A stretch of DNA of 64,000 bases from Candidatus Krumholzibacteriota bacterium (GCA_016932415.1 JAFGCX010000020.1:269288-333287), one strand, 5' to 3'. Shown: positions 1 to 64,000, counted from the first letter of the stretch. Notes: generated by a model from the letters alone, not told the origin. Numbers and translations: made by a program.

Positions 1-805
1 CGGTCAGAGGAAAACCGATCATGATCCTTCCGCCGTTACGCTCCCTGATATAATCATTATTTTCAGGCGCTTCAAGCCTTGTGAAATTATACAGGCTTGT
101 CGATAACCTTATCCTCTGATCGCCCAACCACGGGGCGAACCAGCTGATCCCCCCCCCCCGCTCCTTTCCGGAACGTTCCTCGTACTGCATCAGTATATCT
201 TCTCCGAGTCCCCGGAAATTCTTTATTCTCCACCTTATCCCGTAACTCAATCCCTTGTCGAAATCGTAATTGGCCACCGGCATCGGATATTTCATGAAGA
301 GCTTCGGCCTCTCCTCGACATGTACGATCAGCCTGCACCGCTCCGCCCCCGTCTGCTCTACTGAGATATTCACCATTGAAAAGAACCCGAGGCCTCTGAG
401 GTAGGAATCATCCCTGAAGATGACATCATTATCAAGTCTGGACCCCGTTCGGCTCGCCATCACCCTTGTTATCGTACTGGCCCTGGTATATCTGTTCCCG
501 GTCACTATGATCGTGTCTATGACGCTTCCGAGGCATGGCGAGATCTTGCTATCAAACCTCTCCCGGTTGAAAGCCGGCTCCATGCCGTGGTCCCCGGAAC
601 CGTCGAATCCCAGTTTTCTCGCGAGATTGTCAAACATGCCGGGCGATTTGGCAGCCAGTTCCTCTTCAGGATCGCCTGCCGCCCTGTTCGCCGGTTCTCC
701 GGGATCACCATGCGCGGTTATGCCGCTATAAGGAATAAAGATAGACAGGAGAATAAAAATGATGAGGAATATCTTCAATGTCAAAAGCTCAGGCTCCAGA
801 TCCAT
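1..805 (-). CDS. Omp85/BamA-TamA-like outer membrane protein, N-terminal part (runs off left edge)
   Basis: I translated this open frame by hand from the ATG at 805; 268 residues are visible and the frame stays open to the window edge. Residues about 9-28 are a hydrophobic signal or anchor. Residues about 95-167 look like one POTRA domain: a strand with VTGNRYT, a helical stretch, then a segment around LRGLGFFSMVNISVE and the strand LIVHVEERPK. From residue 170 the sequence turns into alternating aromatic strands (GIRWRIKNFRGLGEDI, then SWFAPW), as at the start of an Omp85 barrel. BamA has five POTRA domains, so a single one suggests a relative rather than BamA itself. The start lies 61 bp after the preceding gene on the same strand, so it may belong to the sigma-factor operon. 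An 11-G run inside the gene encodes R-G-G-G at residues 216-219. No strong ribosome site is seen. Confidence 0.75.
   Translation of the reverse strand, partial: MDLEPELLTLKIFLIIFILLSIFIPYSGITAHGDPGEPANRAAGDPEEELAAKSPGMFDNLARKLGFDGSGDHGMEPAFNRERFDSKISPCLGSVIDTIIVTGNRYTRASTITRVMASRTGSRLDNDVIFRDDSYLRGLGFFSMVNISVEQTGAERCRLIVHVEERPKLFMKYPMPVANYDFDKGLSYGIRWRIKNFRGLGEDILMQYEERSGKERGGGISWFAPWLGDQRIRLSTSLYNFTRLEAPENNDYIRERNGGRIMIGFPLT
149..159. repeat. 11-bp C/G homopolymer inside the Omp85 gene
   Basis: Eleven consecutive C on the plus strand, read as G on the coding strand. The tract is in frame and encodes arginine-glycine-glycine-glycine between two predicted barrel strands. Tracts of this length slip during replication and are also error-prone in sequencing, so a one-base change would truncate the protein. 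Confidence 0.9.
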
Positions 806-865
806 ATTTCCAAAGGTTCTTTACTCACCTGAAGATAATAGGGAAAAGCGCCCCTGTAAAGCGTT

Positions 866-2203
866 TCATTCCTGATCAGGTTCCGGAAGAGGCAACCGCG
901 CTCCATGCGTCAGCTGACCGGCCTTCGAAAGAATGAAGGCGCCGACTCCGGTAAAGAGAGCGATGAAGTTCAGGAACGCGCTCATGCTTTTGAGTATGAT
1001 CCTTGCCGGAAGGAAGTATGGAGCAAACCACAGCATTCCGGAAAGAATTCCCAGAAGCATCAGTCCAAACAGGCCTATGATGCCCTGTATGAAGATCGAA
1101 TCACTTTCGAGATTGAATTTACTCACGATAAAACGTCCGAGCGCAAGGGCGCTGACGAAATATCCGACGATAACAAGCGCTCCGAATGAGAGCACCAGCA
1201 GTATCGCCACGGGAATCCCTATAATGGTGATACTGAGGATCACCCCGATCAATCCTACGACCGCGCCACCAATGAATAACACGAGGAGTCCTACTCCGAG
1301 CGCTTTGAAGAACGATCCGAAAATGAATTCGGATGAACGGCGCATCCTGTCTGGCAGGAAATAAAGTATGATCAGGAGAAGAAGAGCCCCAACGAGGAAT
1401 GAGACGAATTTCGCTATCACACGGAAGATTCCTCCTCCGAAGGCGAAGAACGGGACTGAAATAGGATTATGGTGGCTCCATACCTCTATCGTCTCTCCCC
1501 TGACGTGAGCGCGCGGGTCCTCATCGAGTCTCCCCAGCACCGATACGACTTCCCCGTTGACTATCGCCGTAGGTCCGATCTTCACGTCGCCGAGCACGGA
1601 GACGACATCACCGGTGACCTTCCCGTCGATCTCTATATCTCCGAAAAGGACTACCACGTCTCCACGGACGAGCTCGTTCCTGCCGATATGGACATCATCA
1701 CCGAACCTGACCAGTTCCTTCGTCCTTACGACCTTGAAATCCCTTTCCTCGATATTAAGAAAATCGAAATCGATATATTCCGAAGGATCATCGAGATCAT
1801 CGAGGTTTATCTTTATCCCATCGATATCATCGAATACCTTCTCGAGTCCCTCTGATATCCTGGCTTTGTCGATATCAAGTATGACCTCTTCTCCGTCGCT
1901 TGAACCTATCTTGACGCCCTTGTCCGATATCGAGATCTTGAGGTTGCTCTTTTTGTCTGTCTCTGATCTCTTCTTGTCTGATTTGTATTTTTTTATCTCT
2001 ACCGGCTTATCCTTTTCCTCTTCAGCCGTTTTCTCCTTGCGCGACAGCGTGTCTTTCTCCGCCTCCTGCTGTACCGATACCTGTGCCGCCGGAGAGACCA
2101 GTGCCTTGATGACAGTTTTTGTGACACCACCGAAACTCAAAAGAGTCACCATAATAAATATCTGAATCGATTTTGCCGCGACAGTGCTAAAAAATACCAA
2201 CAT
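866..2203 (-). CDS. Membrane protein with bactofilin-like beta-repeat segment and C-terminal transmembrane region
   Basis: I chose the ATG at 2203 (445 aa) because AAGGAGAG lies just upstream of it; a longer frame begins at 2227 but has no such site. The N-terminus is one hydrophobic segment (about residues 1-27). A lysine/glutamate-rich linker follows, then a stretch with short repeats of the GDVVVLFGDIEIDGKVTGDV type that resembles the right-handed beta-helix of bactofilins (polymer-forming cytoskeletal proteins). The last 180 residues hold about four hydrophobic membrane segments. The gene overlaps the anti-sigma gene by 17 bp, so translation is probably coupled. A role in envelope structure or in sensing envelope state fits the context, but the function is not known to me. 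Confidence 0.75.
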   Translation of the reverse strand: MLVFFSTVAAKSIQIFIMVTLLSFGGVTKTVIKALVSPAAQVSVQQEAEKDTLSRKEKTAEEEKDKPVEIKKYKSDKKRSETDKKSNLKISISDKGVKIGSSDGEEVILDIDKARISEGLEKVFDDIDGIKINLDDLDDPSEYIDFDFLNIEERDFKVVRTKELVRFGDDVHIGRNELVRGDVVVLFGDIEIDGKVTGDVVSVLGDVKIGPTAIVNGEVVSVLGRLDEDPRAHVRGETIEVWSHHNPISVPFFAFGGGIFRVIAKFVSFLVGALLLLIILYFLPDRMRRSSEFIFGSFFKALGVGLLVLFIGGAVVGLIGVILSITIIGIPVAILLVLSFGALVIVGYFVSALALGRFIVSKFNLESDSIFIQGIIGLFGLMLLGILSGMLWFAPYFLPARIILKSMSAFLNFIALFTGVGAFILSKAGQLTHGARLPLPEPDQE

Positions 2204-2834
2204 GCGTCTCTCCTTTTCTCCAGGCAATCCTCGTCATCCTGATTATAAGATAGAGGCTCAGGATAGATGCTATTATCCCTATACTCAGATATACGGCCGA
2301 AATATCCCCTGCCTGCCTCTGGAATGTCTTGATGAGGAGTCTTCCGGCCACACGGTATTTCTCAAGAGAATTGATAAATTGCATTAGGATCGCGGGGTCC
2401 TCGATAGTCCGCCTGAGCATATATATGCCGGATGCCCCGATACCGAGCATTCTCTGGGTCAATACTACGAAAGAGGTGAGTATCGGCGTGTAGACAGCCA
2501 CGAAAAGCCCGAAAACAGCTGAAGTCATCACGCCCGCGCGCAGAGGCGCCGGCAGAAGATCCCACCTGCCCCTGACCGAGATCCACGCTTTCTTAAGAGG
2601 GCTGACCCTGTAACGCGCGACATTGACGTGAGCCATGATCTTCATATTGAATTCAGGTGATGGTTCAAATATCTCCATCGCGCCGAGTGCGTTGAACACC
2701 TTTGAATATTCCCTGTCTATCGCGTGGCACGCCCGGCACTCACTGGTATGATTCTCATACTCCGCCATCCCGGCCAGGTCGAGTTCGCCATCGTAATATT
2801 TCTGAACGAGCATTTTAAAAAGATGGCAGTTCAT
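2187..2834 (-). CDS. Zinc-finger anti-sigma factor-like membrane protein
   Basis: The 215-aa protein carries an N-terminal HxxxCxxC motif (H29, C33, C36), the signature of the ZAS zinc-binding anti-sigma domain that sequesters ECF sigma factors. Two hydrophobic stretches follow, at about residues 97-120 and 180-200, so the domain would be tethered to the inner membrane. It lies two genes downstream of an ECF sigma factor in the same operon, 6 bp after the DUF4097 gene, which supports this role. The region beyond the zinc finger has no match I recognise. A GGGGAGTA ribosome site precedes the ATG. Confidence 0.8.
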   Translation of the reverse strand: MNCHLFKMLVQKYYDGELDLAGMAEYENHTSECRACHAIDREYSKVFNALGAMEIFEPSPEFNMKIMAHVNVARYRVSPLKKAWISVRGRWDLLPAPLRAGVMTSAVFGLFVAVYTPILTSFVVLTQRMLGIGASGIYMLRRTIEDPAILMQFINSLEKYRVAGRLLIKTFQRQAGDISAVYLSIGIIASILSLYLIIRMTRIAWRKGETHVGIF

Positions 2835-2840
2835 CTGATC

Positions 2841-3947
2841 TTACTCCCCTGGTTCCTCTATCGTAATATCTCCACTCGCTGATTCAAGAAAAACCTTTCC
2901 CTTTCCTCCACGCACAATACCATAGATACTGTTTCTGGCTACTTTTTTCAGGTCGATAGGAAGATCGACATTTATCGTCCCCGATGTAGTCCCTACCTTC
3001 AGGACATACCCACCTTCCATCGCTTCAAGGAATCTCAATGTTATCTGGCCGCTCGACGCAGTTATCTTGTAATTATTATCACCTTCGGGCAGAGCCCTTA
3101 TAAGGATATTACCGCTGGCGGTCGAGGCATCCACAGCCCCTCTCACGTCTATAAAATCAGCTTCCGCGTTCACTCCCCTGTACTCCACCGCGCCGACGCC
3201 TTCGACAATGACCTCGCCATATCCGATGCTCACTCCGAGGTCTCCTCCTGTCTGAAGAAGCTCCAACTTGCCTGTAGTGACATCGCATTTTACATTTCCG
3301 CCGATGTTCTTCCCCGCTATTTTTCCGCTTGTCACTTTAAGGACAGCATCTCCCGCGACCTTGACAGCCTTGATCTGTCCGCTGGTCACGTTGACCTCGG
3401 CATCTCCCCCGATCTCCCTTATATTCGCCTCGCCGCTCGATACCGATACTTCCACGCTTGAGCGTATATCCACTATCGTTATAGCGCCGCTCGCGGTAGT
3501 CGCGGCGACCTCAAAATCTTCCGGTACGAGGATGGTCAGTTCCATCATCATGTTCGGATGCTTGTCGACTACCATCGACAGGAGGCTTCGCTTGACTTTA
3601 TATTTCTTCGGATAAAGCGTCTCTATCTTTATTATATCTCCGGGTCTGGATACCTCGATCTCCATCAGGGAAGCGATCTTCTTCGCCTCCTCGAGATCAT
3701 CGGAGTGGACCCTCTTTATGACCTTGAGAAAGATGCTTTCGCGCCCTTTCTCCCCCGTCACGGAAATACTGCCGTTTACTCCTTCTATGACGATCGTCCG
3801 GGCCTCTCCCGGCTTGATCTCTTTCTCTACAGTCTCGGAATGGGTCACTTCGGCCGATGCCGGAACGGTCTGGATAAAGATGCAGCCCAACGCCAGGATC
3901 GAACAGGCTGCCTGGATCCTGCTGATACGACTCTTTGCTCTTCTCAT
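2841..3947 (-). CDS. DUF4097-family exported beta-repeat protein (putative adhesin)
   Basis: The 368-aa protein starts with an arginine/lysine-rich n-region and a hydrophobic signal sequence (about residues 1-32). The rest is made of short repeated strands with recurring glycine/serine turns, such as VEVSVSSGEANIREIGGDAEV, VTSGQIKAVKVAGDAVL and ASGNILIRALPEG. This is the pattern of DUF4097/DUF4098 proteins, which fold as beta-solenoids and often sit beside ECF sigma/anti-sigma pairs. The start is well supported: AAGGAGG lies 6 bases upstream and the ATG overlaps the sigma gene's stop by 4 bp. It is probably periplasmic or surface-exposed; the adhesin label is only a family name. Confidence 0.85.
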   Translation of the reverse strand: MRRAKSRISRIQAACSILALGCIFIQTVPASAEVTHSETVEKEIKPGEARTIVIEGVNGSISVTGEKGRESIFLKVIKRVHSDDLEEAKKIASLMEIEVSRPGDIIKIETLYPKKYKVKRSLLSMVVDKHPNMMMELTILVPEDFEVAATTASGAITIVDIRSSVEVSVSSGEANIREIGGDAEVNVTSGQIKAVKVAGDAVLKVTSGKIAGKNIGGNVKCDVTTGKLELLQTGGDLGVSIGYGEVIVEGVGAVEYRGVNAEADFIDVRGAVDASTASGNILIRALPEGDNNYKITASSGQITLRFLEAMEGGYVLKVGTTSGTINVDLPIDLKKVARNSIYGIVRGGKGKVFLESASGDITIEEPGE

Positions 3948-4549
3948 GACAGACCTCCTTCCGTCGAACCCGCGTCATCGACAAGTCCCTTTTTGATAAA
4001 AACGCTTTTTATCAGGTTCCTTGCCCTGTGTATCCTCGCCTTTACCGTTCCGAGCGGTATACCGAGGTTGTCTGATATCTCTTCATATGAAAGCTGCTCC
4101 TGATGACGCAGGATGACGATGATCCTGTAGTGATCGGGAAGCTCCGCTATCGCCTGATTCAACACTTCCATCATCTCCCTGTTCTCAAGTTCCCGGTCTG
4201 GATTGACTGTCTCGGCCGGCAGCTGACGCGACATCTCGCCATCTGAACCGGAAACAGGCTCGTCAAGAGAATATACGCCGCTTTTCCTCCGGCGTATGAA
4301 ATCGATACAAAGATTCGACGTAATCCTGTATAACCAGCTTGAAAACGGATATGAAGGATTATATCTGTCAAGAACGTTGAATGTCCTGATAAAGACATCC
4401 TGCGCCAGGTCCTCGGCGTCCGAATGATTCTTGACCATCCGGAAGCAGATGCTGTAGACGGGATTCCTGTATTTCGTGAGAAGTTCTTCAAAAGCCTTCT
4501 CATCCCCTTTCAGACAACGTTCGACCAGAATTGCATCTTCACGTTTCAA
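3944..4549 (-). CDS. ECF RNA polymerase sigma factor (RpoE-like)
   Basis: The 201-aa protein has the two ECF domains: sigma-2 (residues about 10-90, with the conserved DAEDLAQDVFIRTF helix) and sigma-4 (about 130-185, with a helix-turn-helix reading YEEISDNLGIPLGTVKARIHRAR). It would direct RNA polymerase to a small envelope-related regulon. The start is TTG with AAGGTG seven bases upstream. It heads an operon of DUF4097 protein, anti-sigma factor and membrane protein. Upstream of the start a GAAAC, about 16 bases, CGTAA arrangement on the coding strand resembles an ECF-type promoter and may mean autoregulation, but this is weak. Confidence 0.9.
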   Translation of the reverse strand: MKREDAILVERCLKGDEKAFEELLTKYRNPVYSICFRMVKNHSDAEDLAQDVFIRTFNVLDRYNPSYPFSSWLYRITSNLCIDFIRRRKSGVYSLDEPVSGSDGEMSRQLPAETVNPDRELENREMMEVLNQAIAELPDHYRIIVILRHQEQLSYEEISDNLGIPLGTVKARIHRARNLIKSVFIKKGLVDDAGSTEGGLS

Positions 4550-4826
4550 ACGTACACACCTTGATTACGTGACAGTATTAAGAATGTTTCGTCCTAATAA
4601 ATCTTTTTTATACATTATCTTCCGCAAGCAGCAAAAAAGATAGCAGGATAATTTAGATGTGGGAAGCCGAATCTTATAACCTGTTGCAGATAATCTGATT
4701 CTACCTGTCGGTGGCAAGTCAGAGGATCATTGATAAGATACCGTCGCACTCTACATCAATGCACGATCATTCGACCTGAATACCTGTTTTGTTTAAAACA
4801 AGGACCAGTTCCAAACAAAACCCAAA

Positions 4827-7800
4827 TCATTTTAACAGTACCATTTTTCTCGTTCTGGAATATTCTTTGGTTTCAAGTTTATAAAGATATACTCCGCTCG
4901 ATACTTCCCGATCCCTGTCATTGGTTCCATCCCATCTGATATTCCTGTAATACCCTTCCGGTAAGACTTCATCTACAAGTGTTTTTATCAACTGCCCCGC
5001 GATATTATAAATTTTCAACTTTACGTGCATCTTTTTAGAGATAGAGAACTCTATGGCTGTTACCGGATTAAACGGGTTAGGATAATTCTGGAATAGATGT
5101 GTTCCCACAGATATCATCTCTTCATCACCTGTCGGCTCACTTATCGAACCATTGAACCAATCCAGTATTTTTTGCAGGTGTTTGACTCGTGCTGGCGGTT
5201 CTTGAAGATTGTCGTCTCTTATCGAATGAAAACTGAATCCATCAAGAACGACCCTGGCAGTGTATCCCGCTCCGTTCTCAGCGGTTTCCTGCGCGACTCC
5301 AGCAAAGCCACTCTCGCCGTTATAGTCCGGATATTGCATTACATTAGTCGATGTTTCCCATCCGGAACTCTCAACCACATCGAATGATTTGATTTCAGGG
5401 CAACCACCGTTAATGTAGAAACTGGTGCCTTCAAATAATCCGATGCCGGTTAACAGCGGGTTCATGATCCCACCGCTGTAAATCCCCCCTGTAAAAAAAT
5501 AGTAACTGGAAAAATCCGTTCGGTACTGAATGAATACAGAAAGAGGATATCTGTACAGGTCATATATTTCGGTTGCCAGACCGTCTCCCGTCAGATAGAG
5601 ACCGACATCCTGCGTGGAACGATCGAGAAATTCATATAACAATCGGGCATCATCGGCAGTCGTCGGTTTTGCCTTGTATCCGATCGTGCTTTCCGCCAGA
5701 TCCCCCGAACTCCATATTATGATCCTGTACGTTCCCAATAACTGATCTATTGTCGCCCTCGATGCCAGCGTATTTCCCGCAATCGCCGTGGGATCCAGCA
5801 CATCGAAACGATCAGGTGTCACGTCTAAAAATTCAAACGCTGTCTCGAAGTATATCTGTCCGCCCCTGTTGTCGAATCTGTTTACGTAAAGGATATCCGA
5901 ATTTCCAGTCGGAAATATTGTCGCTTCACACGGCATTTCTCTCACCAGGGATTCCTCGCTGGTAACTCCAATGTCCTGACTCCAGTAAGTAGTTATCCCG
6001 TTCGCGTCCCTGGCGGAGAAATAATATGAAACGGTGTCTCCGGGTATATAGAGGTCGTCGTTGAGATCAATGCAAAATTGGCCCTGTTTTGGGACTCCTG
6101 AAACATATACCGAATCGAAGCGCAGGATAGTCCATCCTTCCTCCTGTCGAATAAATGGCCATCTCAGAGGGTCGCCGGATATCGATGCTCCCGACCGTTC
6201 CCCTATATCCCTGACATGAGCATAGACAGCAGGACCTCCCGAGTCATCGTGATCGAGACCTACATTGCATTCTCCGACGAATACTACTGCCGAATCCCCT
6301 GGTACATTGGCAGGCCTGGCAATATCCTCGATATCCATCGCAATATCTATCCGTGCTGTTCCTGTTATTGTGCCATCAGCAGGAAAATTATCCTGAAAGA
6401 GACAGATCTCGTTCACGAACCATGCGGGACCCTGCGCGTCATACCTTTTTATCGATACATTATCAAACCATGGAGAAGGTTCGTGTCGGGATCCACTGCC
6501 CAATATATCTCTGAGCTGATAATATTTATCCACAACGCCGATGGCGACCTGGATAGAATCGGCCCCGGGTTCGATAAGATGTCCTATAGGCTGATTGATA
6601 GTCACATATCTGTTACCGTTACCGTTGCTGTTGATGTAGTAATATAATTTATCGGAATTTTTCCATTCCCCTTCAACCCCATTCTTGATCGATCTGACCA
6701 GCCAGTAGTGAAATACAAGATTGTCGAGAGGCAGGTCCTCATATGCATCGTACTGAAGCAATACGGTCGACGCGGAAGCTGGAACGGATCCTCCTGGATT
6801 CATCGCCATGACTGGAGATACGAGAGTATTATCAAACGCGTACCCACTGCTTTCATCTGCGAAAGGTATCTCAAACAGGGCAGGATATCTTGGTGATGGA
6901 TAAGTGGATCCGGTGAAAAAATTCACCACAGTCCCATAGTTGTCATGGCATGGATCGAGGTCTATCATGTTACTTGAAAGTCCCTCGAAAGAACCCAAAG
7001 GCGACGCCCCGTCCAAATACCATCCGCTCCAGTCCATTGTTTCGAAATCAAAGTAGCCGAGGAGCCAGTTCGATTTTCCAAGCAACCAGAGATCGGGATC
7101 CGGACAATCCGTTTCTCTTGTGAATGAAGTGATCCCCGCGTCCATAGGCTTCAGTACGGGACCGGTGACAAACCCCACACCAAGCTGTCTCGCCTCATCA
7201 AAAATGGTTGAACTCATTGCGAAATAGGAGCCGTCATACTTGACATCAAAAATATCGGGAAGTTCAAAAGAGAATCCATCGAGACTGTCTCCCGGCAATA
7301 CCGGGTCCGTGTCAGTGGTCCAGAGAATGCCGTTCCATTCGGGAACACCGGTATCTATGTCATCGTCATCTGCGGGATTCAAATAAGGCGGCATTGTTGC
7401 CAGGCCTGGTGTCGAAGCGGGTATCCAGGGCTGCGGCGTCCAGCCTGCTGGACTCTGTATGTTTAGGTCCTCATAGTCGAAAGGAACATCGATTGAGATC
7501 CCGACAGCTCCCACCTGTTCAGGAGGAATACCTGGAAGCGTATTATTCTTGACCTTATAAAAATATCCCATTTTGGGAGGGTCCTCTACGACCCTTTCTG
7601 TTTCTCCAATCGTAACCAGGCCACAATTGTCCTTATCGAAAGGGCAGATCGTGGTAAAACGCTCCATTTCGATATAATCGCATCCGTCTGGCGGTATCCC
7701 CGTTTCCGGATAGTCTGTTATGCGAAGCCTGTCGTTGTTCAGCGCAGGGTTTTTTATTGTGCATATACCGTAATTGTCAGTATGTACGAGGTTGATATTA

Positions 7801-8468
7801 TCCTGAGGCTGACCAGTGCTGTTATGCCATCCGTTTGTTGTGACCGCCTTTGTAGGAGGGTTATCGGTATCCCAACCGGCGGCTGTCTGGCAATGAGCCC
7901 AGAAATGCCTTTTGTCACCAGTTCCGACCTGGAACCAATGCCCATCGGCTGAATCGGGGTGGTGCGCTTTGAACCCGGGAAGCACATTCTGACAACGGGA
8001 AAGTTCCTGTATATATAAACTGTAAGTGGCTTTCTCCTCAAAAAGATCATTGAAATACTCATTTACACCAAGACCATTCTTATGCCTGTATACATGATGT
8101 TTTCCCCTTGATTTGATAAATTCGGCTATCCCCCTGTTACCACCCAGACCCTTGTCCCCTCCATCGTCTTTTGACCTGATATAACTGAAAAGGGTGTTTA
8201 TGACTGTTTGACTGTCGTCCTGCCATTTACCAGGATCTCCCTCTGTGTGCGGAAAGAGTCCGGAAAATCCGTTATGATCCCAATACCAGAGACAATTGGC
8301 AACGGCAACCTCGGTACAGTTTCCTATGCCGGGCTTTTGCCAGAAATCAGGGACTCCTCCAGGAGATGTCGAATTCTTGTACTGTATATCGGCATATGCA
8401 TAACCGCCTGACACAATAACAATGCATGCGACACAGGCAAGCGAAAGCTTTCTCATCATTACCCCCAT
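4827..8468 (-). CDS. Large secreted protein with papain/C39-like N-terminal region and FlgD/Por-type C-terminal sorting domain
   Basis: The 1213-aa protein has an N-terminal signal peptide ending near AYA-D. Residues about 30-210 carry a Cys in NCTEVAVANCLWYWD and later His residues (DGHWFQVG, HFWAH), a layout that recalls C39-like cysteine peptidase folds; I cannot place the catalytic residues firmly. The middle is long, beta-rich and aspartate/glycine-rich. The last 90 residues are a clear FlgD-Ig/T9SS type A-like domain: NYPNPFNPVTAIEFSI, then VYLYKLET and a terminal KMVLLK. Such tails direct export or surface attachment in FCB-group bacteria. Several close starts are possible (8468, 8459, 8456); a G-rich stretch precedes the later ones. 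Confidence 0.8.
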   Translation of the reverse strand: MGVMMRKLSLACVACIVIVSGGYAYADIQYKNSTSPGGVPDFWQKPGIGNCTEVAVANCLWYWDHNGFSGLFPHTEGDPGKWQDDSQTVINTLFSYIRSKDDGGDKGLGGNRGIAEFIKSRGKHHVYRHKNGLGVNEYFNDLFEEKATYSLYIQELSRCQNVLPGFKAHHPDSADGHWFQVGTGDKRHFWAHCQTAAGWDTDNPPTKAVTTNGWHNSTGQPQDNINLVHTDNYGICTIKNPALNNDRLRITDYPETGIPPDGCDYIEMERFTTICPFDKDNCGLVTIGETERVVEDPPKMGYFYKVKNNTLPGIPPEQVGAVGISIDVPFDYEDLNIQSPAGWTPQPWIPASTPGLATMPPYLNPADDDDIDTGVPEWNGILWTTDTDPVLPGDSLDGFSFELPDIFDVKYDGSYFAMSSTIFDEARQLGVGFVTGPVLKPMDAGITSFTRETDCPDPDLWLLGKSNWLLGYFDFETMDWSGWYLDGASPLGSFEGLSSNMIDLDPCHDNYGTVVNFFTGSTYPSPRYPALFEIPFADESSGYAFDNTLVSPVMAMNPGGSVPASASTVLLQYDAYEDLPLDNLVFHYWLVRSIKNGVEGEWKNSDKLYYYINSNGNGNRYVTINQPIGHLIEPGADSIQVAIGVVDKYYQLRDILGSGSRHEPSPWFDNVSIKRYDAQGPAWFVNEICLFQDNFPADGTITGTARIDIAMDIEDIARPANVPGDSAVVFVGECNVGLDHDDSGGPAVYAHVRDIGERSGASISGDPLRWPFIRQEEGWTILRFDSVYVSGVPKQGQFCIDLNDDLYIPGDTVSYYFSARDANGITTYWSQDIGVTSEESLVREMPCEATIFPTGNSDILYVNRFDNRGGQIYFETAFEFLDVTPDRFDVLDPTAIAGNTLASRATIDQLLGTYRIIIWSSGDLAESTIGYKAKPTTADDARLLYEFLDRSTQDVGLYLTGDGLATEIYDLYRYPLSVFIQYRTDFSSYYFFTGGIYSGGIMNPLLTGIGLFEGTSFYINGGCPEIKSFDVVESSGWETSTNVMQYPDYNGESGFAGVAQETAENGAGYTARVVLDGFSFHSIRDDNLQEPPARVKHLQKILDWFNGSISEPTGDEEMISVGTHLFQNYPNPFNPVTAIEFSISKKMHVKLKIYNIAGQLIKTLVDEVLPEGYYRNIRWDGTNDRDREVSSGVYLYKLETKEYSRTRKMVLLK

Positions 8469-8623
8469 CAGCAGCCTGAATTATCATATATAATATAATT
8501 GCTTAAAAATACCCCCTATAAGAACCTCATTATATTTCCATTTTGACTGGAATTCAAGGAAATTTCATTTGATATCCATGTTCATCTCCTGGAGACAGAG
8601 GAATTTTCATACAGTAATTCTTC

Positions 8624-10006
<1,383 letters not shown>

Positions 10007-10032
10007 AGATCGACTGATCAACTGGAGGAATC

Positions 10033-10434
10033 ATGAAATCTCTCTGGGGACAGAACAATCAGTATCTCAGGGTCAAACGGAACAACCTGGAAATCAGCCC
10101 GAAATTCACGAAGATGGTACTGGCGAGCATATTCATACTTATCGCCGCGATCTTTCTGGCCAGCGACGTCGGCCTCTGGAACCTATGGCAGGCCCAGAAA
10201 GAGATGGATGAGCTGGAAAGCGAGATCGAGATACTGAGGGCGCAGACACAGTACCTCAGAACGACAATCGAGGAATTGAAGACCAATCCTTTCATGATCG
10301 AGAAAGTCGCCAGAGAACGTTACGGTTATCTCAGGCCGGGTGACAGGGTCTACCGGATAATCCCCCTCCCTGCCGATCAAGAAAACTATCCAATATCAAC
10401 AACTTCTCTTGACATCAAGGGGGCAAGTCAATAA
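10033..10434 (+). CDS. FtsB/DivIC-family septum formation initiator
   Basis: The 133-aa protein has a short cytoplasmic N-terminus, one transmembrane helix (about residues 28-48) and a coiled coil rich in leucine and glutamate (about 52-85), followed by the conserved region FMIEKVARERYGYLRPGD that marks the FtsB/DivIC family. It is a bitopic part of the divisome that bridges FtsL and FtsQ. GGAGG six bases upstream supports the start. The gene follows enolase by 26 bp, the same order as eno-ftsB in many Gram-negative bacteria, which supports the call. It is slightly longer than E. coli FtsB at both ends. Confidence 0.92.
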   Translation: MKSLWGQNNQYLRVKRNNLEISPKFTKMVLASIFILIAAIFLASDVGLWNLWQAQKEMDELESEIEILRAQTQYLRTTIEELKTNPFMIEKVARERYGYLRPGDRVYRIIPLPADQENYPISTTSLDIKGASQ

Positions 10435-10452
10435 TATTGGATGAGAAAATGA

Positions 10453-10529
<77 letters not shown>

Positions 10530-10543
10530 ATATAGAAAGATGA

Positions 10544-10586
10544 ATTCCCGGCTTCCCTGATCGATGGAGCCGGGAATCGTCTTTTA
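10544..10586 (+). terminator. Rho-independent terminator after the tRNA
   Basis: A perfect 10-bp stem (ATTCCCGGCT / AGCCGGGAAT) with a 14-base loop is followed by CGTCTTTT. It closes the eno-ftsB-tRNA unit and lies between this unit and the convergent gene at 10671. Confidence 0.8.
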
Positions 10587-10670
10587 CAGGGCCTGAAACT
10601 CAGACTCTTGAAAAAACCCCTCGGCCTGCCGGTCCTTGATCACTGTACAAAAGCGCCTGCCTGACGTCAT

Positions 10671-12686
10671 CTATCTGACTACCACGATCTTCTCCGATTT
10701 TCCGGCGCCGCCTGCAACTGCCCTGCAGAAATAGATCCCGCTGGCGACATCGATACCCCGATCGTCCTTTCCATCCCAGAACCTGTCAAATGAAGCGGAG
10801 TCGAGTCTACCCCTGTAAAGCCTCCTTACAACTCTGCCAGCGGCGTCGTATATCGTCAGGTCGATCATTTCAACCTCTTTATCCCCTGCCTGTCGAACGC
10901 GAAAAGGCGATCCTATTTCTATCCCCTTTGTGGCGAACCGGATCATCGTTCCCGAACTCATCGGATTCGGCATGAACAAGATCTCTATGGATGGAACGGG
11001 GATCGGTTGAGCGGCTGGATCATCAGCGTCGCACGGAACACCTAGAAGGCCTTGGTAATATTCCCTTCCGCCGATCAGCGCCTCCGCCGCCGTGACAGAA
11101 TCTGCCTTCGATGGCCAGTCTCTTCTCCGGACGATATCGAGAAGATCATCGATCCATCGCACGAAATATTCCGCCGATTCCCTTTTGAGGACGGGTTTTC
11201 CTCCTATGGTGATGTAGACGGGACTGGTATGAGCGAAAAGATAACCGCCGACTGGCAGCCAGCCGTTGTTCTCTCCAAAGACCCGTGATGCTATCCAGGC
11301 GCTCTCCCGCATATCGATATTCACAATAGTATCGATCACGCACGGATCGAATGAGGGATAGAGAGTCCTTACCACTTCGCCGTTGGCGACTATCTGCGCG
11401 GCGAGAAGAGGCCATACCGACTTTACCCTTATCGAAACTGGAATATTGAAGTGTCCGCTGAATACATCGAGCGAATCGCCCGCTTCCCTGTCGAACACGT
11501 TGAACCTGGCAAAGAGAGGACCGTTAGTGACAAAGGTCCTTCCCTTTACCACTCCATCGAGCCATTCGTAGTACCCAAACTGGTCGCCTGGGATCCTGAC
11601 ATAAGTCCTGTTCCCCCCTATCGGGTTGGAATCGAGATAATTGGGAAGGGCATCCGTACCCCCGCAGGCGGGAAGTTTGAATCCGCAATTGAGAAGATTG
11701 TACCAGAGAGCCGTCTCGATCCCATTGGCTCCGCAATTACTGTAGCTCATTATCTCGAAGGCGTCGATCTTCCCCCTGGCGATATCGATGGGAAGCTCTC
11801 GCGCTATTCCCGAACCGGGCCAGGCTGTGATCTGGTCGAAATCGTACGAAGAGACAGGATGGGCCGCCACGACGATCGCTCCGGGCTGAGAGTGCGTAGA
11901 ATCGGCATAATCGAGAAGAAGCGGACCCCAGTCAGAACCGTAGGGTTCGATAAGTCTCTGTAGCCCCAGCAGCCCATAGTGTCCCCATACGCCGCTTCTC
12001 ACCTCTTCGGAGATATAGATAATACAGTATGGACAACTTGAAGGATCGGGCGCGCCGGTAAAACCGGAGTATGAATCGAGACAGTTGAGAACGGCGAGAT
12101 CCTCGGCAAGGCCGAAAAAATGCCCATGCTCCGGTTTGAGAAAATAGACCCCGGATCCATGTTTCAGGTGAAAATGAATGTCGCCTGAATACCAGAGTTG
12201 ACCCCGCAGATCCGCGATCCTCGAGAGGTTCAGTGTCACGGTAGTGTCGGACCGGAGATCTACCGTGGTGATCATCGGCCTGTATTCAAAACCGTGGCCT
12301 GCTTTGACCGTCATCCGCCCTTCTGGCAGTACAAGTGAAAAAGATCCATCAGAATAGAAATATCCCCCCATCGCGGTATGGTAGAAACTCATGACCGAGG
12401 GATATCGAACTACGGAAAGACAGTCGATCACGGCGCATCTCGCGCAAAGAGTATCTCCCGTCGCGTCGTCGAGAATGACCACTGTAAGGCAGCGATAAGC
12501 CGCAGGCTGGCCCTCATAAGATGATCCTGCCAACCCTGCCGCAACATCGGGACGCTTATCCAGAGCGGCGTGACCGGAAAAAGATGCTCCGGTGCCGGAT
12601 GCCACAACGACCAGCATGAGCGCAAACGAAAAGGCCATGCGGGCTGAAAGCCATTGCGGTACTCTCACCGGGTGTCTGCTGTTCAT
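10671..12686 (-). CDS. Secreted CehA/McbA-like metallohydrolase with FlgD-Ig-type C-terminal domain
   Basis: From the ATG at 12686 the protein is 671 aa with an n-region of several basic residues and a hydrophobic signal (FSFALMLVVVASG). The core has the PHP-like metal-binding pattern of CehA/McbA hydrolases: GDIHFHLKHG, VVAAHPVSSYDF, then GGTDALPN and a late FVTNGPLFARF. Family members cleave phosphoesters or carbamates; the substrate here is unknown. The last 90 residues form a FlgD-Ig/Por-type domain (TIYDAAGRVVRRLYRG, ASGIYFCRA, terminal KIVVVR), so it is exported and perhaps surface-bound. A GTG at 12749 in the same frame would add 21 residues and overlap the upstream gene by 22 bp; neither start has a strong ribosome site. 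Confidence 0.78.
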   Translation of the reverse strand: MNSRHPVRVPQWLSARMAFSFALMLVVVASGTGASFSGHAALDKRPDVAAGLAGSSYEGQPAAYRCLTVVILDDATGDTLCARCAVIDCLSVVRYPSVMSFYHTAMGGYFYSDGSFSLVLPEGRMTVKAGHGFEYRPMITTVDLRSDTTVTLNLSRIADLRGQLWYSGDIHFHLKHGSGVYFLKPEHGHFFGLAEDLAVLNCLDSYSGFTGAPDPSSCPYCIIYISEEVRSGVWGHYGLLGLQRLIEPYGSDWGPLLLDYADSTHSQPGAIVVAAHPVSSYDFDQITAWPGSGIARELPIDIARGKIDAFEIMSYSNCGANGIETALWYNLLNCGFKLPACGGTDALPNYLDSNPIGGNRTYVRIPGDQFGYYEWLDGVVKGRTFVTNGPLFARFNVFDREAGDSLDVFSGHFNIPVSIRVKSVWPLLAAQIVANGEVVRTLYPSFDPCVIDTIVNIDMRESAWIASRVFGENNGWLPVGGYLFAHTSPVYITIGGKPVLKRESAEYFVRWIDDLLDIVRRRDWPSKADSVTAAEALIGGREYYQGLLGVPCDADDPAAQPIPVPSIEILFMPNPMSSGTMIRFATKGIEIGSPFRVRQAGDKEVEMIDLTIYDAAGRVVRRLYRGRLDSASFDRFWDGKDDRGIDVASGIYFCRAVAGGAGKSEKIVVVR

Positions 12687-12727
12687 TGATGTCAATTCCC
12701 GGTCCTCTGCTTTTTCTCTGTCGATTG

Positions 12728-14959
12728 CTATTCGGTGAGTATCCCCCACTCATTGAATATCACGGCGGCAATACTGTCAGCCGCTTCATGGTCGAAGAAC
12801 CAGAGAGGCAGGCCGAAATGGAAACTATTTGCCGCTACGGCCCGTCCCGATTCCACTACCGGAGTGATATTCGAATATTTAGTCAATATTATAGCACAAA
12901 CCGCGTCATTTATGGCGGAATTAGAGCTCCTTGCCTTCATCCTGTACAGAGGATGGAAGCAGCCGAGCGGAGTGATCCCCCTTGTATCCATCCAGTACTG
13001 CGGATTGTACAGTTCGACGTAGGTGAATCCCCTGATCAGCGGGTTGAAGAAACATGTAGGACAGTCTGTTATGCCTTCCCACAACTGGAGTTCTTCCGGG
13101 AACGCGGAGAATTCCTGAGCGATCGAATCGGAGGTCTCTTTGTAGATGTACCTCAGCGCGTCCCTGTCGATATCTCTGCGAGGCATCTCGATCCCGGTCT
13201 TGAACGTTCCCACTACCTTGTCGATCACCGAAACGCAGTAATCCTTGTACGCCAGGCTTCGGACCCCTGAAGTATCCTCGGGGTCGGGAGTGATCTCGTT
13301 TTTTACAACCGCGGGGAATTCAGGAGGGACAGGGAAGATCCTGGAGATCCCTCCGGACGCCCTGTCAGAGCGGCCGAGAGTCCAGATGTGCCCTCCCTTC
13401 TTCAGAAATATCGCGATGTAATTTATAGCGATCTCGCCTGTCTGTCCGACCATGCTCTCGGGGATGAAGACGATGACCTGGCCGAGAGTCGATGAGGTCG
13501 AAGAACTGTACGTCCATACGATATTCTTGTATTTGCCGACTACGTTTATCGTCGGAGCGGTAAAATTGGTGCTCCTGCAATCGAACTGATCCCGCAGAGG
13601 CTCAAAATCAGGGACCCTGGCGAGAATATCATTCCAAAACTGGTCGTGTTCCGACTCCATCGGATCAGTCCTGTACGGATTGTACTCAAAGGTCGATGGA
13701 TAATCATCGACCCAGAGGACCGATCTCTCCATTGAAAACGGGATTATATTTATAAGGATCCTTCCGAGAGTCACCTTGTCGGTATTGTCTTTGACCTGCA
13801 CGTAGAGAGTGTGGCTCCCCGAATAGAGTATTCTTTCATCGGCCGCTTTGAGGAAGGGGCTGAAATTCGCCTCCCAGTCGCTTGGATTGTTCAGGTCCTG
13901 AACATCCCATCCATACCTGTATCCGGTTATCTCCCCGCCGTAATCGCTGGCATCAGCAATCCAGGTGAAATTCAATGGAACTCCCGGTGGCAGGTCTTTC
14001 TGCACTGGGATCTGCAGCGACCCTAGAAATCTGAACGATCCAAGATAAGGTTCGGATACGGTGAGCAGAGGACCGGCTTTCCAGGAAACGAGGAATTGCC
14101 TGACATTCTGATCTTCCCGGAACAGCGCCGTGACAGCCCCCGCTTCATCCTTTGCCTGCACGGCGAAAATATGTTCCCTGTTCAGTTCGAGGATCTCGTC
14201 CTCTCCGATCACAGTCGAGCGGCCCGAATCCCCCTCCGCCGTGTAAGATATCCATTTCGACCATCGGTCTTCATACCAGGCCGGGTTCTCGTTCAGATCG
14301 TCGATGATCGGAAAATCATTGTCGTACCTGTTCTCGTGGTTCAATACCTGCGTTATAAGATACCTGATCGAATCGGGATTCTGTGTATTCGAAGGGCTGT
14401 CTATCGGATCTTTTCCCGTCCACTCGAAGGTCACTTTCGTGCTGTATGTCCTGCCACGCCCTACAGGCTTTTCTATCTGGACATACGGCGCGAGGGTCCA
14501 GGCGGTAAATGAGATATTCGCCGGCTCGGAGCGTTTCCCTCCCAGATCGACAGCCCTTATAAAGAAGGTGTGAGTACGGTCATATCTTGTGTAAAGGGGA
14601 TTATCCTCATACGGCCTGGGGAAACTGTCCGCCTCGACCTTGAAGACGCTGTCGAACGAGTTCGTCCTCGTCCATTTATCAATACCCATCGTATCCGCAA
14701 CAGACATACCGAACGGCTTGCCGTCGACGAAGACGAATTCGAAGAAATTTATCTCACCATCCGGATCCCAGCCACTCCAGTAAAAATGGACACTGTAACT
14801 CGTCGTATCGTTATTGACCGGACCGCTGGAAAGCCATATCTCGGGAGGCTGATTATCACTTTCAGATCCCGTATAGATGCCATCCGCGCAACCGGTTATA
14901 AGTGCCAGAAGGATCGCGAAAAGGATCACGAGGATCCCGGGAATATGCCTTGCCTTCAT
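12728..14959 (-). CDS. Large lipoprotein with Ig/fibronectin-like repeats, function unknown
   Basis: The 743-aa protein has a lipoprotein signal: a basic n-region, a hydrophobic core (ILVILFAILLALI) and the lipobox LITGC. The mature part contains repeated beta-sandwich-like segments with recurring FYWSGWDPDGEI, FEWTGKDPIDSP and FTWIADASDYGGEITGY motifs, typical of extracellular Ig-like or fibronectin-type modules. The C-terminal third (from SVLWVDDYPSTFEYN) is a different, mixed fold with no match I recognise. AGAGGAG upstream supports the start. It is probably anchored in the outer membrane, and may be cotranscribed with the metallohydrolase that begins 41 bp downstream. Confidence 0.78.
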   Translation of the reverse strand: MKARHIPGILVILFAILLALITGCADGIYTGSESDNQPPEIWLSSGPVNNDTTSYSVHFYWSGWDPDGEINFFEFVFVDGKPFGMSVADTMGIDKWTRTNSFDSVFKVEADSFPRPYEDNPLYTRYDRTHTFFIRAVDLGGKRSEPANISFTAWTLAPYVQIEKPVGRGRTYSTKVTFEWTGKDPIDSPSNTQNPDSIRYLITQVLNHENRYDNDFPIIDDLNENPAWYEDRWSKWISYTAEGDSGRSTVIGEDEILELNREHIFAVQAKDEAGAVTALFREDQNVRQFLVSWKAGPLLTVSEPYLGSFRFLGSLQIPVQKDLPPGVPLNFTWIADASDYGGEITGYRYGWDVQDLNNPSDWEANFSPFLKAADERILYSGSHTLYVQVKDNTDKVTLGRILINIIPFSMERSVLWVDDYPSTFEYNPYRTDPMESEHDQFWNDILARVPDFEPLRDQFDCRSTNFTAPTINVVGKYKNIVWTYSSSTSSTLGQVIVFIPESMVGQTGEIAINYIAIFLKKGGHIWTLGRSDRASGGISRIFPVPPEFPAVVKNEITPDPEDTSGVRSLAYKDYCVSVIDKVVGTFKTGIEMPRRDIDRDALRYIYKETSDSIAQEFSAFPEELQLWEGITDCPTCFFNPLIRGFTYVELYNPQYWMDTRGITPLGCFHPLYRMKARSSNSAINDAVCAIILTKYSNITPVVESGRAVAANSFHFGLPLWFFDHEAADSIAAVIFNEWGILTE

Positions 14960-15043
14960 CGATACTCTCCTCTGGTGGGTCTGAACCAGTCCATCCCTGC
15001 CACTATTAAATATATATGATGAAGACTCCGCATCAATAATTTT

Positions 15044-16345
15044 TTATTTCGCTCTTTTTTCTATCTCCATCAGAATATCTCTCGCGGCATCACGATGAAC
15101 AGTATATGAGAGCATCTTCAGCCTGATGTAATCTTCCCTGTAGAAAATATACCCTTCAAACTTCCCGTGCCTCGAAGCCCTGGCCGAATCCTTGATCAGA
15201 TACCAGTCTTTTCCGCCCTTTTTCGCGTACCCGATAAGGTGTACTCCGTGATCGTCGTCGGTCGTCTTCTTGTATATCCTCAGTTCCCGCGAATCCTGGT
15301 CGATATATTCGTACGGTATATCGAAAGTCGGGATCACGCAGGCATCTTCCATCCCGTAGTACCCCGGTTCTGAGACATCTCCGCCAATACAGACCGTATA
15401 GCCGTTCCTGATCGATTTTTTTATCGTATCGTAAAAACTGTCGAGAGGAATATTGTAATAGGTGCCGGTCGGCCTCCAGTTGTCGTGCACGTCGAATTCC
15501 GCCATCTCGTAAAAAGGAGAGGAGAGCGTGGAGATGAACTGGACGTAATCGGAGGAGTCGACCTTGAGGATATCTTTCAGAAATCCCCTCGGGGTCATCT
15601 TCTTTCCATCGAAATCGAATTCGGCCGGCGGAGGACCGAGATACCTGTCAAGGATCTCTCTTATGTGTTTTATATTGGATTCTTCATTCCAGTATCCCTT
15701 TTCCGCGACCATGTCGAGATAGGCTTTCATCTCGTCGAGCATCGGCCCGTGATTGTGCTTGTCGTACATTTTCAGGCCCGGATACGCCTCGGCCGGGACT
15801 ATCCCGTATTTATCCCATATTATGAATACGCCGTCTGATTCCGCTCCCTCTACAAAAGGCTGGTGGCCTCTTTTTTGTACGTATCCTCTGGCCTTTTCGA
15901 CATATTCCCAGTAAACAGTGTATATCTCAGAGAGCTTTACCTGACGGCCCGTGATCCTCGCTATCTCCGATTCCATGAATGAAGTCGTGCAGAAGCACCA
16001 GCATGTTCCGGTGAGATACTGCGGGACGGGGGGAAAGTGAAAGGGAGGATTGAATTTCGACGGAGACTCCGGTTTACTGATGCCGGAGAAATCGAACCGG
16101 ATGACCTTCCTGTTCTCCTTTTCCTCCTTTTCCTCCTTGCTGTACTTCGCGTCGATCTCTCCCGTGACACTGTCGGCAAGTGCCTTCAGGCTGTCGTTTT
16201 CCGCGATCATCTGCTTCAGGACCGGATCGCGATACCTCTTTTTATACGTGACCCTGTCTTTCCCTCCAGCCTGAGCGCCGGCGCAGACCAGACCCGCCTG
16301 AGCCACCATTAAAAAAGCGATGATCAAAAGCGCTGAACGTTTCAT
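15044..16345 (-). CDS. Exported papain-like (C1 family, bleomycin-hydrolase-like) cysteine peptidase
   Basis: The 433-aa protein has a signal peptide (about residues 1-27), a charged coil-like propeptide-like region and a C1 peptidase core. The active-site segment TGTCWCFCTTSFMESE carries the likely nucleophile C115 in a CWxF context. The histidine segment DDHGVHLIGYAK and the following DWYLIKDSA match the His and Asn motifs of the family, except that the usual Asn-Ser is Asp-Ser. It would degrade proteins or peptides in the periplasm or outside the cell. GGGAGAT precedes the start. It follows the tricorn protease gene on the same strand, separated by an 87-bp spacer with a strong hairpin. 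Confidence 0.85.
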   Translation of the reverse strand: MKRSALLIIAFLMVAQAGLVCAGAQAGGKDRVTYKKRYRDPVLKQMIAENDSLKALADSVTGEIDAKYSKEEKEEKENRKVIRFDFSGISKPESPSKFNPPFHFPPVPQYLTGTCWCFCTTSFMESEIARITGRQVKLSEIYTVYWEYVEKARGYVQKRGHQPFVEGAESDGVFIIWDKYGIVPAEAYPGLKMYDKHNHGPMLDEMKAYLDMVAEKGYWNEESNIKHIREILDRYLGPPPAEFDFDGKKMTPRGFLKDILKVDSSDYVQFISTLSSPFYEMAEFDVHDNWRPTGTYYNIPLDSFYDTIKKSIRNGYTVCIGGDVSEPGYYGMEDACVIPTFDIPYEYIDQDSRELRIYKKTTDDDHGVHLIGYAKKGGKDWYLIKDSARASRHGKFEGYIFYREDYIRLKMLSYTVHRDAARDILMEIEKRAK

Positions 16346-16382
16346 CTCGATCTCCCTTTTCCACCTTCAATTCGTTGAAGCA

Positions 16383-16422
16383 TCGCGGCCGGTGGCAGGG
16401 GATGCCCCGCCGCCGGCCGCGA
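16383..16422. other. Strong G/C-rich hairpin between tricorn and C1 peptidase genes
   Basis: Two nearly perfect arms starting TCGCGGCCGG and ending CCGGCCGCGA fold into a stem of roughly 17 pairs with small mismatches and an ATG-containing loop. No T-run follows on either strand, so it is not an obvious intrinsic terminator. It could reduce read-through or stabilise the 3' end of the upstream message. Confidence 0.6.
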
Positions 16423-16432
16423 GACCGTCTGC

Positions 16433-19400
16433 CTAATTGCTTCTGTCCGGATACGGAGGTTGTTTTACCTTCTTTACCGGGTTCTTCTTCAACTCCTCAA
16501 GAAGATACTCCACCGCTTTCTCGATCATCGGCTCTTTTCCAGCCTGGATGAGCGTCGGATCGTCCCAGACATAGATATCGGGATCGACGCCGACAGCTTC
16601 AACGTCCCACTCTCCTTCAGGATTTATGAAGGAGAATCCTGGAACGGCGAACCTTCCGCCATCGATGAAACCCGGTGAGAAACCGTACCCGATAAGCCCC
16701 CCCCATGTCGTCTCGCCGATCAGCGGACCCAACCCCGCTTTTCGGAAGTAGAATGGGAACGCGTCGCCCCCGGAAGACGAAAGACCGTTGATCAGCATCG
16801 CTTTCGGACCCTCATTGACGGGGAACGGCGTCGAGTTCATCTCGGCATGCCTTACCGCCCAGTAACTGTAAACGGTGTTGCTCATCATCTGCACCATCTC
16901 GAACGGCGAGTGCCCCCCTCCGTTATACCTTTCGTCTATAATGAGAGCTTCCTTGTTCATCAAGGGCTGCCATGCTTTCAGAAATTCCCTGTACCCATCA
17001 TACCATGTATTGGGAACATGCATATATCCCACGCGTCCACCTGAAAGCTTGTCGACGAGCCTTCTGTTCTCCTCCACCCAGTCTATATAGAAGAGGCTCA
17101 GTTCGCTGGCGATCGGTCTTACCGTTATCTCCCTCGCCTCTTTCATCGAAGGCTTGTCGTTTATCTTCAGCACCACGGGGACGCCTACCCTGTTCTCGAG
17201 ATACTTATACGGGCTCTCCGATGTCGTCACCGCGTTTCCGTCTATCTCGAGAAGGTAGCTTCCCTCGTTGACGTTCATTCCCGGTTCGGTAAGGGGAGAA
17301 CGTTCATCATCGTGCCAGTTGGCGCCCTGGTAGATCTTCGAGATCCTGTAATATTTTCCGTCTGCTTCAAACCGGCAGCCGAGCAGCCCGACAGGGACTC
17401 TCTCAGCATGAGGCATATCCCCTTCGTTTACATAGCAATGCCCGGCATTGAGCTCTCCGATCAGTTCTCCCAGGAGATAATCGAGATCGCCCCGGTGAGC
17501 GACATGTGGAAGTAACACGGCATACCTGTCATGCATCTTCTTCCAGTCGACCCCGTGCATGCCTGGATCGTAGAACCAGTCGCGCATTATCCTCCACGCG
17601 TCATGGTATATCTCTTTCCATTCGGTCGTGGGATCGATCCTCATCTCCAGGCCGCCTAGATCGAGCGTGCCGTCGCTCGTCTTCTTGCCAGGCGCGAAAT
17701 CGGTTATGCCGTATCCGCCTCCGCGTGCGGGAGAGTAGATGAATTTTTTCCCTCCTGCCGCTATCTGATACGCCCTTATCCCGCTTATGATCTCCTTTGT
17801 CTCCCTCGATTCAAGATCGAACTTTTTCAGAGTCATATCGCGATTCTCATCCATCTCGATAAAGGCGACACCTCCCTCCACAGCAGTGAGGCCGAAATAC
17901 GTGCCGGCTGGAACCGGGATCGCGAGGACCCTTGACTCGAACCGGTCGATATCTATGTTCACCCTGAGGACATCATCCTCATCTATTTTCTTCGCCTCCC
18001 CCTTATCTTCCTTCTCCTCCTCGATCTTTTCCTCGTCGTTCAGAGGGGCAAGGGGATTTTCCTCGCTCGAATTCAGAGTGGCGATATATATCCTGTCTTC
18101 CCATTCTTTATCGGGGTATGTGAAATCCCTGCTTGAAACGAAATAGAGATATTTACCATCCTTTGAGAAGACAGCACTTCTCTCGTTCGCGAGATCACTC
18201 GTCAGCCTCGACGCTTTTTTACTTTCAATCGAATATACCCAGACTGAACTCATCCTGTTATCGCCATCCCTGGTATAGACGACCCACCTGCTGTCCGGTG
18301 AGAATGAATAATCGGCGATCCCGCTGATCCCGGATATATCAGCCTGCTCTTTACTCGAACTTTCCACGTCGACGACCCAGAGCCTGTTCTTCTTGTCGCT
18401 ATAAGCGATCTTTTTGCTGTCGGGAGACCAGACCGGTCCCATTATCCACGAATCTGTCCCGCTGGTGATCTGTTTCGGCTCTCCCTTGCCATCCTGCGGA
18501 GCTATCCACAGTTCATACTCGCCGCTTTTTTCCGAAAGATAAGCTATCGATCTTCCGTCAGGCGACCACTCCACCGAGCGCTCCCTGACAGCGTCGCTCC
18601 TGGTGATGTTGCGCGTCACGCCGTGCTCGGCTGGAACGGTGAAGATCTCGCCTCTCGCGGCGAATACCGCCCTCTTGCCCGACGGAGAGATCGAGAACTC
18701 TCCTATCTGGTCCTTCACATTCTTGAAGACTGGCCTGATGAACGGCTTGTCGCTTCCGAGTGAGACCTCGATCTTGACCGGGCTTGCGCTTCCCGCCTTG
18801 AGCCAGTAGAGATAACCGCCGTTCTCGAAGATCATCCTGTCTCCGCCGCGGCTCGGCCATAGAACATCGTATTCGTTGAAGTCGGTGACTTTGCTTACCT
18901 CTTTCGTGAGGCTATCATAGCGGTAAATATTGAGTTTTCTCTTCGAGTCGCGGTCCGAAGTGAAATAGATCGATTCATCGACCCACATGGGAAAATTGTC
19001 GGTGCCCTTGAACGCGGCTATACGCTCGACCTCGTTTCTGGCAAGGTCATAGATGAAGACATCCTGCGCCCTTCCCGCGTTATACCTCTTCCAGGTCCTG
19101 AACTCCCGGGATTTGATATTATACGCGAGCTTTTTGCCGTCGGGAGAAAAAGAAGCGGGACCTCCCTCCGAGATCTGGATCTCTTCCTCTATTCCCGGCT
19201 TGTCCGGATCAATCAGGAAATACCTTCCGACCCTCCGCCCGAAAGGAGTCCTGTTACTCCTGACAAGTATCTTTTTTCCGTCAGGCGTCCAGTCGAGGAT
19301 CATATAGTCGTATCCACCCCTGGGCGGCATCTGGCCGACGTCGGGATAGTATGTAAGCCTTTTAGGAACGCCCCCGTCGTAAGGCACGACATATACCTGC

Positions 19401-19678
19401 CGAGTCCCGGAATATTCCCCTGAAAAGGCGATCCATTTACCGTCGGGAGATATCCTTGGAAATACCTCGAGTCCTTCAGGAAACGAAGTGATCCTTCGCG
19501 CCCGTCCGCCACTCACCGGAACCGTCCAGATATCCCCGGCATAGACAAAGGCTGCCTTGTCACCCATTATATGGGGGTAACGAAGCAGCCTCGCTTCTTC
19601 ACTCTTCGACTCGCCGGCCACTCCCGCCAGTAATACGGCGAGAAGCGATGCGGTGAGTACTTTTGATAGCAGATTCAT
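16433..19678 (-). CDS. Tricorn-type protease (S41 family) with TolB-like propeller and PDZ domain
   Basis: At 1081 aa the protein is close to the length of archaeal tricorn (1071 aa). It has a signal peptide, then two blocks of PD40/TolB-like beta-propeller repeats (FPRISPDGKWIAFSG, FSPDGKKLAY, VEWSPDGRSIAYLS, PVWSPDSKKIAYSD), a helical region beginning WKEIYHDAWRIMRDWFYD, a PDZ-like segment and the S41 catalytic core. The catalytic His is in LNAGHCYV and the Ser in LSSSGGDAFPF, followed by IGETTWGG. These enzymes process peptides into short fragments; here the signal peptide implies the periplasm. GGAGGGCGG upstream supports the start. Confidence 0.93.
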   Translation of the reverse strand: MNLLSKVLTASLLAVLLAGVAGESKSEEARLLRYPHIMGDKAAFVYAGDIWTVPVSGGRARRITSFPEGLEVFPRISPDGKWIAFSGEYSGTRQVYVVPYDGGVPKRLTYYPDVGQMPPRGGYDYMILDWTPDGKKILVRSNRTPFGRRVGRYFLIDPDKPGIEEEIQISEGGPASFSPDGKKLAYNIKSREFRTWKRYNAGRAQDVFIYDLARNEVERIAAFKGTDNFPMWVDESIYFTSDRDSKRKLNIYRYDSLTKEVSKVTDFNEYDVLWPSRGGDRMIFENGGYLYWLKAGSASPVKIEVSLGSDKPFIRPVFKNVKDQIGEFSISPSGKRAVFAARGEIFTVPAEHGVTRNITRSDAVRERSVEWSPDGRSIAYLSEKSGEYELWIAPQDGKGEPKQITSGTDSWIMGPVWSPDSKKIAYSDKKNRLWVVDVESSSKEQADISGISGIADYSFSPDSRWVVYTRDGDNRMSSVWVYSIESKKASRLTSDLANERSAVFSKDGKYLYFVSSRDFTYPDKEWEDRIYIATLNSSEENPLAPLNDEEKIEEEKEDKGEAKKIDEDDVLRVNIDIDRFESRVLAIPVPAGTYFGLTAVEGGVAFIEMDENRDMTLKKFDLESRETKEIISGIRAYQIAAGGKKFIYSPARGGGYGITDFAPGKKTSDGTLDLGGLEMRIDPTTEWKEIYHDAWRIMRDWFYDPGMHGVDWKKMHDRYAVLLPHVAHRGDLDYLLGELIGELNAGHCYVNEGDMPHAERVPVGLLGCRFEADGKYYRISKIYQGANWHDDERSPLTEPGMNVNEGSYLLEIDGNAVTTSESPYKYLENRVGVPVVLKINDKPSMKEAREITVRPIASELSLFYIDWVEENRRLVDKLSGGRVGYMHVPNTWYDGYREFLKAWQPLMNKEALIIDERYNGGGHSPFEMVQMMSNTVYSYWAVRHAEMNSTPFPVNEGPKAMLINGLSSSGGDAFPFYFRKAGLGPLIGETTWGGLIGYGFSPGFIDGGRFAVPGFSFINPEGEWDVEAVGVDPDIYVWDDPTLIQAGKEPMIEKAVEYLLEELKKNPVKKVKQPPYPDRSN

Positions 19679-20003
19679 CCGCCCTCCTTTTGAATAAATT
19701 GATCTCTACTGAAACAAAACAGTGTTTATGATATCAAAAATACGGATTAAGAGTCGAGAAGTTCCATAAAATACCTGCAATCACCGACAGCGCCGCGGGA
19801 AAGAGGTGTTTTGCCTGTTTTTAGCGGGCTCCGGGCGGATCTACCCGTAATCAAGTGATATTACCCATTAACTTTTTCACCCGCGCTGCCGAAGTATCTG
19901 TATCGGGCGGAGACTTGCCCGGGTAGCCATGACAGACAAAGATCGCGAGCCGTCATTTCGGGCAAGATCGCGGAGAAGATAAACTGAATATTCAAGAACA
20001 GCC
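19679..20003. other. Divergent intergenic region
   Basis: This 325-bp stretch separates the tricorn gene (minus) from the lipoprotein gene (plus). It must hold both promoters, but I see no convincing -35/-10 pair; only A/T-rich patches near 19725-19750 and 19850-19875. I see no small gene and no clear hairpin. Confidence 0.5.
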
Positions 20004-21983
20004 ATGATGAAAAAAATAACAACATCGCGCGCGGCAATATCTCCGGTCATCCTGGCTCTTGCCACTTTTCTTTCTTGCGGCATCGAAACTCCGCAGGCCC
20101 CCTCATGGGATATAGATATCAATATTCCCGTCGTATCGCACAGATACGATATGCTCGAGATAATTGACAGGATGGCCGAGGATATCATCTCGTACGATTC
20201 GACTGGCCTTATCTCCCTCAATGTCGAGGAAGAACTCGACACGGTGATCATAGACGCGGGACTGTCGGTCGCTGGCCTTACCACGACATTTTCCGAGACT
20301 CTCGGTATCATCGACGTAGCAACTCCTGAGCCACTGACCGAAACGGTCCCTCTGGGCGATCATATATTCACCGGCGGGGATGTCCCCCCCGATACGATCG
20401 AGGTAGAAAAGGTCTTCACTGAGATCCCGGAGATAGAATCAGCGACGATATCGACCGGGGAGATGGTTGTCACCGTGACCAACGAATTCGGGATCCCCCT
20501 GGCTTCGGTTATTCTCTCGATAATCGATATTGACCGTTCGGAGATGATCGGGACTGTCGATTTCTCCGGCGGCCTTGATCCTGGAGAATCGGGAGTGCTC
20601 GCCATCGATCTGTCGGGAAAGACGATCTCAAACGCCTTATCATTCAGCGCAGTCGCCACGACTCCGGGGGGGTATATCGAAAACATCGACGGAAAGTACA
20701 TGACTGTGGAAGCTGCTTTTCCAGACGGACTCGCAGTTTCCGAAGCCAGGGCGGTGATCGAGCCACAGACCCGCCACTACGAGCGGACGATATCTCTTTC
20801 AGATTCAGGCGACAATACTATAACGGCGGCGACTGTCAAGAGCGGAAGCCTCGAGATCACTCTTACAAATGAGACCTGTCTCGGCGCGGTTATGGAAATC
20901 GAGATCCCCGGGATAATCGAAGGTGGAATCGCCGAGCTCCTTTCAATAGACCTGCCGCCGGGAGGAACAGGGAGAATCACCAGCGATCTTGCCGGCAAGA
21001 CAGTCACGCCAGTGCCTGGGACGACCGAACCATCCATATTCATATCAGTCACGGCAGAGCTTTCCGGAAGCGGCGCTGAAGCAGTAGACGTAAGTTCCAG
21101 CGACAGGTTCGACGTTGACATAGAAGTATCCGAACTTTTCTTCTCCGATATGTCAGGCACGATCGAACCGGTCCGATTCGAGATCGATCCTTTCATTGCC
21201 GACATCGACGTGCCGGATGGATTCGAGACCTTCGACCTCACCGCCGCCACGCTTACTCTCGAGATCCTTTCCGCCGCCGGCCTCCCGGTGGAAATAGATC
21301 TGGCGCTGGCCACAGAGAGAGGCGATTCGATGCGAATAACCGGATCGGTCTCTCCTGGAAGCTTCGATGATCCAGTACTGACAATTATCGAGACGAGCGA
21401 TCTCGACAGGCTTCTATGTCCGATACCATCGTCTATCTCGGTATCCGGGTCGGTGACGGCGGGAGACGGTATCACGCGTGAAACAGTCACGGAAAACGCT
21501 TATATCTGTGGAAAGGTCATCATCAGCTCACCGATGGAAGTAGTCATCGGCGAAACAGAGTTTGAGGCCGATATCAACGAAGCGGAGCTTGACGCTGAGG
21601 AGTTCAGCGACAACATCGATCGGATGAACAGGGCGACTCTCTACAGCCGGATAATAAACCACATGCCGATAGAATTATCTATGACACTCTATGTAGGGAC
21701 CGATTCGCTTTCACTCTACAGCGCTCCTCATCTGCTCCTCGGTCCATTCTTCGTACGCGCCGGCACGGTCGTTCCGGACGGACTCGTATCGATCGCGGCG
21801 GAATCGAACGTCACGATGGAACTCTCGCATGATGATCTCGAAATATTCAAGAACGAAAGGCTTTACTTCGGACAGATAATATCTTTCCCCGGGACGGAAG
21901 GAGTTCCTGTCCGGATGATATCGACTGATTTTATTGATATCGAATCGTATATAACAGTGAACGTCAGGGTGGGAGATATCTAG
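20004..21983 (+). CDS. Large beta-rich lipoprotein, function unknown
   Basis: The 659-aa protein begins with a lipoprotein signal (basic start, hydrophobic core, LATFLSC then G), followed by SWDIDINIPVVSHRYDM. Similar openings occur in uncharacterised lipoproteins of the FCB group. The rest consists of recurring strands separated by aspartate/glycine turns, with repeated segments of the DLSGKTISNALSFSA and DLAGKTVTPVPG type about 120-150 residues apart, so internal duplication is likely. There are no catalytic motifs I recognise. The DUF5723 outer-membrane gene starts 58 bp downstream, and the two probably work as a pair at the outer membrane. Start choice between two adjacent ATGs is open. 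Confidence 0.72.
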   Translation: MMKKITTSRAAISPVILALATFLSCGIETPQAPSWDIDINIPVVSHRYDMLEIIDRMAEDIISYDSTGLISLNVEEELDTVIIDAGLSVAGLTTTFSETLGIIDVATPEPLTETVPLGDHIFTGGDVPPDTIEVEKVFTEIPEIESATISTGEMVVTVTNEFGIPLASVILSIIDIDRSEMIGTVDFSGGLDPGESGVLAIDLSGKTISNALSFSAVATTPGGYIENIDGKYMTVEAAFPDGLAVSEARAVIEPQTRHYERTISLSDSGDNTITAATVKSGSLEITLTNETCLGAVMEIEIPGIIEGGIAELLSIDLPPGGTGRITSDLAGKTVTPVPGTTEPSIFISVTAELSGSGAEAVDVSSSDRFDVDIEVSELFFSDMSGTIEPVRFEIDPFIADIDVPDGFETFDLTAATLTLEILSAAGLPVEIDLALATERGDSMRITGSVSPGSFDDPVLTIIETSDLDRLLCPIPSSISVSGSVTAGDGITRETVTENAYICGKVIISSPMEVVIGETEFEADINEAELDAEEFSDNIDRMNRATLYSRIINHMPIELSMTLYVGTDSLSLYSAPHLLLGPFFVRAGTVVPDGLVSIAAESNVTMELSHDDLEIFKNERLYFGQIISFPGTEGVPVRMISTDFIDIESYITVNVRVGDI

Positions 21984-22041
21984 AAAGCATCGACGCGCGG
22001 TGACCGTGCGTCGACAGCAAAAAGCGGCGTGAAAGGGCAGC

Positions 22042-23379
22042 ATGAATCGGCATTTGGGAATAAACCCGATCGTATTATCGATCGCTCTGGTCATCAGCCT
22101 GTTTCCCGCCGGGGCGGCGAAGTCAGCGGTATCATCGGACGCTGCGAGCAGGGCTATGGCGGAAAGCTATACGGCTGTTGCCGGAGGATATTCTGCCATC
22201 CGTTTCAACCCGGCCAATCTCGGTTTCCCTGACGACTCGTTCCTGCAGCTGCAGATCTTTGACGCATCATCGATCCTCAGCAACAACTCCTTCTCTCTCT
22301 CCGACTATAACAGGTATAACGGAGAGTACCTTTCCGAAAGAGACAGGTACGACATACTCTCGCTTATCCCCCGCGATGGACTTCAATTCAGGGGGAACGC
22401 GTCCCTTTCCACACTATCGCTCTCAGCCGGCCCGTTCGTCTTTTCAACGGTCGCTCACGCGGCAGGCGGCGGAAGCGTCTCAAAGGATCTTGTCGACCTG
22501 GCCTTCTTCGGGAACGCCATTGGAAAGACAGTATCGATCGACGACGCCGATGCCGAGGCTCTGGCGCATGTAGATCTGAACTTCGCTTACGGGATGAAGG
22601 TCGCTCAATTCAGCGACTGGCTTATCACCGCTGGAGCGAATTTGAAATATATCCACGGGATAGCCTGGTACGATATAAGCAAGGCTGAAGGATCGGCTCT
22701 GACCGGTACCGACGGTATCGACGCCGATGGATCGGTATTCATAAGGAGCGCCGCCGGAGGAAAGGGCGCGGGGCTGGATCTCGGTATCGCTTCGAAGTAC
22801 CGTGATGACTGGATTTTCTCGGCGGGATTTCTTAATCTCCTCTCTTTCATCGACTGGAACAGGGAAACGAGCGTCACCGAATACCGCTTCGATGTCACTT
22901 CCCTTTCGCTCGATAATTCAGATGAGGATTCGACCGTAGTCTCCGAAGAGATCGAGAGAGAGATAGGCTCATTCAGATCGGCTCTCGCTCCACAGATCAA
23001 CCTCGGCGCGGCGCATGAGAAGGGAGATTTTCTTTTCGCCGCCGACGCGCAATTCACCCTCGCCGAAGTTGCGGGCTTCTCGACGACTCCGCGCCTGTCG
23101 ATCGGCACCGAATTCCGGCATTTTTCATTTCTGCCGCTGAGAGCCGGATTCTCGCTCGGCGGAACAGACCGCAGGTCTTTCGCCATCGGCGCCGGGTTCA
23201 GGATAGGGCCGTTCTACTTTGACCTCGCGTGGGCATCTTCCGGTTCCGTCCTTCCGACTATCCATAACGGATTTTCCCTGGCTCTCTCCTCCGGCCTCGA
23301 TTTTCGCGTGAAGGAAGATATGCCGGCAAGAACACTCCCCGATCTGGAAAGGATCGAAAAAGGACCTGACATCTTCTGA
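22042..23379 (+). CDS. DUF5723-like outer membrane beta-barrel protein
   Basis: The 445-aa protein has a signal peptide ending around AKSA. The conserved opening SRAMAESYTAVAGGYSAIRFNPANLGF, near residues 35-60, is typical of FadL/PorV-like and DUF5723 barrels, where a helix plus NPA motif precedes the barrel. The remainder alternates aromatic and polar residues in strand-turn units (AGANLKYIHGIAWYDI, GIASKYRDDWIFSAGFLN, SIGTEFRHF). It probably forms an outer-membrane channel or a structural barrel. AAAGGG precedes the ATG. It lies directly after the large lipoprotein gene in the same orientation and is probably cotranscribed. Confidence 0.82.
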   Translation: MNRHLGINPIVLSIALVISLFPAGAAKSAVSSDAASRAMAESYTAVAGGYSAIRFNPANLGFPDDSFLQLQIFDASSILSNNSFSLSDYNRYNGEYLSERDRYDILSLIPRDGLQFRGNASLSTLSLSAGPFVFSTVAHAAGGGSVSKDLVDLAFFGNAIGKTVSIDDADAEALAHVDLNFAYGMKVAQFSDWLITAGANLKYIHGIAWYDISKAEGSALTGTDGIDADGSVFIRSAAGGKGAGLDLGIASKYRDDWIFSAGFLNLLSFIDWNRETSVTEYRFDVTSLSLDNSDEDSTVVSEEIEREIGSFRSALAPQINLGAAHEKGDFLFAADAQFTLAEVAGFSTTPRLSIGTEFRHFSFLPLRAGFSLGGTDRRSFAIGAGFRIGPFYFDLAWASSGSVLPTIHNGFSLALSSGLDFRVKEDMPARTLPDLERIEKGPDIF

Positions 23380-23406
23380 AATGGCGATACTAAACTGTTC
23401 CGACTG

Positions 23407-23436
23407 TTGACACAAAAATGCTTTTCAATGTATTTT
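23407..23436 (+). promoter_or_regulatory. Candidate sigma-70-type promoter
   Basis: TTGACA (23407-23412) is followed after 18 bases by TATTTT (23431-23436). It lies about 110 bp upstream of the kinase-like gene at 23546, in an A/T-rich gap after the DUF5723 gene. Confidence 0.4.
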
Positions 23437-23545
23437 TCGTGTAAAGAGGAAAACCGGCATTTAAAATGACGGTAACAGATTCACGGCACCCTGCTTTCAT
23501 AGTAGAAGATGGCGAGGTTATTTTTTGTCTATCAGGTAATTATCA

Positions 23546-24145
23546 ATGGGACAACGAATCGATCATAAACGTCCATTGAACTTTTTTCGCATCCTATGGC
23601 ATTTTTGTGTCGGGATAATAGTATTTATCCTGGTCTACTTCTCAAAGAATGGATTCAGGCCGGATATCTGGTTTCTCTCACTATCGTCGGCTGTGATTTT
23701 CCTTATCGAGATATTGAGATTCAAGACCGAAAAGGGAAAGAGGTTTTTCTGGAAGTATTTCGGGTTTTTGGCCTCGGACAAGGAAGCAAATGGGGTTAAC
23801 ACTTCTTTATATTACACTATTTCATTACTGATCTGTTCACTTATTTATCTAAGGGAGGCCGTGCTCGGGGCAATTGTATGCCTCGCGCTGGGCGATCCGG
23901 TCGCCATCATCATCGGAACAAAATTCGGCAGGATAAGGATAAAGAAAAAATCGGTCGAAGGCGCCCTCGCGAATTTTGTAATCTGCCTGATCGTACTTAC
24001 AATCGTACTCCCCTCAGTAAAGATGGCGTTCGCGGGAGCACTTGCAGGCGCGTTTATTGAGATCATGCCTTTGCCGGCAGATGACAACATCACAATACCA
24101 TTATTTTCCGGAGGCGCGATCTCGATCGCGGCGGCTTTTTTTTAG
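23546..24145 (+). CDS. Polyprenol/diacylglycerol (CTP-type) kinase-like membrane protein
   Basis: The 199-aa protein has about six hydrophobic segments. It carries the features of the SEC59/DGK1/VTE5 family: an N-terminal HxxxG segment (LWHFCVGI), and the central signature LALGDPVAIIIGTKFGRIRIKKKSVEGALANF, in which GDP, GxxxG and KSxEG are diagnostic. Family members phosphorylate dolichol, phytol or diacylglycerol using CTP. In bacteria this may recycle lipid carriers or lipid precursors. The start has only a weak ribosome site. The gene following 151 bp later is unrelated. Confidence 0.88.
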   Translation: MGQRIDHKRPLNFFRILWHFCVGIIVFILVYFSKNGFRPDIWFLSLSSAVIFLIEILRFKTEKGKRFFWKYFGFLASDKEANGVNTSLYYTISLLICSLIYLREAVLGAIVCLALGDPVAIIIGTKFGRIRIKKKSVEGALANFVICLIVLTIVLPSVKMAFAGALAGAFIEIMPLPADDNITIPLFSGGAISIAAAFF

Positions 24146-24296
24146 AACAAGGTGCCACTTTCAGTCTATTCCCTCCGATTTCCAGCATTTTCGTCTTCCC
24201 CACCGAATTACCAGTTGGCCATTCGACCTTCAATGGTGTTACAATGAGTATCACTGAGGATCGCTGAAAGATCCTCGCAAAAAAGGAAAGATAACT

Positions 24297-24998
24297 ATGA
24301 CGACTGTACTGGTATCGGGTGTTTTCGGTTTTTCCCTCGCCGTTGCGATCTGGATCGCCTTCCGGATCCTGAAAAAAAGACTGGGGCACTCAGGCCCATC
24401 GGTCAAGGTTTTTGCCTCTATCGACCATCTTCGCTCCGTCGGTGAGCTTGTCGTCTTCAAGATCATCACAAAGGAGATCGTCACTACGGCGGAACACTGG
24501 TTCGGTGAAGCAGGCAAGAAATATTTCCAGTGGCTGATCTCCGCCAAGAAAATGGCGATGGTCTTCGAGTTCGAGATCGATTTCAGATACGACCTGCGAG
24601 ACCCTGAATTTGTAATCGAGGAAAAGAAGACCGGACATTATCTACTCAAGATGCCTAAATGCCTCTACGAAGTACATATCAGGGACATCAGTTTCTACGA
24701 CGAGCAGAGCGCCAAACTCCTTCCATGGCTTCTCCCAGGCCTGCTGACTAAAGCTTTCGGTACGGGTTCCACGGAGGAAGACAAAAACCGCCTCAAAGAA
24801 GAAGCAAAACTGCAGGCCGCGCAGATGGCCGGACTCCTCGTCCAGAAGATGAGGTCCGAGGTCCAGAACTCGACCCGAAAGACCCTTGAAGCTCTCGCGA
24901 GGAATTTCGGCGCGGAAGAAGTGACCTTCGATTTCACGCACGCCGACCTGATCCGTTCCAAAGTGGAAGCGGCCCTGCTTAACTCGGGCGAGGGGTAG
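24297..24998 (+). CDS. DUF4230 family membrane-anchored protein
   Basis: The 233-aa protein has one N-terminal transmembrane helix (about residues 5-25) and a soluble domain. That domain has a strand-rich part (MAMVFEFEIDFRYDLRD, LLKMPKCLYEVHI) and a helical C-terminus rich in charged residues (KNRLKEEAKLQAAQMAGLL). This layout fits DUF4230, a family of unknown function that recalls stomatin/SPFH-like anchored domains. AAGGAAAG precedes the ATG. It is the last gene before the composition change near 25 kb. The function is not known to me. Confidence 0.75.
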   Translation: MTTVLVSGVFGFSLAVAIWIAFRILKKRLGHSGPSVKVFASIDHLRSVGELVVFKIITKEIVTTAEHWFGEAGKKYFQWLISAKKMAMVFEFEIDFRYDLRDPEFVIEEKKTGHYLLKMPKCLYEVHIRDISFYDEQSAKLLPWLLPGLLTKAFGTGSTEEDKNRLKEEAKLQAAQMAGLLVQKMRSEVQNSTRKTLEALARNFGAEEVTFDFTHADLIRSKVEAALLNSGEG

Positions 24999-24999
24999 A

Positions 25000-25442
25000 A
25001 CGCTCCCTCTCTGCTCCCCGGCGAACTGAAGCATTTCCCACTTGCGCATCGGCGATACCGGTCGCGGATACCAGCGACGACGTACACGCTCTGACGTGAC
25101 AGGCATCTGAAGGTGTCACATTGCCAATCTATATAAGAAATAATATTACAAGTGGACAAAATACTGCTTTCATGATGGCCTCCTTATCCAGTCGGATAAG
25201 TCACAGAAAAATAAAAAAACACGCGCAATAAGAATATGCGCAATTAATTCCATATCAGTTATTTCCAGCGCGCGTAAAATATACTAGTCTCCAATAATGT
25301 GATCGGATCGCGTTTTAACAGCCATCTTTCCTCACCAATATGGCGCATTTTACAATATCTGTCGTTATAAACCAATATTGGAAATGTTTTTTTGAACCAT
25401 GTGTATCGATTTGAATTGCACATTTGAGTTAACACGCTAAAA
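25000..25442. other. Boundary gap between core-like region and accessory glycan locus
   Basis: The base composition changes here from mixed to clearly A/T-rich. I see no real gene: a minus-strand frame of about 112 codons (25259-25597) overlaps the pyruvyl transferase gene in another frame and lacks supporting features. A short inverted repeat GTGACA/TGTCAC lies near 25096-25119, and a minus-strand terminator lies at 25205-25241. No attachment site or transposase remnant is recognisable. Confidence 0.5.
25205..25241 (-). terminator. Candidate terminator of the minus-strand glycan arm
   Basis: Read on the minus strand, a GCGCA/TGCGC stem with a 9-base A/T loop is followed by GTG and a run of seven T, then more T. 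The stem is short (5 bp), so strength is uncertain, but it lies where the operon ending at 25443 should stop. Confidence 0.45.
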
Positions 25443-26582
25443 TCAATATATCTCAGCAAATAGTTTAGCAATAATTTCGGTGAATTGTTCCCTGGCACAA
25501 CTGGCATATCTATTGGCATTGCGCTGTTGGGGAGAATGAAGTAATTCGAATGCTCTGGCCGGTGAAAGTCGCGGAACGCGTGGACCCCCAATAACAAGTG
25601 ACTGAGCGCCTGCTGTTGCGCACATATCCAAGACCTTGCTCCGAATACTAATTATGGGATCGTAATACATGTCCAGACTGACGAACGGAACTTCATTTGA
25701 AATCGCTGCTACGAGTGGATGGAATAGTGAACCGATATACCCTGCGGCATTTTGTATCCACGCATACCAGCCAAGTGGCGATATCGGCAGATGGATCCTG
25801 TAATCGACGCACAAATTTGTTTCAAATGTCGGCCAAGGCAGGCTGAACACCTTGAGACCATGACTATGTGCTATGCTTTTAAAATCCAGAACCCAATCAT
25901 TTGTCAAAAAACCTTTATTGGGCATCAAAAGAAGATATTGTTTTTTATTATTCGCTGGCTCATTCATATATTCATCCGGGATCGTGAAACAATCGTTTAA
26001 CATGAACAGGGGATCCGGACATCGTGCTGGCCGGATTTTCCCTATAGTGACCGATGAAACCATCAACTGACTCCAACGATCACGGACACTGACAAAATTC
26101 ATTTCAACGAGGGCCGCCCGAATACCTTTAAGAGTGTTGACTGGTAATCTATAGTAGTTTGCGCCGTGAGCAGAAGCTGCAAGACTTGCTTTCGCGCAGG
26201 AAAGACCGTTACTCTTTTTTACCCATGTAAGCCAGAATGGATTGGGGAAATGCCCCTCCGGCTCGCCTGAAGGCAGAAGCCGGAATACTGCGTCACTCCC
26301 GGTGATTATCAGGTCGGGATCCAGTTTCTGGCAACATTCGATCAATTCTTCCGATGAATGGCAGCGAACTGACAAAGGAATAAATTTCCTGCAGAATTCT
26401 TCGTGCTGGTTCAGGAACTCGGGATTGACTGTAGCAAGATACCTGGCCTGGATTTTCAGGCACCTGTAGTCAAGGATGATCACGTCATGACCAAGCTTGT
26501 GAAGATAACTATACGTGGATAACACTTGCAGTTGAGCCCCAAAGTTACATACGGCGTGATGTGTAATAATAGCAATTTTCAT
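25443..26582 (-). CDS. Polysaccharide pyruvyl transferase family protein
   Basis: The 379-aa protein opens with MKIAIITHHAVCNFGAQLQ and LGHDVIILDYRC, the conserved start of the polysaccharide pyruvyl transferase (CsaB/WcaK/GumL) family. DPDLIITGSDAVFR and later YIGSLFHPLVAAISNEVPFVSLD match the middle and C-terminal core motifs. The enzyme adds a pyruvate ketal to a sugar from phosphoenolpyruvate, giving the glycan a negative charge. It is last in a three-gene minus-strand operon, 5 bp after the flippase gene. The pairing with an F420-hydrogenase-beta-like Fe-S protein is common in polysaccharide loci. Confidence 0.9.
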   Translation of the reverse strand: MKIAIITHHAVCNFGAQLQVLSTYSYLHKLGHDVIILDYRCLKIQARYLATVNPEFLNQHEEFCRKFIPLSVRCHSSEELIECCQKLDPDLIITGSDAVFRLLPSGEPEGHFPNPFWLTWVKKSNGLSCAKASLAASAHGANYYRLPVNTLKGIRAALVEMNFVSVRDRWSQLMVSSVTIGKIRPARCPDPLFMLNDCFTIPDEYMNEPANNKKQYLLLMPNKGFLTNDWVLDFKSIAHSHGLKVFSLPWPTFETNLCVDYRIHLPISPLGWYAWIQNAAGYIGSLFHPLVAAISNEVPFVSLDMYYDPIISIRSKVLDMCATAGAQSLVIGGPRVPRLSPARAFELLHSPQQRNANRYASCAREQFTEIIAKLFAEIY

Positions 26583-26587
26583 GATTT

Positions 26588-28165
26588 CTATCTGTCGAAC
26601 ATCGTTGCCTCATCGCTGTCCGAATGAACAATCAATCGATTGGATAATCTGAATACTGCCCTTATCCTATCCCGATCTATCTGTTCCAATCCCACCTTCC
26701 AGGATAATATCGCCCACGCAAGCGATACCACGACGATATGAACAACCAGCATAAAAAGTGATATGTTATTTTCCAGCATGCGTAACGCGATCGCGATACA
26801 ACCGGTAATAATTAATACAATTACAGGTTGAAGATAAGCACCCTTCAGAAATAATTGTACTTTAATGCCGCATATTCTGGAACTGTAGTAGATAATGAGT
26901 GGCCGGCGCATAACTGAAAGGACAACCGTCGGAACCACTACACCGAGAATACCAAACCGGGTGAAACCCACCAGGATCACGGAAGCAATAAAATTTACCG
27001 CGGCAAAGATGCCATCTATTTGAACAAGTCCTTTTATGCGATTCATCCCGAGAAGCACGCCCCATATCGCTCCGCCCGAGTAATTCGCGAGATCTATTAT
27101 TGCCATGCAGCTTAACACCGACGCGGTGATAACGTATTTTTCTTTCAGACTCTGTTCCAGCCAGATTCCGATTAAAGGTTTGGCAAAAACACCAAGTATT
27201 ACCGTCACAATGATCTGCAGTAGGAAGGTAACGCGCGTTCCCCGTACAAGAATTGAAAGAAGTTGTTCTTTTTCCCCGGTTACGTGGCGCATCGTCGCGA
27301 TGGGAGTCAATTGCGTCGAGATCGTGGTTACAAAGGGACGAAAGGCTCCGGTCAACACAATGGCAGGATTGTATAAAGCAATGGCCCCCGGTCCCATAAA
27401 TATACTCAATATTATCGGATCGGCCTTTACGCTGAATATGTTGATCAACTGCAGGGTAAAAAGGCTTTTTCCTAGGCTTAGCAGCTTTGACATGGCTCTG
27501 CGGTTGAAGAGCAGCATGTTAAGACGCAACGTGTGCTGAATACGGTATGCCAGTCTACGCATAACCAGCAAGGTTGCCAGTTGAGCCAACAACATCGCGA
27601 CGGACCATCCTATAAATCCCGTATCCGTCAATTTAAGCGCAGCGACAATTCCTGCGGCGCGAAAAACAGACGCGCCTGACACCACATAGTTGACTATGTC
27701 AAACCTGTTGTGGCTGGTTATGGCAGCAACATATACCGGAAGCAGGCATGACAGGATTATCGAACCGCAAGCGTAATAGCGTATGAGAAAGATCGCCTGA
27801 TCCATATAATTTTGTGAAACATTGAACACCCGGGCGATCAATGGAGCAAATATTATGCATCCCGATCCCAGCACCACGCCTATAAATAACCATATCACTT
27901 TTGCCGTGGCTGCCAGTTCATTAAAACTCTGAGTATCATGAGAGGCGATTTTTTCAGCCAGATGACGCTCCAGAGCACCGCGCAACCCCATGTCCAGGAT
28001 CATGGTCAATCCAACGATAACACCGGCCAGCGTTAACAGTCCATAACCATCCTGCCCGAAATCATTCAACAGTAAGGCCATTAAAAACACACCAATCGCG
28101 CCCTGAATAATCGTCGCGACCCAGGTTGTGCCGGCATTAATCGTGATCCGTGTTGAATCCTTCAA
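26588..28165 (-). CDS. Wzx-type oligosaccharide flippase (MATE/MOP superfamily)
   Basis: The 525-aa protein has 12 or more hydrophobic helices spread over its length, with the N-terminal pattern GTTWVATIIQGAIGVFLMALLL and LDMGLRGALERHLAE typical of polysaccharide exporters of the MOP superfamily. It would move lipid-linked oligosaccharide units from the cytoplasmic to the periplasmic face of the inner membrane. The start is TTG with GAGGA a few bases upstream. It lies between the Fe-S protein and pyruvyl transferase genes in one operon. It is the only flippase I see in the locus, so it may serve the whole pathway. Confidence 0.88.
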   Translation of the reverse strand: MKDSTRITINAGTTWVATIIQGAIGVFLMALLLNDFGQDGYGLLTLAGVIVGLTMILDMGLRGALERHLAEKIASHDTQSFNELAATAKVIWLFIGVVLGSGCIIFAPLIARVFNVSQNYMDQAIFLIRYYACGSIILSCLLPVYVAAITSHNRFDIVNYVVSGASVFRAAGIVAALKLTDTGFIGWSVAMLLAQLATLLVMRRLAYRIQHTLRLNMLLFNRRAMSKLLSLGKSLFTLQLINIFSVKADPIILSIFMGPGAIALYNPAIVLTGAFRPFVTTISTQLTPIATMRHVTGEKEQLLSILVRGTRVTFLLQIIVTVILGVFAKPLIGIWLEQSLKEKYVITASVLSCMAIIDLANYSGGAIWGVLLGMNRIKGLVQIDGIFAAVNFIASVILVGFTRFGILGVVVPTVVLSVMRRPLIIYYSSRICGIKVQLFLKGAYLQPVIVLIITGCIAIALRMLENNISLFMLVVHIVVVSLAWAILSWKVGLEQIDRDRIRAVFRLSNRLIVHSDSDEATMFDR

Positions 28166-28191
28166 GAATCCTCGCCTTTACAAAAACGAAA

Positions 28192-29646
28192 TCAGACAGA
28201 TTTTTCACGTCCCCTTGTCCTAAAAAAGATCCTTAATAATTTCGACATTATCAACAAGCATCGATCCATGAACTGGACTCCGATCATGCGATAGTAAAAT
28301 ACCTTGAGGCCCGGTTGTGATTGTATCTGCTCAACCATTGCCTGTTTGCTTCTGTTCATTATATATATTGAGAAAAGAATATTGAACTTTTTAACAATCG
28401 TTATTCGTCGGGAAGGGATTACACGTTTGATCGGTATCTCCCAGCCCTTGTTATCCGCGAAAGTCAACCTCGCTGCCAGTTCCTTTCCCTTGTTGGACAA
28501 CCCTCCAGATTGGCTGCTTATCACCTTGCTCACCGGGATATTATCCAGATTCACCTCGCCGTTTTCGATACCGTTACGCAATATTTCATTGATTGCATCG
28601 TTACGGACTAACACGATGTTGGTTCCGGCCTCTTCGCAGGTATATTCAGGTAACCAGGCATCCATGAATACTACATCAGCTACTTCAGCGAATAGATCAT
28701 CACAATAATTGCAGGCATTGATCTTGAAATATCCCATATCCCAGGCATAGTGATAATCACGAAAATGGTGTAATAATATCTTCCCTTTTCTGCTGGAACG
28801 TGATTTACATGAAAATGTAAAATGGAACATGCCATCCGGCTTTATTATCTTCTCCCGGAACGAAACGTCACATGCCTGGTTTTCATCAATTCCCGATGCC
28901 CTGACCAGGTAGTCCGTAAACAGGCGGCTTTTAAGCTGTCCACAGGTTAATCCGGCAAGGAATACCACGCGTTCGGACAATTCCGGAACTTTAAGCATCG
29001 TCAGCCGGAGAGATTTCAGCACACACGGAAGAGCGATAATCGCATAGCGAACCTGATCCTCATCATATAATATATTTCGAAGCAACTCAGAAAATTCAAC
29101 CTGTTGATAACACGAGGTTGACGCATTCCACAAATCCTCCGGATCTTCAATCACGCGGAATCGAAATCTTCTCGTGGGATCGTCATCCTGAACAACGCAT
29201 ACCACCCGGTCCACCCGTCTCGTTTTAAGTAATCCGGATAGTACCCAACTCGCGATCCCGCCTGAAGAGCGAGACCATCTCCTTGATTCAGATGTCACAG
29301 CTCCAACATAGCATTTAAGATAATAACCCGTTTCTTCAGTATGATTTATATCAGGTATTTTTTTAAATTCCCGCGCGGATATCGTATCCTCATTTTCCTT
29401 ATTATTATAAAAAGGGCAAACATCGAGACATAGCCCGCACTCGACACAATCCCCGAGGCAAACCGGAACGTATTCCTTCAATGAATTGAACCGCATTTCC
29501 AGGCATTCATTCGGGCAAAGACCCGCGCATGTCCCACAGCCAACACACAGGTTTCTCTCAACGACCAGATTATTTACATTGTTATACTTAGTGAGCTTAT
29601 GGGAGCTTGACAAACAAAATGCCTTTTCATCCCGTTGCTTTTTCAT
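28192..29646 (-). CDS. Fe-S protein of the coenzyme F420 hydrogenase/dehydrogenase beta-subunit family
   Basis: The 484-aa protein has two ferredoxin-type 4Fe-4S motifs near its N-terminus, CVGCGTCAGLCPNEC and CVECGLCLDVCP (residues about 35-80). A domain of the FrhB/FdhB type follows, with SRRWSRSSGGIASWVLSGLL and YAIIALPCVLKSLRL. In polysaccharide loci such proteins accompany pyruvyl transferases and are thought to act as reductases or electron carriers; the exact reaction is not established. It heads the minus-strand arm, 26 bp before the flippase gene. The ribosome site is weak. It could supply electrons to nearby radical SAM enzymes, but this is only inference. Confidence 0.88.
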   Translation of the reverse strand: MKKQRDEKAFCLSSSHKLTKYNNVNNLVVERNLCVGCGTCAGLCPNECLEMRFNSLKEYVPVCLGDCVECGLCLDVCPFYNNKENEDTISAREFKKIPDINHTEETGYYLKCYVGAVTSESRRWSRSSGGIASWVLSGLLKTRRVDRVVCVVQDDDPTRRFRFRVIEDPEDLWNASTSCYQQVEFSELLRNILYDEDQVRYAIIALPCVLKSLRLTMLKVPELSERVVFLAGLTCGQLKSRLFTDYLVRASGIDENQACDVSFREKIIKPDGMFHFTFSCKSRSSRKGKILLHHFRDYHYAWDMGYFKINACNYCDDLFAEVADVVFMDAWLPEYTCEEAGTNIVLVRNDAINEILRNGIENGEVNLDNIPVSKVISSQSGGLSNKGKELAARLTFADNKGWEIPIKRVIPSRRITIVKKFNILFSIYIMNRSKQAMVEQIQSQPGLKVFYYRMIGVQFMDRCLLIMSKLLRIFFRTRGREKSV

Positions 29647-29982
29647 TCTTCACGTGCGGCAAAAAGGGGAATTGATTCCATAGACCGGTTGATTCTACAT
29701 TAAATTTTTATTTCCATAACCTATTGTAACTCTCTAAAATAGCAAGGTCAAATGGTTTATTCTGCCCGGAAATGAAGTGACTACCCACAGCCATGAATAA
29801 CGCGGGAGAGGAAATTGACAGTCTCTCGTTTATATGTTACCATTTTTATTAGTGTTACCTGAGATGGGGTTCGAACAGGATGTATTCGTGCTGCTTTTGG
29901 AACTCATACCCGATTGATACGGGATACGGGGTAAAACGGTCGCGCGAATAATAATAGCCGGATATACTTGGATAAGTAGAAA
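29647..29982. other. Divergent intergenic region of the glycan locus
   Basis: This 336-bp A/T-rich gap separates the two arms of the locus and should hold both promoters. A good plus-strand promoter candidate lies at 29815-29843. On the minus strand I see only A/T-rich patches near 29695-29745. No gene, tRNA or operator repeat is evident. Confidence 0.6.
29815..29843 (+). promoter_or_regulatory. Candidate promoter of the plus-strand glycan arm
   Basis: A perfect TTGACA (29815-29820), a 17-base spacer and TACCAT (29838-29843, four of six matches). It lies about 140 bp upstream of the first plus-strand gene and would give a long leader. Confidence 0.5.
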
Positions 29983-30969
29983 GTGAAAATTAAATTGCTG
30001 GTTGGGGTAACAGGTGCGAATGGATTTATTGGGAGTTCCATCGTAACCGGCCTTAAAAAAGCCGGTTACGAGGTTATTTGCCTGGTCAGGAACCGATCCG
30101 GAACAGATCTTCTTCCCGAAGGGTCATGCCAGGTCCGTTATACAGATTACAGCGAACCAGGTAAGATTTGCGTTGCCCTTGAAGGCGTGGATGTAGTCTG
30201 CCATTGTTGCGGCCAGTTAGGTGGATGGGGAATAAACACGGATCTGCTTTATCAAGCAAATGTTGAACTGACGCGGAAGGTTATGCAAGCATCCGTTTTC
30301 TGTGGAGTAAAGCGTGTGCTTCATTTAAGCAGTGCTGGTGTCTACGGCCCCACGGGGGGAAATGTTTTCACCGAGGAAGACCGGTTATCTCCATCCAATC
30401 ATTATGAAGAAAGCAAAGTCGCCGCCGAGGAGGTTGTGTCAGAGATTGCCGGATCGTTTATTCGAACGGTCATCATCAGGCCGGAGTTTGTCTATGGACC
30501 CAGAGATATGCACCTTCTTGGATTTTTTCGAAGAGTGGCGTCAGGTGTTTTCCCCGTGATGAATAATGGAAAATTCCGGCTCCATCCAACTTATATTCAG
30601 GATGTCGTACAGGCAACCGTGAAAATCCTGAACGATCCGGCAATCTCCGGTACATATCTCATTTGTGGACAAAGACATCTGGAATGGAAGGAATTTCTGC
30701 GAATTATCGCGGAAATAATGGATATCAAACTGAGAACTCCAGGCATTCCCCTGCTTCTGGCACGGTCTTCAAGTTTTCTTTTTGAAATTTCGGGCAAACT
30801 ATCCGGTAAAGAACCGTTGCTTACGAATTCACAGGTCAGATTCCTGTCCACAAACAGGTCTTTTTCTTCATCCAAAGCGACCAAAAGATTTGGGTACTCC
30901 CCCATTGGTTTGCGAGATGGGATATCAGAGACGGTGGCATGGTATCGGCGAGAGGGGTTGCTGGCATAA
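29983..30969 (+). CDS. NAD-dependent epimerase/dehydratase (SDR family)
   Basis: The 328-aa protein has the Rossmann glycine motif GVTGANGFIGSSI at its start, and the extended-SDR catalytic segment: a serine in LHLSSAGVYG and YEESK near residues 143-147. IIRPEFVYGP matches the substrate-binding region of nucleotide-sugar epimerases and dehydratases. Sugar-nucleotide modification is likely, but the substrate cannot be read; some 3-beta-HSD-like SDRs look similar. The start is GTG with a poor ribosome site. It is first in the long plus-strand arm, and its stop overlaps the next start as TAATG. Confidence 0.88.
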   Translation: MKIKLLVGVTGANGFIGSSIVTGLKKAGYEVICLVRNRSGTDLLPEGSCQVRYTDYSEPGKICVALEGVDVVCHCCGQLGGWGINTDLLYQANVELTRKVMQASVFCGVKRVLHLSSAGVYGPTGGNVFTEEDRLSPSNHYEESKVAAEEVVSEIAGSFIRTVIIRPEFVYGPRDMHLLGFFRRVASGVFPVMNNGKFRLHPTYIQDVVQATVKILNDPAISGTYLICGQRHLEWKEFLRIIAEIMDIKLRTPGIPLLLARSSSFLFEISGKLSGKEPLLTNSQVRFLSTNRSFSSSKATKRFGYSPIGLRDGISETVAWYRREGLLA

Positions 30970-31757
30970 TGTGGCGGGGACCGATGTTTCAAGATTATCT
31001 TCAGGCGGCGCTTTTCGAGGGAGAGGGGTTTGGAAGCGCTTATGAATACCTTGTCGTAGAACGTTTTCGCCGGGCATTTTCAGGGCACATCCTTCGTCCC
31101 AGGCATATAGTTGTCGATGGATTGCCGGAAAGGTACGGAATCGCGGCTGATATTCTCTTATTGGCAGATTGGTGCGACGCCTCAGTGACAATCCTGGATT
31201 GGGATACATCCAGAATAAAAACATTCAAGGAAGTGTATGCGAAGATGTGCGATCATGGAGTCTTTTCAACTGCCCACAAAACGGTCGATGTCCACAATCT
31301 TCATTGGTCACGGTTAGATTCCATGCTGTCAGAATCGACAAACGATGTGGATTTAATTTATTCGAAAGAGGTATTTCAAACAATCCCTGCAGAAGAACGC
31401 GCTGGATACCTGGAATCCATGGTCCGGACTGAAAAACAAGTATTACTGACGGTACCGAATGGAGACAATCCAGATCACCCGACGACAAGCGGATTGCTCG
31501 GTGTTGACAGAAATGATTTGTCAAGGACCGTTAAAGCGGTCGCAGCGTCACGAAAATACAGTATGAGATGGATAGACTGCCCGCCCGCGTCATCCGGAAA
31601 TCGATCGAGATATCGGCCGTTAAAACCAGGGAGTAAAGTATCAATCGCAGAGCGCGCAATCTCTTCGGCGCTTCAACTCTGGGCAACACTGGAGGAACTC
31701 GTTCCAGATGCATTAAAACGCCGGAAGGCTCATATAATCGCGCTTACCATTTATTGA
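30969..31757 (+). CDS. Methyltransferase-like protein with degenerate SAM-binding motif
   Basis: I place the start at the ATG overlapping the stop of the epimerase gene (TAATG), giving 262 aa; an ATG 30 bp upstream in the same frame is possible. The region HIVVDGLPERYGIAADILLLADWCDASVTILDWD has the spacing of SAM-binding motifs I and II, but not the usual GxGxG. Later, DLIYSKEVFQTIPAEER and LLTVPNGDNPDHP resemble the post-motif region of type 11/12 methyltransferases. It may therefore be an atypical or inactive methyltransferase. Its position between an epimerase and a radical SAM enzyme suggests sugar modification. Confidence 0.6.
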   Translation: MWRGPMFQDYLQAALFEGEGFGSAYEYLVVERFRRAFSGHILRPRHIVVDGLPERYGIAADILLLADWCDASVTILDWDTSRIKTFKEVYAKMCDHGVFSTAHKTVDVHNLHWSRLDSMLSESTNDVDLIYSKEVFQTIPAEERAGYLESMVRTEKQVLLTVPNGDNPDHPTTSGLLGVDRNDLSRTVKAVAASRKYSMRWIDCPPASSGNRSRYRPLKPGSKVSIAERAISSALQLWATLEELVPDALKRRKAHIIALTIY

Positions 31758-31770
31758 AAGTCCTGATGAA

Positions 31771-33558
31771 ATGAAAATTACAGAAACTGATAAACCCTCA
31801 TGCGATCCATTAATCATCCTGGTTCATCCTCCCATCTCAAATTCCAGCATCATGTCGATGCCCCCCCTGGGAATAATATCCCTGGGAACATACCTGACTT
31901 CCATGGGAGTGCGGGTTCGAATTGTCGATTTGGCAAACTTCTGTCGCCGCGGAAAAGACTGCATCATTCAACCCGATAACATTCCCACGGAGAGACTGGT
32001 ACAGTATTATATCACCATCCAACCTCCATCAAAGATACGAAAAGAGGTTCAGCGTTTACTGGAACAAATAAATCCCGGCGAGAATGACATTGTCGGCTTC
32101 AGCATTCTTACCTTTTCTCAATATGCCACTGCTGTTGTGCTGGCCCGCGCGTTAAAACTCTTTTACCCGAAGGTTAAAATCGTATTTGGCGGCCAATTCA
32201 TGACATTAATGGGACATTTTTATTTCTATTCCGAGAAAGCCATTGATTACGTTGTAACCGGTTCAGGTGAATTATCGCTGTTGTCATTGTACAGAATGAT
32301 TCTGAGCGGCAACGATACGACCGGAAGCGAGATAACTCTCGAAGCTCTCGAATTTCCCCTGGGTTTGGATGACTTCAGGATATCATCGGCAAAACAGGAA
32401 GATCTGGCAAAAAGAACTCTCGATATACAAAAAACCCTTCTAAGGCACGCTCCATCAAACCTGCTCAAGCGTGATCTGAATTGTATCAAGGCGATACACT
32501 CCGGGGAACTACCAGTCTCCGATCTTCCGACTCCAAGTTTCGATCTCTGTGACCTTGAACAGTACAAGCAGAGAATATCGGGATCGATGGAACTTATTCT
32601 ACCCTACCAGACTCAAAGAGGTTGTTCCAATTCATGCGCATTTTGCACACACCCCCTTACACAGAAACATGAGTTAAAATCGATAAACAAAATCGCATCA
32701 GATCTGGCTGAGATCAAGGCTTTAACAGGCGCCCGGCGTTTTTTCTTTTCCGATTCTTCAATCAACTGCACAAGTGATTATTTATTGAAATTATGCTATA
32801 ATATCAAAGAGTTAGGATTACAATGGGGTGCCTTCACGCGTATCAGCGGTCTTGATGACGAGGTTATACGGGAGATGGCCCTGGCCGGTTGTTGCTTCGT
32901 TTTCCTTGGAATTGAGTCAGGCAGCAATCCGGTCCTGAGACGGATGAACAAGCGAATCAAGGCTGAGGACTCGGAACGAGTGCTGAGAACTTGTTCCAGG
33001 TATGGCATAGCAACTTTTGCTTCTTTTATTGTGGGATTTCCCGGAGAGCGGGATAGCGATTTAAAAGAGACCCTGGATTTTATAGTCAGAAACAGCCGTT
33101 ACATCCAGGAAGCAGGAGCTACCGCTTTGATGCTCGATTTGGGATCAGGATTGCACATGAATGCCGAGCGATTTTCGCTCCGTTCCCTTCGTTGCGATCC
33201 CACGGCCGTTGTGCGGAAAAGATCCATATTTTCTTACATTACATCAGAAGGTGATTCCTGGCCCAAAATACAAGACCTTATTGACGCAAGGCTGAAACAA
33301 CTTCAACGCGTTGTCTATCAATATGTCACCCGCAGAAATTACCCTGGAACCATCATGAGGTTCTTACCGTTTGCCTTATACCGCTTTCTATTGAAGTATG
33401 AATACGACAGAAAATCATTCCTTGGACAACAGATCTTTATCATCAAGAAGTTAACGACAAAAAGAGAAGAAAGATATTCCTCATTTGCGAGGATTTTCCA
33501 GCTACATGACAGGTATTTTACAAGCAAAATTTGTGAATCCGGTGAGGAGGTCAAATAA
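31771..33558 (+). CDS. Radical SAM protein with cobalamin-binding-type N-terminal domain (1)
   Basis: The 595-aa protein has an N-terminal B12-binding-like domain (IILVHPPISNSS, PPLGIISLGTYLTSMGVRVRIVD, then IVFGGQF) without the DxHxxG lower-ligand motif. The radical SAM core carries CSNSCAFC near residue 288, the CxxxCxxC cluster site, preceded by YQTQRGC. FLGIESGSNPVLRRMNK and FIVGFPGE are the usual later core motifs. Such enzymes methylate or rearrange unreactive carbons; the substrate is unknown. It is the longest of the three B12-type radical SAM proteins here because of an extended C-terminal part. It starts 13 bp after the methyltransferase-like gene. Confidence 0.88.
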   Translation: MKITETDKPSCDPLIILVHPPISNSSIMSMPPLGIISLGTYLTSMGVRVRIVDLANFCRRGKDCIIQPDNIPTERLVQYYITIQPPSKIRKEVQRLLEQINPGENDIVGFSILTFSQYATAVVLARALKLFYPKVKIVFGGQFMTLMGHFYFYSEKAIDYVVTGSGELSLLSLYRMILSGNDTTGSEITLEALEFPLGLDDFRISSAKQEDLAKRTLDIQKTLLRHAPSNLLKRDLNCIKAIHSGELPVSDLPTPSFDLCDLEQYKQRISGSMELILPYQTQRGCSNSCAFCTHPLTQKHELKSINKIASDLAEIKALTGARRFFFSDSSINCTSDYLLKLCYNIKELGLQWGAFTRISGLDDEVIREMALAGCCFVFLGIESGSNPVLRRMNKRIKAEDSERVLRTCSRYGIATFASFIVGFPGERDSDLKETLDFIVRNSRYIQEAGATALMLDLGSGLHMNAERFSLRSLRCDPTAVVRKRSIFSYITSEGDSWPKIQDLIDARLKQLQRVVYQYVTRRNYPGTIMRFLPFALYRFLLKYEYDRKSFLGQQIFIIKKLTTKREERYSSFARIFQLHDRYFTSKICESGEEVK

Positions 33559-33563
33559 TCAGA

Positions 33564-34928
33564 TTGCAAAAGGCATACCGTCTGCATGGAGCCATGAACA
33601 GGCAATACTGGCCGCGGGAACAGCTGGACAAATTTCGTTTCCGACGATTGAAGATGATGCTGGATCACGCTTACAGCCAGTGTCATTACTATCGTACTGC
33701 TTACGATCAGGCGGGAATACACCCGGATGACATACGCTGCCTCGATGACCTAGTCCATCTTCCCATAGTCGAAAAAATCGATGTTCAGGAAATGACAGAG
33801 AGCTTTATCACTTTCCGGCTGCAAAATTACGTCAGGGAAATAGAGAAAGCTCTGGCGACAGGTGAACATCCTCAAGATATTTACCATCACGGGCTCATTT
33901 TTCGCCGGACATCCGGTTCAACAGGTAAACGGCTTATCATATTGATCGATCCGGGTTCCTGGGATGAATTGGAGGCCATCTATGCGAGAAGTCTGTTCGC
34001 TACCGGTCATGGAATCAGAGAATTACTCGCGGTAAGCACTCCCTACGCAGTCCCGGCCAAACGGTGGTTTGCCCGAGTCGGCCTTATGAGAAAAACATAT
34101 GTCCCTCTTTCCCTTCCGGTGGAGAAACAAGCACATATTCTCGCCGGTTTGCCGCTCTGTGATCTGTATTCATATCCCACAAATCTAATGGCTCTGGTTC
34201 GCATCGGATGCGGCAAATCATCGGGATTCAATTTTCGCAGGATTATTTGTACGGCGGAAATCCTGACCGAAACGGCCAGGCTTGAGATCGAGAAAGCTTT
34301 TCAATGCCCGGTGTTTGATCATTATGGGACAATGGAATTCAATCGAATGGCATGGGAATGTGAACATAAAAGTGGCTTACATGAAGATATAGACAGTGTA
34401 ATCATGGAAATAGTCCGAGATGGCCGGCCTGCAGATCCAGGTGAAAAAGGAGAAATTGTGGTCACCGGGCTCGTCAACAAAGGGATGCCCCTGATTCGTT
34501 ACCGGCTTGGTGATATTCTTGTCAAGGGTGAGACGCGGTGTCAATGTGGAAGATCTCTTCCACTGCTGCGGAAAATCGAAGGTCGATCAAATGATTATAT
34601 CGTGACGAGGGACGGGACGCTCGTCAGTCCTACGGCTTTTGATACCGCTCTTTGCAGCGTTCCGGGCGTTAAACAGTTGAAACTGGTACAGAGGGATGTG
34701 GACACTTTCGATCTGCAGTTAATCCCCGGCATTGCCTTCGATATGTCAGCATGTGAAAATAAAGCAAGGAATATCATTTCGAAAATACTGAACAATGCAT
34801 CATTTGTGATGAACATTAATGTGGTCGAAGTGATTCCACGAAGCCCGGGAGGAAAGCTTCAATCCGTGGTGTCCGACTTGTCCAGGGGAATCACGAAAGA
34901 CAAAGAGATATCTTCAAGGAATAAATAA
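33564..34928 (+). CDS. PaaK/CapK-like adenylate-forming ligase
   Basis: The 454-aa protein belongs to the phenylacetate-CoA ligase-like (PaaK/CapK) branch of AMP-forming enzymes. It has the N-terminal RLKMMLDHAYSQCHYYR, the nucleotide-binding loop RRTSGSTGKR near residues 115-125, FDHYGTMEF with the adenine-binding region, and a late MPLIRYRLGDI. CapK-type members occur in capsule loci and activate a carboxylic acid as an acyl-adenylate. Here it may load an acyl group for glycan decoration. The start is uncertain: TTG at 33564 has GAGGAGGT 13 bases upstream, while an ATG at 33594 has no better site. It overlaps the next gene by 1 bp. Confidence 0.88.
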   Translation: MQKAYRLHGAMNRQYWPREQLDKFRFRRLKMMLDHAYSQCHYYRTAYDQAGIHPDDIRCLDDLVHLPIVEKIDVQEMTESFITFRLQNYVREIEKALATGEHPQDIYHHGLIFRRTSGSTGKRLIILIDPGSWDELEAIYARSLFATGHGIRELLAVSTPYAVPAKRWFARVGLMRKTYVPLSLPVEKQAHILAGLPLCDLYSYPTNLMALVRIGCGKSSGFNFRRIICTAEILTETARLEIEKAFQCPVFDHYGTMEFNRMAWECEHKSGLHEDIDSVIMEIVRDGRPADPGEKGEIVVTGLVNKGMPLIRYRLGDILVKGETRCQCGRSLPLLRKIEGRSNDYIVTRDGTLVSPTAFDTALCSVPGVKQLKLVQRDVDTFDLQLIPGIAFDMSACENKARNIISKILNNASFVMNINVVEVIPRSPGGKLQSVVSDLSRGITKDKEISSRNK

Positions 34929-36004
34929 TGAACCTTAATTTCGCTGCAAATCAATTTCGCAACCATATCATGGAGTCTCTGAGCAGAGTTTTTAATATTC
35001 CCGGAACAAGACCTTCACGTTTGACGATGGTCCTGACGGATCGATGCAATCTAAACTGCACTTTCTGCAATTTATGGAAACGCGATTGGCCCCTTTTGTC
35101 GACAGATTCCTGGATACGCGTGATCGATCAGCTGCATGAATGGCTCGGACCTCTTCACCTGGTTTTTACCGGCGGTGAACCTATGACGCGAGAGGATTTA
35201 ACCGAGTTGATTCGTTTCGCGTCGGATAAAGACTGCTGTTGTGAAATTAATTCAAATGGTATTCTAATCAATGATTCCATGGCTGAAACACTGGCTGATT
35301 GCGGCCTTCGTGAGGCTAATATCTCCCTCATGACCACGGACAGGGACGTTTCAAATCTGTTGCATGGTAAAGGAGACATCCCGGAAAGAGTGATTGAAGC
35401 ATTGAAATCATTGCGGAATGCCAGGGGAGGATTGATACAGGTTCGGGTCTTATGCACAATCATGGCTGAGAATCTTGATAATTTACAAGACATCCTTGCT
35501 GTCACCGAGGAACTTGATCTGGAAGGCGTGTTATTTCAACCGGTATATCAAAATTTCGGAAACAACCGGCTGGGAAACAAGTGGTTTATGGAGAATCCAC
35601 ACTGGCCCTCTGATAATCAGAAGGTTTTTGAATGCATGGATAAATTGGCAGAACATAAGAAAGCCGGGCGCAGAATTGTAAATCCTCTTGAACAACTGTA
35701 TCTCATTAAAGACTATTTTTCAGATCCACGGAAATGCAAAAAAGCCTGCGTCGCCTCTGATTCCTCCCTTATTATCGAGTGCGACGGAAATGCCTATTTA
35801 TGCGTTTTCAAACCTGCCGGACCGCTGGGTAATGTCATGGATGCTCACCCCCGTGAAATATGGAATGGAGAGACGAGCACAAGATTGAGAAATGGGATCC
35901 GTGGCTGTAAAGCAGGCTGCGCGTTGATGAATATGAATTATTCTATCCCAATGGTTGATAAAATAAGGAAATACTTTAACATGTACGGACATTTAAACTT
36001 TTAA
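34928..36004 (+). CDS. Radical SAM protein with SPASM-like C-terminal region (1)
   Basis: The 358-aa protein has the core motif CNLNCTFC near residue 41, then LHLVFTGGEPMTREDL (the GGE motif binding the SAM amino group). Its C-terminal region is cysteine-rich: CKKACVASD, GNAYLCVF and GIRGCKAGCALM, consistent with a SPASM/Twitch domain that holds extra iron-sulfur clusters. SPASM enzymes modify peptides or sugars by radical chemistry. The ATG overlaps the stop of the ligase gene. A 22-codon ORF follows 29 bp downstream, which raises the possibility of a peptide substrate, but a sugar is equally likely in this context. Confidence 0.88.
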   Translation: MNLNFAANQFRNHIMESLSRVFNIPGTRPSRLTMVLTDRCNLNCTFCNLWKRDWPLLSTDSWIRVIDQLHEWLGPLHLVFTGGEPMTREDLTELIRFASDKDCCCEINSNGILINDSMAETLADCGLREANISLMTTDRDVSNLLHGKGDIPERVIEALKSLRNARGGLIQVRVLCTIMAENLDNLQDILAVTEELDLEGVLFQPVYQNFGNNRLGNKWFMENPHWPSDNQKVFECMDKLAEHKKAGRRIVNPLEQLYLIKDYFSDPRKCKKACVASDSSLIIECDGNAYLCVFKPAGPLGNVMDAHPREIWNGETSTRLRNGIRGCKAGCALMNMNYSIPMVDKIRKYFNMYGHLNF

Positions 36005-36033
36005 CCGTCCTGATTGATGGAGCAGAGATAAAT

Positions 36034-36102
36034 ATGTTGAGATTCAATAAACCGGGATATGTCAGATTCAAATGTGATTTTCCAGATGGAGATAATCGAT
36101 GA
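36034..36102 (+). CDS. 22-residue peptide ORF, possible leader or precursor peptide
   Basis: ATG at 36034 opens 22 codons, and its stop overlaps the ATG of the glycosyltransferase gene as ATGA. GGAG lies about 11 bases upstream. The peptide begins MLRFNKPGYVRF, contains one cysteine and ends DGDNR. It directly follows a SPASM-type radical SAM gene. The length and the KP and NR positions recall PqqA, but the Glu and Tyr that PqqA needs are absent. It may be a coupling leader ORF, a precursor peptide, or chance. Confidence 0.35.
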   Translation: MLRFNKPGYVRFKCDFPDGDNR

Positions 36103-37136
36103 GTTCATCAGGTCATTCTGTTGAATCACCTCGCATGTGCCCTGATTGCGCAAAAATATCCCTGGATGTCGTCATACCCACGCGGAATCGGGCCCGCAGG
36201 CTGGGGAACTGCCTGGAAACGCTCGCGCGCCAGAATTGCGGACCAAACATGGTTTACATAGTCAATAATGGCTCGACTGATGATACTTCAGAAGTCATCC
36301 GTTCCTTTTCAGTAAGATTGCAAATCCGGGAAGTGTTTCTTCCAACTCCCGGTGAAGGCCTGGCGAGACAGACCGGATATGGAAACGCAAAATCAGCGCT
36401 GGTCGCTTTCACTGATGATGATTGTCTCGCGGGCGAAAACTGGTGCCATATGATTCGTAGAACTCATATGGATAAACCGGAAGCGGCAATAGTACAGGGA
36501 CGATCGATTAATGACGATCCCTCCAACAAGTTCGGGATCGCAATGCAGCACCGTTTCGATATAGCTACCTGGGACAGCAGGCCGGGATATCGCAGTCGCT
36601 GGAGCATCGAGAATATTGACGGTAAATTAGACCGTTCCGTAAATGTTTCGCTTGGACCTGAAGCTGTTGACACGAAAAACATGTCTCTGCGAAGAGCCAT
36701 TGTCTCTGACATAGAACCGGTATTTGATATCTCTCTTCCCACCCTGTCCGATCAGAGCCTCGGAACTCGAGTAAAACAAAAAGACCTGGATATCGTATTC
36801 GAACCTGATATGTTCGTAAGGCACCAGTACAGGCGGGGTTGGATGATGTTGTGGCGGACCTACAGCCTTTATGGAAGATGTCTCGCCATGATTCACCATA
36901 ACCACGGATGTAAACATATCACTGTACCTGTTGATTTGAAATCATCGTTACTGTTTTTATTGGAATGGAGCCTTGGTCCTGCAAGGATCTCCATGAGAGC
37001 GGGGCCAGGCAGGTTTCTCTGGCAATGGCCATACCAGATTGCAATGGAATCCGCTTTCAAGTTCGGCATCCTTCATGAAAAGTTCTTTAACAGGACAAAA
37101 TCAGAGTCGAACAGCCAGGGAGCATCATTAGAGTGA
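36099..37136 (+). CDS. Family 2 glycosyltransferase (1)
   Basis: The 345-aa protein has the GT2 opening LDVVIPTRNRARRLGNCLETLARQ, a NNGSTDDT segment and the metal-binding acidic motif FTDDDC near residue 107. A later segment (FVRHQYRRGWMMLWRTYSLYG) recalls family members that act on lipid-linked acceptors. It would transfer one sugar from a nucleotide donor in the cytoplasm. GGAG lies just upstream of the ATG, and the start overlaps the stop of the 22-codon ORF, so the two are translationally coupled. Four cysteines before residue 50 are unusual, but I attach no function to them. Confidence 0.9.
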   Translation: MSSSGHSVESPRMCPDCAKISLDVVIPTRNRARRLGNCLETLARQNCGPNMVYIVNNGSTDDTSEVIRSFSVRLQIREVFLPTPGEGLARQTGYGNAKSALVAFTDDDCLAGENWCHMIRRTHMDKPEAAIVQGRSINDDPSNKFGIAMQHRFDIATWDSRPGYRSRWSIENIDGKLDRSVNVSLGPEAVDTKNMSLRRAIVSDIEPVFDISLPTLSDQSLGTRVKQKDLDIVFEPDMFVRHQYRRGWMMLWRTYSLYGRCLAMIHHNHGCKHITVPVDLKSSLLFLLEWSLGPARISMRAGPGRFLWQWPYQIAMESAFKFGILHEKFFNRTKSESNSQGASLE

Positions 37137-37209
37137 TAATATAATTATTGGCTGAATAACTATAAATTTCGCCGAGCGTACCGTACTTAACTTGCAAAGA
37201 AGATCCAAC

Positions 37210-38676
37210 ATGAACATACTGCTTATCAATCCTCCATACGCGTACATAGACACAAAGAAACGTGATCAGGGACTGGGCCCCCCCCACGGCCTCGGTTACC
37301 TTGCCGCAAACCTGCAAAAATATGGACATGAAGTCGTCATCCTTGACGGAGCTCTTGCAAACTATAGCTGGAAACGGCTGGAAGCTGAAATGAAAAAACA
37401 CAATCCCGATATCGTGGGGATTTCGTTTATCACAAAGAATCGTTTCCCCGCTTTCAAGGTGATTAAAATTGCCCGGAATATGTTTCCCGATTGCATGATA
37501 GTGGCGGGAGGCCCGCACCCTTCACTAGCTGTTCAGGATACACTCGAACATATTGAAGAACTTGATGTAATCGTGATTGGTGAAGGCGAACAGACCATAG
37601 TGGAGTTGGCGCAGGTACGACAGGGTAAAAGAACTCTCAGTGACGTGAGCGGTATCGCATACCTGGAAAAAGGCGAAACCGTGATGACTGACAGAAGAGA
37701 AAGATTAAACCTAGACGATCTGCCTTTCCCCGCTCGTGAACTATATTATCACAATAATTTCATGGAAAGAATTTCCCCCAGGCAAAAGGTACCCTTGGGA
37801 TTTATAGTCAGTAGCCGTGGATGTCCGGGTAACTGTTCTTTTTGTTCTTCAGTGCGAGTCTGGGGTAAATGGAAGGCTCGCACCCCGGGAAATGTCATGA
37901 AAGAGATCGAATTATTGTATAACAGCTATGGAAAGAGAGTGATTTGGTTTGTCGACAATAATTTCACAGCTGATATGGACCGGGTTGAGGAAATTTGCGA
38001 CAGGTTGATTCATGCCCGCATGAATCTGGAATGGATCTGTTACTGCCGTACGGACGGTATAACATTTTCCCTGCTGGAAAAGATGAAGAAATCCGGCTGT
38101 CGCGAAGTGATTTTCGGGTTGGAATCGGGTTCTCAGCGGATCCTCGACGAAGTAATCGCCAAGGGCACGACGCTGGAACAGAACGAAAAAGTGCTGCAAT
38201 GGTGTGACCAATTAGAGATTCTTAAAATGATGGATTTTATAATCAGTCATCCTTCCGAAACAGTTGAGGACCTCGAAAAGACAATGCTATTGATTCGCAA
38301 ATATGGTCGCAAAAACGCCGTTGTTGCGTGGACAACCATGCACCCGTATCCAGGAACGAAGATTTATAAAATGGCGATCGAGAATGGCCTTCTTCCACCC
38401 GATTTTTCATGGGCCGATGAAAGGTTCCGGGGATACCAGACTCTGAGTGCTGTACATGGCGATGTTCCGATTTTCGTTGATAAGCTGAGCTGGTTCGATT
38501 TCTCCAAGGTACTCGTCGAACTGTCCGCTTACGAGGATTATTCCCTTTGGAGCAAGATGGGGAAAGCAATTAAGGATATACATTCTTTCAGCGATTTAAA
38601 GAAATACGGCGTTCTCGGTTTCGAGTTATTCAAACAAAAAATTTCGGGAAATCTTGATTGGGATAAGGAATATTGA
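37210..38676 (+). CDS. Radical SAM protein with cobalamin-binding-type N-terminal domain (2)
   Basis: I chose ATG 37210 (488 aa), with AAGAAGAT eight bases upstream, over a TTG 18 bp earlier. The N-terminal domain is B12-binding-like (LLINPPYAYIDT, GLGYLAANLQKYGHEVVILD, IVAGGPHPS, VIGEGEQTIVEL). The core has CPGNCSFC near residue 209, after FIVSSRGC, and VIFGLESGSQRILDEV. These are the marks of the large B12-dependent or B12-domain radical SAM family. The stop overlaps the start of a SPASM-type radical SAM gene (TGATG), so the two proteins are probably made together and may act in sequence. Confidence 0.9.
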   Translation: MNILLINPPYAYIDTKKRDQGLGPPHGLGYLAANLQKYGHEVVILDGALANYSWKRLEAEMKKHNPDIVGISFITKNRFPAFKVIKIARNMFPDCMIVAGGPHPSLAVQDTLEHIEELDVIVIGEGEQTIVELAQVRQGKRTLSDVSGIAYLEKGETVMTDRRERLNLDDLPFPARELYYHNNFMERISPRQKVPLGFIVSSRGCPGNCSFCSSVRVWGKWKARTPGNVMKEIELLYNSYGKRVIWFVDNNFTADMDRVEEICDRLIHARMNLEWICYCRTDGITFSLLEKMKKSGCREVIFGLESGSQRILDEVIAKGTTLEQNEKVLQWCDQLEILKMMDFIISHPSETVEDLEKTMLLIRKYGRKNAVVAWTTMHPYPGTKIYKMAIENGLLPPDFSWADERFRGYQTLSAVHGDVPIFVDKLSWFDFSKVLVELSAYEDYSLWSKMGKAIKDIHSFSDLKKYGVLGFELFKQKISGNLDWDKEY

Positions 38677-39761
38677 TGGACCATCAGGGCAATGTACGAA
38701 CAAAACAAAACAGCCTGCTCTGGTTTTTGGAGCGAATTTCCTATTTTCCCAATTTTACTATTCTGGTATTTGCACATATCCTGAAATACAGGATAATTCC
38801 CAAACCATATTTCCTGGATCTTGAAATCACCAATAAATGCAATTTCAACTGCAAAGACTGTTCCTCCCATTTCATGGAGAAAAAAGGCGAGGAACTATCT
38901 ACTGAAGAAATCTTTGCCGTAATTGAAGACGCGTGGAAACTTGGCGCGAGGCATCTGAATTTTTCTGGCGGTGAACCTTTTATGCGTCCCGATCTGTTTG
39001 AAATAGCTCGAAGAGCCCGCGATATTGGCTTCATGCTGACAGTAAATACAAACGGTTCCCTTATTGAAGAAAAGAGTATTAAACTGATTTCCACTTTATT
39101 CGACGGAGTGATCCTGTCGATTGATACACTAGATCCGGAACTGCATTCGCGAATCAGGCCTGGACCATTAAATGTTCAAGGATTTATCAGGAAATGTGAA
39201 CAATTGCGGAAAGCCGGAATCCGCGTAAGGATTTCTACCGTGCTCAGGCGGGAAAACATCAATGATCTGGATCATGTTCTGACATATTTTCACTCAATTG
39301 GAATACAGGTCGATCTTCAGCCATTGAATTACTGTGACGATAGAGGAACATCGGTTGGAAGAGGACCCCTGCCTGGTTTCGATAAAAATCATATTTTCAA
39401 AGATTGGGAGACGATAAGAAAAAAACACCTTCCGAATACCGAATATTACAGGTATATACCTGAGTTCTTGACAGAACCTGCATCCGCGGCAAAACGTTTC
39501 ATCTGTTTCTGGGGAAGCTGGGACCTGTCCGTGCGCTCTAATGGTGATGTGACATGCCCCGCTGGGCGATGTCACGCCGGGAACACGCGAATGACTCCAC
39601 TTATTGATATATGGAAGGAAATGCGAGATTTTCGTAATAATATCACCCACTCCGGACGTCCGTGCGTCTGCTGGTTCCAATGCACTTCCTCGCGATATAT
39701 TCCAATGACTAATCTTATGCTTGGCAAGTTTAATAATTTGTTTGTAAAGGCACCATTATGA
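38676..39761 (+). CDS. Radical SAM protein with SPASM-like C-terminal region (2)
   Basis: The start is the ATG overlapping the previous stop, with AAGGA seven bases upstream; the protein is 361 aa. CNFNCKDC near residue 52 is the cluster motif, and LNFSGGEPFMRPDLFE gives the GGE motif. The C-terminus has cysteines in FICFWGSWDL, TCPAGRC, and PCVCWFQC, as in SPASM domains. The N-terminal 40 residues are hydrophobic and may associate with the membrane. Together with the preceding gene this repeats the B12-type plus SPASM-type pairing seen at 31771/34928. It overlaps the next gene by 4 bp. Confidence 0.9.
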   Translation: MDHQGNVRTKQNSLLWFLERISYFPNFTILVFAHILKYRIIPKPYFLDLEITNKCNFNCKDCSSHFMEKKGEELSTEEIFAVIEDAWKLGARHLNFSGGEPFMRPDLFEIARRARDIGFMLTVNTNGSLIEEKSIKLISTLFDGVILSIDTLDPELHSRIRPGPLNVQGFIRKCEQLRKAGIRVRISTVLRRENINDLDHVLTYFHSIGIQVDLQPLNYCDDRGTSVGRGPLPGFDKNHIFKDWETIRKKHLPNTEYYRYIPEFLTEPASAAKRFICFWGSWDLSVRSNGDVTCPAGRCHAGNTRMTPLIDIWKEMRDFRNNITHSGRPCVCWFQCTSSRYIPMTNLMLGKFNNLFVKAPL

Positions 39762-40717
39762 ACAGATCAAGACATGTACTGGTCACCGGCGGAGCCGGGT
39801 CAATCGGATCACGTCTGGTAAGGAGACTCGTATCTGAAGGTCATCACGTATCAGTTGTCGACGACCTTTCAGGCGGACATATTGAAAATATCGACGAATC
39901 ATCTCTTATCGATTTTTATAAAAATGACATCAATGACGAGGAACTTCTGCGGATGATTTTCCAAAAGAATATCGATTCGGTCTTCCACCTTGCGAGCTGT
40001 TTCGCGAATCAAATGTCGATAGAATATCCAGAGATCGATCTTAAAACCAGCCTGCTGGGGACAATAAAGCTCCTCAATCACGCAAAGGCGAACAATGTCA
40101 GGCGATTTCTGTTCGCGTCTACCGCAAGCGTGTATAAACCCTCCATGGGATTGTTGAAAGAAAATTCTACTCTTCACTTTGAAACCCCTTATGCCTTGAA
40201 CAAGTATCTGGCGGAAGAGTATATCAGGTATTATTCGAACTCTTTCGGTCTGTGTTCCACGGTTCTAAGATATTTCAATTCTTATGGACCTGGTGAGTTT
40301 CCCGGCATCTACCGCAATGTCATACCGAATTTCATTTATCTGGCTCTGAACAAAAAAGCTCTCACTGTATTCGGGACGGGCAATGAAAGTCGAAGCTTCT
40401 GCTACGTGGATGACATAGTCAACGGAACTCTCGCGGCATGGCGATCTGACGACGCTTTTAACCAGGTTATCAATATTGGCGCCCATAATGAAATGAAGAT
40501 CATCGATCTTGCCAGCTCTATCAATAAACTGTGTGATAATGAAGGAAATATCGAATTTTCACCATTGAGGAAATGGGACAAAACCATGAAACGAATTCCA
40601 GATTTGACAAAAGCCATGAAGCTTCTGGACTACAATCCATCAGTCGAATTCATGGATGGATTGAAGAATACGACGCAATGGTTTCGTACCGGAAATATAC
40701 ACAGGAGAATATTTTAG
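39758..40717 (+). CDS. GalE-like nucleotide-sugar epimerase/dehydratase
   Basis: The 319-aa protein has the NAD-binding motif GGAGSIGSRL, the signature DDLSGGHIENI, and the extended-SDR catalytic triad: Ser/Thr in FASTASVY and YALNK near residues 147-151. FNSYGPGEFPG and SRSFCYVDDIVNG are typical of UDP-sugar 4-epimerases and dehydratases. It probably makes a donor sugar for the glycosyltransferases downstream. The start overlaps the stop of the radical SAM gene as ATGA. The exact sugar cannot be inferred from the sequence. Confidence 0.9.
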   Translation: MNRSRHVLVTGGAGSIGSRLVRRLVSEGHHVSVVDDLSGGHIENIDESSLIDFYKNDINDEELLRMIFQKNIDSVFHLASCFANQMSIEYPEIDLKTSLLGTIKLLNHAKANNVRRFLFASTASVYKPSMGLLKENSTLHFETPYALNKYLAEEYIRYYSNSFGLCSTVLRYFNSYGPGEFPGIYRNVIPNFIYLALNKKALTVFGTGNESRSFCYVDDIVNGTLAAWRSDDAFNQVINIGAHNEMKIIDLASSINKLCDNEGNIEFSPLRKWDKTMKRIPDLTKAMKLLDYNPSVEFMDGLKNTTQWFRTGNIHRRIF

Positions 40718-40719
40718 AT

Positions 40720-42153
40720 TTGAACAAAGAACGCGCGTTTAGTATTGACAAGGATATTCCTTCACCGGCAATAGAGACCGCTATTTCACAATTACTCGGT
40801 AATGAAAACCTTGATCCCCCCTGGCCAGGAATCCTTCAGACCGGTATGAGGGGGGCATATTATATTGCCAGTTCTCAAATTGAACATGATTTCAGACGTA
40901 AGATCACAAAACATGATTTTAATGATACTGAATCAACATTTGATGTTTATGAAGTTCACAAGCGTTTTGTGACCATTTTGTGGCGGGAAATAGATTTGTT
41001 CATGTGGTCAGCGATTCAGAACTTCGACCGCGGGGGGAACAGTTTATTCGTATTATGGACGCTCATAAGATGCCTGCAGGGAACACTATGGATAACGGCG
41101 ATCCTCCAGGGACGTTTTATATTTCCGGAAGACCCGGACGCATGGATTGCTTCTCTTTCATCGGAATTCAAAGAACCAATCGAGCTCTGGAAGCGTGGTT
41201 TCTCCGCTCAGTCAATCACCACCTACATATATTTTGGATTGAAAGCATGCAGCGTATTGCGAGACCGTATAATGGAATATTATTCGATCGAATTACCGAA
41301 TAATCTTTCCGGTGATGCGTTGAAATTGTGGCCGGCAATCAATAGAGTTCCCAACAATCTGAATATTGCGAAACACTGGCGTACTATTATTGATCCTGTT
41401 ATCAGGGCTTGCCAGAAACAACGTGACTTCGCAGCTGCTCTCGTGTACGGTTCAGCCGGCCGTGGCTTCGCTGACCGGTTTACAAAAGATATCGATATCG
41501 TTTGCATGTTCCATGATGATGTTCTTACTGAGGAACAGCAAAATATCTTTATAAATAATCTTGGCGGGGGTCGCCTTTTAAATGACGGTTTCATCAATGT
41601 TAAACTCAAGGGAGTCGACGTTGTAATGCTGCAGAGCGTTGTTGAACTCTCGGAGATATTCTTTGGATCAAAACTTGGAATTGAAACGATATTTATCCCT
41701 AACAGGCTTCATTTTCCTCCCCCGAATGAAACATACGGATGCTCGGTAGCTTCTGATCCGGAAGGAATATTGAGCCGCAGAATCCAGCGTATGAAAGACG
41801 CGGAAACCCAGATGGAAATGACTACATGGGCAAGAAATGAGCCCCAAATCGATTCCCTGCTCCCGATAGTGGTAATATCCCGGGAAAAAGGCAAACAATT
41901 CGAATATTTACTCCACGTAATCGAACTTGACAGGTATCTCTTGGAATTGCTGTCATCCAGAAACGGTGCTTATCACAGGAGTGACTTTTTGAAATGGAGC
42001 GATTATTATATCAATAATTACGCACTTAAACCTGAATCATGCCTTGAAACGTTGAAAACGTCACTTTTCAAATTATCAGATACCAGGGAATCTTTCAGCG
42101 AGTTTGTAACCCTTGTTTCTAATATTCACGCCCTCGGTAGACAGGGTAGATAA
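40720..42153 (+). CDS. Nucleotidyltransferase-fold protein of unknown substrate
   Basis: I chose the TTG at 40720 (477 aa) because AGGAG lies about 11 bases upstream, directly after the previous stop; a longer frame would overlap the epimerase gene by 145 bp. The C-terminal half carries the polymerase-beta-like nucleotidyltransferase signature: VYGSAGRGFADRFTKDIDIV, a second acidic motif at VDVVML, so G-S, D-x-D and a third D are all present. The N-terminal 200 residues are helical and unrelated to known families that I recognise. It may transfer a nucleotide to a small molecule, glycan precursor or protein. It sits between an epimerase and three GT4 genes. Confidence 0.75.
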   Translation: MNKERAFSIDKDIPSPAIETAISQLLGNENLDPPWPGILQTGMRGAYYIASSQIEHDFRRKITKHDFNDTESTFDVYEVHKRFVTILWREIDLFMWSAIQNFDRGGNSLFVLWTLIRCLQGTLWITAILQGRFIFPEDPDAWIASLSSEFKEPIELWKRGFSAQSITTYIYFGLKACSVLRDRIMEYYSIELPNNLSGDALKLWPAINRVPNNLNIAKHWRTIIDPVIRACQKQRDFAAALVYGSAGRGFADRFTKDIDIVCMFHDDVLTEEQQNIFINNLGGGRLLNDGFINVKLKGVDVVMLQSVVELSEIFFGSKLGIETIFIPNRLHFPPPNETYGCSVASDPEGILSRRIQRMKDAETQMEMTTWARNEPQIDSLLPIVVISREKGKQFEYLLHVIELDRYLLELLSSRNGAYHRSDFLKWSDYYINNYALKPESCLETLKTSLFKLSDTRESFSEFVTLVSNIHALGRQGR

Positions 42154-42164
42154 AAGGATCTGTC

Positions 42165-43268
42165 GTGAAAATCGCAATGGTTATACCGGAAACAGAGAAA
42201 AGCGGGATAATAGATTATTCGAATTTCCTTGCGTCGGCTTTATCCATATCCCACGAAGTAGAGATGATCGGGATCGACCCAAAAAAATGTTCTGAAAGAG
42301 GTTTGGATTATTTAAAAAGCAAAGCGATGAAATGCGGCCATTCTGATATATGCCATGTGCAGCACGCATACCCTGTTTTCGGCAATTTTCTTACTCTTGG
42401 TAAAAATGGATTCGAACAATTCGTCAATACCGCGAAAATTCCGGTGATCCTGACATTGCACGAACGTTACCTTTCTCCACGATGGAACTTGCTTTCTTCT
42501 TTCCCGGGAAGGTTACTCCGCCGCGGAACCTCGCTGATTTGCCTTAAACGGCTGGCAAGGAGCGTGAAAAGGATCATCTCGCATGTTCCATTGAATGAAA
42601 TAACCAGATCGAGAGAGATCCTTGATAAAATTGACGTCATCCCCCACCCCATACCACTCAATCGCGACAGCCAAATATCGTCCGAGGAATGCAAGAAACA
42701 GTTTGGACTTGAAAACAAGATAGTACTCACAATATTCGGTTTTACCTATTCGCGTAAAAATTATGATCTTGCCGTAAAGGCAATGAAATTTCTGGGACAG
42801 GATTACCACCTTCTTATCGCCGGCGAATCTTACAGTAATATGGCTTCGGACTGCTGGTCCCCGAAAGATACAGAAGCCCGAAATCTGGCGCTGGAGGGCC
42901 GTATTTCAGTAACTGGATACCTTGATGATAATGATGTAGAAAAAGCTTTGATGGCGTCTGATGTCGTTCTGGCCCTCTATGACCAGGCGGACGGCAGCGG
43001 CTCACTGAGTTTCGCCATCGCGTACCGGAGGCCGATCGTTTCCATATCAACATATATGACCAGAGCCATCGTTGATGAGAGTCCATGCCTTCGACTAGTA
43101 AAAGACCGGAATCCCGAGACAGTTGCTGCCGCCATACAAGAAATAACAGGGAACGAACGCATAAAAGATCAACTCTCCTCGGCCGCCGGCCAATATGCTT
43201 CAAACCATACATTCGAGCAAATGGCAAAGCAGTTAGACACAATATATTCCAAAATGCGGAAGGAATAA
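42165..43268 (+). CDS. Family 4-like glycosyltransferase (1)
   Basis: The 367-aa protein starts KIAMVIPETEKSGIIDYSNFLASAL and has the GT-B layout, with a linker (KKQFGLENKIVLTIFGF) and a second domain containing ISVTGYLDDNDVEKALMASDVVLALYDQADGSGSLSFAIAYRRPIV. The usual E-x7-E pair is not in classical form, so the family call is less sure than for the next two genes. The start is GTG with AAAGGA upstream. It would add a sugar to the growing glycan on the cytoplasmic face of the membrane. Confidence 0.8.
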   Translation: MKIAMVIPETEKSGIIDYSNFLASALSISHEVEMIGIDPKKCSERGLDYLKSKAMKCGHSDICHVQHAYPVFGNFLTLGKNGFEQFVNTAKIPVILTLHERYLSPRWNLLSSFPGRLLRRGTSLICLKRLARSVKRIISHVPLNEITRSREILDKIDVIPHPIPLNRDSQISSEECKKQFGLENKIVLTIFGFTYSRKNYDLAVKAMKFLGQDYHLLIAGESYSNMASDCWSPKDTEARNLALEGRISVTGYLDDNDVEKALMASDVVLALYDQADGSGSLSFAIAYRRPIVSISTYMTRAIVDESPCLRLVKDRNPETVAAAIQEITGNERIKDQLSSAAGQYASNHTFEQMAKQLDTIYSKMRKE

Positions 43269-43269
43269 C

Positions 43270-43317
43270 ATGGCTAAATCAATCGCAAAACGGCATGAAG
43301 GTGGAGATACGGCATGA
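43270..43317 (+). CDS. 15-codon ORF, possible coupling leader
   Basis: ATG at 43270 follows AAGGA at the end of the previous gene and opens 15 codons. Its TGA overlaps the ATG of the next glycosyltransferase as ATGA. The peptide (MAKSIAKRHEGGDTA) is short and basic, with no known match. It probably serves translational coupling if it is translated at all. Confidence 0.25.
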   Translation: MAKSIAKRHEGGDTA

Positions 43318-44660
43318 GAATATTGCACGTCCTTCATCAGTATCCGCCTTACAAGATAGGCGGAGTATGCACGTATGTTCCAAATATCATACAGGCCCTG
43401 CGCCCGAGTTTCGATCTCGCAGTATTCTGCCGCGAAGGCACTTCTAAACGCGGAACAAAATTAACCGGCGAAATTTACCAGAATATCCCTGTTCACAGGT
43501 ATTACGGGACTCCCTATACCGATTTTGAACAGACATATAGAGACCCCTGTGCAGACGACGTATTTATTCGTTTCCTGGATTATTGGAAACCGGACATCGT
43601 CCATTTTCACCACCTCATCGGATTATCGCTTTCATTCATCGAGATTGTAAAAAAACGTAATATAGCCTGTTTACATTCATTGCACGACTATTGGCCCATC
43701 TGCCCAAGATTGAAAATGATCAAGAACGATTTCAAGCTGTGCGCTCCGGATCAATCACCTGCAGAGTGCAGTGATTGTTACAGTCTGGATCCCAGCAGTC
43801 ATTATTTCTTTCCGCATAAAATTTCCGATTTATTTACCAATCCAGCAATTCGGCAATTGGTTTACAGAATATCCCTCTTTCTCCCAAAATCCCTTAATGC
43901 AAGAATTCACGATCCTCATACGTCTATCCATATAACTTCTGGGGATATTTCCAGAAGAAAGGCTTACGCTTTTAAAATGATGCTGAGCTGCGATCTGTTG
44001 ACTTCGCCATCGCATGCAACGAAACGTATTTATGCGCAATGGGGTATCCCATCAAATAATATCATTGTAAGAAGATGGGGACTCGATCTGTCTCAATTCA
44101 AGGTTGGATCCAGGACACCTGTTCAACGCCCCGTACGTTTCACTTATCTCGGCATGCTTTTACCAAGTAAAGGCGTGTCGGATATCATCACAGCCTTCAA
44201 AAACATAAATAATTCCCAGGCATCCCTTTCCATTTGGGGAACGGGTGATCCTGGGTTCGAAATGGAATTGAAGGATTTATCGTCGGCCAATGATAACATT
44301 GCATTCAAGGGAATGTACAAGCCTGAACGAGTTTTTCGTATACTTAAAGACACCGATGTTTTGATATTTTCATCCATATGGCATGAAACACTCGGGTGGG
44401 TCATACTGGAAGCTCTTGCGTCAGGAGTCCCTGTAGTCGCTTCTGATACAGGCGCCGTAAAAGAAAATGTCATACACGATGTGAACGGACTGATTTATGA
44501 ACCTGGCAACATTGATATGCTGCGTGACTGCCTTTCATTGTTGTATAATAATCCTGAATATATAGACAGATTAAGGAATAATTCCTCTTTACCGCGATCC
44601 ATCGATGAAGACGCCAATGAATTGGCTGATTTGTACAGGACGCTCGTAATTCAAACATGA
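43314..44660 (+). CDS. Family 4 glycosyltransferase (2)
   Basis: The 448-aa protein has the GT4 pattern: MRILHVLHQYPPYKIGGVCTYVPNI at the N-terminus, a middle HDYWPICPRLKMIKNDF segment with a cysteine-rich loop (CSDCYSL), the linker ending in FTYLGMLLPSKGVSD, and the donor-site motif ETLGWVILEALASGVPVVASDTG, which carries the E-x7-E pair. The HDYW...C loop occurs in a subset of GT4 enzymes in surface polysaccharide loci. The start overlaps the stop of a 15-codon ORF, and the gene itself overlaps the next one by 4 bp. Confidence 0.92.
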   Translation: MRILHVLHQYPPYKIGGVCTYVPNIIQALRPSFDLAVFCREGTSKRGTKLTGEIYQNIPVHRYYGTPYTDFEQTYRDPCADDVFIRFLDYWKPDIVHFHHLIGLSLSFIEIVKKRNIACLHSLHDYWPICPRLKMIKNDFKLCAPDQSPAECSDCYSLDPSSHYFFPHKISDLFTNPAIRQLVYRISLFLPKSLNARIHDPHTSIHITSGDISRRKAYAFKMMLSCDLLTSPSHATKRIYAQWGIPSNNIIVRRWGLDLSQFKVGSRTPVQRPVRFTYLGMLLPSKGVSDIITAFKNINNSQASLSIWGTGDPGFEMELKDLSSANDNIAFKGMYKPERVFRILKDTDVLIFSSIWHETLGWVILEALASGVPVVASDTGAVKENVIHDVNGLIYEPGNIDMLRDCLSLLYNNPEYIDRLRNNSSLPRSIDEDANELADLYRTLVIQT

Positions 44661-46033
44661 ATATGAAAATACTTGTAATTGCTTTCGAATTCCCGCCCCT
44701 CGGTGGAGGCAGCGTTCAACGCTCCGTCAAAATGGTCAAATACCTTTCGAGTTTCGGACATGAAGTCCGTGTCCTGACCGTTCGCGATGAAGATTACGCA
44801 AACTGGTTTGATCAAAAATATGATCCGACTTTATTAAACGAAGTGCCCTCTGGTGTGGTGATACATCGTGTTTCAAGCGGATTTCCAGCGTGGTACTGGG
44901 ATATCATTGATAAACCGTTTTCCCATGGTTTGATACGATTGTTTTCTTTCGGTGATCCGGTTGTCCGATTCTGGAAACCCGGATTCGAGCATGCTTTCGC
45001 ACAAATAATCGATAGAGAACGCTGGCGTCCCGATGTAGTGTGGTGTACTTCCCCACCGTACGGAGCGTGTGTTCTCGCTTCACGGGAATGCAATAAAAGG
45101 GGTATCCCGCTTGTCAACGACTTTCAGGATCCCTGGACTCTGTGGTCTCACTCCGCTTTTCCTTCTTACTTTCATTACCGTTTTATCAGGAAACAGGAAC
45201 TTGAAGCGATCCGGTATTGTAAATATTTCATATTGACTACTGAGCAGAGCCGTATCGATTATATAAGGGAATATCCATTCCTGAACGTCGACAAGATACG
45301 CGTGATTCATAATGGTTATGATGACGAAGATTTCAAGAACCAATCCTTTCACAGGAATATAAATGATGATACAATTCGAATCACTCATATCGGACATTTC
45401 TATTACATCCCATCCGAACGTGAATTGATGCTTAGAGTCTGGTGGAAGCGCCTGCCTCACCAATGGATCCGTTATCGAAAACGGGTTGAGGACTGGTTGT
45501 ACCGGTCTCCATATTTTTTCCTCCTCGGATTGCGCCGTTTCCGCGATAAATGGCCTTCTGAAGTTAATAATCTGCGTGTTCGTTTCGTCGGAAAACCGCC
45601 GTATTGGCTTGATAACATGCTGACTGAAACCGGAACAAAAGAAATTGTTGAAATCATCCCTTATGTCTCTCATGAAGAATGTTTAAAGATCGAAGCTGAA
45701 AGTGACGCTTTCCTACTTACCAGTGCGAAGGTCTCTGGGGGGCTTGATTACACTATAGGCGGTAAATTTTTTGAATATTTATACTGGGATCGCCCTATTC
45801 TTGGAGTTCTGACCGATGGTTCCATGAAAACTCTCCTTGAACAATCAGGACTCGGCATATTTGCAGATCCTGACGATCATGAGTCAGTCTCCAACGCAAT
45901 AAAAACAATTATGAATATAAAGTATTCCGATAACTATCCGCATCGTGCGGCAGGATTCCTTGAGAGGTTTTCCCGAATGCGTCTGGCCAGAATTCTGGAA
46001 AAACTGTTGCTGGAAGCATCTGGTCTGGATTGA
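44657..46033 (+). CDS. Family 4-like glycosyltransferase (3)
   Basis: The 458-aa protein opens with ILVIAFEFPPLGGGSVQRSVKMVKYLSSFGHEVRVLT, the first motif of WcaI/WbuB-type glycosyltransferases, and later has DFQDPWTLW, VIHNGYDDEDF and a donor-domain segment YTIGGKFFEYLYWDRPILG. It is GT-B-like and probably acts on a lipid-linked acceptor. The ATG overlaps the previous stop. An insert of about 60 residues between the two domains, rich in tryptophan and arginine, is longer than I expect for the family. Confidence 0.85.
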   Translation: MNMKILVIAFEFPPLGGGSVQRSVKMVKYLSSFGHEVRVLTVRDEDYANWFDQKYDPTLLNEVPSGVVIHRVSSGFPAWYWDIIDKPFSHGLIRLFSFGDPVVRFWKPGFEHAFAQIIDRERWRPDVVWCTSPPYGACVLASRECNKRGIPLVNDFQDPWTLWSHSAFPSYFHYRFIRKQELEAIRYCKYFILTTEQSRIDYIREYPFLNVDKIRVIHNGYDDEDFKNQSFHRNINDDTIRITHIGHFYYIPSERELMLRVWWKRLPHQWIRYRKRVEDWLYRSPYFFLLGLRRFRDKWPSEVNNLRVRFVGKPPYWLDNMLTETGTKEIVEIIPYVSHEECLKIEAESDAFLLTSAKVSGGLDYTIGGKFFEYLYWDRPILGVLTDGSMKTLLEQSGLGIFADPDDHESVSNAIKTIMNIKYSDNYPHRAAGFLERFSRMRLARILEKLLLEASGLD

Positions 46034-46041
46034 GGTTGCCA

Positions 46042-46872
46042 ATGAGCAGTCAAACCCCACTTGGTTATTTTCTCGCGCATACATGCTATTCCATGCCCGT
46101 GGAAATCAAGAAATTAAGAAATATTTATTCTACTTTGCAGAGATATCGTGCGTCGAATAACCTGGGTTTTGACTCAATGAAGATTCTGGAATTCGGATGT
46201 GGTTCGGGAGGAATAACCCTGCCGCTGGCATCTCTTGGATGCCAGGTCAAAGCGATTGACATAAGCAGTTATGCTCTTGATCTTATCAATAATAATATGG
46301 ATGGGTATTCCTTCGATAATTTGTCCGTTATCCAGGCTGATGCCTGCGTCTTTAATGATCGGATAAAATACGACGTCGTCGTCGCATCAGAAGTCTTCGA
46401 ACATGTCGACGATCCTGAAGCCCTCACTCGTAGTATTGTGGCGAGGATGAATGATCGTTCAATACTTATCGTGACCATTCCGAATGGTTATGGTATCAAG
46501 GAATTCAAAACACGGATAAGTCCTCATACTGTTTTATTGAAATGGCACTCAAACTATTATTTTCGGAAATGGAAGTGGCTGCGCAAAGTCATGAATAAAG
46601 AACAATGCGAGCAGGGGATAGGCTCGGTTCATTGTCAATATTTTACAATGCGCGGGTTTCTCCAGATAATGGAGACTTGCAACCTGCACCTGATCGAATA
46701 CGCCAAAATGGACTCACTGCTTACAGTCCTTGGCCCTGTATACAGGAAATCAGCGTTTCTCGGTAACCTCGACATAAAGATGGCCGATGCCCTTCCCTCC
46801 TGGCTGGCGAGTGGATGGTATTTTGTCTTTTCACTCAATTATAAAATGACAGATATGGATGAATCTCGATGA
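46042..46872 (+). CDS. Class I SAM-dependent methyltransferase
   Basis: The ATG at 46042 has GAGG six bases upstream and gives 276 aa; a TTG 12 bp earlier is in frame. The motif I segment ILEFGCGSGGITLPLASLG (residues about 45-65) with VKAIDIS is intact, and ASEVFEHVDDPEAL and LIVTIPNGYG follow, typical of type 11/12 methyltransferases. It could methylate a sugar hydroxyl or amino group of the glycan. In contrast to the methyltransferase-like protein at 30969, all SAM-binding motifs are present. It overlaps the following radical SAM gene by 4 bp. Confidence 0.9.
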   Translation: MSSQTPLGYFLAHTCYSMPVEIKKLRNIYSTLQRYRASNNLGFDSMKILEFGCGSGGITLPLASLGCQVKAIDISSYALDLINNNMDGYSFDNLSVIQADACVFNDRIKYDVVVASEVFEHVDDPEALTRSIVARMNDRSILIVTIPNGYGIKEFKTRISPHTVLLKWHSNYYFRKWKWLRKVMNKEQCEQGIGSVHCQYFTMRGFLQIMETCNLHLIEYAKMDSLLTVLGPVYRKSAFLGNLDIKMADALPSWLASGWYFVFSLNYKMTDMDESR

Positions 46873-48365
46873 AACCAAAAGTTGTTCTTATACGCCCCAT
46901 GAATCCACTTAGCCGTTACACATATCCACGGAACAGCATATTCCCTCCCATGGCGTTGTTATGTCTTGGTTCCGCGTTGAATGATATTTGCGATTTGAGG
47001 ATTATCGACTGTTTGATGGAGAGGGATTACAAAAAACTGATATTATCAGAATGTATAAACGCAAGCCTTGTGGGAATTACCGCAATGACTTCGGAAGTTC
47101 CCAGCGGAATCGATATCTCCGATATGATCAAGGCAGAATATCCCGATATGCCCGTGGTATGGGGAGGAATTCATCCCACATTTTATCCAAAACAGACCTG
47201 CGAAGATGACTCAATAGATTTTGTTATTGTTGAAGAGGGTGAACACGCGCTACGCGGCCTTTTAACGGCAATTCATGAAAAACAGCCATTTAATAATATT
47301 AACGGATTATTGTATAAATCAGGCGGGGAAGTTATTCGTAATAATTCTGATGAATACATGAATCTGGATAACTCGACCCCGGTGAACTATGATCTTGTCG
47401 ACATTCGTCAATACACAAAAAAAACACTTCTTAGTGGTATGGAACAAAGCTGGCTCCCCTACCAGTCTTCCCGGGGTTGCCCCTACCGTTGCGTATTCTG
47501 CCATAATTCTATTTTGCAAAGAGGGTATCGGAAGAAAAACGCGGACAAAGTCGTGGAAGAATTGGAAAATATGATTCAAAACTATAATCTTAAATCCTTT
47601 TCTTTTATGGATGATAATTTCTTTGTTGATCCAGTTCGCGTTGAAGCGATTTGCCGGAATATGGTCCGCCGTAATTTTGTAGTAAAATGGTCTGCTGAAT
47701 GCAGGGCTAACTATTTTGGGAATATTCTTGATGACAGCTTGTTGATCCTGTTGCGTAAAGCAGGATGGGCTTCCACAACAATCGGAGCAGAATCAGGATC
47801 GCAGAGAATCCTTGAATTATTGAAAAAGGACATTCTTGTTGGCGACATTTTGAAAGCGGCAGAAATGTGTCACAAATATTCGATTATCCCCAATTTTTCA
47901 TTCATTACGGGTATTCCGGGGGAAACTCGCGAAGATACTCGTCTTACGATGGAAGTCATAAAGAGGGTCAAGGAAATATGCCCCCGGGCGTTCATCTCAA
48001 TAACAAACTATTTTTTGGTACCCGGATGTGAATTGTATGAAACACTTGTCGAAAGAAAAGAGATCACAGCTCCCGAATCCTTGCGTGACTGGAAAAGCGA
48101 GGAATACCAGCGAATGTTCCTGGAAGGATACACAAGTGATAAGTACAGAATGAATGTGGCGTTTTATCACAATCTTGGAAGCGTGTACAACGGGAATGAA
48201 ATACGCAAGGCATTATTTAAATTCAAGATATGGACATTTCCATATTTGTTTTTCGTGATTATAGCCAAGCTAAGATTGAAATATTCCATCTATTCTTTTT
48301 CAATAGATATACGCTTATTTCGAATATTTTCCACTCTATTCCACAAAGCCAGAAATATTATATAA
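46869..48365 (+). CDS. Radical SAM protein with cobalamin-binding-type N-terminal domain (3)
   Basis: The 498-aa protein has the B12-like N-terminal fold (VVLIRPMNPLSRYT, FPPMALLCLGSAL, VVWGGIHPTFYP, VEEGEHALRG) and the core motif CPYRCVFC near residue 206, after YQSSRGC. IGAESGSQRILELL and FITGIPGETREDT follow. The substrate is unknown. It is last in the plus-strand arm; its end and the end of the convergent GT2 gene are 36 bp apart, with no clear terminator. The C-terminal 60 residues are hydrophobic with several aromatic residues and may touch the membrane. Confidence 0.9.
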   Translation: MKPKVVLIRPMNPLSRYTYPRNSIFPPMALLCLGSALNDICDLRIIDCLMERDYKKLILSECINASLVGITAMTSEVPSGIDISDMIKAEYPDMPVVWGGIHPTFYPKQTCEDDSIDFVIVEEGEHALRGLLTAIHEKQPFNNINGLLYKSGGEVIRNNSDEYMNLDNSTPVNYDLVDIRQYTKKTLLSGMEQSWLPYQSSRGCPYRCVFCHNSILQRGYRKKNADKVVEELENMIQNYNLKSFSFMDDNFFVDPVRVEAICRNMVRRNFVVKWSAECRANYFGNILDDSLLILLRKAGWASTTIGAESGSQRILELLKKDILVGDILKAAEMCHKYSIIPNFSFITGIPGETREDTRLTMEVIKRVKEICPRAFISITNYFLVPGCELYETLVERKEITAPESLRDWKSEEYQRMFLEGYTSDKYRMNVAFYHNLGSVYNGNEIRKALFKFKIWTFPYLFFVIIAKLRLKYSIYSFSIDIRLFRIFSTLFHKARNII

Positions 48366-48400
48366 TTACAGACTGGCGTTTTTATTGCGAATATCCCTGA

Positions 48401-49345
48401 TTATTCTTCGTCACGCTTGCCATGATCATCAAACGTCGCTTCTTCATCATCGAATGATTTTGTCGTAGCGGCAATATTCCAGATACTATGGTCACGATGT
48501 AATAAATAATCAATAACACCCGCGAGTCTTGCTATAATTTCAAGAGTGGCAATCCCGCAGAACACGCAAAGGTGCTTCATAATACCGGATCTCCAGGATG
48601 CTTTCAATATTCTTTTCAGTGATATCGTCGAAACAGAGTACCTGCATTCATGTTTCAATTTGAAATGCCCGCAAAATATTCGTCTTCTCTGTTTTATAAA
48701 ATCAGATACTTTCTTGGGACCGTAATTATATACTATCGCTTTGGGTGCATATTCGACTTTATACCCATTATCTTTAACCGTGCATTCAATCAAAGCTTCG
48801 TCGACAGAGGTTTTCACGTCCAACCCTTTTACGATTGATGCTCTCCAGGACACTATTTCGCCCATTTTAGGATTAATAAGACATACCTGGTGATGAAGCT
48901 GCCATAGCCAGAAAGAAACCTTGCCCATGAATTCTTTATAATCGTTAAGGGGAATCGATCTTCCGCCAGTCATGCCAATTTCAGGATTCGAGAATGGTGC
49001 AATCAATTCTAAAAGGGAATCCGGATCGAGCAATGTATCACCATTGTTCATTACAAGGTATTCTCCACTGGCGCGTATAACAAATTGATTTATATCGTAC
49101 GCTTTTCCCCTCCTGCCCTGAGTGACATGTAGTGTAATTCTGTTGTCAATATCGACATATTTACCAACTATCGCATTTGTTTCATCGTCACTGCCACCGG
49201 TGAATACGAGTACCTCTTTTACAATGGTATTGAATCCCCTTTGTTTGACGAGAGAATCCAGCATTCTTTTAATGAATATTTCTTCGTTGTACGCGAATAC
49301 CCCTATACTGACCAAACCATTAAACTGCCGCATATCAATAGACAT
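48401..49345 (-). CDS. Family 2 glycosyltransferase (2)
   Basis: The 314-aa protein has the GT2 N-terminus VSIGVFAYNEEIFIKRMLDSLVKQ, then VFTGGSDDETNAI and YLVMNNGDTLLDPDSL. In the last segment the usual DxD is reduced to NGDT, which is seen in some members but may change metal use. A C-terminal hydrophobic region (LCVFCGIATLEIIARLAGVIDYLL) may anchor it to the membrane. It lies 4 bp after the radical SAM gene at 49350 and in the same direction, so the two are probably cotranscribed. The A/T-rich composition matches the rest of this arm. Confidence 0.82.
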   Translation of the reverse strand: MSIDMRQFNGLVSIGVFAYNEEIFIKRMLDSLVKQRGFNTIVKEVLVFTGGSDDETNAIVGKYVDIDNRITLHVTQGRRGKAYDINQFVIRASGEYLVMNNGDTLLDPDSLLELIAPFSNPEIGMTGGRSIPLNDYKEFMGKVSFWLWQLHHQVCLINPKMGEIVSWRASIVKGLDVKTSVDEALIECTVKDNGYKVEYAPKAIVYNYGPKKVSDFIKQRRRIFCGHFKLKHECRYSVSTISLKRILKASWRSGIMKHLCVFCGIATLEIIARLAGVIDYLLHRDHSIWNIAATTKSFDDEEATFDDHGKRDEE

Positions 49346-49349
49346 AAAA

Positions 49350-50462
49350 TCACCGACGCATCAAATAATATAATGTTTTAATAACAACTTTAGAATATTG
49401 AACCGGATCACACAGCAGGTTTGAATAAAACACGTTCACAAGAGGGCATGCGCAATCTTTACGCAAATATGATCTTTGCTTCATTCTGGCCGCTTCAGAA
49501 TTCCACAATTTATTAAAATCATAGTCATGATCTGCTATATTTGCCATTTTATCACCTTGTATACAGCAATTCCATACATCTCCGTTCGGACAAATTTGCA
49601 CGGACGCCCTTCCCGCAAGACATCTGTTATTCATATTTTCAGAATCTAACCATCGGTTTAAATGCTTATAATATTCTTCTCGAACTACAGAACGGAACAT
49701 GAGAAGCATATTTTTTCCATCGCGATCATACTCAGGTTTTATGCGACTTATTATCTCCTTCAAGGAGTAATTATCCGGAAGCAGGGAAGTCCCCAGAGTG
49801 TCCAACTCTTTCCTTTTTTCAGCGATCTCAAATATGTGACCATCGATTTTTAATTGAGCTATCTGTTGTATCAATTGCTCCAAATATTTTATGTTATATT
49901 TTGATATCACTGAATGCACGGAAGTCTTCAACCATGGGTATTTCAACTCCTGCAATCGCCTGATTGTTTCCAGTGCCAGCACGTACGCGTCTGGACGCCC
50001 CCTGATATCGTCGTTTAATTCTTCCAAACCATCTATGGAAACATTAACCATCATTTGAGATGCAGACGATCTGAAATATTTATTGCATTTCTCGACGCAT
50101 AAGACAATTTTTTCAGGTAAGAGGCCGTTGGTAGGCATATTTATAACGGAAGCTTTGCATCTTTTTACCGATGCTCCTATCAATTCACTTAAATCTTCAT
50201 AAAGGGATGGCTCTCCCCCACTGAACGTTATCCAGCGGGCGGATTCACCGATTGAGTTGATTATCTTCAACCATTCATCAATATCAAGTTCTCGATCAGA
50301 ATCCTTTGCCCATATGTTACAGGTCTTGCATCTGGAATTACATCGGTTCGTTACCGACAATGTGTAATTAAAAGGCATTGGCGAATCGAGTTTCAAAACG
50401 GAATTGGACCAATGAAGCGATGCACTTTTCAACAGCTTGATTATTTCACCCGTTTGTACCAT
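49350..50462 (-). CDS. Radical SAM protein with SPASM-like C-terminal region (3)
   Basis: The 370-aa protein has CNSRCKTC near residue 37 and the motif WITFSGGEPSLYEDL. The C-terminal part has many cysteines: NNRCLAGRASVQICPNGDVWNCCIQ and RKDCACPLVN, the pattern of a SPASM domain with one or two extra iron-sulfur clusters. It is the third such enzyme in the locus. The start codon has no strong ribosome site. It precedes the GT2 gene and follows the TPR membrane protein gene by 76 bp, all on the minus strand. Confidence 0.9.
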   Translation of the reverse strand: MVQTGEIIKLLKSASLHWSNSVLKLDSPMPFNYTLSVTNRCNSRCKTCNIWAKDSDRELDIDEWLKIINSIGESARWITFSGGEPSLYEDLSELIGASVKRCKASVINMPTNGLLPEKIVLCVEKCNKYFRSSASQMMVNVSIDGLEELNDDIRGRPDAYVLALETIRRLQELKYPWLKTSVHSVISKYNIKYLEQLIQQIAQLKIDGHIFEIAEKRKELDTLGTSLLPDNYSLKEIISRIKPEYDRDGKNMLLMFRSVVREEYYKHLNRWLDSENMNNRCLAGRASVQICPNGDVWNCCIQGDKMANIADHDYDFNKLWNSEAARMKQRSYLRKDCACPLVNVFYSNLLCDPVQYSKVVIKTLYYLMRR

Positions 50463-50538
50463 TATTATGACTGATAATGCTCAATTACCGTCGTACCACC
50501 TGTTCTTCCATGTAAACAAAAGATCCTGTAATTAATTA

Positions 50539-52326
50539 TCACTTTCTGAATCTCACTCTATATTCATATTCCTTGTATTTTGGATCAATCCTTACAGCCT
50601 CGTAATATTCCCGCATTGCTTCTCTATATAGTTTCATTTCCTGATATTGCAATGCTAAAGTATAATGCGCGATGTCGAGACGCGGATTAATTTGTACGGC
50701 TTTTTTTATATCGCCTATGCCTTCTTCGACAGACCCCATACACAACCTCACTACACCAAGATTATAGTAAGCCATAAAGTAAGAAGTATCATATTCAATA
50801 GCTTTACAGAGTTCGGTTTGTGCCAATTCGTAATATTTTTTTCTTCCGTACAACGATCCAAGGTTATAGTGAAGAAGGGCGTATTTATCCGACAAATATC
50901 TTGGTTTGATTTGATTGTTCTCATTTATATCCATATTATCCGACCTGTCAAATTCGAGCGCAATTCTTTCACTCACAGCATCACAAATAGTTAACGCAGC
51001 TTTATACTCATCTAGCGCCTTATCGAACAGACCCTGGCTTTCGCACGCGTATCCCAGATTGACGTGAGCATCAACCGATTCCGGATAAAGGAATACTGTT
51101 TTTGACCATAAAGTGTAATTCGACTTCCAATCCTTGTTACGTTGAATTATCAGGATCGAATAAAATACAAACAACGCCAGCAACAGTGAGTAAAATACAT
51201 TTTTAACGATAATGCTATTTTTTGATTTAATTGCTTGAACATATATCCGATCAATCAATAAAGCCGATACAAGACAGGTCCCGTATGAGGGTGCGAACAA
51301 GTATCTATCAGCCATATAATGAGGCACAATATGGAAAATGTGCAAAAATGGTAAAAGACCGATTAAAAACCAGTACAATCCGAAGGATATATCTTTAAAA
51401 TACCTGAATCCGATAATTAATAACCCAATAAATATCGCGCATACAATAATGGATCTTATCACTTTGTATGTTTCAATTGATGTTATATCCGGGTAAGGAT
51501 AGATCGCTGAAAGATTAATTGGCACCGTATAAAGAGACATGTACCTCGTCATTGTGATGAAAGGAATACTTGATTTTCCAAATTGATGCTTTCCGGTAGC
51601 TATTGTTTCAATATTCATTTTATTGGTTACTTCACCAATATATCTTGGAAGCCTGTAAGTGGATGATATCTCCATCCCAAAAAGAAATATCGCGATAACC
51701 AGTAGATAGAGAGCATAGAACTTTATCATTTTTCTTATATGATGTTTTATGCTGCCCTGTAAGGTAAAGTAGAAATCATATCCAATAATCAAAAACGGGA
51801 GCACAATGCCAACCGCTTCCTTTGTCATCAATGAAATGGCAAAAAACACGAGCGACAACAAAAGACCTGCATTCGAGCGATTTCCCTTTATATATAATAT
51901 GAATGAAGACAGTAAAAATACAGTCGCAAGGAGGTCTGCTCTATTCGACGCATTGTTTACGACTTCTGTATGTACGGGTTGCAGAATAAACAGTAACGCA
52001 GCGAGAAATGCCACTGATGATCTGCTAGTGACCAACATTGAAGTCTTGTAACATAATAGAACGCACACGATAAAGAGCAGTACATTCGTCAAATGATATC
52101 CGAATGGATTGAGTTTCCAAATGCTGTAATCAATACCGAATGTGATTATGCTTATGGGACGAAAGCCTGGCATGTTAGAAAACAGCATCCTCCAGTTTCT
52201 GATATTTTCATTATTTATGATAGATTTGAGGTCATCATACGTAAAACCATTTTTCAGGCTGTTCGAATATACCGCGAGTGAAACTGCCGCGAGGCCACAT
52301 ATTAACCATATATTATTTTTTTTCAT
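50539..52326 (-). CDS. Multi-pass membrane protein with C-terminal TPR repeats (TMTC/PMT-like)
   Basis: The 595-aa protein has an N-terminal GT-C-like membrane part of about 10 helices, beginning WLICGLAAVSLAVYSNSLKNGFTYDD. The acidic pair in a first external loop is typical of O-mannosyltransferase-like enzymes. The last 190 residues are TPR repeats (VDAHVNLGYACESQGLFDKALDEYKAA, HYNLGSLYGRKKYYELAQTEL, AYYNLGVVRLCMGSVEEGI, AHYTLALQYQEMKLYREAM). Bacterial proteins of this design resemble eukaryotic TMTC proteins. It may transfer a lipid-linked sugar to proteins or glycans in the periplasm. No good ribosome site is seen. Confidence 0.8.
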   Translation of the reverse strand: MKKNNIWLICGLAAVSLAVYSNSLKNGFTYDDLKSIINNENIRNWRMLFSNMPGFRPISIITFGIDYSIWKLNPFGYHLTNVLLFIVCVLLCYKTSMLVTSRSSVAFLAALLFILQPVHTEVVNNASNRADLLATVFLLSSFILYIKGNRSNAGLLLSLVFFAISLMTKEAVGIVLPFLIIGYDFYFTLQGSIKHHIRKMIKFYALYLLVIAIFLFGMEISSTYRLPRYIGEVTNKMNIETIATGKHQFGKSSIPFITMTRYMSLYTVPINLSAIYPYPDITSIETYKVIRSIIVCAIFIGLLIIGFRYFKDISFGLYWFLIGLLPFLHIFHIVPHYMADRYLFAPSYGTCLVSALLIDRIYVQAIKSKNSIIVKNVFYSLLLALFVFYSILIIQRNKDWKSNYTLWSKTVFLYPESVDAHVNLGYACESQGLFDKALDEYKAALTICDAVSERIALEFDRSDNMDINENNQIKPRYLSDKYALLHYNLGSLYGRKKYYELAQTELCKAIEYDTSYFMAYYNLGVVRLCMGSVEEGIGDIKKAVQINPRLDIAHYTLALQYQEMKLYREAMREYYEAVRIDPKYKEYEYRVRFRK

Positions 52327-52462
52327 CGGCGTATTTTCGAAACTACACTCCAGAATTCGACTATTACAACCTGCTGTCAGCTATTATATCAATTCTCTGG
52401 AACATTGCCGTTTTCGACAAATTCAGGTTTCTGACCTATCCGGTGCCTGAGGTACTCCGAAG

Positions 52463-53401
52463 CTATGGAATCATCATATTTTCCTTAAACCAGGAAATCG
52501 TCAATCGCAGACCTTCCTCCAGTCCGACCTTCGGTTTCCACCCCAGGTATTTTTCCGCTATAGAAATATCCGGGCAACGTTTATCAGGATCATCTTCGAA
52601 TCTTTCCATAAATTCTATTGCAGCATCACTATCGCATAGTTTTTTAATTATATTCGCGAGCTCAAGAATCCGTATTTCCTGGCTATTGCCAATATTGACA
52701 GGTTTATTATAATCACTTTCCATGAGTTTGTACAAACCCCTCACGGTATCGGAAACATAACAAAACGATCTTGTTTGCATTCCTTTGCCATGCACGGTGA
52801 TGGACTCATTATTCAGGGAATTGATGATAAGATTGGGAATGACCCGGCCATCATTGAAAGCCATATTAGGTCCGTATGTATTGAATAATCTGGCTATCCT
52901 TGTGTCAGCGACTGCGCTTCTGGAGTAAATGGTCATTAACGTCTCGCCGAATCTCTTTGATTCTGAATAGCAGCTTCTCATTCCAACAGGTGATACTGCA
53001 CCAATATAACTTTCATTCTGCGGATGCATCTCAGGATTCCCGTAAATCTCCGAGGTCGATGCGAACAGAATCCTTGCATTTTTTTCTTTGGCAAGTTCCA
53101 GCATCTTCAAAGTGCCAATTGAATTGGCCATTGCTGTTTCCAATGGAGCCTCATAATAATGCCTTGGACTCGCTCTTGAGGCAAGATGATATATCTGATC
53201 AATATGCTCATCTATTGAGAGCGTTTGACAAATATCATGTTCGATGAATCGCAGATTTAACTGCTCAAGCAGGAGAGTTTTATTTTCAGGGTGACCCGTA
53301 CTGAGGTTATCGATCCCTATAATCGAATTACCTTTTGAAAGAAGTAACGCGCACAGATGACAACCAATATGCCCGCAACATCCGGAAACGAGAATATTCA
53401 T
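52463..53401 (-). CDS. UDP-glucuronate decarboxylase-like NAD-dependent epimerase
   Basis: I chose ATG 53401 (312 aa), which has GGGGGGT upstream, over a TTG 27 bp earlier. The NAD motif is present in variant form (SGCCGHIGCHL), followed by GIDNLSTGHPENK. The segment YHLASRASPRHYYEAPLETA and FASTSEIYGNPEMHPQNESYIGAVSPVGMRSCYSESKR closely matches UDP-xylose synthase (UXS), and RIARLFNTYGPNMAFNDGRVIPN completes the pattern. It may make UDP-xylose or a related pentose donor. It heads the second minus-strand arm, and the gene after it starts 136 bp downstream. Confidence 0.85.
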   Translation of the reverse strand: MNILVSGCCGHIGCHLCALLLSKGNSIIGIDNLSTGHPENKTLLLEQLNLRFIEHDICQTLSIDEHIDQIYHLASRASPRHYYEAPLETAMANSIGTLKMLELAKEKNARILFASTSEIYGNPEMHPQNESYIGAVSPVGMRSCYSESKRFGETLMTIYSRSAVADTRIARLFNTYGPNMAFNDGRVIPNLIINSLNNESITVHGKGMQTRSFCYVSDTVRGLYKLMESDYNKPVNIGNSQEIRILELANIIKKLCDSDAAIEFMERFEDDPDKRCPDISIAEKYLGWKPKVGLEEGLRLTISWFKENMMIP

Positions 53402-53573
53402 AAGACCCCCCGATACTCTATAATGCAATTGTAGTACTTATAATCACATAAGTCAACCCGTCCCTGTTTATTAATTCACCTTTTCAATCCCCGGTACGGA
53501 CGAAGATCATTCAAATCGTATTCTACTGTCGGAGATTTAGTGGGGAAAAACCATCCTCTTCAATTATGAAATG

Positions 53574-53732
53574 TTATACGGCACTTTCCTCCATGGCCCG
53601 ATTTGTCGAATTAAGGAGGTCTCCTACCGTCCGGCGGCAATTAGGTATGTCTGTTGCTACCGGTCCCAAGAATCCAGAACAATCTTCTATTATCGCCGGG
53701 ATGGATTTTTTTACAATGGCAGGGAGAATCAA
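53574..53732 (-). pseudogene. Short coding remnant, possibly transposase N-terminal piece
   Basis: On the minus strand a 52-codon frame runs from TTG at 53732 to TAA at 53574. The peptide contains LPAIVKKSIPAIIEDCSGFL and RRTVGDLLNSTNRAMEE, which looks like real protein and recalls the start of some DDE transposases (RRxVxxLLxSxNR), but I cannot name the family. It lies in a gap with IS110 remnants, so a decayed mobile element is plausible. Confidence 0.3.
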
Positions 53733-53945
53733 GGGTTACTTCCTATAACCTGCATTTTTAGGAAAATTGAAGGGATTTGAAAAATCTGTTGACACTGTAT
53801 CGTGGTTAAGAACAAGTACTAGTATCTTAAGTGTCTTTTGAGTAAAAACCATCGATATCGAGTCCTTCGAGGACGAGACGATTATACTCCATCACGATGC
53901 TGATGTCCATTGACATGAGCAATCGCACCTACTACAATAGATTCA

Positions 53946-54014
53946 GGAGAGCCAAAAGGCCGGATTAAAGATCTGGGATATTATCCCGAACATATCTTTT
54001 GGCCCAGGCTCTCC
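53946..54014. other. Structured 69-bp inverted-repeat element at the end of an IS110 remnant
   Basis: Outer arms GGAGAGCC (53946-53953) and GGCTCTCC (54007-54014), middle arms AAAAG/CTTTT, and an inner near-perfect hairpin GGGATA-T-TATCCC (53975-53987) nest into one extended stem. It overlaps the stop codon of the IS110 fragment. IS110-family elements encode a structured bridge RNA in a noncoding end, so this could be a trace of it or a transcription terminator; no T-run follows. Confidence 0.5.
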
Positions 54015-54178
54015 ATTTCATTTACACCTCCCTTTGAGAGTACTCGATAAGCTCTTTCCAGCAACCTTGCCGCCGTTGCGCAGATGGCCACGTTTTAGTG
54101 TTTTCCGCGTTCTCTCATGCCGTGATAATAAGCTTTCAGTTCAGGGTCGTACTGCAAAAGGTTGGAAATGAGCCTAAA
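53981..54178 (-). pseudogene. IS110-family transposase, C-terminal fragment
   Basis: Reading the minus strand from about 54178 gives LISNLLQYDPELKAYYHGMR, then ERGKH, a stop (54095-54097), and NVAICATAARLLERAYRVLS up to TAA at 53981. The segment QYDPELKAYY...GKHxNVAxCA is characteristic of the C-terminus of IS110-family transposases (transposase_20 domain). The in-frame stop in the conserved GKH-NV stretch and the missing upstream part show that it is dead. The N-terminal part of such a gene lies 7 kb away at 61071-61217 in the same orientation. Confidence 0.7.
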
Positions 54179-54289
54179 GTAGAAACCTGTGAGTAACAAG
54201 AAATATTTCCATTCATGAGAGCGCCGAAGAACAGATACCAGCCATCCGGCGTCACAGAGACCGCCAGCGCAGCAGCACCATCTTCCTCG

Positions 54290-54814
54290 TCAGTCGGGCC
54301 AGCTAACACCGTCATCCGGCCAGACCATATCAACGCGGTAGAATCGGGGCATACCTAGCCTCTTCCACAGTCGCCGCTTGTACCAGTTGTAGATCCTGCG
54401 CGAAAGGATCGGAAGGTTTCTGAGACGTTTCTTCCTCGAGATGATCCGTCGTTTTTCTTCCTCGCTCAGGGATTTTTGCACGATCACCTGCCGCTCGCGG
54501 ATCATCTGTGCCTTGTGGACCGGCAGCAGGGCGATGTCGATCTTCTCGTTCAACGCGGCGCCCTGGAAGACAGCAAAATCCGACGTCTCGCGGTTGATCG
54601 ACATCGGCTTGAAATCCCGCTCGAGAGCATCTTTCAACTCATGGAACCTCTGCGGATTTTCGGCCGGCAGAACAAAATCGAAATCGACACTGCCAGGAAC
54701 ATTGAGGCCGGTCACCAGGGACCCCGTAAGAAAGAGATCTCCACTGTACTTGTCACGGAGGAATCGCTCCAGTTCACGAGCCCTGTCCATTATGCGAGGA
54801 TCGATTGTCATCAC
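54290..54814 (-). CDS. Small nucleotidyltransferase-fold protein
   Basis: The 174-aa protein has a complete minimal nucleotidyltransferase signature: LFLTGSLVTGLNVPGSVDFDFVL (the G-S motif and D-x-D pair) near residues 27-50, and a third acidic residue in EKIDIALLPV near residue 95. A helical, arginine/lysine-rich C-terminus follows (KRRIISRKKRLRNLPILSRR). It may transfer a nucleotide to a small molecule or act on RNA or protein; the family is too broad for a substrate. It faces away from a GT4 gene with a 97-bp spacer. GTG and ATG starts are adjacent and neither has a clear ribosome site. Confidence 0.75.
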   Translation of the reverse strand: MMTIDPRIMDRARELERFLRDKYSGDLFLTGSLVTGLNVPGSVDFDFVLPAENPQRFHELKDALERDFKPMSINRETSDFAVFQGAALNEKIDIALLPVHKAQMIRERQVIVQKSLSEEEKRRIISRKKRLRNLPILSRRIYNWYKRRLWKRLGMPRFYRVDMVWPDDGVSWPD

Positions 54815-54911
54815 GACTGAAGTCTACAATACTCCGGGTTCGGAGGAAAGACAAAAGGCCCGGATCGTTTATCACTGGAAAACAGAACGGCATTGGGCTA
54901 TCCTCCCCTTC

Positions 54912-56015
54912 ATGCCTGTAGTCCTGCATACGGAATCGCTGCGGCTCGGTCCGGGAGGACAGACGATACGGCTCGCCCAGGAAGCGCGCCGGCTGAACTC
55001 CATTAACGGCTGGTCCTGCCATGTAGCGGGCCGGTCGCCAGGCCCTCTCGATGCCGACCTCCTGGGAGAGGACTGGTATCACCCCTTCCGTTTCAATCGC
55101 TCCAAGTTTCACCCGGGATCGCTTCTACGGGCAATTCGCCTGCTGAAACAGATCCGTCCCGATATCATCCATACCCATTCGAGCTACGACGCGTGGGTGT
55201 TCGGGGTGGCCGGCCGCATCCTTGGCCTTCCTATCGTGCGTGGCCGTCATTCGAGCTGGCCGCTCAAAAAACCTGCCATAAGAAATTTCGCCTATACGCA
55301 ACTCGCGGACGCATTCACAGTGTCGGGCGCGACCATCGGCCGGATACTTACATCGAGCGGAATAATCCGGGAAGATAAGGTTTTTGATACAGCGGGGGGA
55401 TTCGACCAGGACAGGTTCGACCCGGACAGGGTCGACAGGGAACTTCTGCATCGTGAACTGGGATTGGCGACGGGAGCACGGATCATCGGGGCGGTATGCA
55501 TGGTCCGTCCCACGAAAGGAATAGATATACTGGTCGATGCTTTTTCCCGCCTTCCGGACGATTCTGCCGGTGCCGGGCTGCATCTCGTCATAGCTGGTAC
55601 CGTCTCGGACGAGGACCGGGCGTCTCTGACTTCCGCCTCTCCGGGCAGGATCCACTTTCTTGGCTACCGTGATGACATCGAGGATATTATCGGGAGCATG
55701 GACCTGCTCATCGTGCCATCGCGCAAAGCCGACGGAGTACCGCAGGTCATCCCCCAGGCGATGGCGCTCCGCGTTCCCGTGATAGGAGCCAGGGCCGCAG
55801 GCATCCCCGATGTCATTACAGACGGGGAGACGGGATTCCTCGTCCCTCCGGAGGATCCGGTAGCCCTTACGGCCAGGATCGTTTCCGTGTTATCGATGAC
55901 CCCGGCCGATATGGCGGCTCTTCTCGAGCGGGCCCGCTGCCGCTCACTGGAACGCCATACCTTCGATAGCATAGTGGAGACATATCTCAGCGCTTATAAC
56001 TATCTGCTGGGCTGA
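54912..56015 (+). CDS. Family 4 glycosyltransferase (4)
   Basis: I place the start at ATG 54912 (367 aa), where the protein begins with the family-typical PVVLHTESLRLGPGGQTIRLAQEARRLN; the frame is open further upstream but that part overlaps the opposite gene. DIIHTHSSYDAWVFGVAGRILGLPIVRGRHSSW, GAVCMVRPTKGIDILVDAF and GVPQVIPQAMALRVPVIGARAAGIPDVI are GT4 motifs. No ribosome site is clear. It is the first gene of the plus-strand cassette between the IS110 pieces. It likely builds a surface glycan or glycolipid. Confidence 0.9.
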   Translation: MPVVLHTESLRLGPGGQTIRLAQEARRLNSINGWSCHVAGRSPGPLDADLLGEDWYHPFRFNRSKFHPGSLLRAIRLLKQIRPDIIHTHSSYDAWVFGVAGRILGLPIVRGRHSSWPLKKPAIRNFAYTQLADAFTVSGATIGRILTSSGIIREDKVFDTAGGFDQDRFDPDRVDRELLHRELGLATGARIIGAVCMVRPTKGIDILVDAFSRLPDDSAGAGLHLVIAGTVSDEDRASLTSASPGRIHFLGYRDDIEDIIGSMDLLIVPSRKADGVPQVIPQAMALRVPVIGARAAGIPDVITDGETGFLVPPEDPVALTARIVSVLSMTPADMAALLERARCRSLERHTFDSIVETYLSAYNYLLG

Positions 56016-56108
56016 TATCGGGTCTCTTATTGACACGGGAAGCTTTCTGGATTAGACTGTACTTTTTTAATTCTATTACCTGTTTATGGGGGGGCGAGAC
56101 AGCCGGGT

Positions 56109-56948
56109 TTGAAATTCAGAGATCAGTATCATCTTGTGCGCACTCCGTATGATTATTATGCGATGACTCTGCGAAGGCGCAGACCGGTCGTGGCTCCAAC
56201 CGGAACCATGGTAAGGCTGTACGCGATCCGGCTGGCCGAACTCGCCGGGCTGTTGCCGCGGGACCGCATCGACTGGCAGCTCGACGGCGGCATGGCCGTT
56301 GCGGCGCACACCGGTGGTTTTAGGCGCCAGCACGGCGATGTGGATGTCGGGATCTTCATTGATGATCTGAAAGCCTTTGAGCGCAGGCTCATAGAATGCG
56401 GCTTCGCACTTTTCTCCAGGAATCCTTTTCACGGATTGGAATACACGCCGGTCGATATCGTGCACCGCACCAGCGCGAACGAGGTCCTGTCCAGTGAGAG
56501 GGTCAAGAGGCTGACAGCGATCAAAGTCAACCGTAAGGGGAGGCCGGTCTGGGAACCGGAGCATCTGACGCGATTCGATGTACATCTGCATGAGCGCGCC
56601 AGAGACGCTGTGCTCCTGACGCGCAATCATCTCCCGTTTCCGGGGGACCTCTTTTTCGGCTCCAGGCAGGAACTGATAATCAACGGGTGCAGCCTGCCGG
56701 TTGCCAGCCTGCCCTTTCTTTATTTCTTCAAGCTTCGCTCCGGCACGCATCGTCCGAAGCACCGGTTCGACTTGAGGATCATGGATACTAAGGAATTGGT
56801 ATCGGTGCCTGAAAAGGAACGATTAAGAACCCTGCTCGAAACCGATCGGGCCTTGCGCGTCGCCCGCGGCCAGCCGGGCTACAAACCACTGAAACATATC
56901 TGGAGCATGATGATACAGAAAGGCGGTCCGGCACCAGAAGAGTTATGA
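56109..56948 (+). CDS. Nucleotidyltransferase related to aminoglycoside 2''-adenylyltransferase fold
   Basis: The 279-aa protein carries WQLDGGMAVAAHTGGFRRQHGDVDVGI, that is, a GG motif with a D-x-D pair, near residues 57-83, and FDVHLHE as the third acidic site. LRSGTHRPKHRFDLRIM near residue 217 matches the RPKD-type motif of the AadB/LinB-like branch. Such enzymes transfer AMP to a hydroxyl of a sugar-containing compound. Here, between a GT4 and a transporter gene, glycan or glycolipid modification is more plausible than resistance. The start is TTG preceded by a G-rich stretch. The next gene overlaps it by 4 bp. Confidence 0.75.
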   Translation: MKFRDQYHLVRTPYDYYAMTLRRRRPVVAPTGTMVRLYAIRLAELAGLLPRDRIDWQLDGGMAVAAHTGGFRRQHGDVDVGIFIDDLKAFERRLIECGFALFSRNPFHGLEYTPVDIVHRTSANEVLSSERVKRLTAIKVNRKGRPVWEPEHLTRFDVHLHERARDAVLLTRNHLPFPGDLFFGSRQELIINGCSLPVASLPFLYFFKLRSGTHRPKHRFDLRIMDTKELVSVPEKERLRTLLETDRALRVARGQPGYKPLKHIWSMMIQKGGPAPEEL

Positions 56949-58174
56949 TCGATTCATCGAAAATACGGGGTTTCGTTGTGAACAGGAATACGGCTTACGC
57001 TGCCCGTATCCTTGCCATAATGCTGCTCGTTTTCTGCGCCTCCTCCATGATCCGGCCCCTGCTCGACCTGCACATGAAACTCGTCGGCATCAACAACGGA
57101 TATATCGGCAAGGTCGCCATGATGTGGGAAGCCGGCGCTCTTGTCGCAGCAATGGCCCTGCTCCCTCTGCTCAGGAGGATCAGTTCCCGCAGGCTGCTCA
57201 TAATATCTCTATTCGTATTCTTCTCCCTTGTCATTACCTCCCCGTTTATCCATAAGACATCAGTCGCTGTCGTGGCTCGCTTCCTGATGGGCTGCATGAC
57301 GATGCTTATTCATCTGACTTGTATCGCGGGAATACTCAGGATAAACGGCAACCGCAATCACGCGACCGTTCTGGCTGTCATCACCGCTTCGGCCAGTGGA
57401 ACGAAAGCGCTCGGAACATCGGCACTGGGATTCATAGGTATCGAGGGCAACCTTTCCTTTTTCATTGTAGCTGCCATTCTCGGATTGGCAATACCACTGG
57501 CTTGTTCGGGTAATATCCCCAGCACCGGGACCGGTCAACATGATAATACCGGAATGTTCACGTCCCGTGTCTTCCCGCTGGCAGCCGCGTGGCTATTGAT
57601 ACTTGTATTCTGTGTCGGGGCGTGCCGCAATGCTCTCGTGACTTTTCTTCCCATACACGCGATCGAGATAGGATTGCGGCCGGAGACCGGTGCGATGCTG
57701 CTTTCTTCTTCATTCCTGGGAGCCCTCCTTCTTGCTATTCCCCTCGGGAAGATCGGTGACACATTCGGACACCGGAGCACTCTCGCCATAACCGCCACCT
57801 CGGTAGTAGGAGCATCGATCGTCCTGCTCCGGACCCAGAACCTGATCGGGCTTCTGGTCGCCTCTTCTTTCCTTCTGGGAGGAGGACTGATGGCCATTCG
57901 CGACCTCGGTATGGCATTCTGGACCTCCAGGCGCGAGGATAATACCGGCGTTCTGGCATGGTGCTCACTGGCTGGAGGAGTCGGATCGGGCCTCGGAATC
58001 TTCGGGACCGGGATGCTGATGGATTCCTTCGGGCCGTCAGCGCTTGGATGGGTTGTTTTCGCGACAGGCATGGTGATTCTTTTCATCGCGATGCGGACCA
58101 ATAGTCGAAACACTATGGACAGTGGACAGGTAAATCCGGTAGAAATGACTGAAAAGAGGGAGTTTGTCTCATGA
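56945..58174 (+). CDS. Major facilitator superfamily (MFS) transporter
   Basis: The 409-aa protein has 12 predicted membrane helices, with the loop GKIGDTFGHRSTLAI between helices matching the MFS signature GxxxDrxGrr. The N-terminal half has RPLLDLHMKLVGINNGYIG, as in several efflux-type members. The substrate is unknown; position in the cassette suggests export of a glycan building block or a lipid. The ATG overlaps the stop of the nucleotidyltransferase gene, and its own stop overlaps the following gene as ATGA. Confidence 0.88.
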   Translation: MIDSSKIRGFVVNRNTAYAARILAIMLLVFCASSMIRPLLDLHMKLVGINNGYIGKVAMMWEAGALVAAMALLPLLRRISSRRLLIISLFVFFSLVITSPFIHKTSVAVVARFLMGCMTMLIHLTCIAGILRINGNRNHATVLAVITASASGTKALGTSALGFIGIEGNLSFFIVAAILGLAIPLACSGNIPSTGTGQHDNTGMFTSRVFPLAAAWLLILVFCVGACRNALVTFLPIHAIEIGLRPETGAMLLSSSFLGALLLAIPLGKIGDTFGHRSTLAITATSVVGASIVLLRTQNLIGLLVASSFLLGGGLMAIRDLGMAFWTSRREDNTGVLAWCSLAGGVGSGLGIFGTGMLMDSFGPSALGWVVFATGMVILFIAMRTNSRNTMDSGQVNPVEMTEKREFVS

Positions 58175-60036
58175 TCAGCCTGAAACGGCTATCGACCATT
58201 ACATTGCGGATCCTTCTTGTCTGTATCCTGGTGGTGCTGGTCGTCCGGATGGTCTCCCTCGTTTCGTCCCGCTTGAAACTGAGGCCTTCATACAAAGACG
58301 TCAAAGAAATACTGCTGGTCGATTCTCCCTCCGGCGGAAAGCCTGACATCAGTCTCCTGTCGATCCATCCCGCCACCAGCGATCTCTGCTTCCCATATCT
58401 CGATGATGTTGTACGGTCCTTAAACATCCGCTTAAACGACATTCTGACAGTAAGCCGGGCGAGGGGCCATGATTTCCGATATGTTTTCCAGGGTGGGTAC
58501 GGTTCGGGTTTTCTGCGCCTGAATACTGTAGGGAACGACCTCGATTACAGCCTGAAGATCCATCTCGGCGAACTCGATGTCACTGGAAGGGACTCTGAAG
58601 CGGCGGCCGATGCCCTATTGAAAAGGATCGAAGAATTTCTCAATTCCTATCTCGACGTAATGATCCATGACCGCGGCCCCGAACTTGTCCCGACCTGGTT
58701 CTCGTATATGAGAAAGGGAAGACTCAGGTCGAGAAAGTTTCATCGGAAGCATCTCGCCGAATCCTTCAAAAGCCTGTGGAAGGATCGGGTCCATTACATG
58801 ATGTTCGAGAGCAGGTCCGGAACGATCGTTCCGTCAAGCGTACCCGCAGGCACACTGACGCTGTGGACACACCTGATGCCAAGTTCACACTCCAACCAGA
58901 TCAGATATACAGAGGATATGTTTCCCGGGATCCGTGAAATCAGCGTGGGCCTTTCCTTCTACGTCGATCTTGCCGATAAAGGGAGATCTTCCGGGTGGCG
59001 TTCCAGGCGTGAAGTCCCGGTGATGTGTCTGCACCCCTATTCGGGCCGCATGATAGGGCTGGACCGATACTTTATTTTTATTGCGCCGGGAGGTGAACGG
59101 TCCCGTGAGTATGTCGAGACGCAGGTCCGCAAGGACCCCGAACTGTTCACCTCCTACAGGATAAGCGTGGGCGGCGACCTTGTAGAACAGGTCGAGGTGC
59201 AGCTCGCCATGGGACTGCCGCTTAAGGCTCTAAAGCGTCTTCACCAGGCGTTAGATTACCTGAAGCCGATCTTCGACGACTCCTTCGTCGCGGAGATCGA
59301 GGAGTTTCTAGAGCGCAGGATGAACGATCCCGATGTCCTTCTCAGCGAAGAGACGCGGGTACTGGCCTCTCAGGCGGCGGCTGTCCTCTCAAACAGGACA
59401 TCGATGGATGTCTACCTTGCCTCGGGCGATCTTGCTCTCGTAATGGAGAGGATATCCGAAAATCTGGCGAAGCTCGACGCCCGGTCCAGCGCCCTGCCAT
59501 CTGTCGGCTCTTCAGGCAACAGGTTCGCCCTCATGGGCAAAAAGCTGAAATATGGATGGCTGTACGGTAATAACCCGCGCCGCAGCATCAGGGATATACT
59601 TATGGAAATAGTAGACGAGACAGAAGCGCGGACAATCGCCTGCCTCGCCGATGCTGAAGAGGAGACGAGGAGCTGGCGTCGAAGGATAGTAAGCGAGCTC
59701 GGCGCGTGTGGAGTGCGGCCGGTACCGGTCTATGGCCTTTCGAGCGACGGAATCCTTGGCGTACTGGCAGAAGATATCGAAGGCATAGCGACGATCGACG
59801 ACCTTAACCGCCTCGCCTCCGCGGACGATGATTGTTTCTGGCGATACAGGCTGATCGAGCGGGGCGAGATCCCTCCCGACAAGGATGGCAGCACTTCATA
59901 CTCTCCATCACTTCAGTGGCTTCGCCCCTCTCCCTCGGAGATCGAGGAAGCGAGGTACAGAGAAGTACGCGCCGCTCTCACTGCCGACCTTCACTGGTTC
60001 GAGCAAGGAGGGGTGAGTGAAGCGGCTAACCAGTAG
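58171..60036 (+). CDS. Membrane-anchored protein of unknown function with possible nucleotidyltransferase signature
   Basis: The 621-aa protein has one N-terminal transmembrane helix (about residues 10-32) and a large soluble part, probably periplasmic. Residues 108-127 read GGYGSGFLRLNTVGNDLDYS, a G-S/D-x-D arrangement like that of polymerase-beta-type nucleotidyltransferases, although a third acidic site is not obvious and periplasmic nucleotide use would be odd. The rest has no family I recognise; the C-terminal 200 residues are helical and charged. The start overlaps the MFS gene's stop, and its end overlaps the next gene by 20 bp, so it belongs to the same transcription unit. Confidence 0.7.
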   Translation: MISLKRLSTITLRILLVCILVVLVVRMVSLVSSRLKLRPSYKDVKEILLVDSPSGGKPDISLLSIHPATSDLCFPYLDDVVRSLNIRLNDILTVSRARGHDFRYVFQGGYGSGFLRLNTVGNDLDYSLKIHLGELDVTGRDSEAAADALLKRIEEFLNSYLDVMIHDRGPELVPTWFSYMRKGRLRSRKFHRKHLAESFKSLWKDRVHYMMFESRSGTIVPSSVPAGTLTLWTHLMPSSHSNQIRYTEDMFPGIREISVGLSFYVDLADKGRSSGWRSRREVPVMCLHPYSGRMIGLDRYFIFIAPGGERSREYVETQVRKDPELFTSYRISVGGDLVEQVEVQLAMGLPLKALKRLHQALDYLKPIFDDSFVAEIEEFLERRMNDPDVLLSEETRVLASQAAAVLSNRTSMDVYLASGDLALVMERISENLAKLDARSSALPSVGSSGNRFALMGKKLKYGWLYGNNPRRSIRDILMEIVDETEARTIACLADAEEETRSWRRRIVSELGACGVRPVPVYGLSSDGILGVLAEDIEGIATIDDLNRLASADDDCFWRYRLIERGEIPPDKDGSTSYSPSLQWLRPSPSEIEEARYREVRAALTADLHWFEQGGVSEAANQ

Positions 60037-60982
60037 TCTTGCTGCATTGGCGGGGGGCGTTCTGCTGACGATAACAGGGGCGCTCAGCGCCTGGATCGTA
60101 AACACCATCCATTACAGCCGGTACCAGATCTTCGCGGCGGATTTCCGCTGCATACTTGCCGGTGAACCTTACAGCCCCGCTTTCGCTAACCGTCGCCTCG
60201 GGCCATGGACCTTCACGATGCTGGACAGGATCTTCGGATCCTCTGAGGTTACATTAAGCCTGATCGTATACGCGGCCTGCGTGGCGCTCCCATGGCTGGG
60301 ATATCTGCTCGGCCGGCGGCTTGGATGGTCGATAAAGCAGAGCCTCGGCGCGGCCGTCGTCCTCTGCGTCAGTTTCGTTCTACTGCAGGACGATTACTGG
60401 CTTATGATATGGGATCTGTACGACGTACTTTTCTTCACCTGGTTCGCTTACGCTATCTTCCGCCGGTTGTCGATCAGTCAAATGGTTCCGGTCTTTCTTA
60501 TAATGATATTCAACAGGGAGACGGCGCTGTTTGTCCCTCTCTGGTTCTTGATCCGGGGGTTTCTTGACAGAGACAGGAGGACCATGTTGACTGCAGGCCT
60601 GATGGGAATCGCCGGGGTAATCGTGACCCTCGCCTGGCGACTGCCGTACATGGGCCGAACCGGGCTTCCTCATGTCGGGGGCAATCACTTCCGCCCGACT
60701 GCCAACTGGCGCATACTACTGGGCGGAAACAATGAAGCGTGGCTCGCGCTTGCCCTGTCGATAACCGTAATCATCCTCACATGGCGTACGATCAGAGTGA
60801 CTGTGCGTGGTCGCGAGAACGAGTTCCGCGGAGTCATCGAGGCAATGAGTGTAACCGCCGCGCTGGCACTGGTGATACCTGTAGTCGGATATATCGGCGA
60901 GCTGCGCCTCTATCTGCCTGTCGCCCCGCTTATAATCTTCTCTTTTGTATCTTTGAGGAAGGGACAGTCCTTGATTACATAA
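60017..60982 (+). CDS. Multi-pass membrane protein, GT-C-like, function unknown
   Basis: The 321-aa protein starts with GTG; AGGAGG lies just upstream and within the previous gene's end. It has about eight hydrophobic helices. An external loop holds FAADFRCILAGEPYSPAFANRRLGP, and another RPTANWRILLGGNNEAW. The general layout recalls membrane glycosyltransferases or polymerases of the GT-C type, but the diagnostic acidic motif of the first loop is weak (ADF). It closes the operon of the cassette and is followed by about 500 bp without an intact gene. Confidence 0.65.
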   Translation: MKRLTSSLAALAGGVLLTITGALSAWIVNTIHYSRYQIFAADFRCILAGEPYSPAFANRRLGPWTFTMLDRIFGSSEVTLSLIVYAACVALPWLGYLLGRRLGWSIKQSLGAAVVLCVSFVLLQDDYWLMIWDLYDVLFFTWFAYAIFRRLSISQMVPVFLIMIFNRETALFVPLWFLIRGFLDRDRRTMLTAGLMGIAGVIVTLAWRLPYMGRTGLPHVGGNHFRPTANWRILLGGNNEAWLALALSITVIILTWRTIRVTVRGRENEFRGVIEAMSVTAALALVIPVVGYIGELRLYLPVAPLIIFSFVSLRKGQSLIT

Positions 60983-61489
60983 CCTGTCCCTTCTATTTAT
61001 TCAATCCGACTTACAGCGCTTGCACTTACTCTGATTCAAACATTATATAAATCAGATGCTATTTCTAATTCTACGCGCCTTTATCTCGGCGTTGAGGTCC
61101 AATCTTATCGCAATCGCTGCAACAAATGGTTATAGGATCGCGAACGCTCCCGTTGTCATGAACAGCAGCGATATATAGATCCTTGCGGCCTAAATCAACA
61201 CCAACATGCCACATCATGCTCCTTCTTCTCTAAGGGAATCAAATGAGTTCTAAACTCATTTTAATCCACTGAGTGGAAGTTCACATGTGGCGGTTATAGT
61301 ATCAGGTCAGCCCCGGCAGTCTTGCAACACGTTTGCGTTCCATGTTATAATTTGTTATACTTGAACAAGGTGATTAGATAAAATCTTTTTAACATCCAAA
61401 TCCCCACCTGTCTGCCGTACGAGGTTTGACCATAGGCAGCCCAGCCATGGTGCTGTGCTTTCGAGGTCACCGACTGAAAGGAGAAGGTT
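60983..61489. other. Gap with IS110 remnant and upstream hairpin
   Basis: This 507-bp stretch holds no intact gene. It contains the IS110 N-terminal fragment (61071-61217) and, just upstream of that fragment's start, a perfect 9-bp inverted repeat AAATGAGTT/AACTCATTT with a 3-base loop (61241-61261). Further A/T-rich sequence near 61340-61390 may carry the promoter of the secreted-protein gene at 61490, but no clear -35/-10 pair stands out. Confidence 0.6.
61071..61217 (-). pseudogene. IS110-family transposase, N-terminal fragment
   Basis: An AAGGAG ribosome site precedes ATGATG (start at 61217). The 48-codon frame reads MMWHVGVDLGRKDLYIAAVH followed by DNGSVRDPITICCSDCDKIG and ends in TAG at 61071. 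VGVDLGRKDLYIAAV is the first segment of the DEDD/RuvC-like catalytic domain of IS110 transposases, including the first catalytic aspartate. The sequence after the stop shows no further transposase. The missing C-terminal part resembles what is found at 53981-54178. Confidence 0.75.
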
Positions 61490-63622
61490 GTGGTATTCCA
61501 GTTTTCACTCCCTAAATCCCTGCTAGTATTCCTGACTGTCACCATAGGGGTGCTGTGCATTGCGCAGTCGTCAGCGCGAGAGCATGTGACACCGTTCCAG
61601 GAAAATAGCGGAGGTCATCAGAACATCGTCCCTACGCTTGACGGAAACAAGGAGCGCGATCCCTTACGCATTGTAGTACTGGACGGAAGTGGAGTACACG
61701 ATGTTGGTCAGCTGCACATGCACACCGGAAACTGGGGCGCCTTCGGTTCATATCCGCGTTATGACACGCCGATAAGCCTCTACCCTTCGGCGGAATGGCC
61801 GGCGGGAAGCGGGGTCGAGCACCTCAACATCGCCGGGCTCTGGGTCGGGGGTTTCAAGGATACAGGCGAAACCTGGCCAACATACCTCGTGTCGACCAGC
61901 GCCTTCGAGAATGAATTTCGTCCGACCTCTGATCCCATCGACCGCATCTACGAAACGTTCGAGGGAACGGTGGGGGGAAATAGACTCCCCTGGCCAGGCG
62001 CCGACGACGACTGCGATGGAATGATAGACGAGGATCCGCTTGACGGACACGACAACGATGGCGACGGGATGATAGACGAGGACTTCGCTGCGATCTCGCA
62101 GCAGATGTTCAGCTCCTGGTACACAGACGACCAGCCGGATGCTGCGACCGAATATCCGGAACACCAACCTATGGGTTTGAAGGTAAGGCAGGAGAGCTAC
62201 CAGTGGACCGATCCTCGTTTCGACGATTTCGTCGGAGCCTCTTTCACGATCACGAATACAGGCCTGGATAATCTTAAAGGGATTTATACGGGGTTCCTGC
62301 TCGACTTTGATTCAGGGTCCGCAGAGGACGAAACCCCGTGGGAAGACCTGTTCGCATACTGGGAAGGAACAAAAGAAACCGAGCTTGGCCCGGCTTCGAT
62401 CCAGATGGTTTATCTTTGCAACAAAAAAAACGGGGAGATTGTGAGCTATATGGCAATAATGCTCCTCGGACACACTATAAGCGCCGATGGTATAACGGCT
62501 CCCTCGACCGTCAAAATCACATCTTTCCATGAGTTCAGTGGAGATAAACCGTTCGAGAATGGCGGGGATCCGAATAACGATTTTCAGCGGTATGAGCTCA
62601 TGTCCAGTTCTTCCATAACCAGCAGTTCAGGGACGCCCAGCGACGTTCGTGGGCTGATCAACACGGGAGATTTCGAGCTGGGCATCGGCGAATCGATTGA
62701 ATATGATATTGGATTCGTCTGTGGAGCCACATTCGACGAACTCCTCGACAACGCGGCCAGGTGTCAGAGGTTCTACGACGGCCTCTGGTTCGATATCGAC
62801 CACGATCCGACGACGGGCGAAAGCGGACGAGAGACGCAGGTGCACTGGATCCTCGAACGACCCATGATAATGGCTAACCTCGACATTAAACCTGGATCCT
62901 GCCCGAACCCGTTCAACATGAAAGTCTTTGATTTTCTCACCAGCGGGAATCCTCATAAGGGAGGAGTGCTCCCGGTGGCGATCATCGGAAACGAGAATTT
63001 CAACGTACGCGACATCGACCTCGAAACAGTCACTCTGGAAGAGGTCAAGCCCCTGAAACAGGGATGCGCTTACGAGGATGTATCGGCGCCTCTTGATATG
63101 GGATCTGAATGCGGTTGTGCCGTAACCGGTCCCGATGGGTATGATGACCTCGTCTTAAAGTTCAGCAAGCAGAAGATAGCGGAAGCGATGCTTTGTTCAG
63201 GCCTGCCTGAGGCTGGCCAGAACGCGGTACTAGTCATGAAGGGTAACTTGTATGACGGCACACCGTTCGAGGCGACAGACTGTATACTTTTTGTCGGGCC
63301 GACCCCCGGGATCGATCCTGGCAGCCATAACTTGCTTACGGTGACAAAGACCTGTCTGTACGGGGCGAGCCCCAATCCGTTCAACCCATCGACGACGCTC
63401 AGGTACGAGATCGCCTTGCCCGGTCGCGTGACCCTTATTGTTTACGATATCAGCGGCCGACTAGTTCGATCTCTCGTCGATCGCGAGATGGGCGCGGGGC
63501 ATTACGAAGCTATATGGGATGGCAGAAGCGAAAGCGGCTCGAAAGTGGCGAGCGGCATTTACTTTTATAAACTGTCGGCACCAGGATTCATGGAGACGAA
63601 AAAACTCGTTCTTCTTAAATAA
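61490..63622 (+). CDS. Secreted protein with calcium-binding-like repeats and FlgD/Por-type C-terminal domain
   Basis: The 710-aa protein starts with GTG, with AAAGGAGAAGG upstream, and has a signal peptide (LLVFLTVTIGVLCIAQSSA). Two aspartate-rich loops around residues 172-195, DDDCDGMIDED and DNDGDGMIDED, look like type 3/EF-hand-like calcium sites. The middle is beta-rich and resembles other large exported proteins of the FCB group. The C-terminus has ASPNPFNPSTTLRYEI, VTLIVYDISGRLVRSLVDRE, ASGIYFYKLSAP and a final KKLVLLK, the same sorting-tail pattern as the protein at 4827. Its biochemical function is unknown. A strong terminator follows. Confidence 0.82.
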   Translation: MVFQFSLPKSLLVFLTVTIGVLCIAQSSAREHVTPFQENSGGHQNIVPTLDGNKERDPLRIVVLDGSGVHDVGQLHMHTGNWGAFGSYPRYDTPISLYPSAEWPAGSGVEHLNIAGLWVGGFKDTGETWPTYLVSTSAFENEFRPTSDPIDRIYETFEGTVGGNRLPWPGADDDCDGMIDEDPLDGHDNDGDGMIDEDFAAISQQMFSSWYTDDQPDAATEYPEHQPMGLKVRQESYQWTDPRFDDFVGASFTITNTGLDNLKGIYTGFLLDFDSGSAEDETPWEDLFAYWEGTKETELGPASIQMVYLCNKKNGEIVSYMAIMLLGHTISADGITAPSTVKITSFHEFSGDKPFENGGDPNNDFQRYELMSSSSITSSSGTPSDVRGLINTGDFELGIGESIEYDIGFVCGATFDELLDNAARCQRFYDGLWFDIDHDPTTGESGRETQVHWILERPMIMANLDIKPGSCPNPFNMKVFDFLTSGNPHKGGVLPVAIIGNENFNVRDIDLETVTLEEVKPLKQGCAYEDVSAPLDMGSECGCAVTGPDGYDDLVLKFSKQKIAEAMLCSGLPEAGQNAVLVMKGNLYDGTPFEATDCILFVGPTPGIDPGSHNLLTVTKTCLYGASPNPFNPSTTLRYEIALPGRVTLIVYDISGRLVRSLVDREMGAGHYEAIWDGRSESGSKVASGIYFYKLSAPGFMETKKLVLLK

Positions 63623-63647
63623 TCGTAGCTTTTCTGTTATCGGCTGC

Positions 63648-63690
63648 AAAACCGGCCACCAGGTGTTCAGGAACCTGGTGGCCGGTTTTT
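63648..63690 (+). terminator. Strong intrinsic terminator (bidirectional)
   Basis: A perfect 17-bp stem (AAAACCGGCCACCAGGT / ACCTGGTGGCCGGTTTT) with an 8-base loop ends in a T-run. The A-run on the left arm makes it work on the opposite strand as well. It closes the gene at 61490. Confidence 0.93.
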
Positions 63691-63817
63691 AACAGCTTAC
63701 AATCCCCTGAATGTATGATATTTTAATTTACAGTGTGGAGCCAGATATCTGACGCGCCGTTCGATCCGGGATCATCTCAACAGCACCATTTTTTTCGTCT
63801 GTTCGAAATCACCGGCG

Positions 63818-63946
63818 ATGAGGCCGCATAAATCCCTGGGATATCTGACGCCTGAAGAGTATGCTGAGAAGCATAAAAGTGAGGAATTTTTAACTCATGG
63901 TCTGGCTGGAAGGAGAGAAACGCTGGAGAAAGATAAACAGTTATAA
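63818..63946 (+). pseudogene. IS3/IS481-like transposase, C-terminal fragment
   Basis: The frame reads MRPHKSLGYLTPEEYAEKHK and continues to TAA at 63944-63946 (42 codons). RPHxSLGYLTPxEYA is the conserved end of integrase-core transposases of the IS3 and IS481 groups. Just upstream another frame gives a short arginine/histidine-containing run (VRNHRR), as if a frameshift separated it from the rest. Upstream catalytic parts are missing, so this is a remnant. Confidence 0.6.
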
Positions 63947-64000
63947 ACTGCTCAGCAAAATCGTTGAAGGCGTGAATTTCAAGGATGGATTAGAAGCTAA
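63897..64000 (+). CDS. Possible small ORF running off the right edge
   Basis: ATG at 63897 opens a frame that remains open to the window end, starting MVWLEGEKRWRKINSYKLL. GTGAGGAA lies about 12 bases upstream. It overlaps the IS3-like remnant in another frame. The segment KINSYKLLSKIVEGVNFKDG looks like real protein, but I cannot assign a family; another transposase tail is possible. Confidence 0.25.
   Translation, partial: MVWLEGEKRWRKINSYKLLSKIVEGVNFKDGLEA

Follow-up and report, generated by a model that had tools for sequence, protein, structure and literature searches.

Sugar-acting radical SAM (rSAM) enzymes are known chiefly from antibiotic pathways, with AprD4, BlsE, DesII and GenK as examples. 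A locus in the genome of a Candidatus Krumholzibacteriota bacterium raises the question of whether such enzymes also serve glycan synthesis, and whether those found there work in one pathway. We analysed a window of 64,000 nucleotides (GCA_016932415.1 JAFGCX010000020.1:269288-333287) and examined the locus at positions 29983-53428. A sequence-only reading had described it as an A/T-richer glycan locus with six rSAM genes. A Pfam scan of twenty large ORFs bore out the six: all Radical_SAM proteins within 31771-50462 scored above the gathering cut-off, and the CxxxCxxC motif was intact in each. The whole genome of 3.11 Mb contains 27-29 rSAM domains, so that six of them inside 19 kb represent a real concentration, far from an even spread.

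The plus arm comprised 15 genes (29983-48365). SDR1 (29983-30969), an HpnA/OleD-like sugar epimerase/dehydrogenase (Pfam Epimerase, 1.7e-34), was followed by MT1 (30939-31757), a class I methyltransferase-like protein assigned through its relatives and without a Pfam match of its own. Behind them lay rS1 (31771-33558; Radical_SAM 5.4e-21, B12-binding 2.3e-9; CSNSCAFC), the PaaK/CapK-type adenylate-forming ligase CapK (33564-34928), rS2 (34928-36004; Radical_SAM 2.1e-22, SPASM 5.3e-8; CNLNCTFC) and the glycosyltransferase (GT) GT2a (36099-37136; Glycos_transf_2 7.1e-18). The next genes encoded rS3 (37192-38676; B12-binding 7e-22, Radical_SAM 1.8e-20), rS4 (38673-39761; Radical_SAM 3.2e-28) and the NDP-sugar dehydratase/epimerase SDR2 (39758-40717; Epimerase 4.5e-53). 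For the nucleotidyltransferase of the sequence-only reading, the protein at 40681-42153 gave only a weak match (NTP_transf_2, E 0.0049). Three further GTs, GT4a (42165-43268; Glycos_transf_1 1.8e-11), GT4b (43314-44660; Glycos_transf_1 3e-26) and GT4c (44657-46033; Glyco_transf_4 7.6e-12), preceded the methyltransferase MT2 (46030-46872; Methyltransf_23 4.5e-19) and rS5 (46869-48365; Radical_SAM 9.8e-21, B12-binding 9.5e-15; CPYRCVFC).

On the minus strand we found GT2b (48401-49345; Glycos_transf_2 7.1e-17), rS6 (49350-50462; Radical_SAM 1.6e-15) and SDR3, another NDP-sugar dehydratase/epimerase (52463-53428; GDP_Man_Dehyd 1.9e-49). A PMT_2 (GT-C) membrane glycosyltransferase with a C-terminal TPR region (50539-52326; PMT_2 1.8e-6, TPR_1 3.6e-15) also lies here and was missing from the earlier gene list. 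The four plus-arm GTs (five with the second GT2), the three sugar-nucleotide SDR enzymes, the CapK-like ligase and the two methyltransferase-like proteins of that list were all recovered. The Wzx-type flippase (26588-28165; Polysacc_synt 5.8e-8) and the polysaccharide pyruvyl transferase (25443-26582; PS_pyruv_trans, PF04230, 1.8e-21) were present as claimed, but both are on the minus strand and to the left of position 29983, where the locus had been said to start. An FrhB/FdhB-type Fe-S flavoprotein (28192-29646, minus strand; PF04432 1.1e-22, PF04422) is likewise outside 29983-53428.

A Wzx flippase, GTs and NDP-sugar enzymes are thus all present at the locus according to Pfam, as in Wzx/Wzy-type polysaccharide loci, and the gene families in Pfam and NCBIfam supported its assignment to glycan assembly. 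Among the locus genes scanned, no Pfam or NCBIfam match was found for an initiating sugar-phosphate transferase or for a Wzy polymerase, a protein which is poorly caught by profiles and hard to detect in this way.

Tight overlaps of 1-4 bp had been reported for the plus arm. We counted five overlaps of 4 bp and one of 1 bp, together with overlaps of 37 and 31 bp, but not every junction overlaps, and the gaps are 5, 11, 13, 45, 55 and 94 bp. A single operon is plausible for the plus arm even though some junctions are gaps. From the overlaps, rS3-rS4-SDR2 and MT2-rS5 are predicted to be translationally coupled. The GC content was about 37-48% across the locus versus 51% and 55% in the two flanks, which agrees with the A/T-richness first noticed. 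It differed between the arms (plus 40-49%; minus 37-42%, the lowest), a difference that may point to more than one acquisition.

Related genomes were searched for two of the rSAM genes. No full-length match to rS1 was found in 58 relatives, and for rS2, 80 genomes from the phylum gave nothing at 1e-35. In the only genus-mate (G001), the right-flank genes were 86-91% identical and the contig ended a few hundred bases beyond them; the left-flank gene tested was absent. The rSAM homologues within the phylum were mostly lone genes in non-glycan contexts. A repeat search at both edges of the locus gave no convincing mobile-element boundary. The missing relatives of rS1 and rS2 and the GC drop suggested that the locus is probably a horizontally variable island.

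The six rSAM proteins fall into two classes. rS1, rS3 and rS5 are B12-type, with a Pfam B12-binding domain (PF02310) above the cut-off in all three, and cobalamin use is predicted from their sequences; the B12-binding match of rS1 is partial and lacks the GGPH histidine. rS2, rS4 and rS6 are SPASM-like. The SPASM domain exceeded the Pfam cut-off in rS2 and reached 21.1 bits against a cut-off of 21.5 in rS6, and rS4 has a SPASM/twitch-like C-terminal Cys set only (C278/295/300/331/333/337), without a SPASM Pfam match. Among 15 rS6 homologues, C41/45/48 of the radical cluster, C299 and C339 were invariant, and C281 and C337 nearly so. None of the six could be assigned to a known rSAM family: each stayed below every curated cut-off of the named NCBIfam rSAM families (AprD4, BchE, HpnJ, PqqE, B12_rSAM_oligo and others). 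The B12_rSAM_oligo model (TIGR04295), named after oligosaccharide loci, has B12-type rSAM members like rS1, rS3 and rS5, but these proteins scored 24, 86 and 56 bits, far below its cut-off of 400.

AlphaFold2 models of rS1 (pLDDT 72) and rS6 (pLDDT 79) were compared with known folds. The top match of rS1 was AprD4, the rSAM 1,2-diol dehydratase acting on paromamine (Z 24.5, rmsd 3.3 over 392 residues), and PDB sequence searches with rS1 and rS3 gave AprD4 as the best hit too. However, the identity to rS1 was only 17%, the AprD4 NCBIfam model gave 62 bits against a cut-off of 500, and MgmA was effectively tied (Z 23.5). AprD4 is not known to be cobalamin-dependent. The model of rS6 best matched the cytosylglucuronate decarboxylase BlsE (Z 24.5, rmsd 3.4 over 293 residues), but at 15% identity and with SkfB close behind (Z 23.3); by sequence, SkfB was the top PDB hit for both rS2 and rS6. 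The sugar-acting neighbours AprD4 and BlsE would fit the deoxy, C-methyl or rearranged sugars proposed in the sequence-only reading, but the non-sugar enzymes MgmA, SkfB and SuiB are tied or close; such a match of predicted models does not establish the function of rS1 or rS6.

Gene neighbourhoods in other phyla were also compared. We collected 13 rS6-family loci at E <= 1e-35. In the five closest (rS6 36-40% identical), a GT2b homologue (36-42%) was directly adjacent, and in a sixth it was one gene away; in this tally L121 was counted through the partner read in L102/L122. These neighbours occur in Omnitrophota and in a second small phylum, that of L102, where the rS6 and GT2b homologues lie side by side. 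In whole-genome searches, 3 of the 4 genomes from this small phylum and 11 of 384 Omnitrophota genomes had a relative of rS6. An rS6-like gene of Parabacteroides also adjoins a nucleotide-diphosphosugar-binding glycosyltransferase. By these comparisons, rS6-GT2b is a pair conserved across phyla.

A second set of linked genes surrounds CapK. This protein scored 112-139 bits with PaaK-type NCBIfam models, below all equivalog cut-offs, and a PDB search gave full-length similarity to PaaK (4r1l, 3e-25; 2y27, 1.2e-22; residues 18-436). CapK homologues (E <= 1e-45) were present in 5 of 384 Omnitrophota genomes, with an rSAM gene as a neighbour in all five. The MT1 family was found in six neighbourhoods (L102, L119, L134, L136, L137 and L141), and its L119 member matched Methyltransf_11 (1.1e-5). 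The Omnitrophota locus L137 carried homologues of SDR1 (37.5% identity, 99% coverage, 5e-65), MT1 (25%, 95% coverage), a B12-type rSAM, CapK (32%, 98% coverage, 1.7e-74) and rS6 (33%) in one run. The Omnitrophota loci L137, L154, L134 and L136 share sub-cassettes with our locus at 25-42% identity and with the same neighbours, but their gene order differs, they have other GTs and GT-C genes, and they are unannotated in public genomes. No published description of these conserved rSAM cassettes was found in the literature searched. The rS6-GT2b, MT1-family and SDR1-MT1-B12rSAM-CapK linkages provide evidence that some of the six rSAM genes act together with glycan genes.

This evidence does not extend evenly to the other rSAM genes. 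With rS3 as a single query against genome contigs no relatives were found, and an alignment-based scan of named genomes was then used, which gave at least 80 loci with an rS3-like gene, to be read as a sample rather than a full count. The nearest relatives of rS3 among the matches listed were twelve Aminicenantes loci (33-39% identity). There the neighbours were genes for SMC, an SSF symporter and a deacetylase-family protein, and GTs were nearly absent within 10 kb. rS1 and rS5 had only distant relatives and formed long branches, no close relative of rS4 was found, and plasmid searches with rS1 and rS2 returned only generic rSAM proteins at about 25% identity. The coupling of rSAM with glycan genes, as first proposed, was supported across phyla for rS6 with GT2b, for CapK with B12- and SPASM-type rSAM genes and for SDR1 with MT1; it gained no such support from rS3, whose relatives have non-glycan surroundings, or from rS4. 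A single pathway for all six was not demonstrated: given the relatives of rS3 and the lack of one for rS4, the argument for it comes from operon structure only.

These observations allow a rival explanation, in which a hypervariable island acquired rSAM and glycan genes independently, some of the enzymes (rS3, rS4 or rS5) have roles unconnected with the rest, and no single product exists. The three B12-type proteins represent separate distant lineages rather than tandem copies, and this, the non-glycan contexts of the rS3 relatives and the GC difference between the arms would all fit independent accumulation. The predicted translational coupling of rS3-rS4-SDR2 and MT2-rS5 speaks against it, as does the linkage of rS6-GT2b and CapK-rSAM across phyla. 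We consider it rather unlikely.

It is less probable still that the locus makes not a surface polysaccharide but a sugar-bearing small molecule or lipid, similar to an aminoglycoside, a hopanoid or an aryl lipid, with CapK and SDR1 making or loading its acyl or lipid part. The nearest models of SDR1 are HpnA (147 bits) and OleD (101 bits), both below the cut-offs, CapK is of the PaaK type, and AprD4 and BlsE belong to aminoglycoside and nucleoside antibiotic synthesis. But ketosynthase, terpene cyclase and aminocyclitol synthase were absent among the genes identified, and a polymer or an oligosaccharide repeat is suggested by Wzx, the pyruvyl transferase and the presence of four GTs. A RiPP-type system, in which SPASM maturases and B12-type rSAM enzymes modify a ribosomal peptide before its glycosylation, is very improbable despite the SPASM architecture and the SkfB matches of rS2 and rS6, and was rejected because the gaps checked hold no suitable precursor gene: the plus arm has no room for one (longest gap 94 bp), and the gaps at 29647-29982 and 53429-54440 contain only small ORFs with no notable features. 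Nor did the locus yield a peptidase, an RRE or a PqqD partner.

The reading we favour, with somewhat better than even confidence, is a horizontally variable island for a Wzx-type envelope glycan or glycoconjugate, built of conserved rSAM cassettes whose enzymes alter a sugar or the acyl group on it. Its observed basis is the gene content, the layout, the low GC, the absence from related genomes of anything close to rS1 or rS2, the two rSAM genes searched for there, and the cross-phylum linkage of two sub-cassettes. For the individual steps we infer a scheme from gene families and neighbourhood. The coupled rS3-rS4-SDR2 may act on a sugar linked to a nucleotide or a lipid and make it an unusual one through radical oxidation, epimerisation, deoxygenation or C-methylation. 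SDR1-MT1-rS1-CapK-rS2 would make a carboxylate substituent, activate it as an acyl-adenylate through CapK and, once radical enzymes have tailored it, load it onto the sugar or the lipid carrier. GT2b and rS6 could act on the same sugar, which GT2b would transfer and rS6 oxidise or epimerise. The repeat would be assembled by GT2a and GT4a-c and exported by Wzx, and the PMT_2/TPR protein is a possible final periplasmic transferase. More tentatively, rS6-GT2b and SDR1-MT1-B12rSAM-CapK-SPASM might belong together in a system, so far undescribed, that tailors glycans in several phyla. Its rSAM enzymes would alter either a sugar already on its lipid carrier or an acyl group for later attachment by a PaaK-type ligase, and GT2 or GT-C enzymes would then carry out the transfer. 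For testing radical sugar chemistry on envelope glycans, rS6-GT2b offers a compact pair of genes that lends itself to expression.

We also asked how unusual this arrangement is. The sequence-only reading had held that surface-polysaccharide loci normally have none or one rSAM gene. The 55 listed loci of the rS3-like scan that hold at least 13 kb were used for counting. Among the matches listed, three or more rSAM genes were present in 15 of these 55 long loci. Five loci, from several phyla, combined four or more with at least two GT genes: L093 (Omnitrophica, 10 rSAM), L069, L077 (Portnoybacteria), L081 and L084 (Elusimicrobia). Pfam confirmed GT2, GT4, PMT_2, FkbM and NTP_transferase members in the rSAM-rich loci checked. 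The supposed norm therefore fails for uncultured anaerobes, and also for Brachyspira hyodysenteriae, where six rSAM genes lie amid GT and epimerase genes on a plasmid (PMC4267127). The rSAM-rich glycan arrangement is, by gene content, a recurring one, little discussed in the literature searched, in which multi-rSAM glycan loci appeared only in Brachyspira papers; a literature lead on TrsS/DVU_1553 gave nothing useful. Our locus is not a singular oddity, yet it led to conserved rSAM cassettes for which no description was found. Should these cassettes work on envelope glycans, the surfaces of uncultured anaerobes would commonly feature radical sugar chemistry.

One published parallel, BHWA1_02666-02684 on the 36-kb plasmid of B. 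hyodysenteriae WA1 (PMC4267127, Table 3), resembles our locus in its six rSAM genes interspersed with several GTs, SDR epimerases and NDP-sugar genes, and it is strain-variable. It differs in being plasmid-borne and in having rfbC/rfbF and two HAD hydrolases, with no CapK, Wzx or methyltransferase listed; the likeness is one of gene lists, not of compared proteins. Annotated plasmids of similar style carry four rSAM genes in Solidesulfovibrio and two in Lawsonia. The nonulosonate/GT locus of Solidesulfovibrio carbinolicus pDCAR1 (L032) combines three B12-type and one SPASM-like rSAM with GT, SDR, acyltransferase and sugar-nucleotide genes, but it contains NeuB/PseF nonulosonic-acid genes and no CapK, and its B12-type rSAM is 29.5% identical to rS3. 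Among the loci listed, GT-C genes were found in 8 of the 15 with at least three rSAM genes versus 5 of the 40 that had at most two (Fisher p 0.003). This was one test out of three, and the loci are phylogenetically related and not independent.

In about eight Aminicenantes genomes (L034-L046), a relative of rS3, a B12-type radical SAM (rSAM) enzyme of the window (37192-38676, plus strand), is encoded immediately or nearly immediately downstream of a gene for an SMC-type ATPase, and the rS3-like gene is often followed by an SSF symporter gene and a histone-deacetylase-family gene. This neighbourhood is conserved. Four consecutive B12-rSAM-like ORFs were observed in a genome from the same class as the window (L018, G030:C849), and the canonical CxxxCxxC motif was missing from all four.

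The gene run of Omnitrophota locus L154 (G268, 5229-15159) encodes, in order, a membrane glycosyltransferase (GT-C), B12-rSAM, SPASM, CapK, SPASM and B12-rSAM proteins, an old-yellow-enzyme-like FMN reductase and a further rSAM-like protein. At both L119 (2947-4047) and L102 (4325-5425), the gene for a DUF362 protein separates two genes of the family of MT1, the methyltransferase-like protein, from two B12-rSAM genes. Homologues of the CapK ligase and of rS4, the SPASM/twitch-like rSAM protein, contained one or two in-frame TAA codons inside the matched stretch in three Omnitrophota genomes (G307:C87:36043-37296, G268:C1:43988-45202 and G287:C52:1335-2360), which may reflect pseudogenes, sequence errors or match overhang.

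In the window, a 595-aa protein (50539-52326, GC 37%) carries C-terminal TPRs fused onto a PMT_2 glycosyltransferase, an arrangement like that of TMTC proteins. At L112, a gene for a distantly related protein (22%) is found close to rSAM genes. Small nucleotidyltransferase-like ORFs were detected at the right edge. That at 54290-54814 may be spurious because it overlaps a GT4 gene on the opposite strand, and that at 56109-56948 resembles an aminoglycoside-adenylyltransferase (E 2.5e-4).
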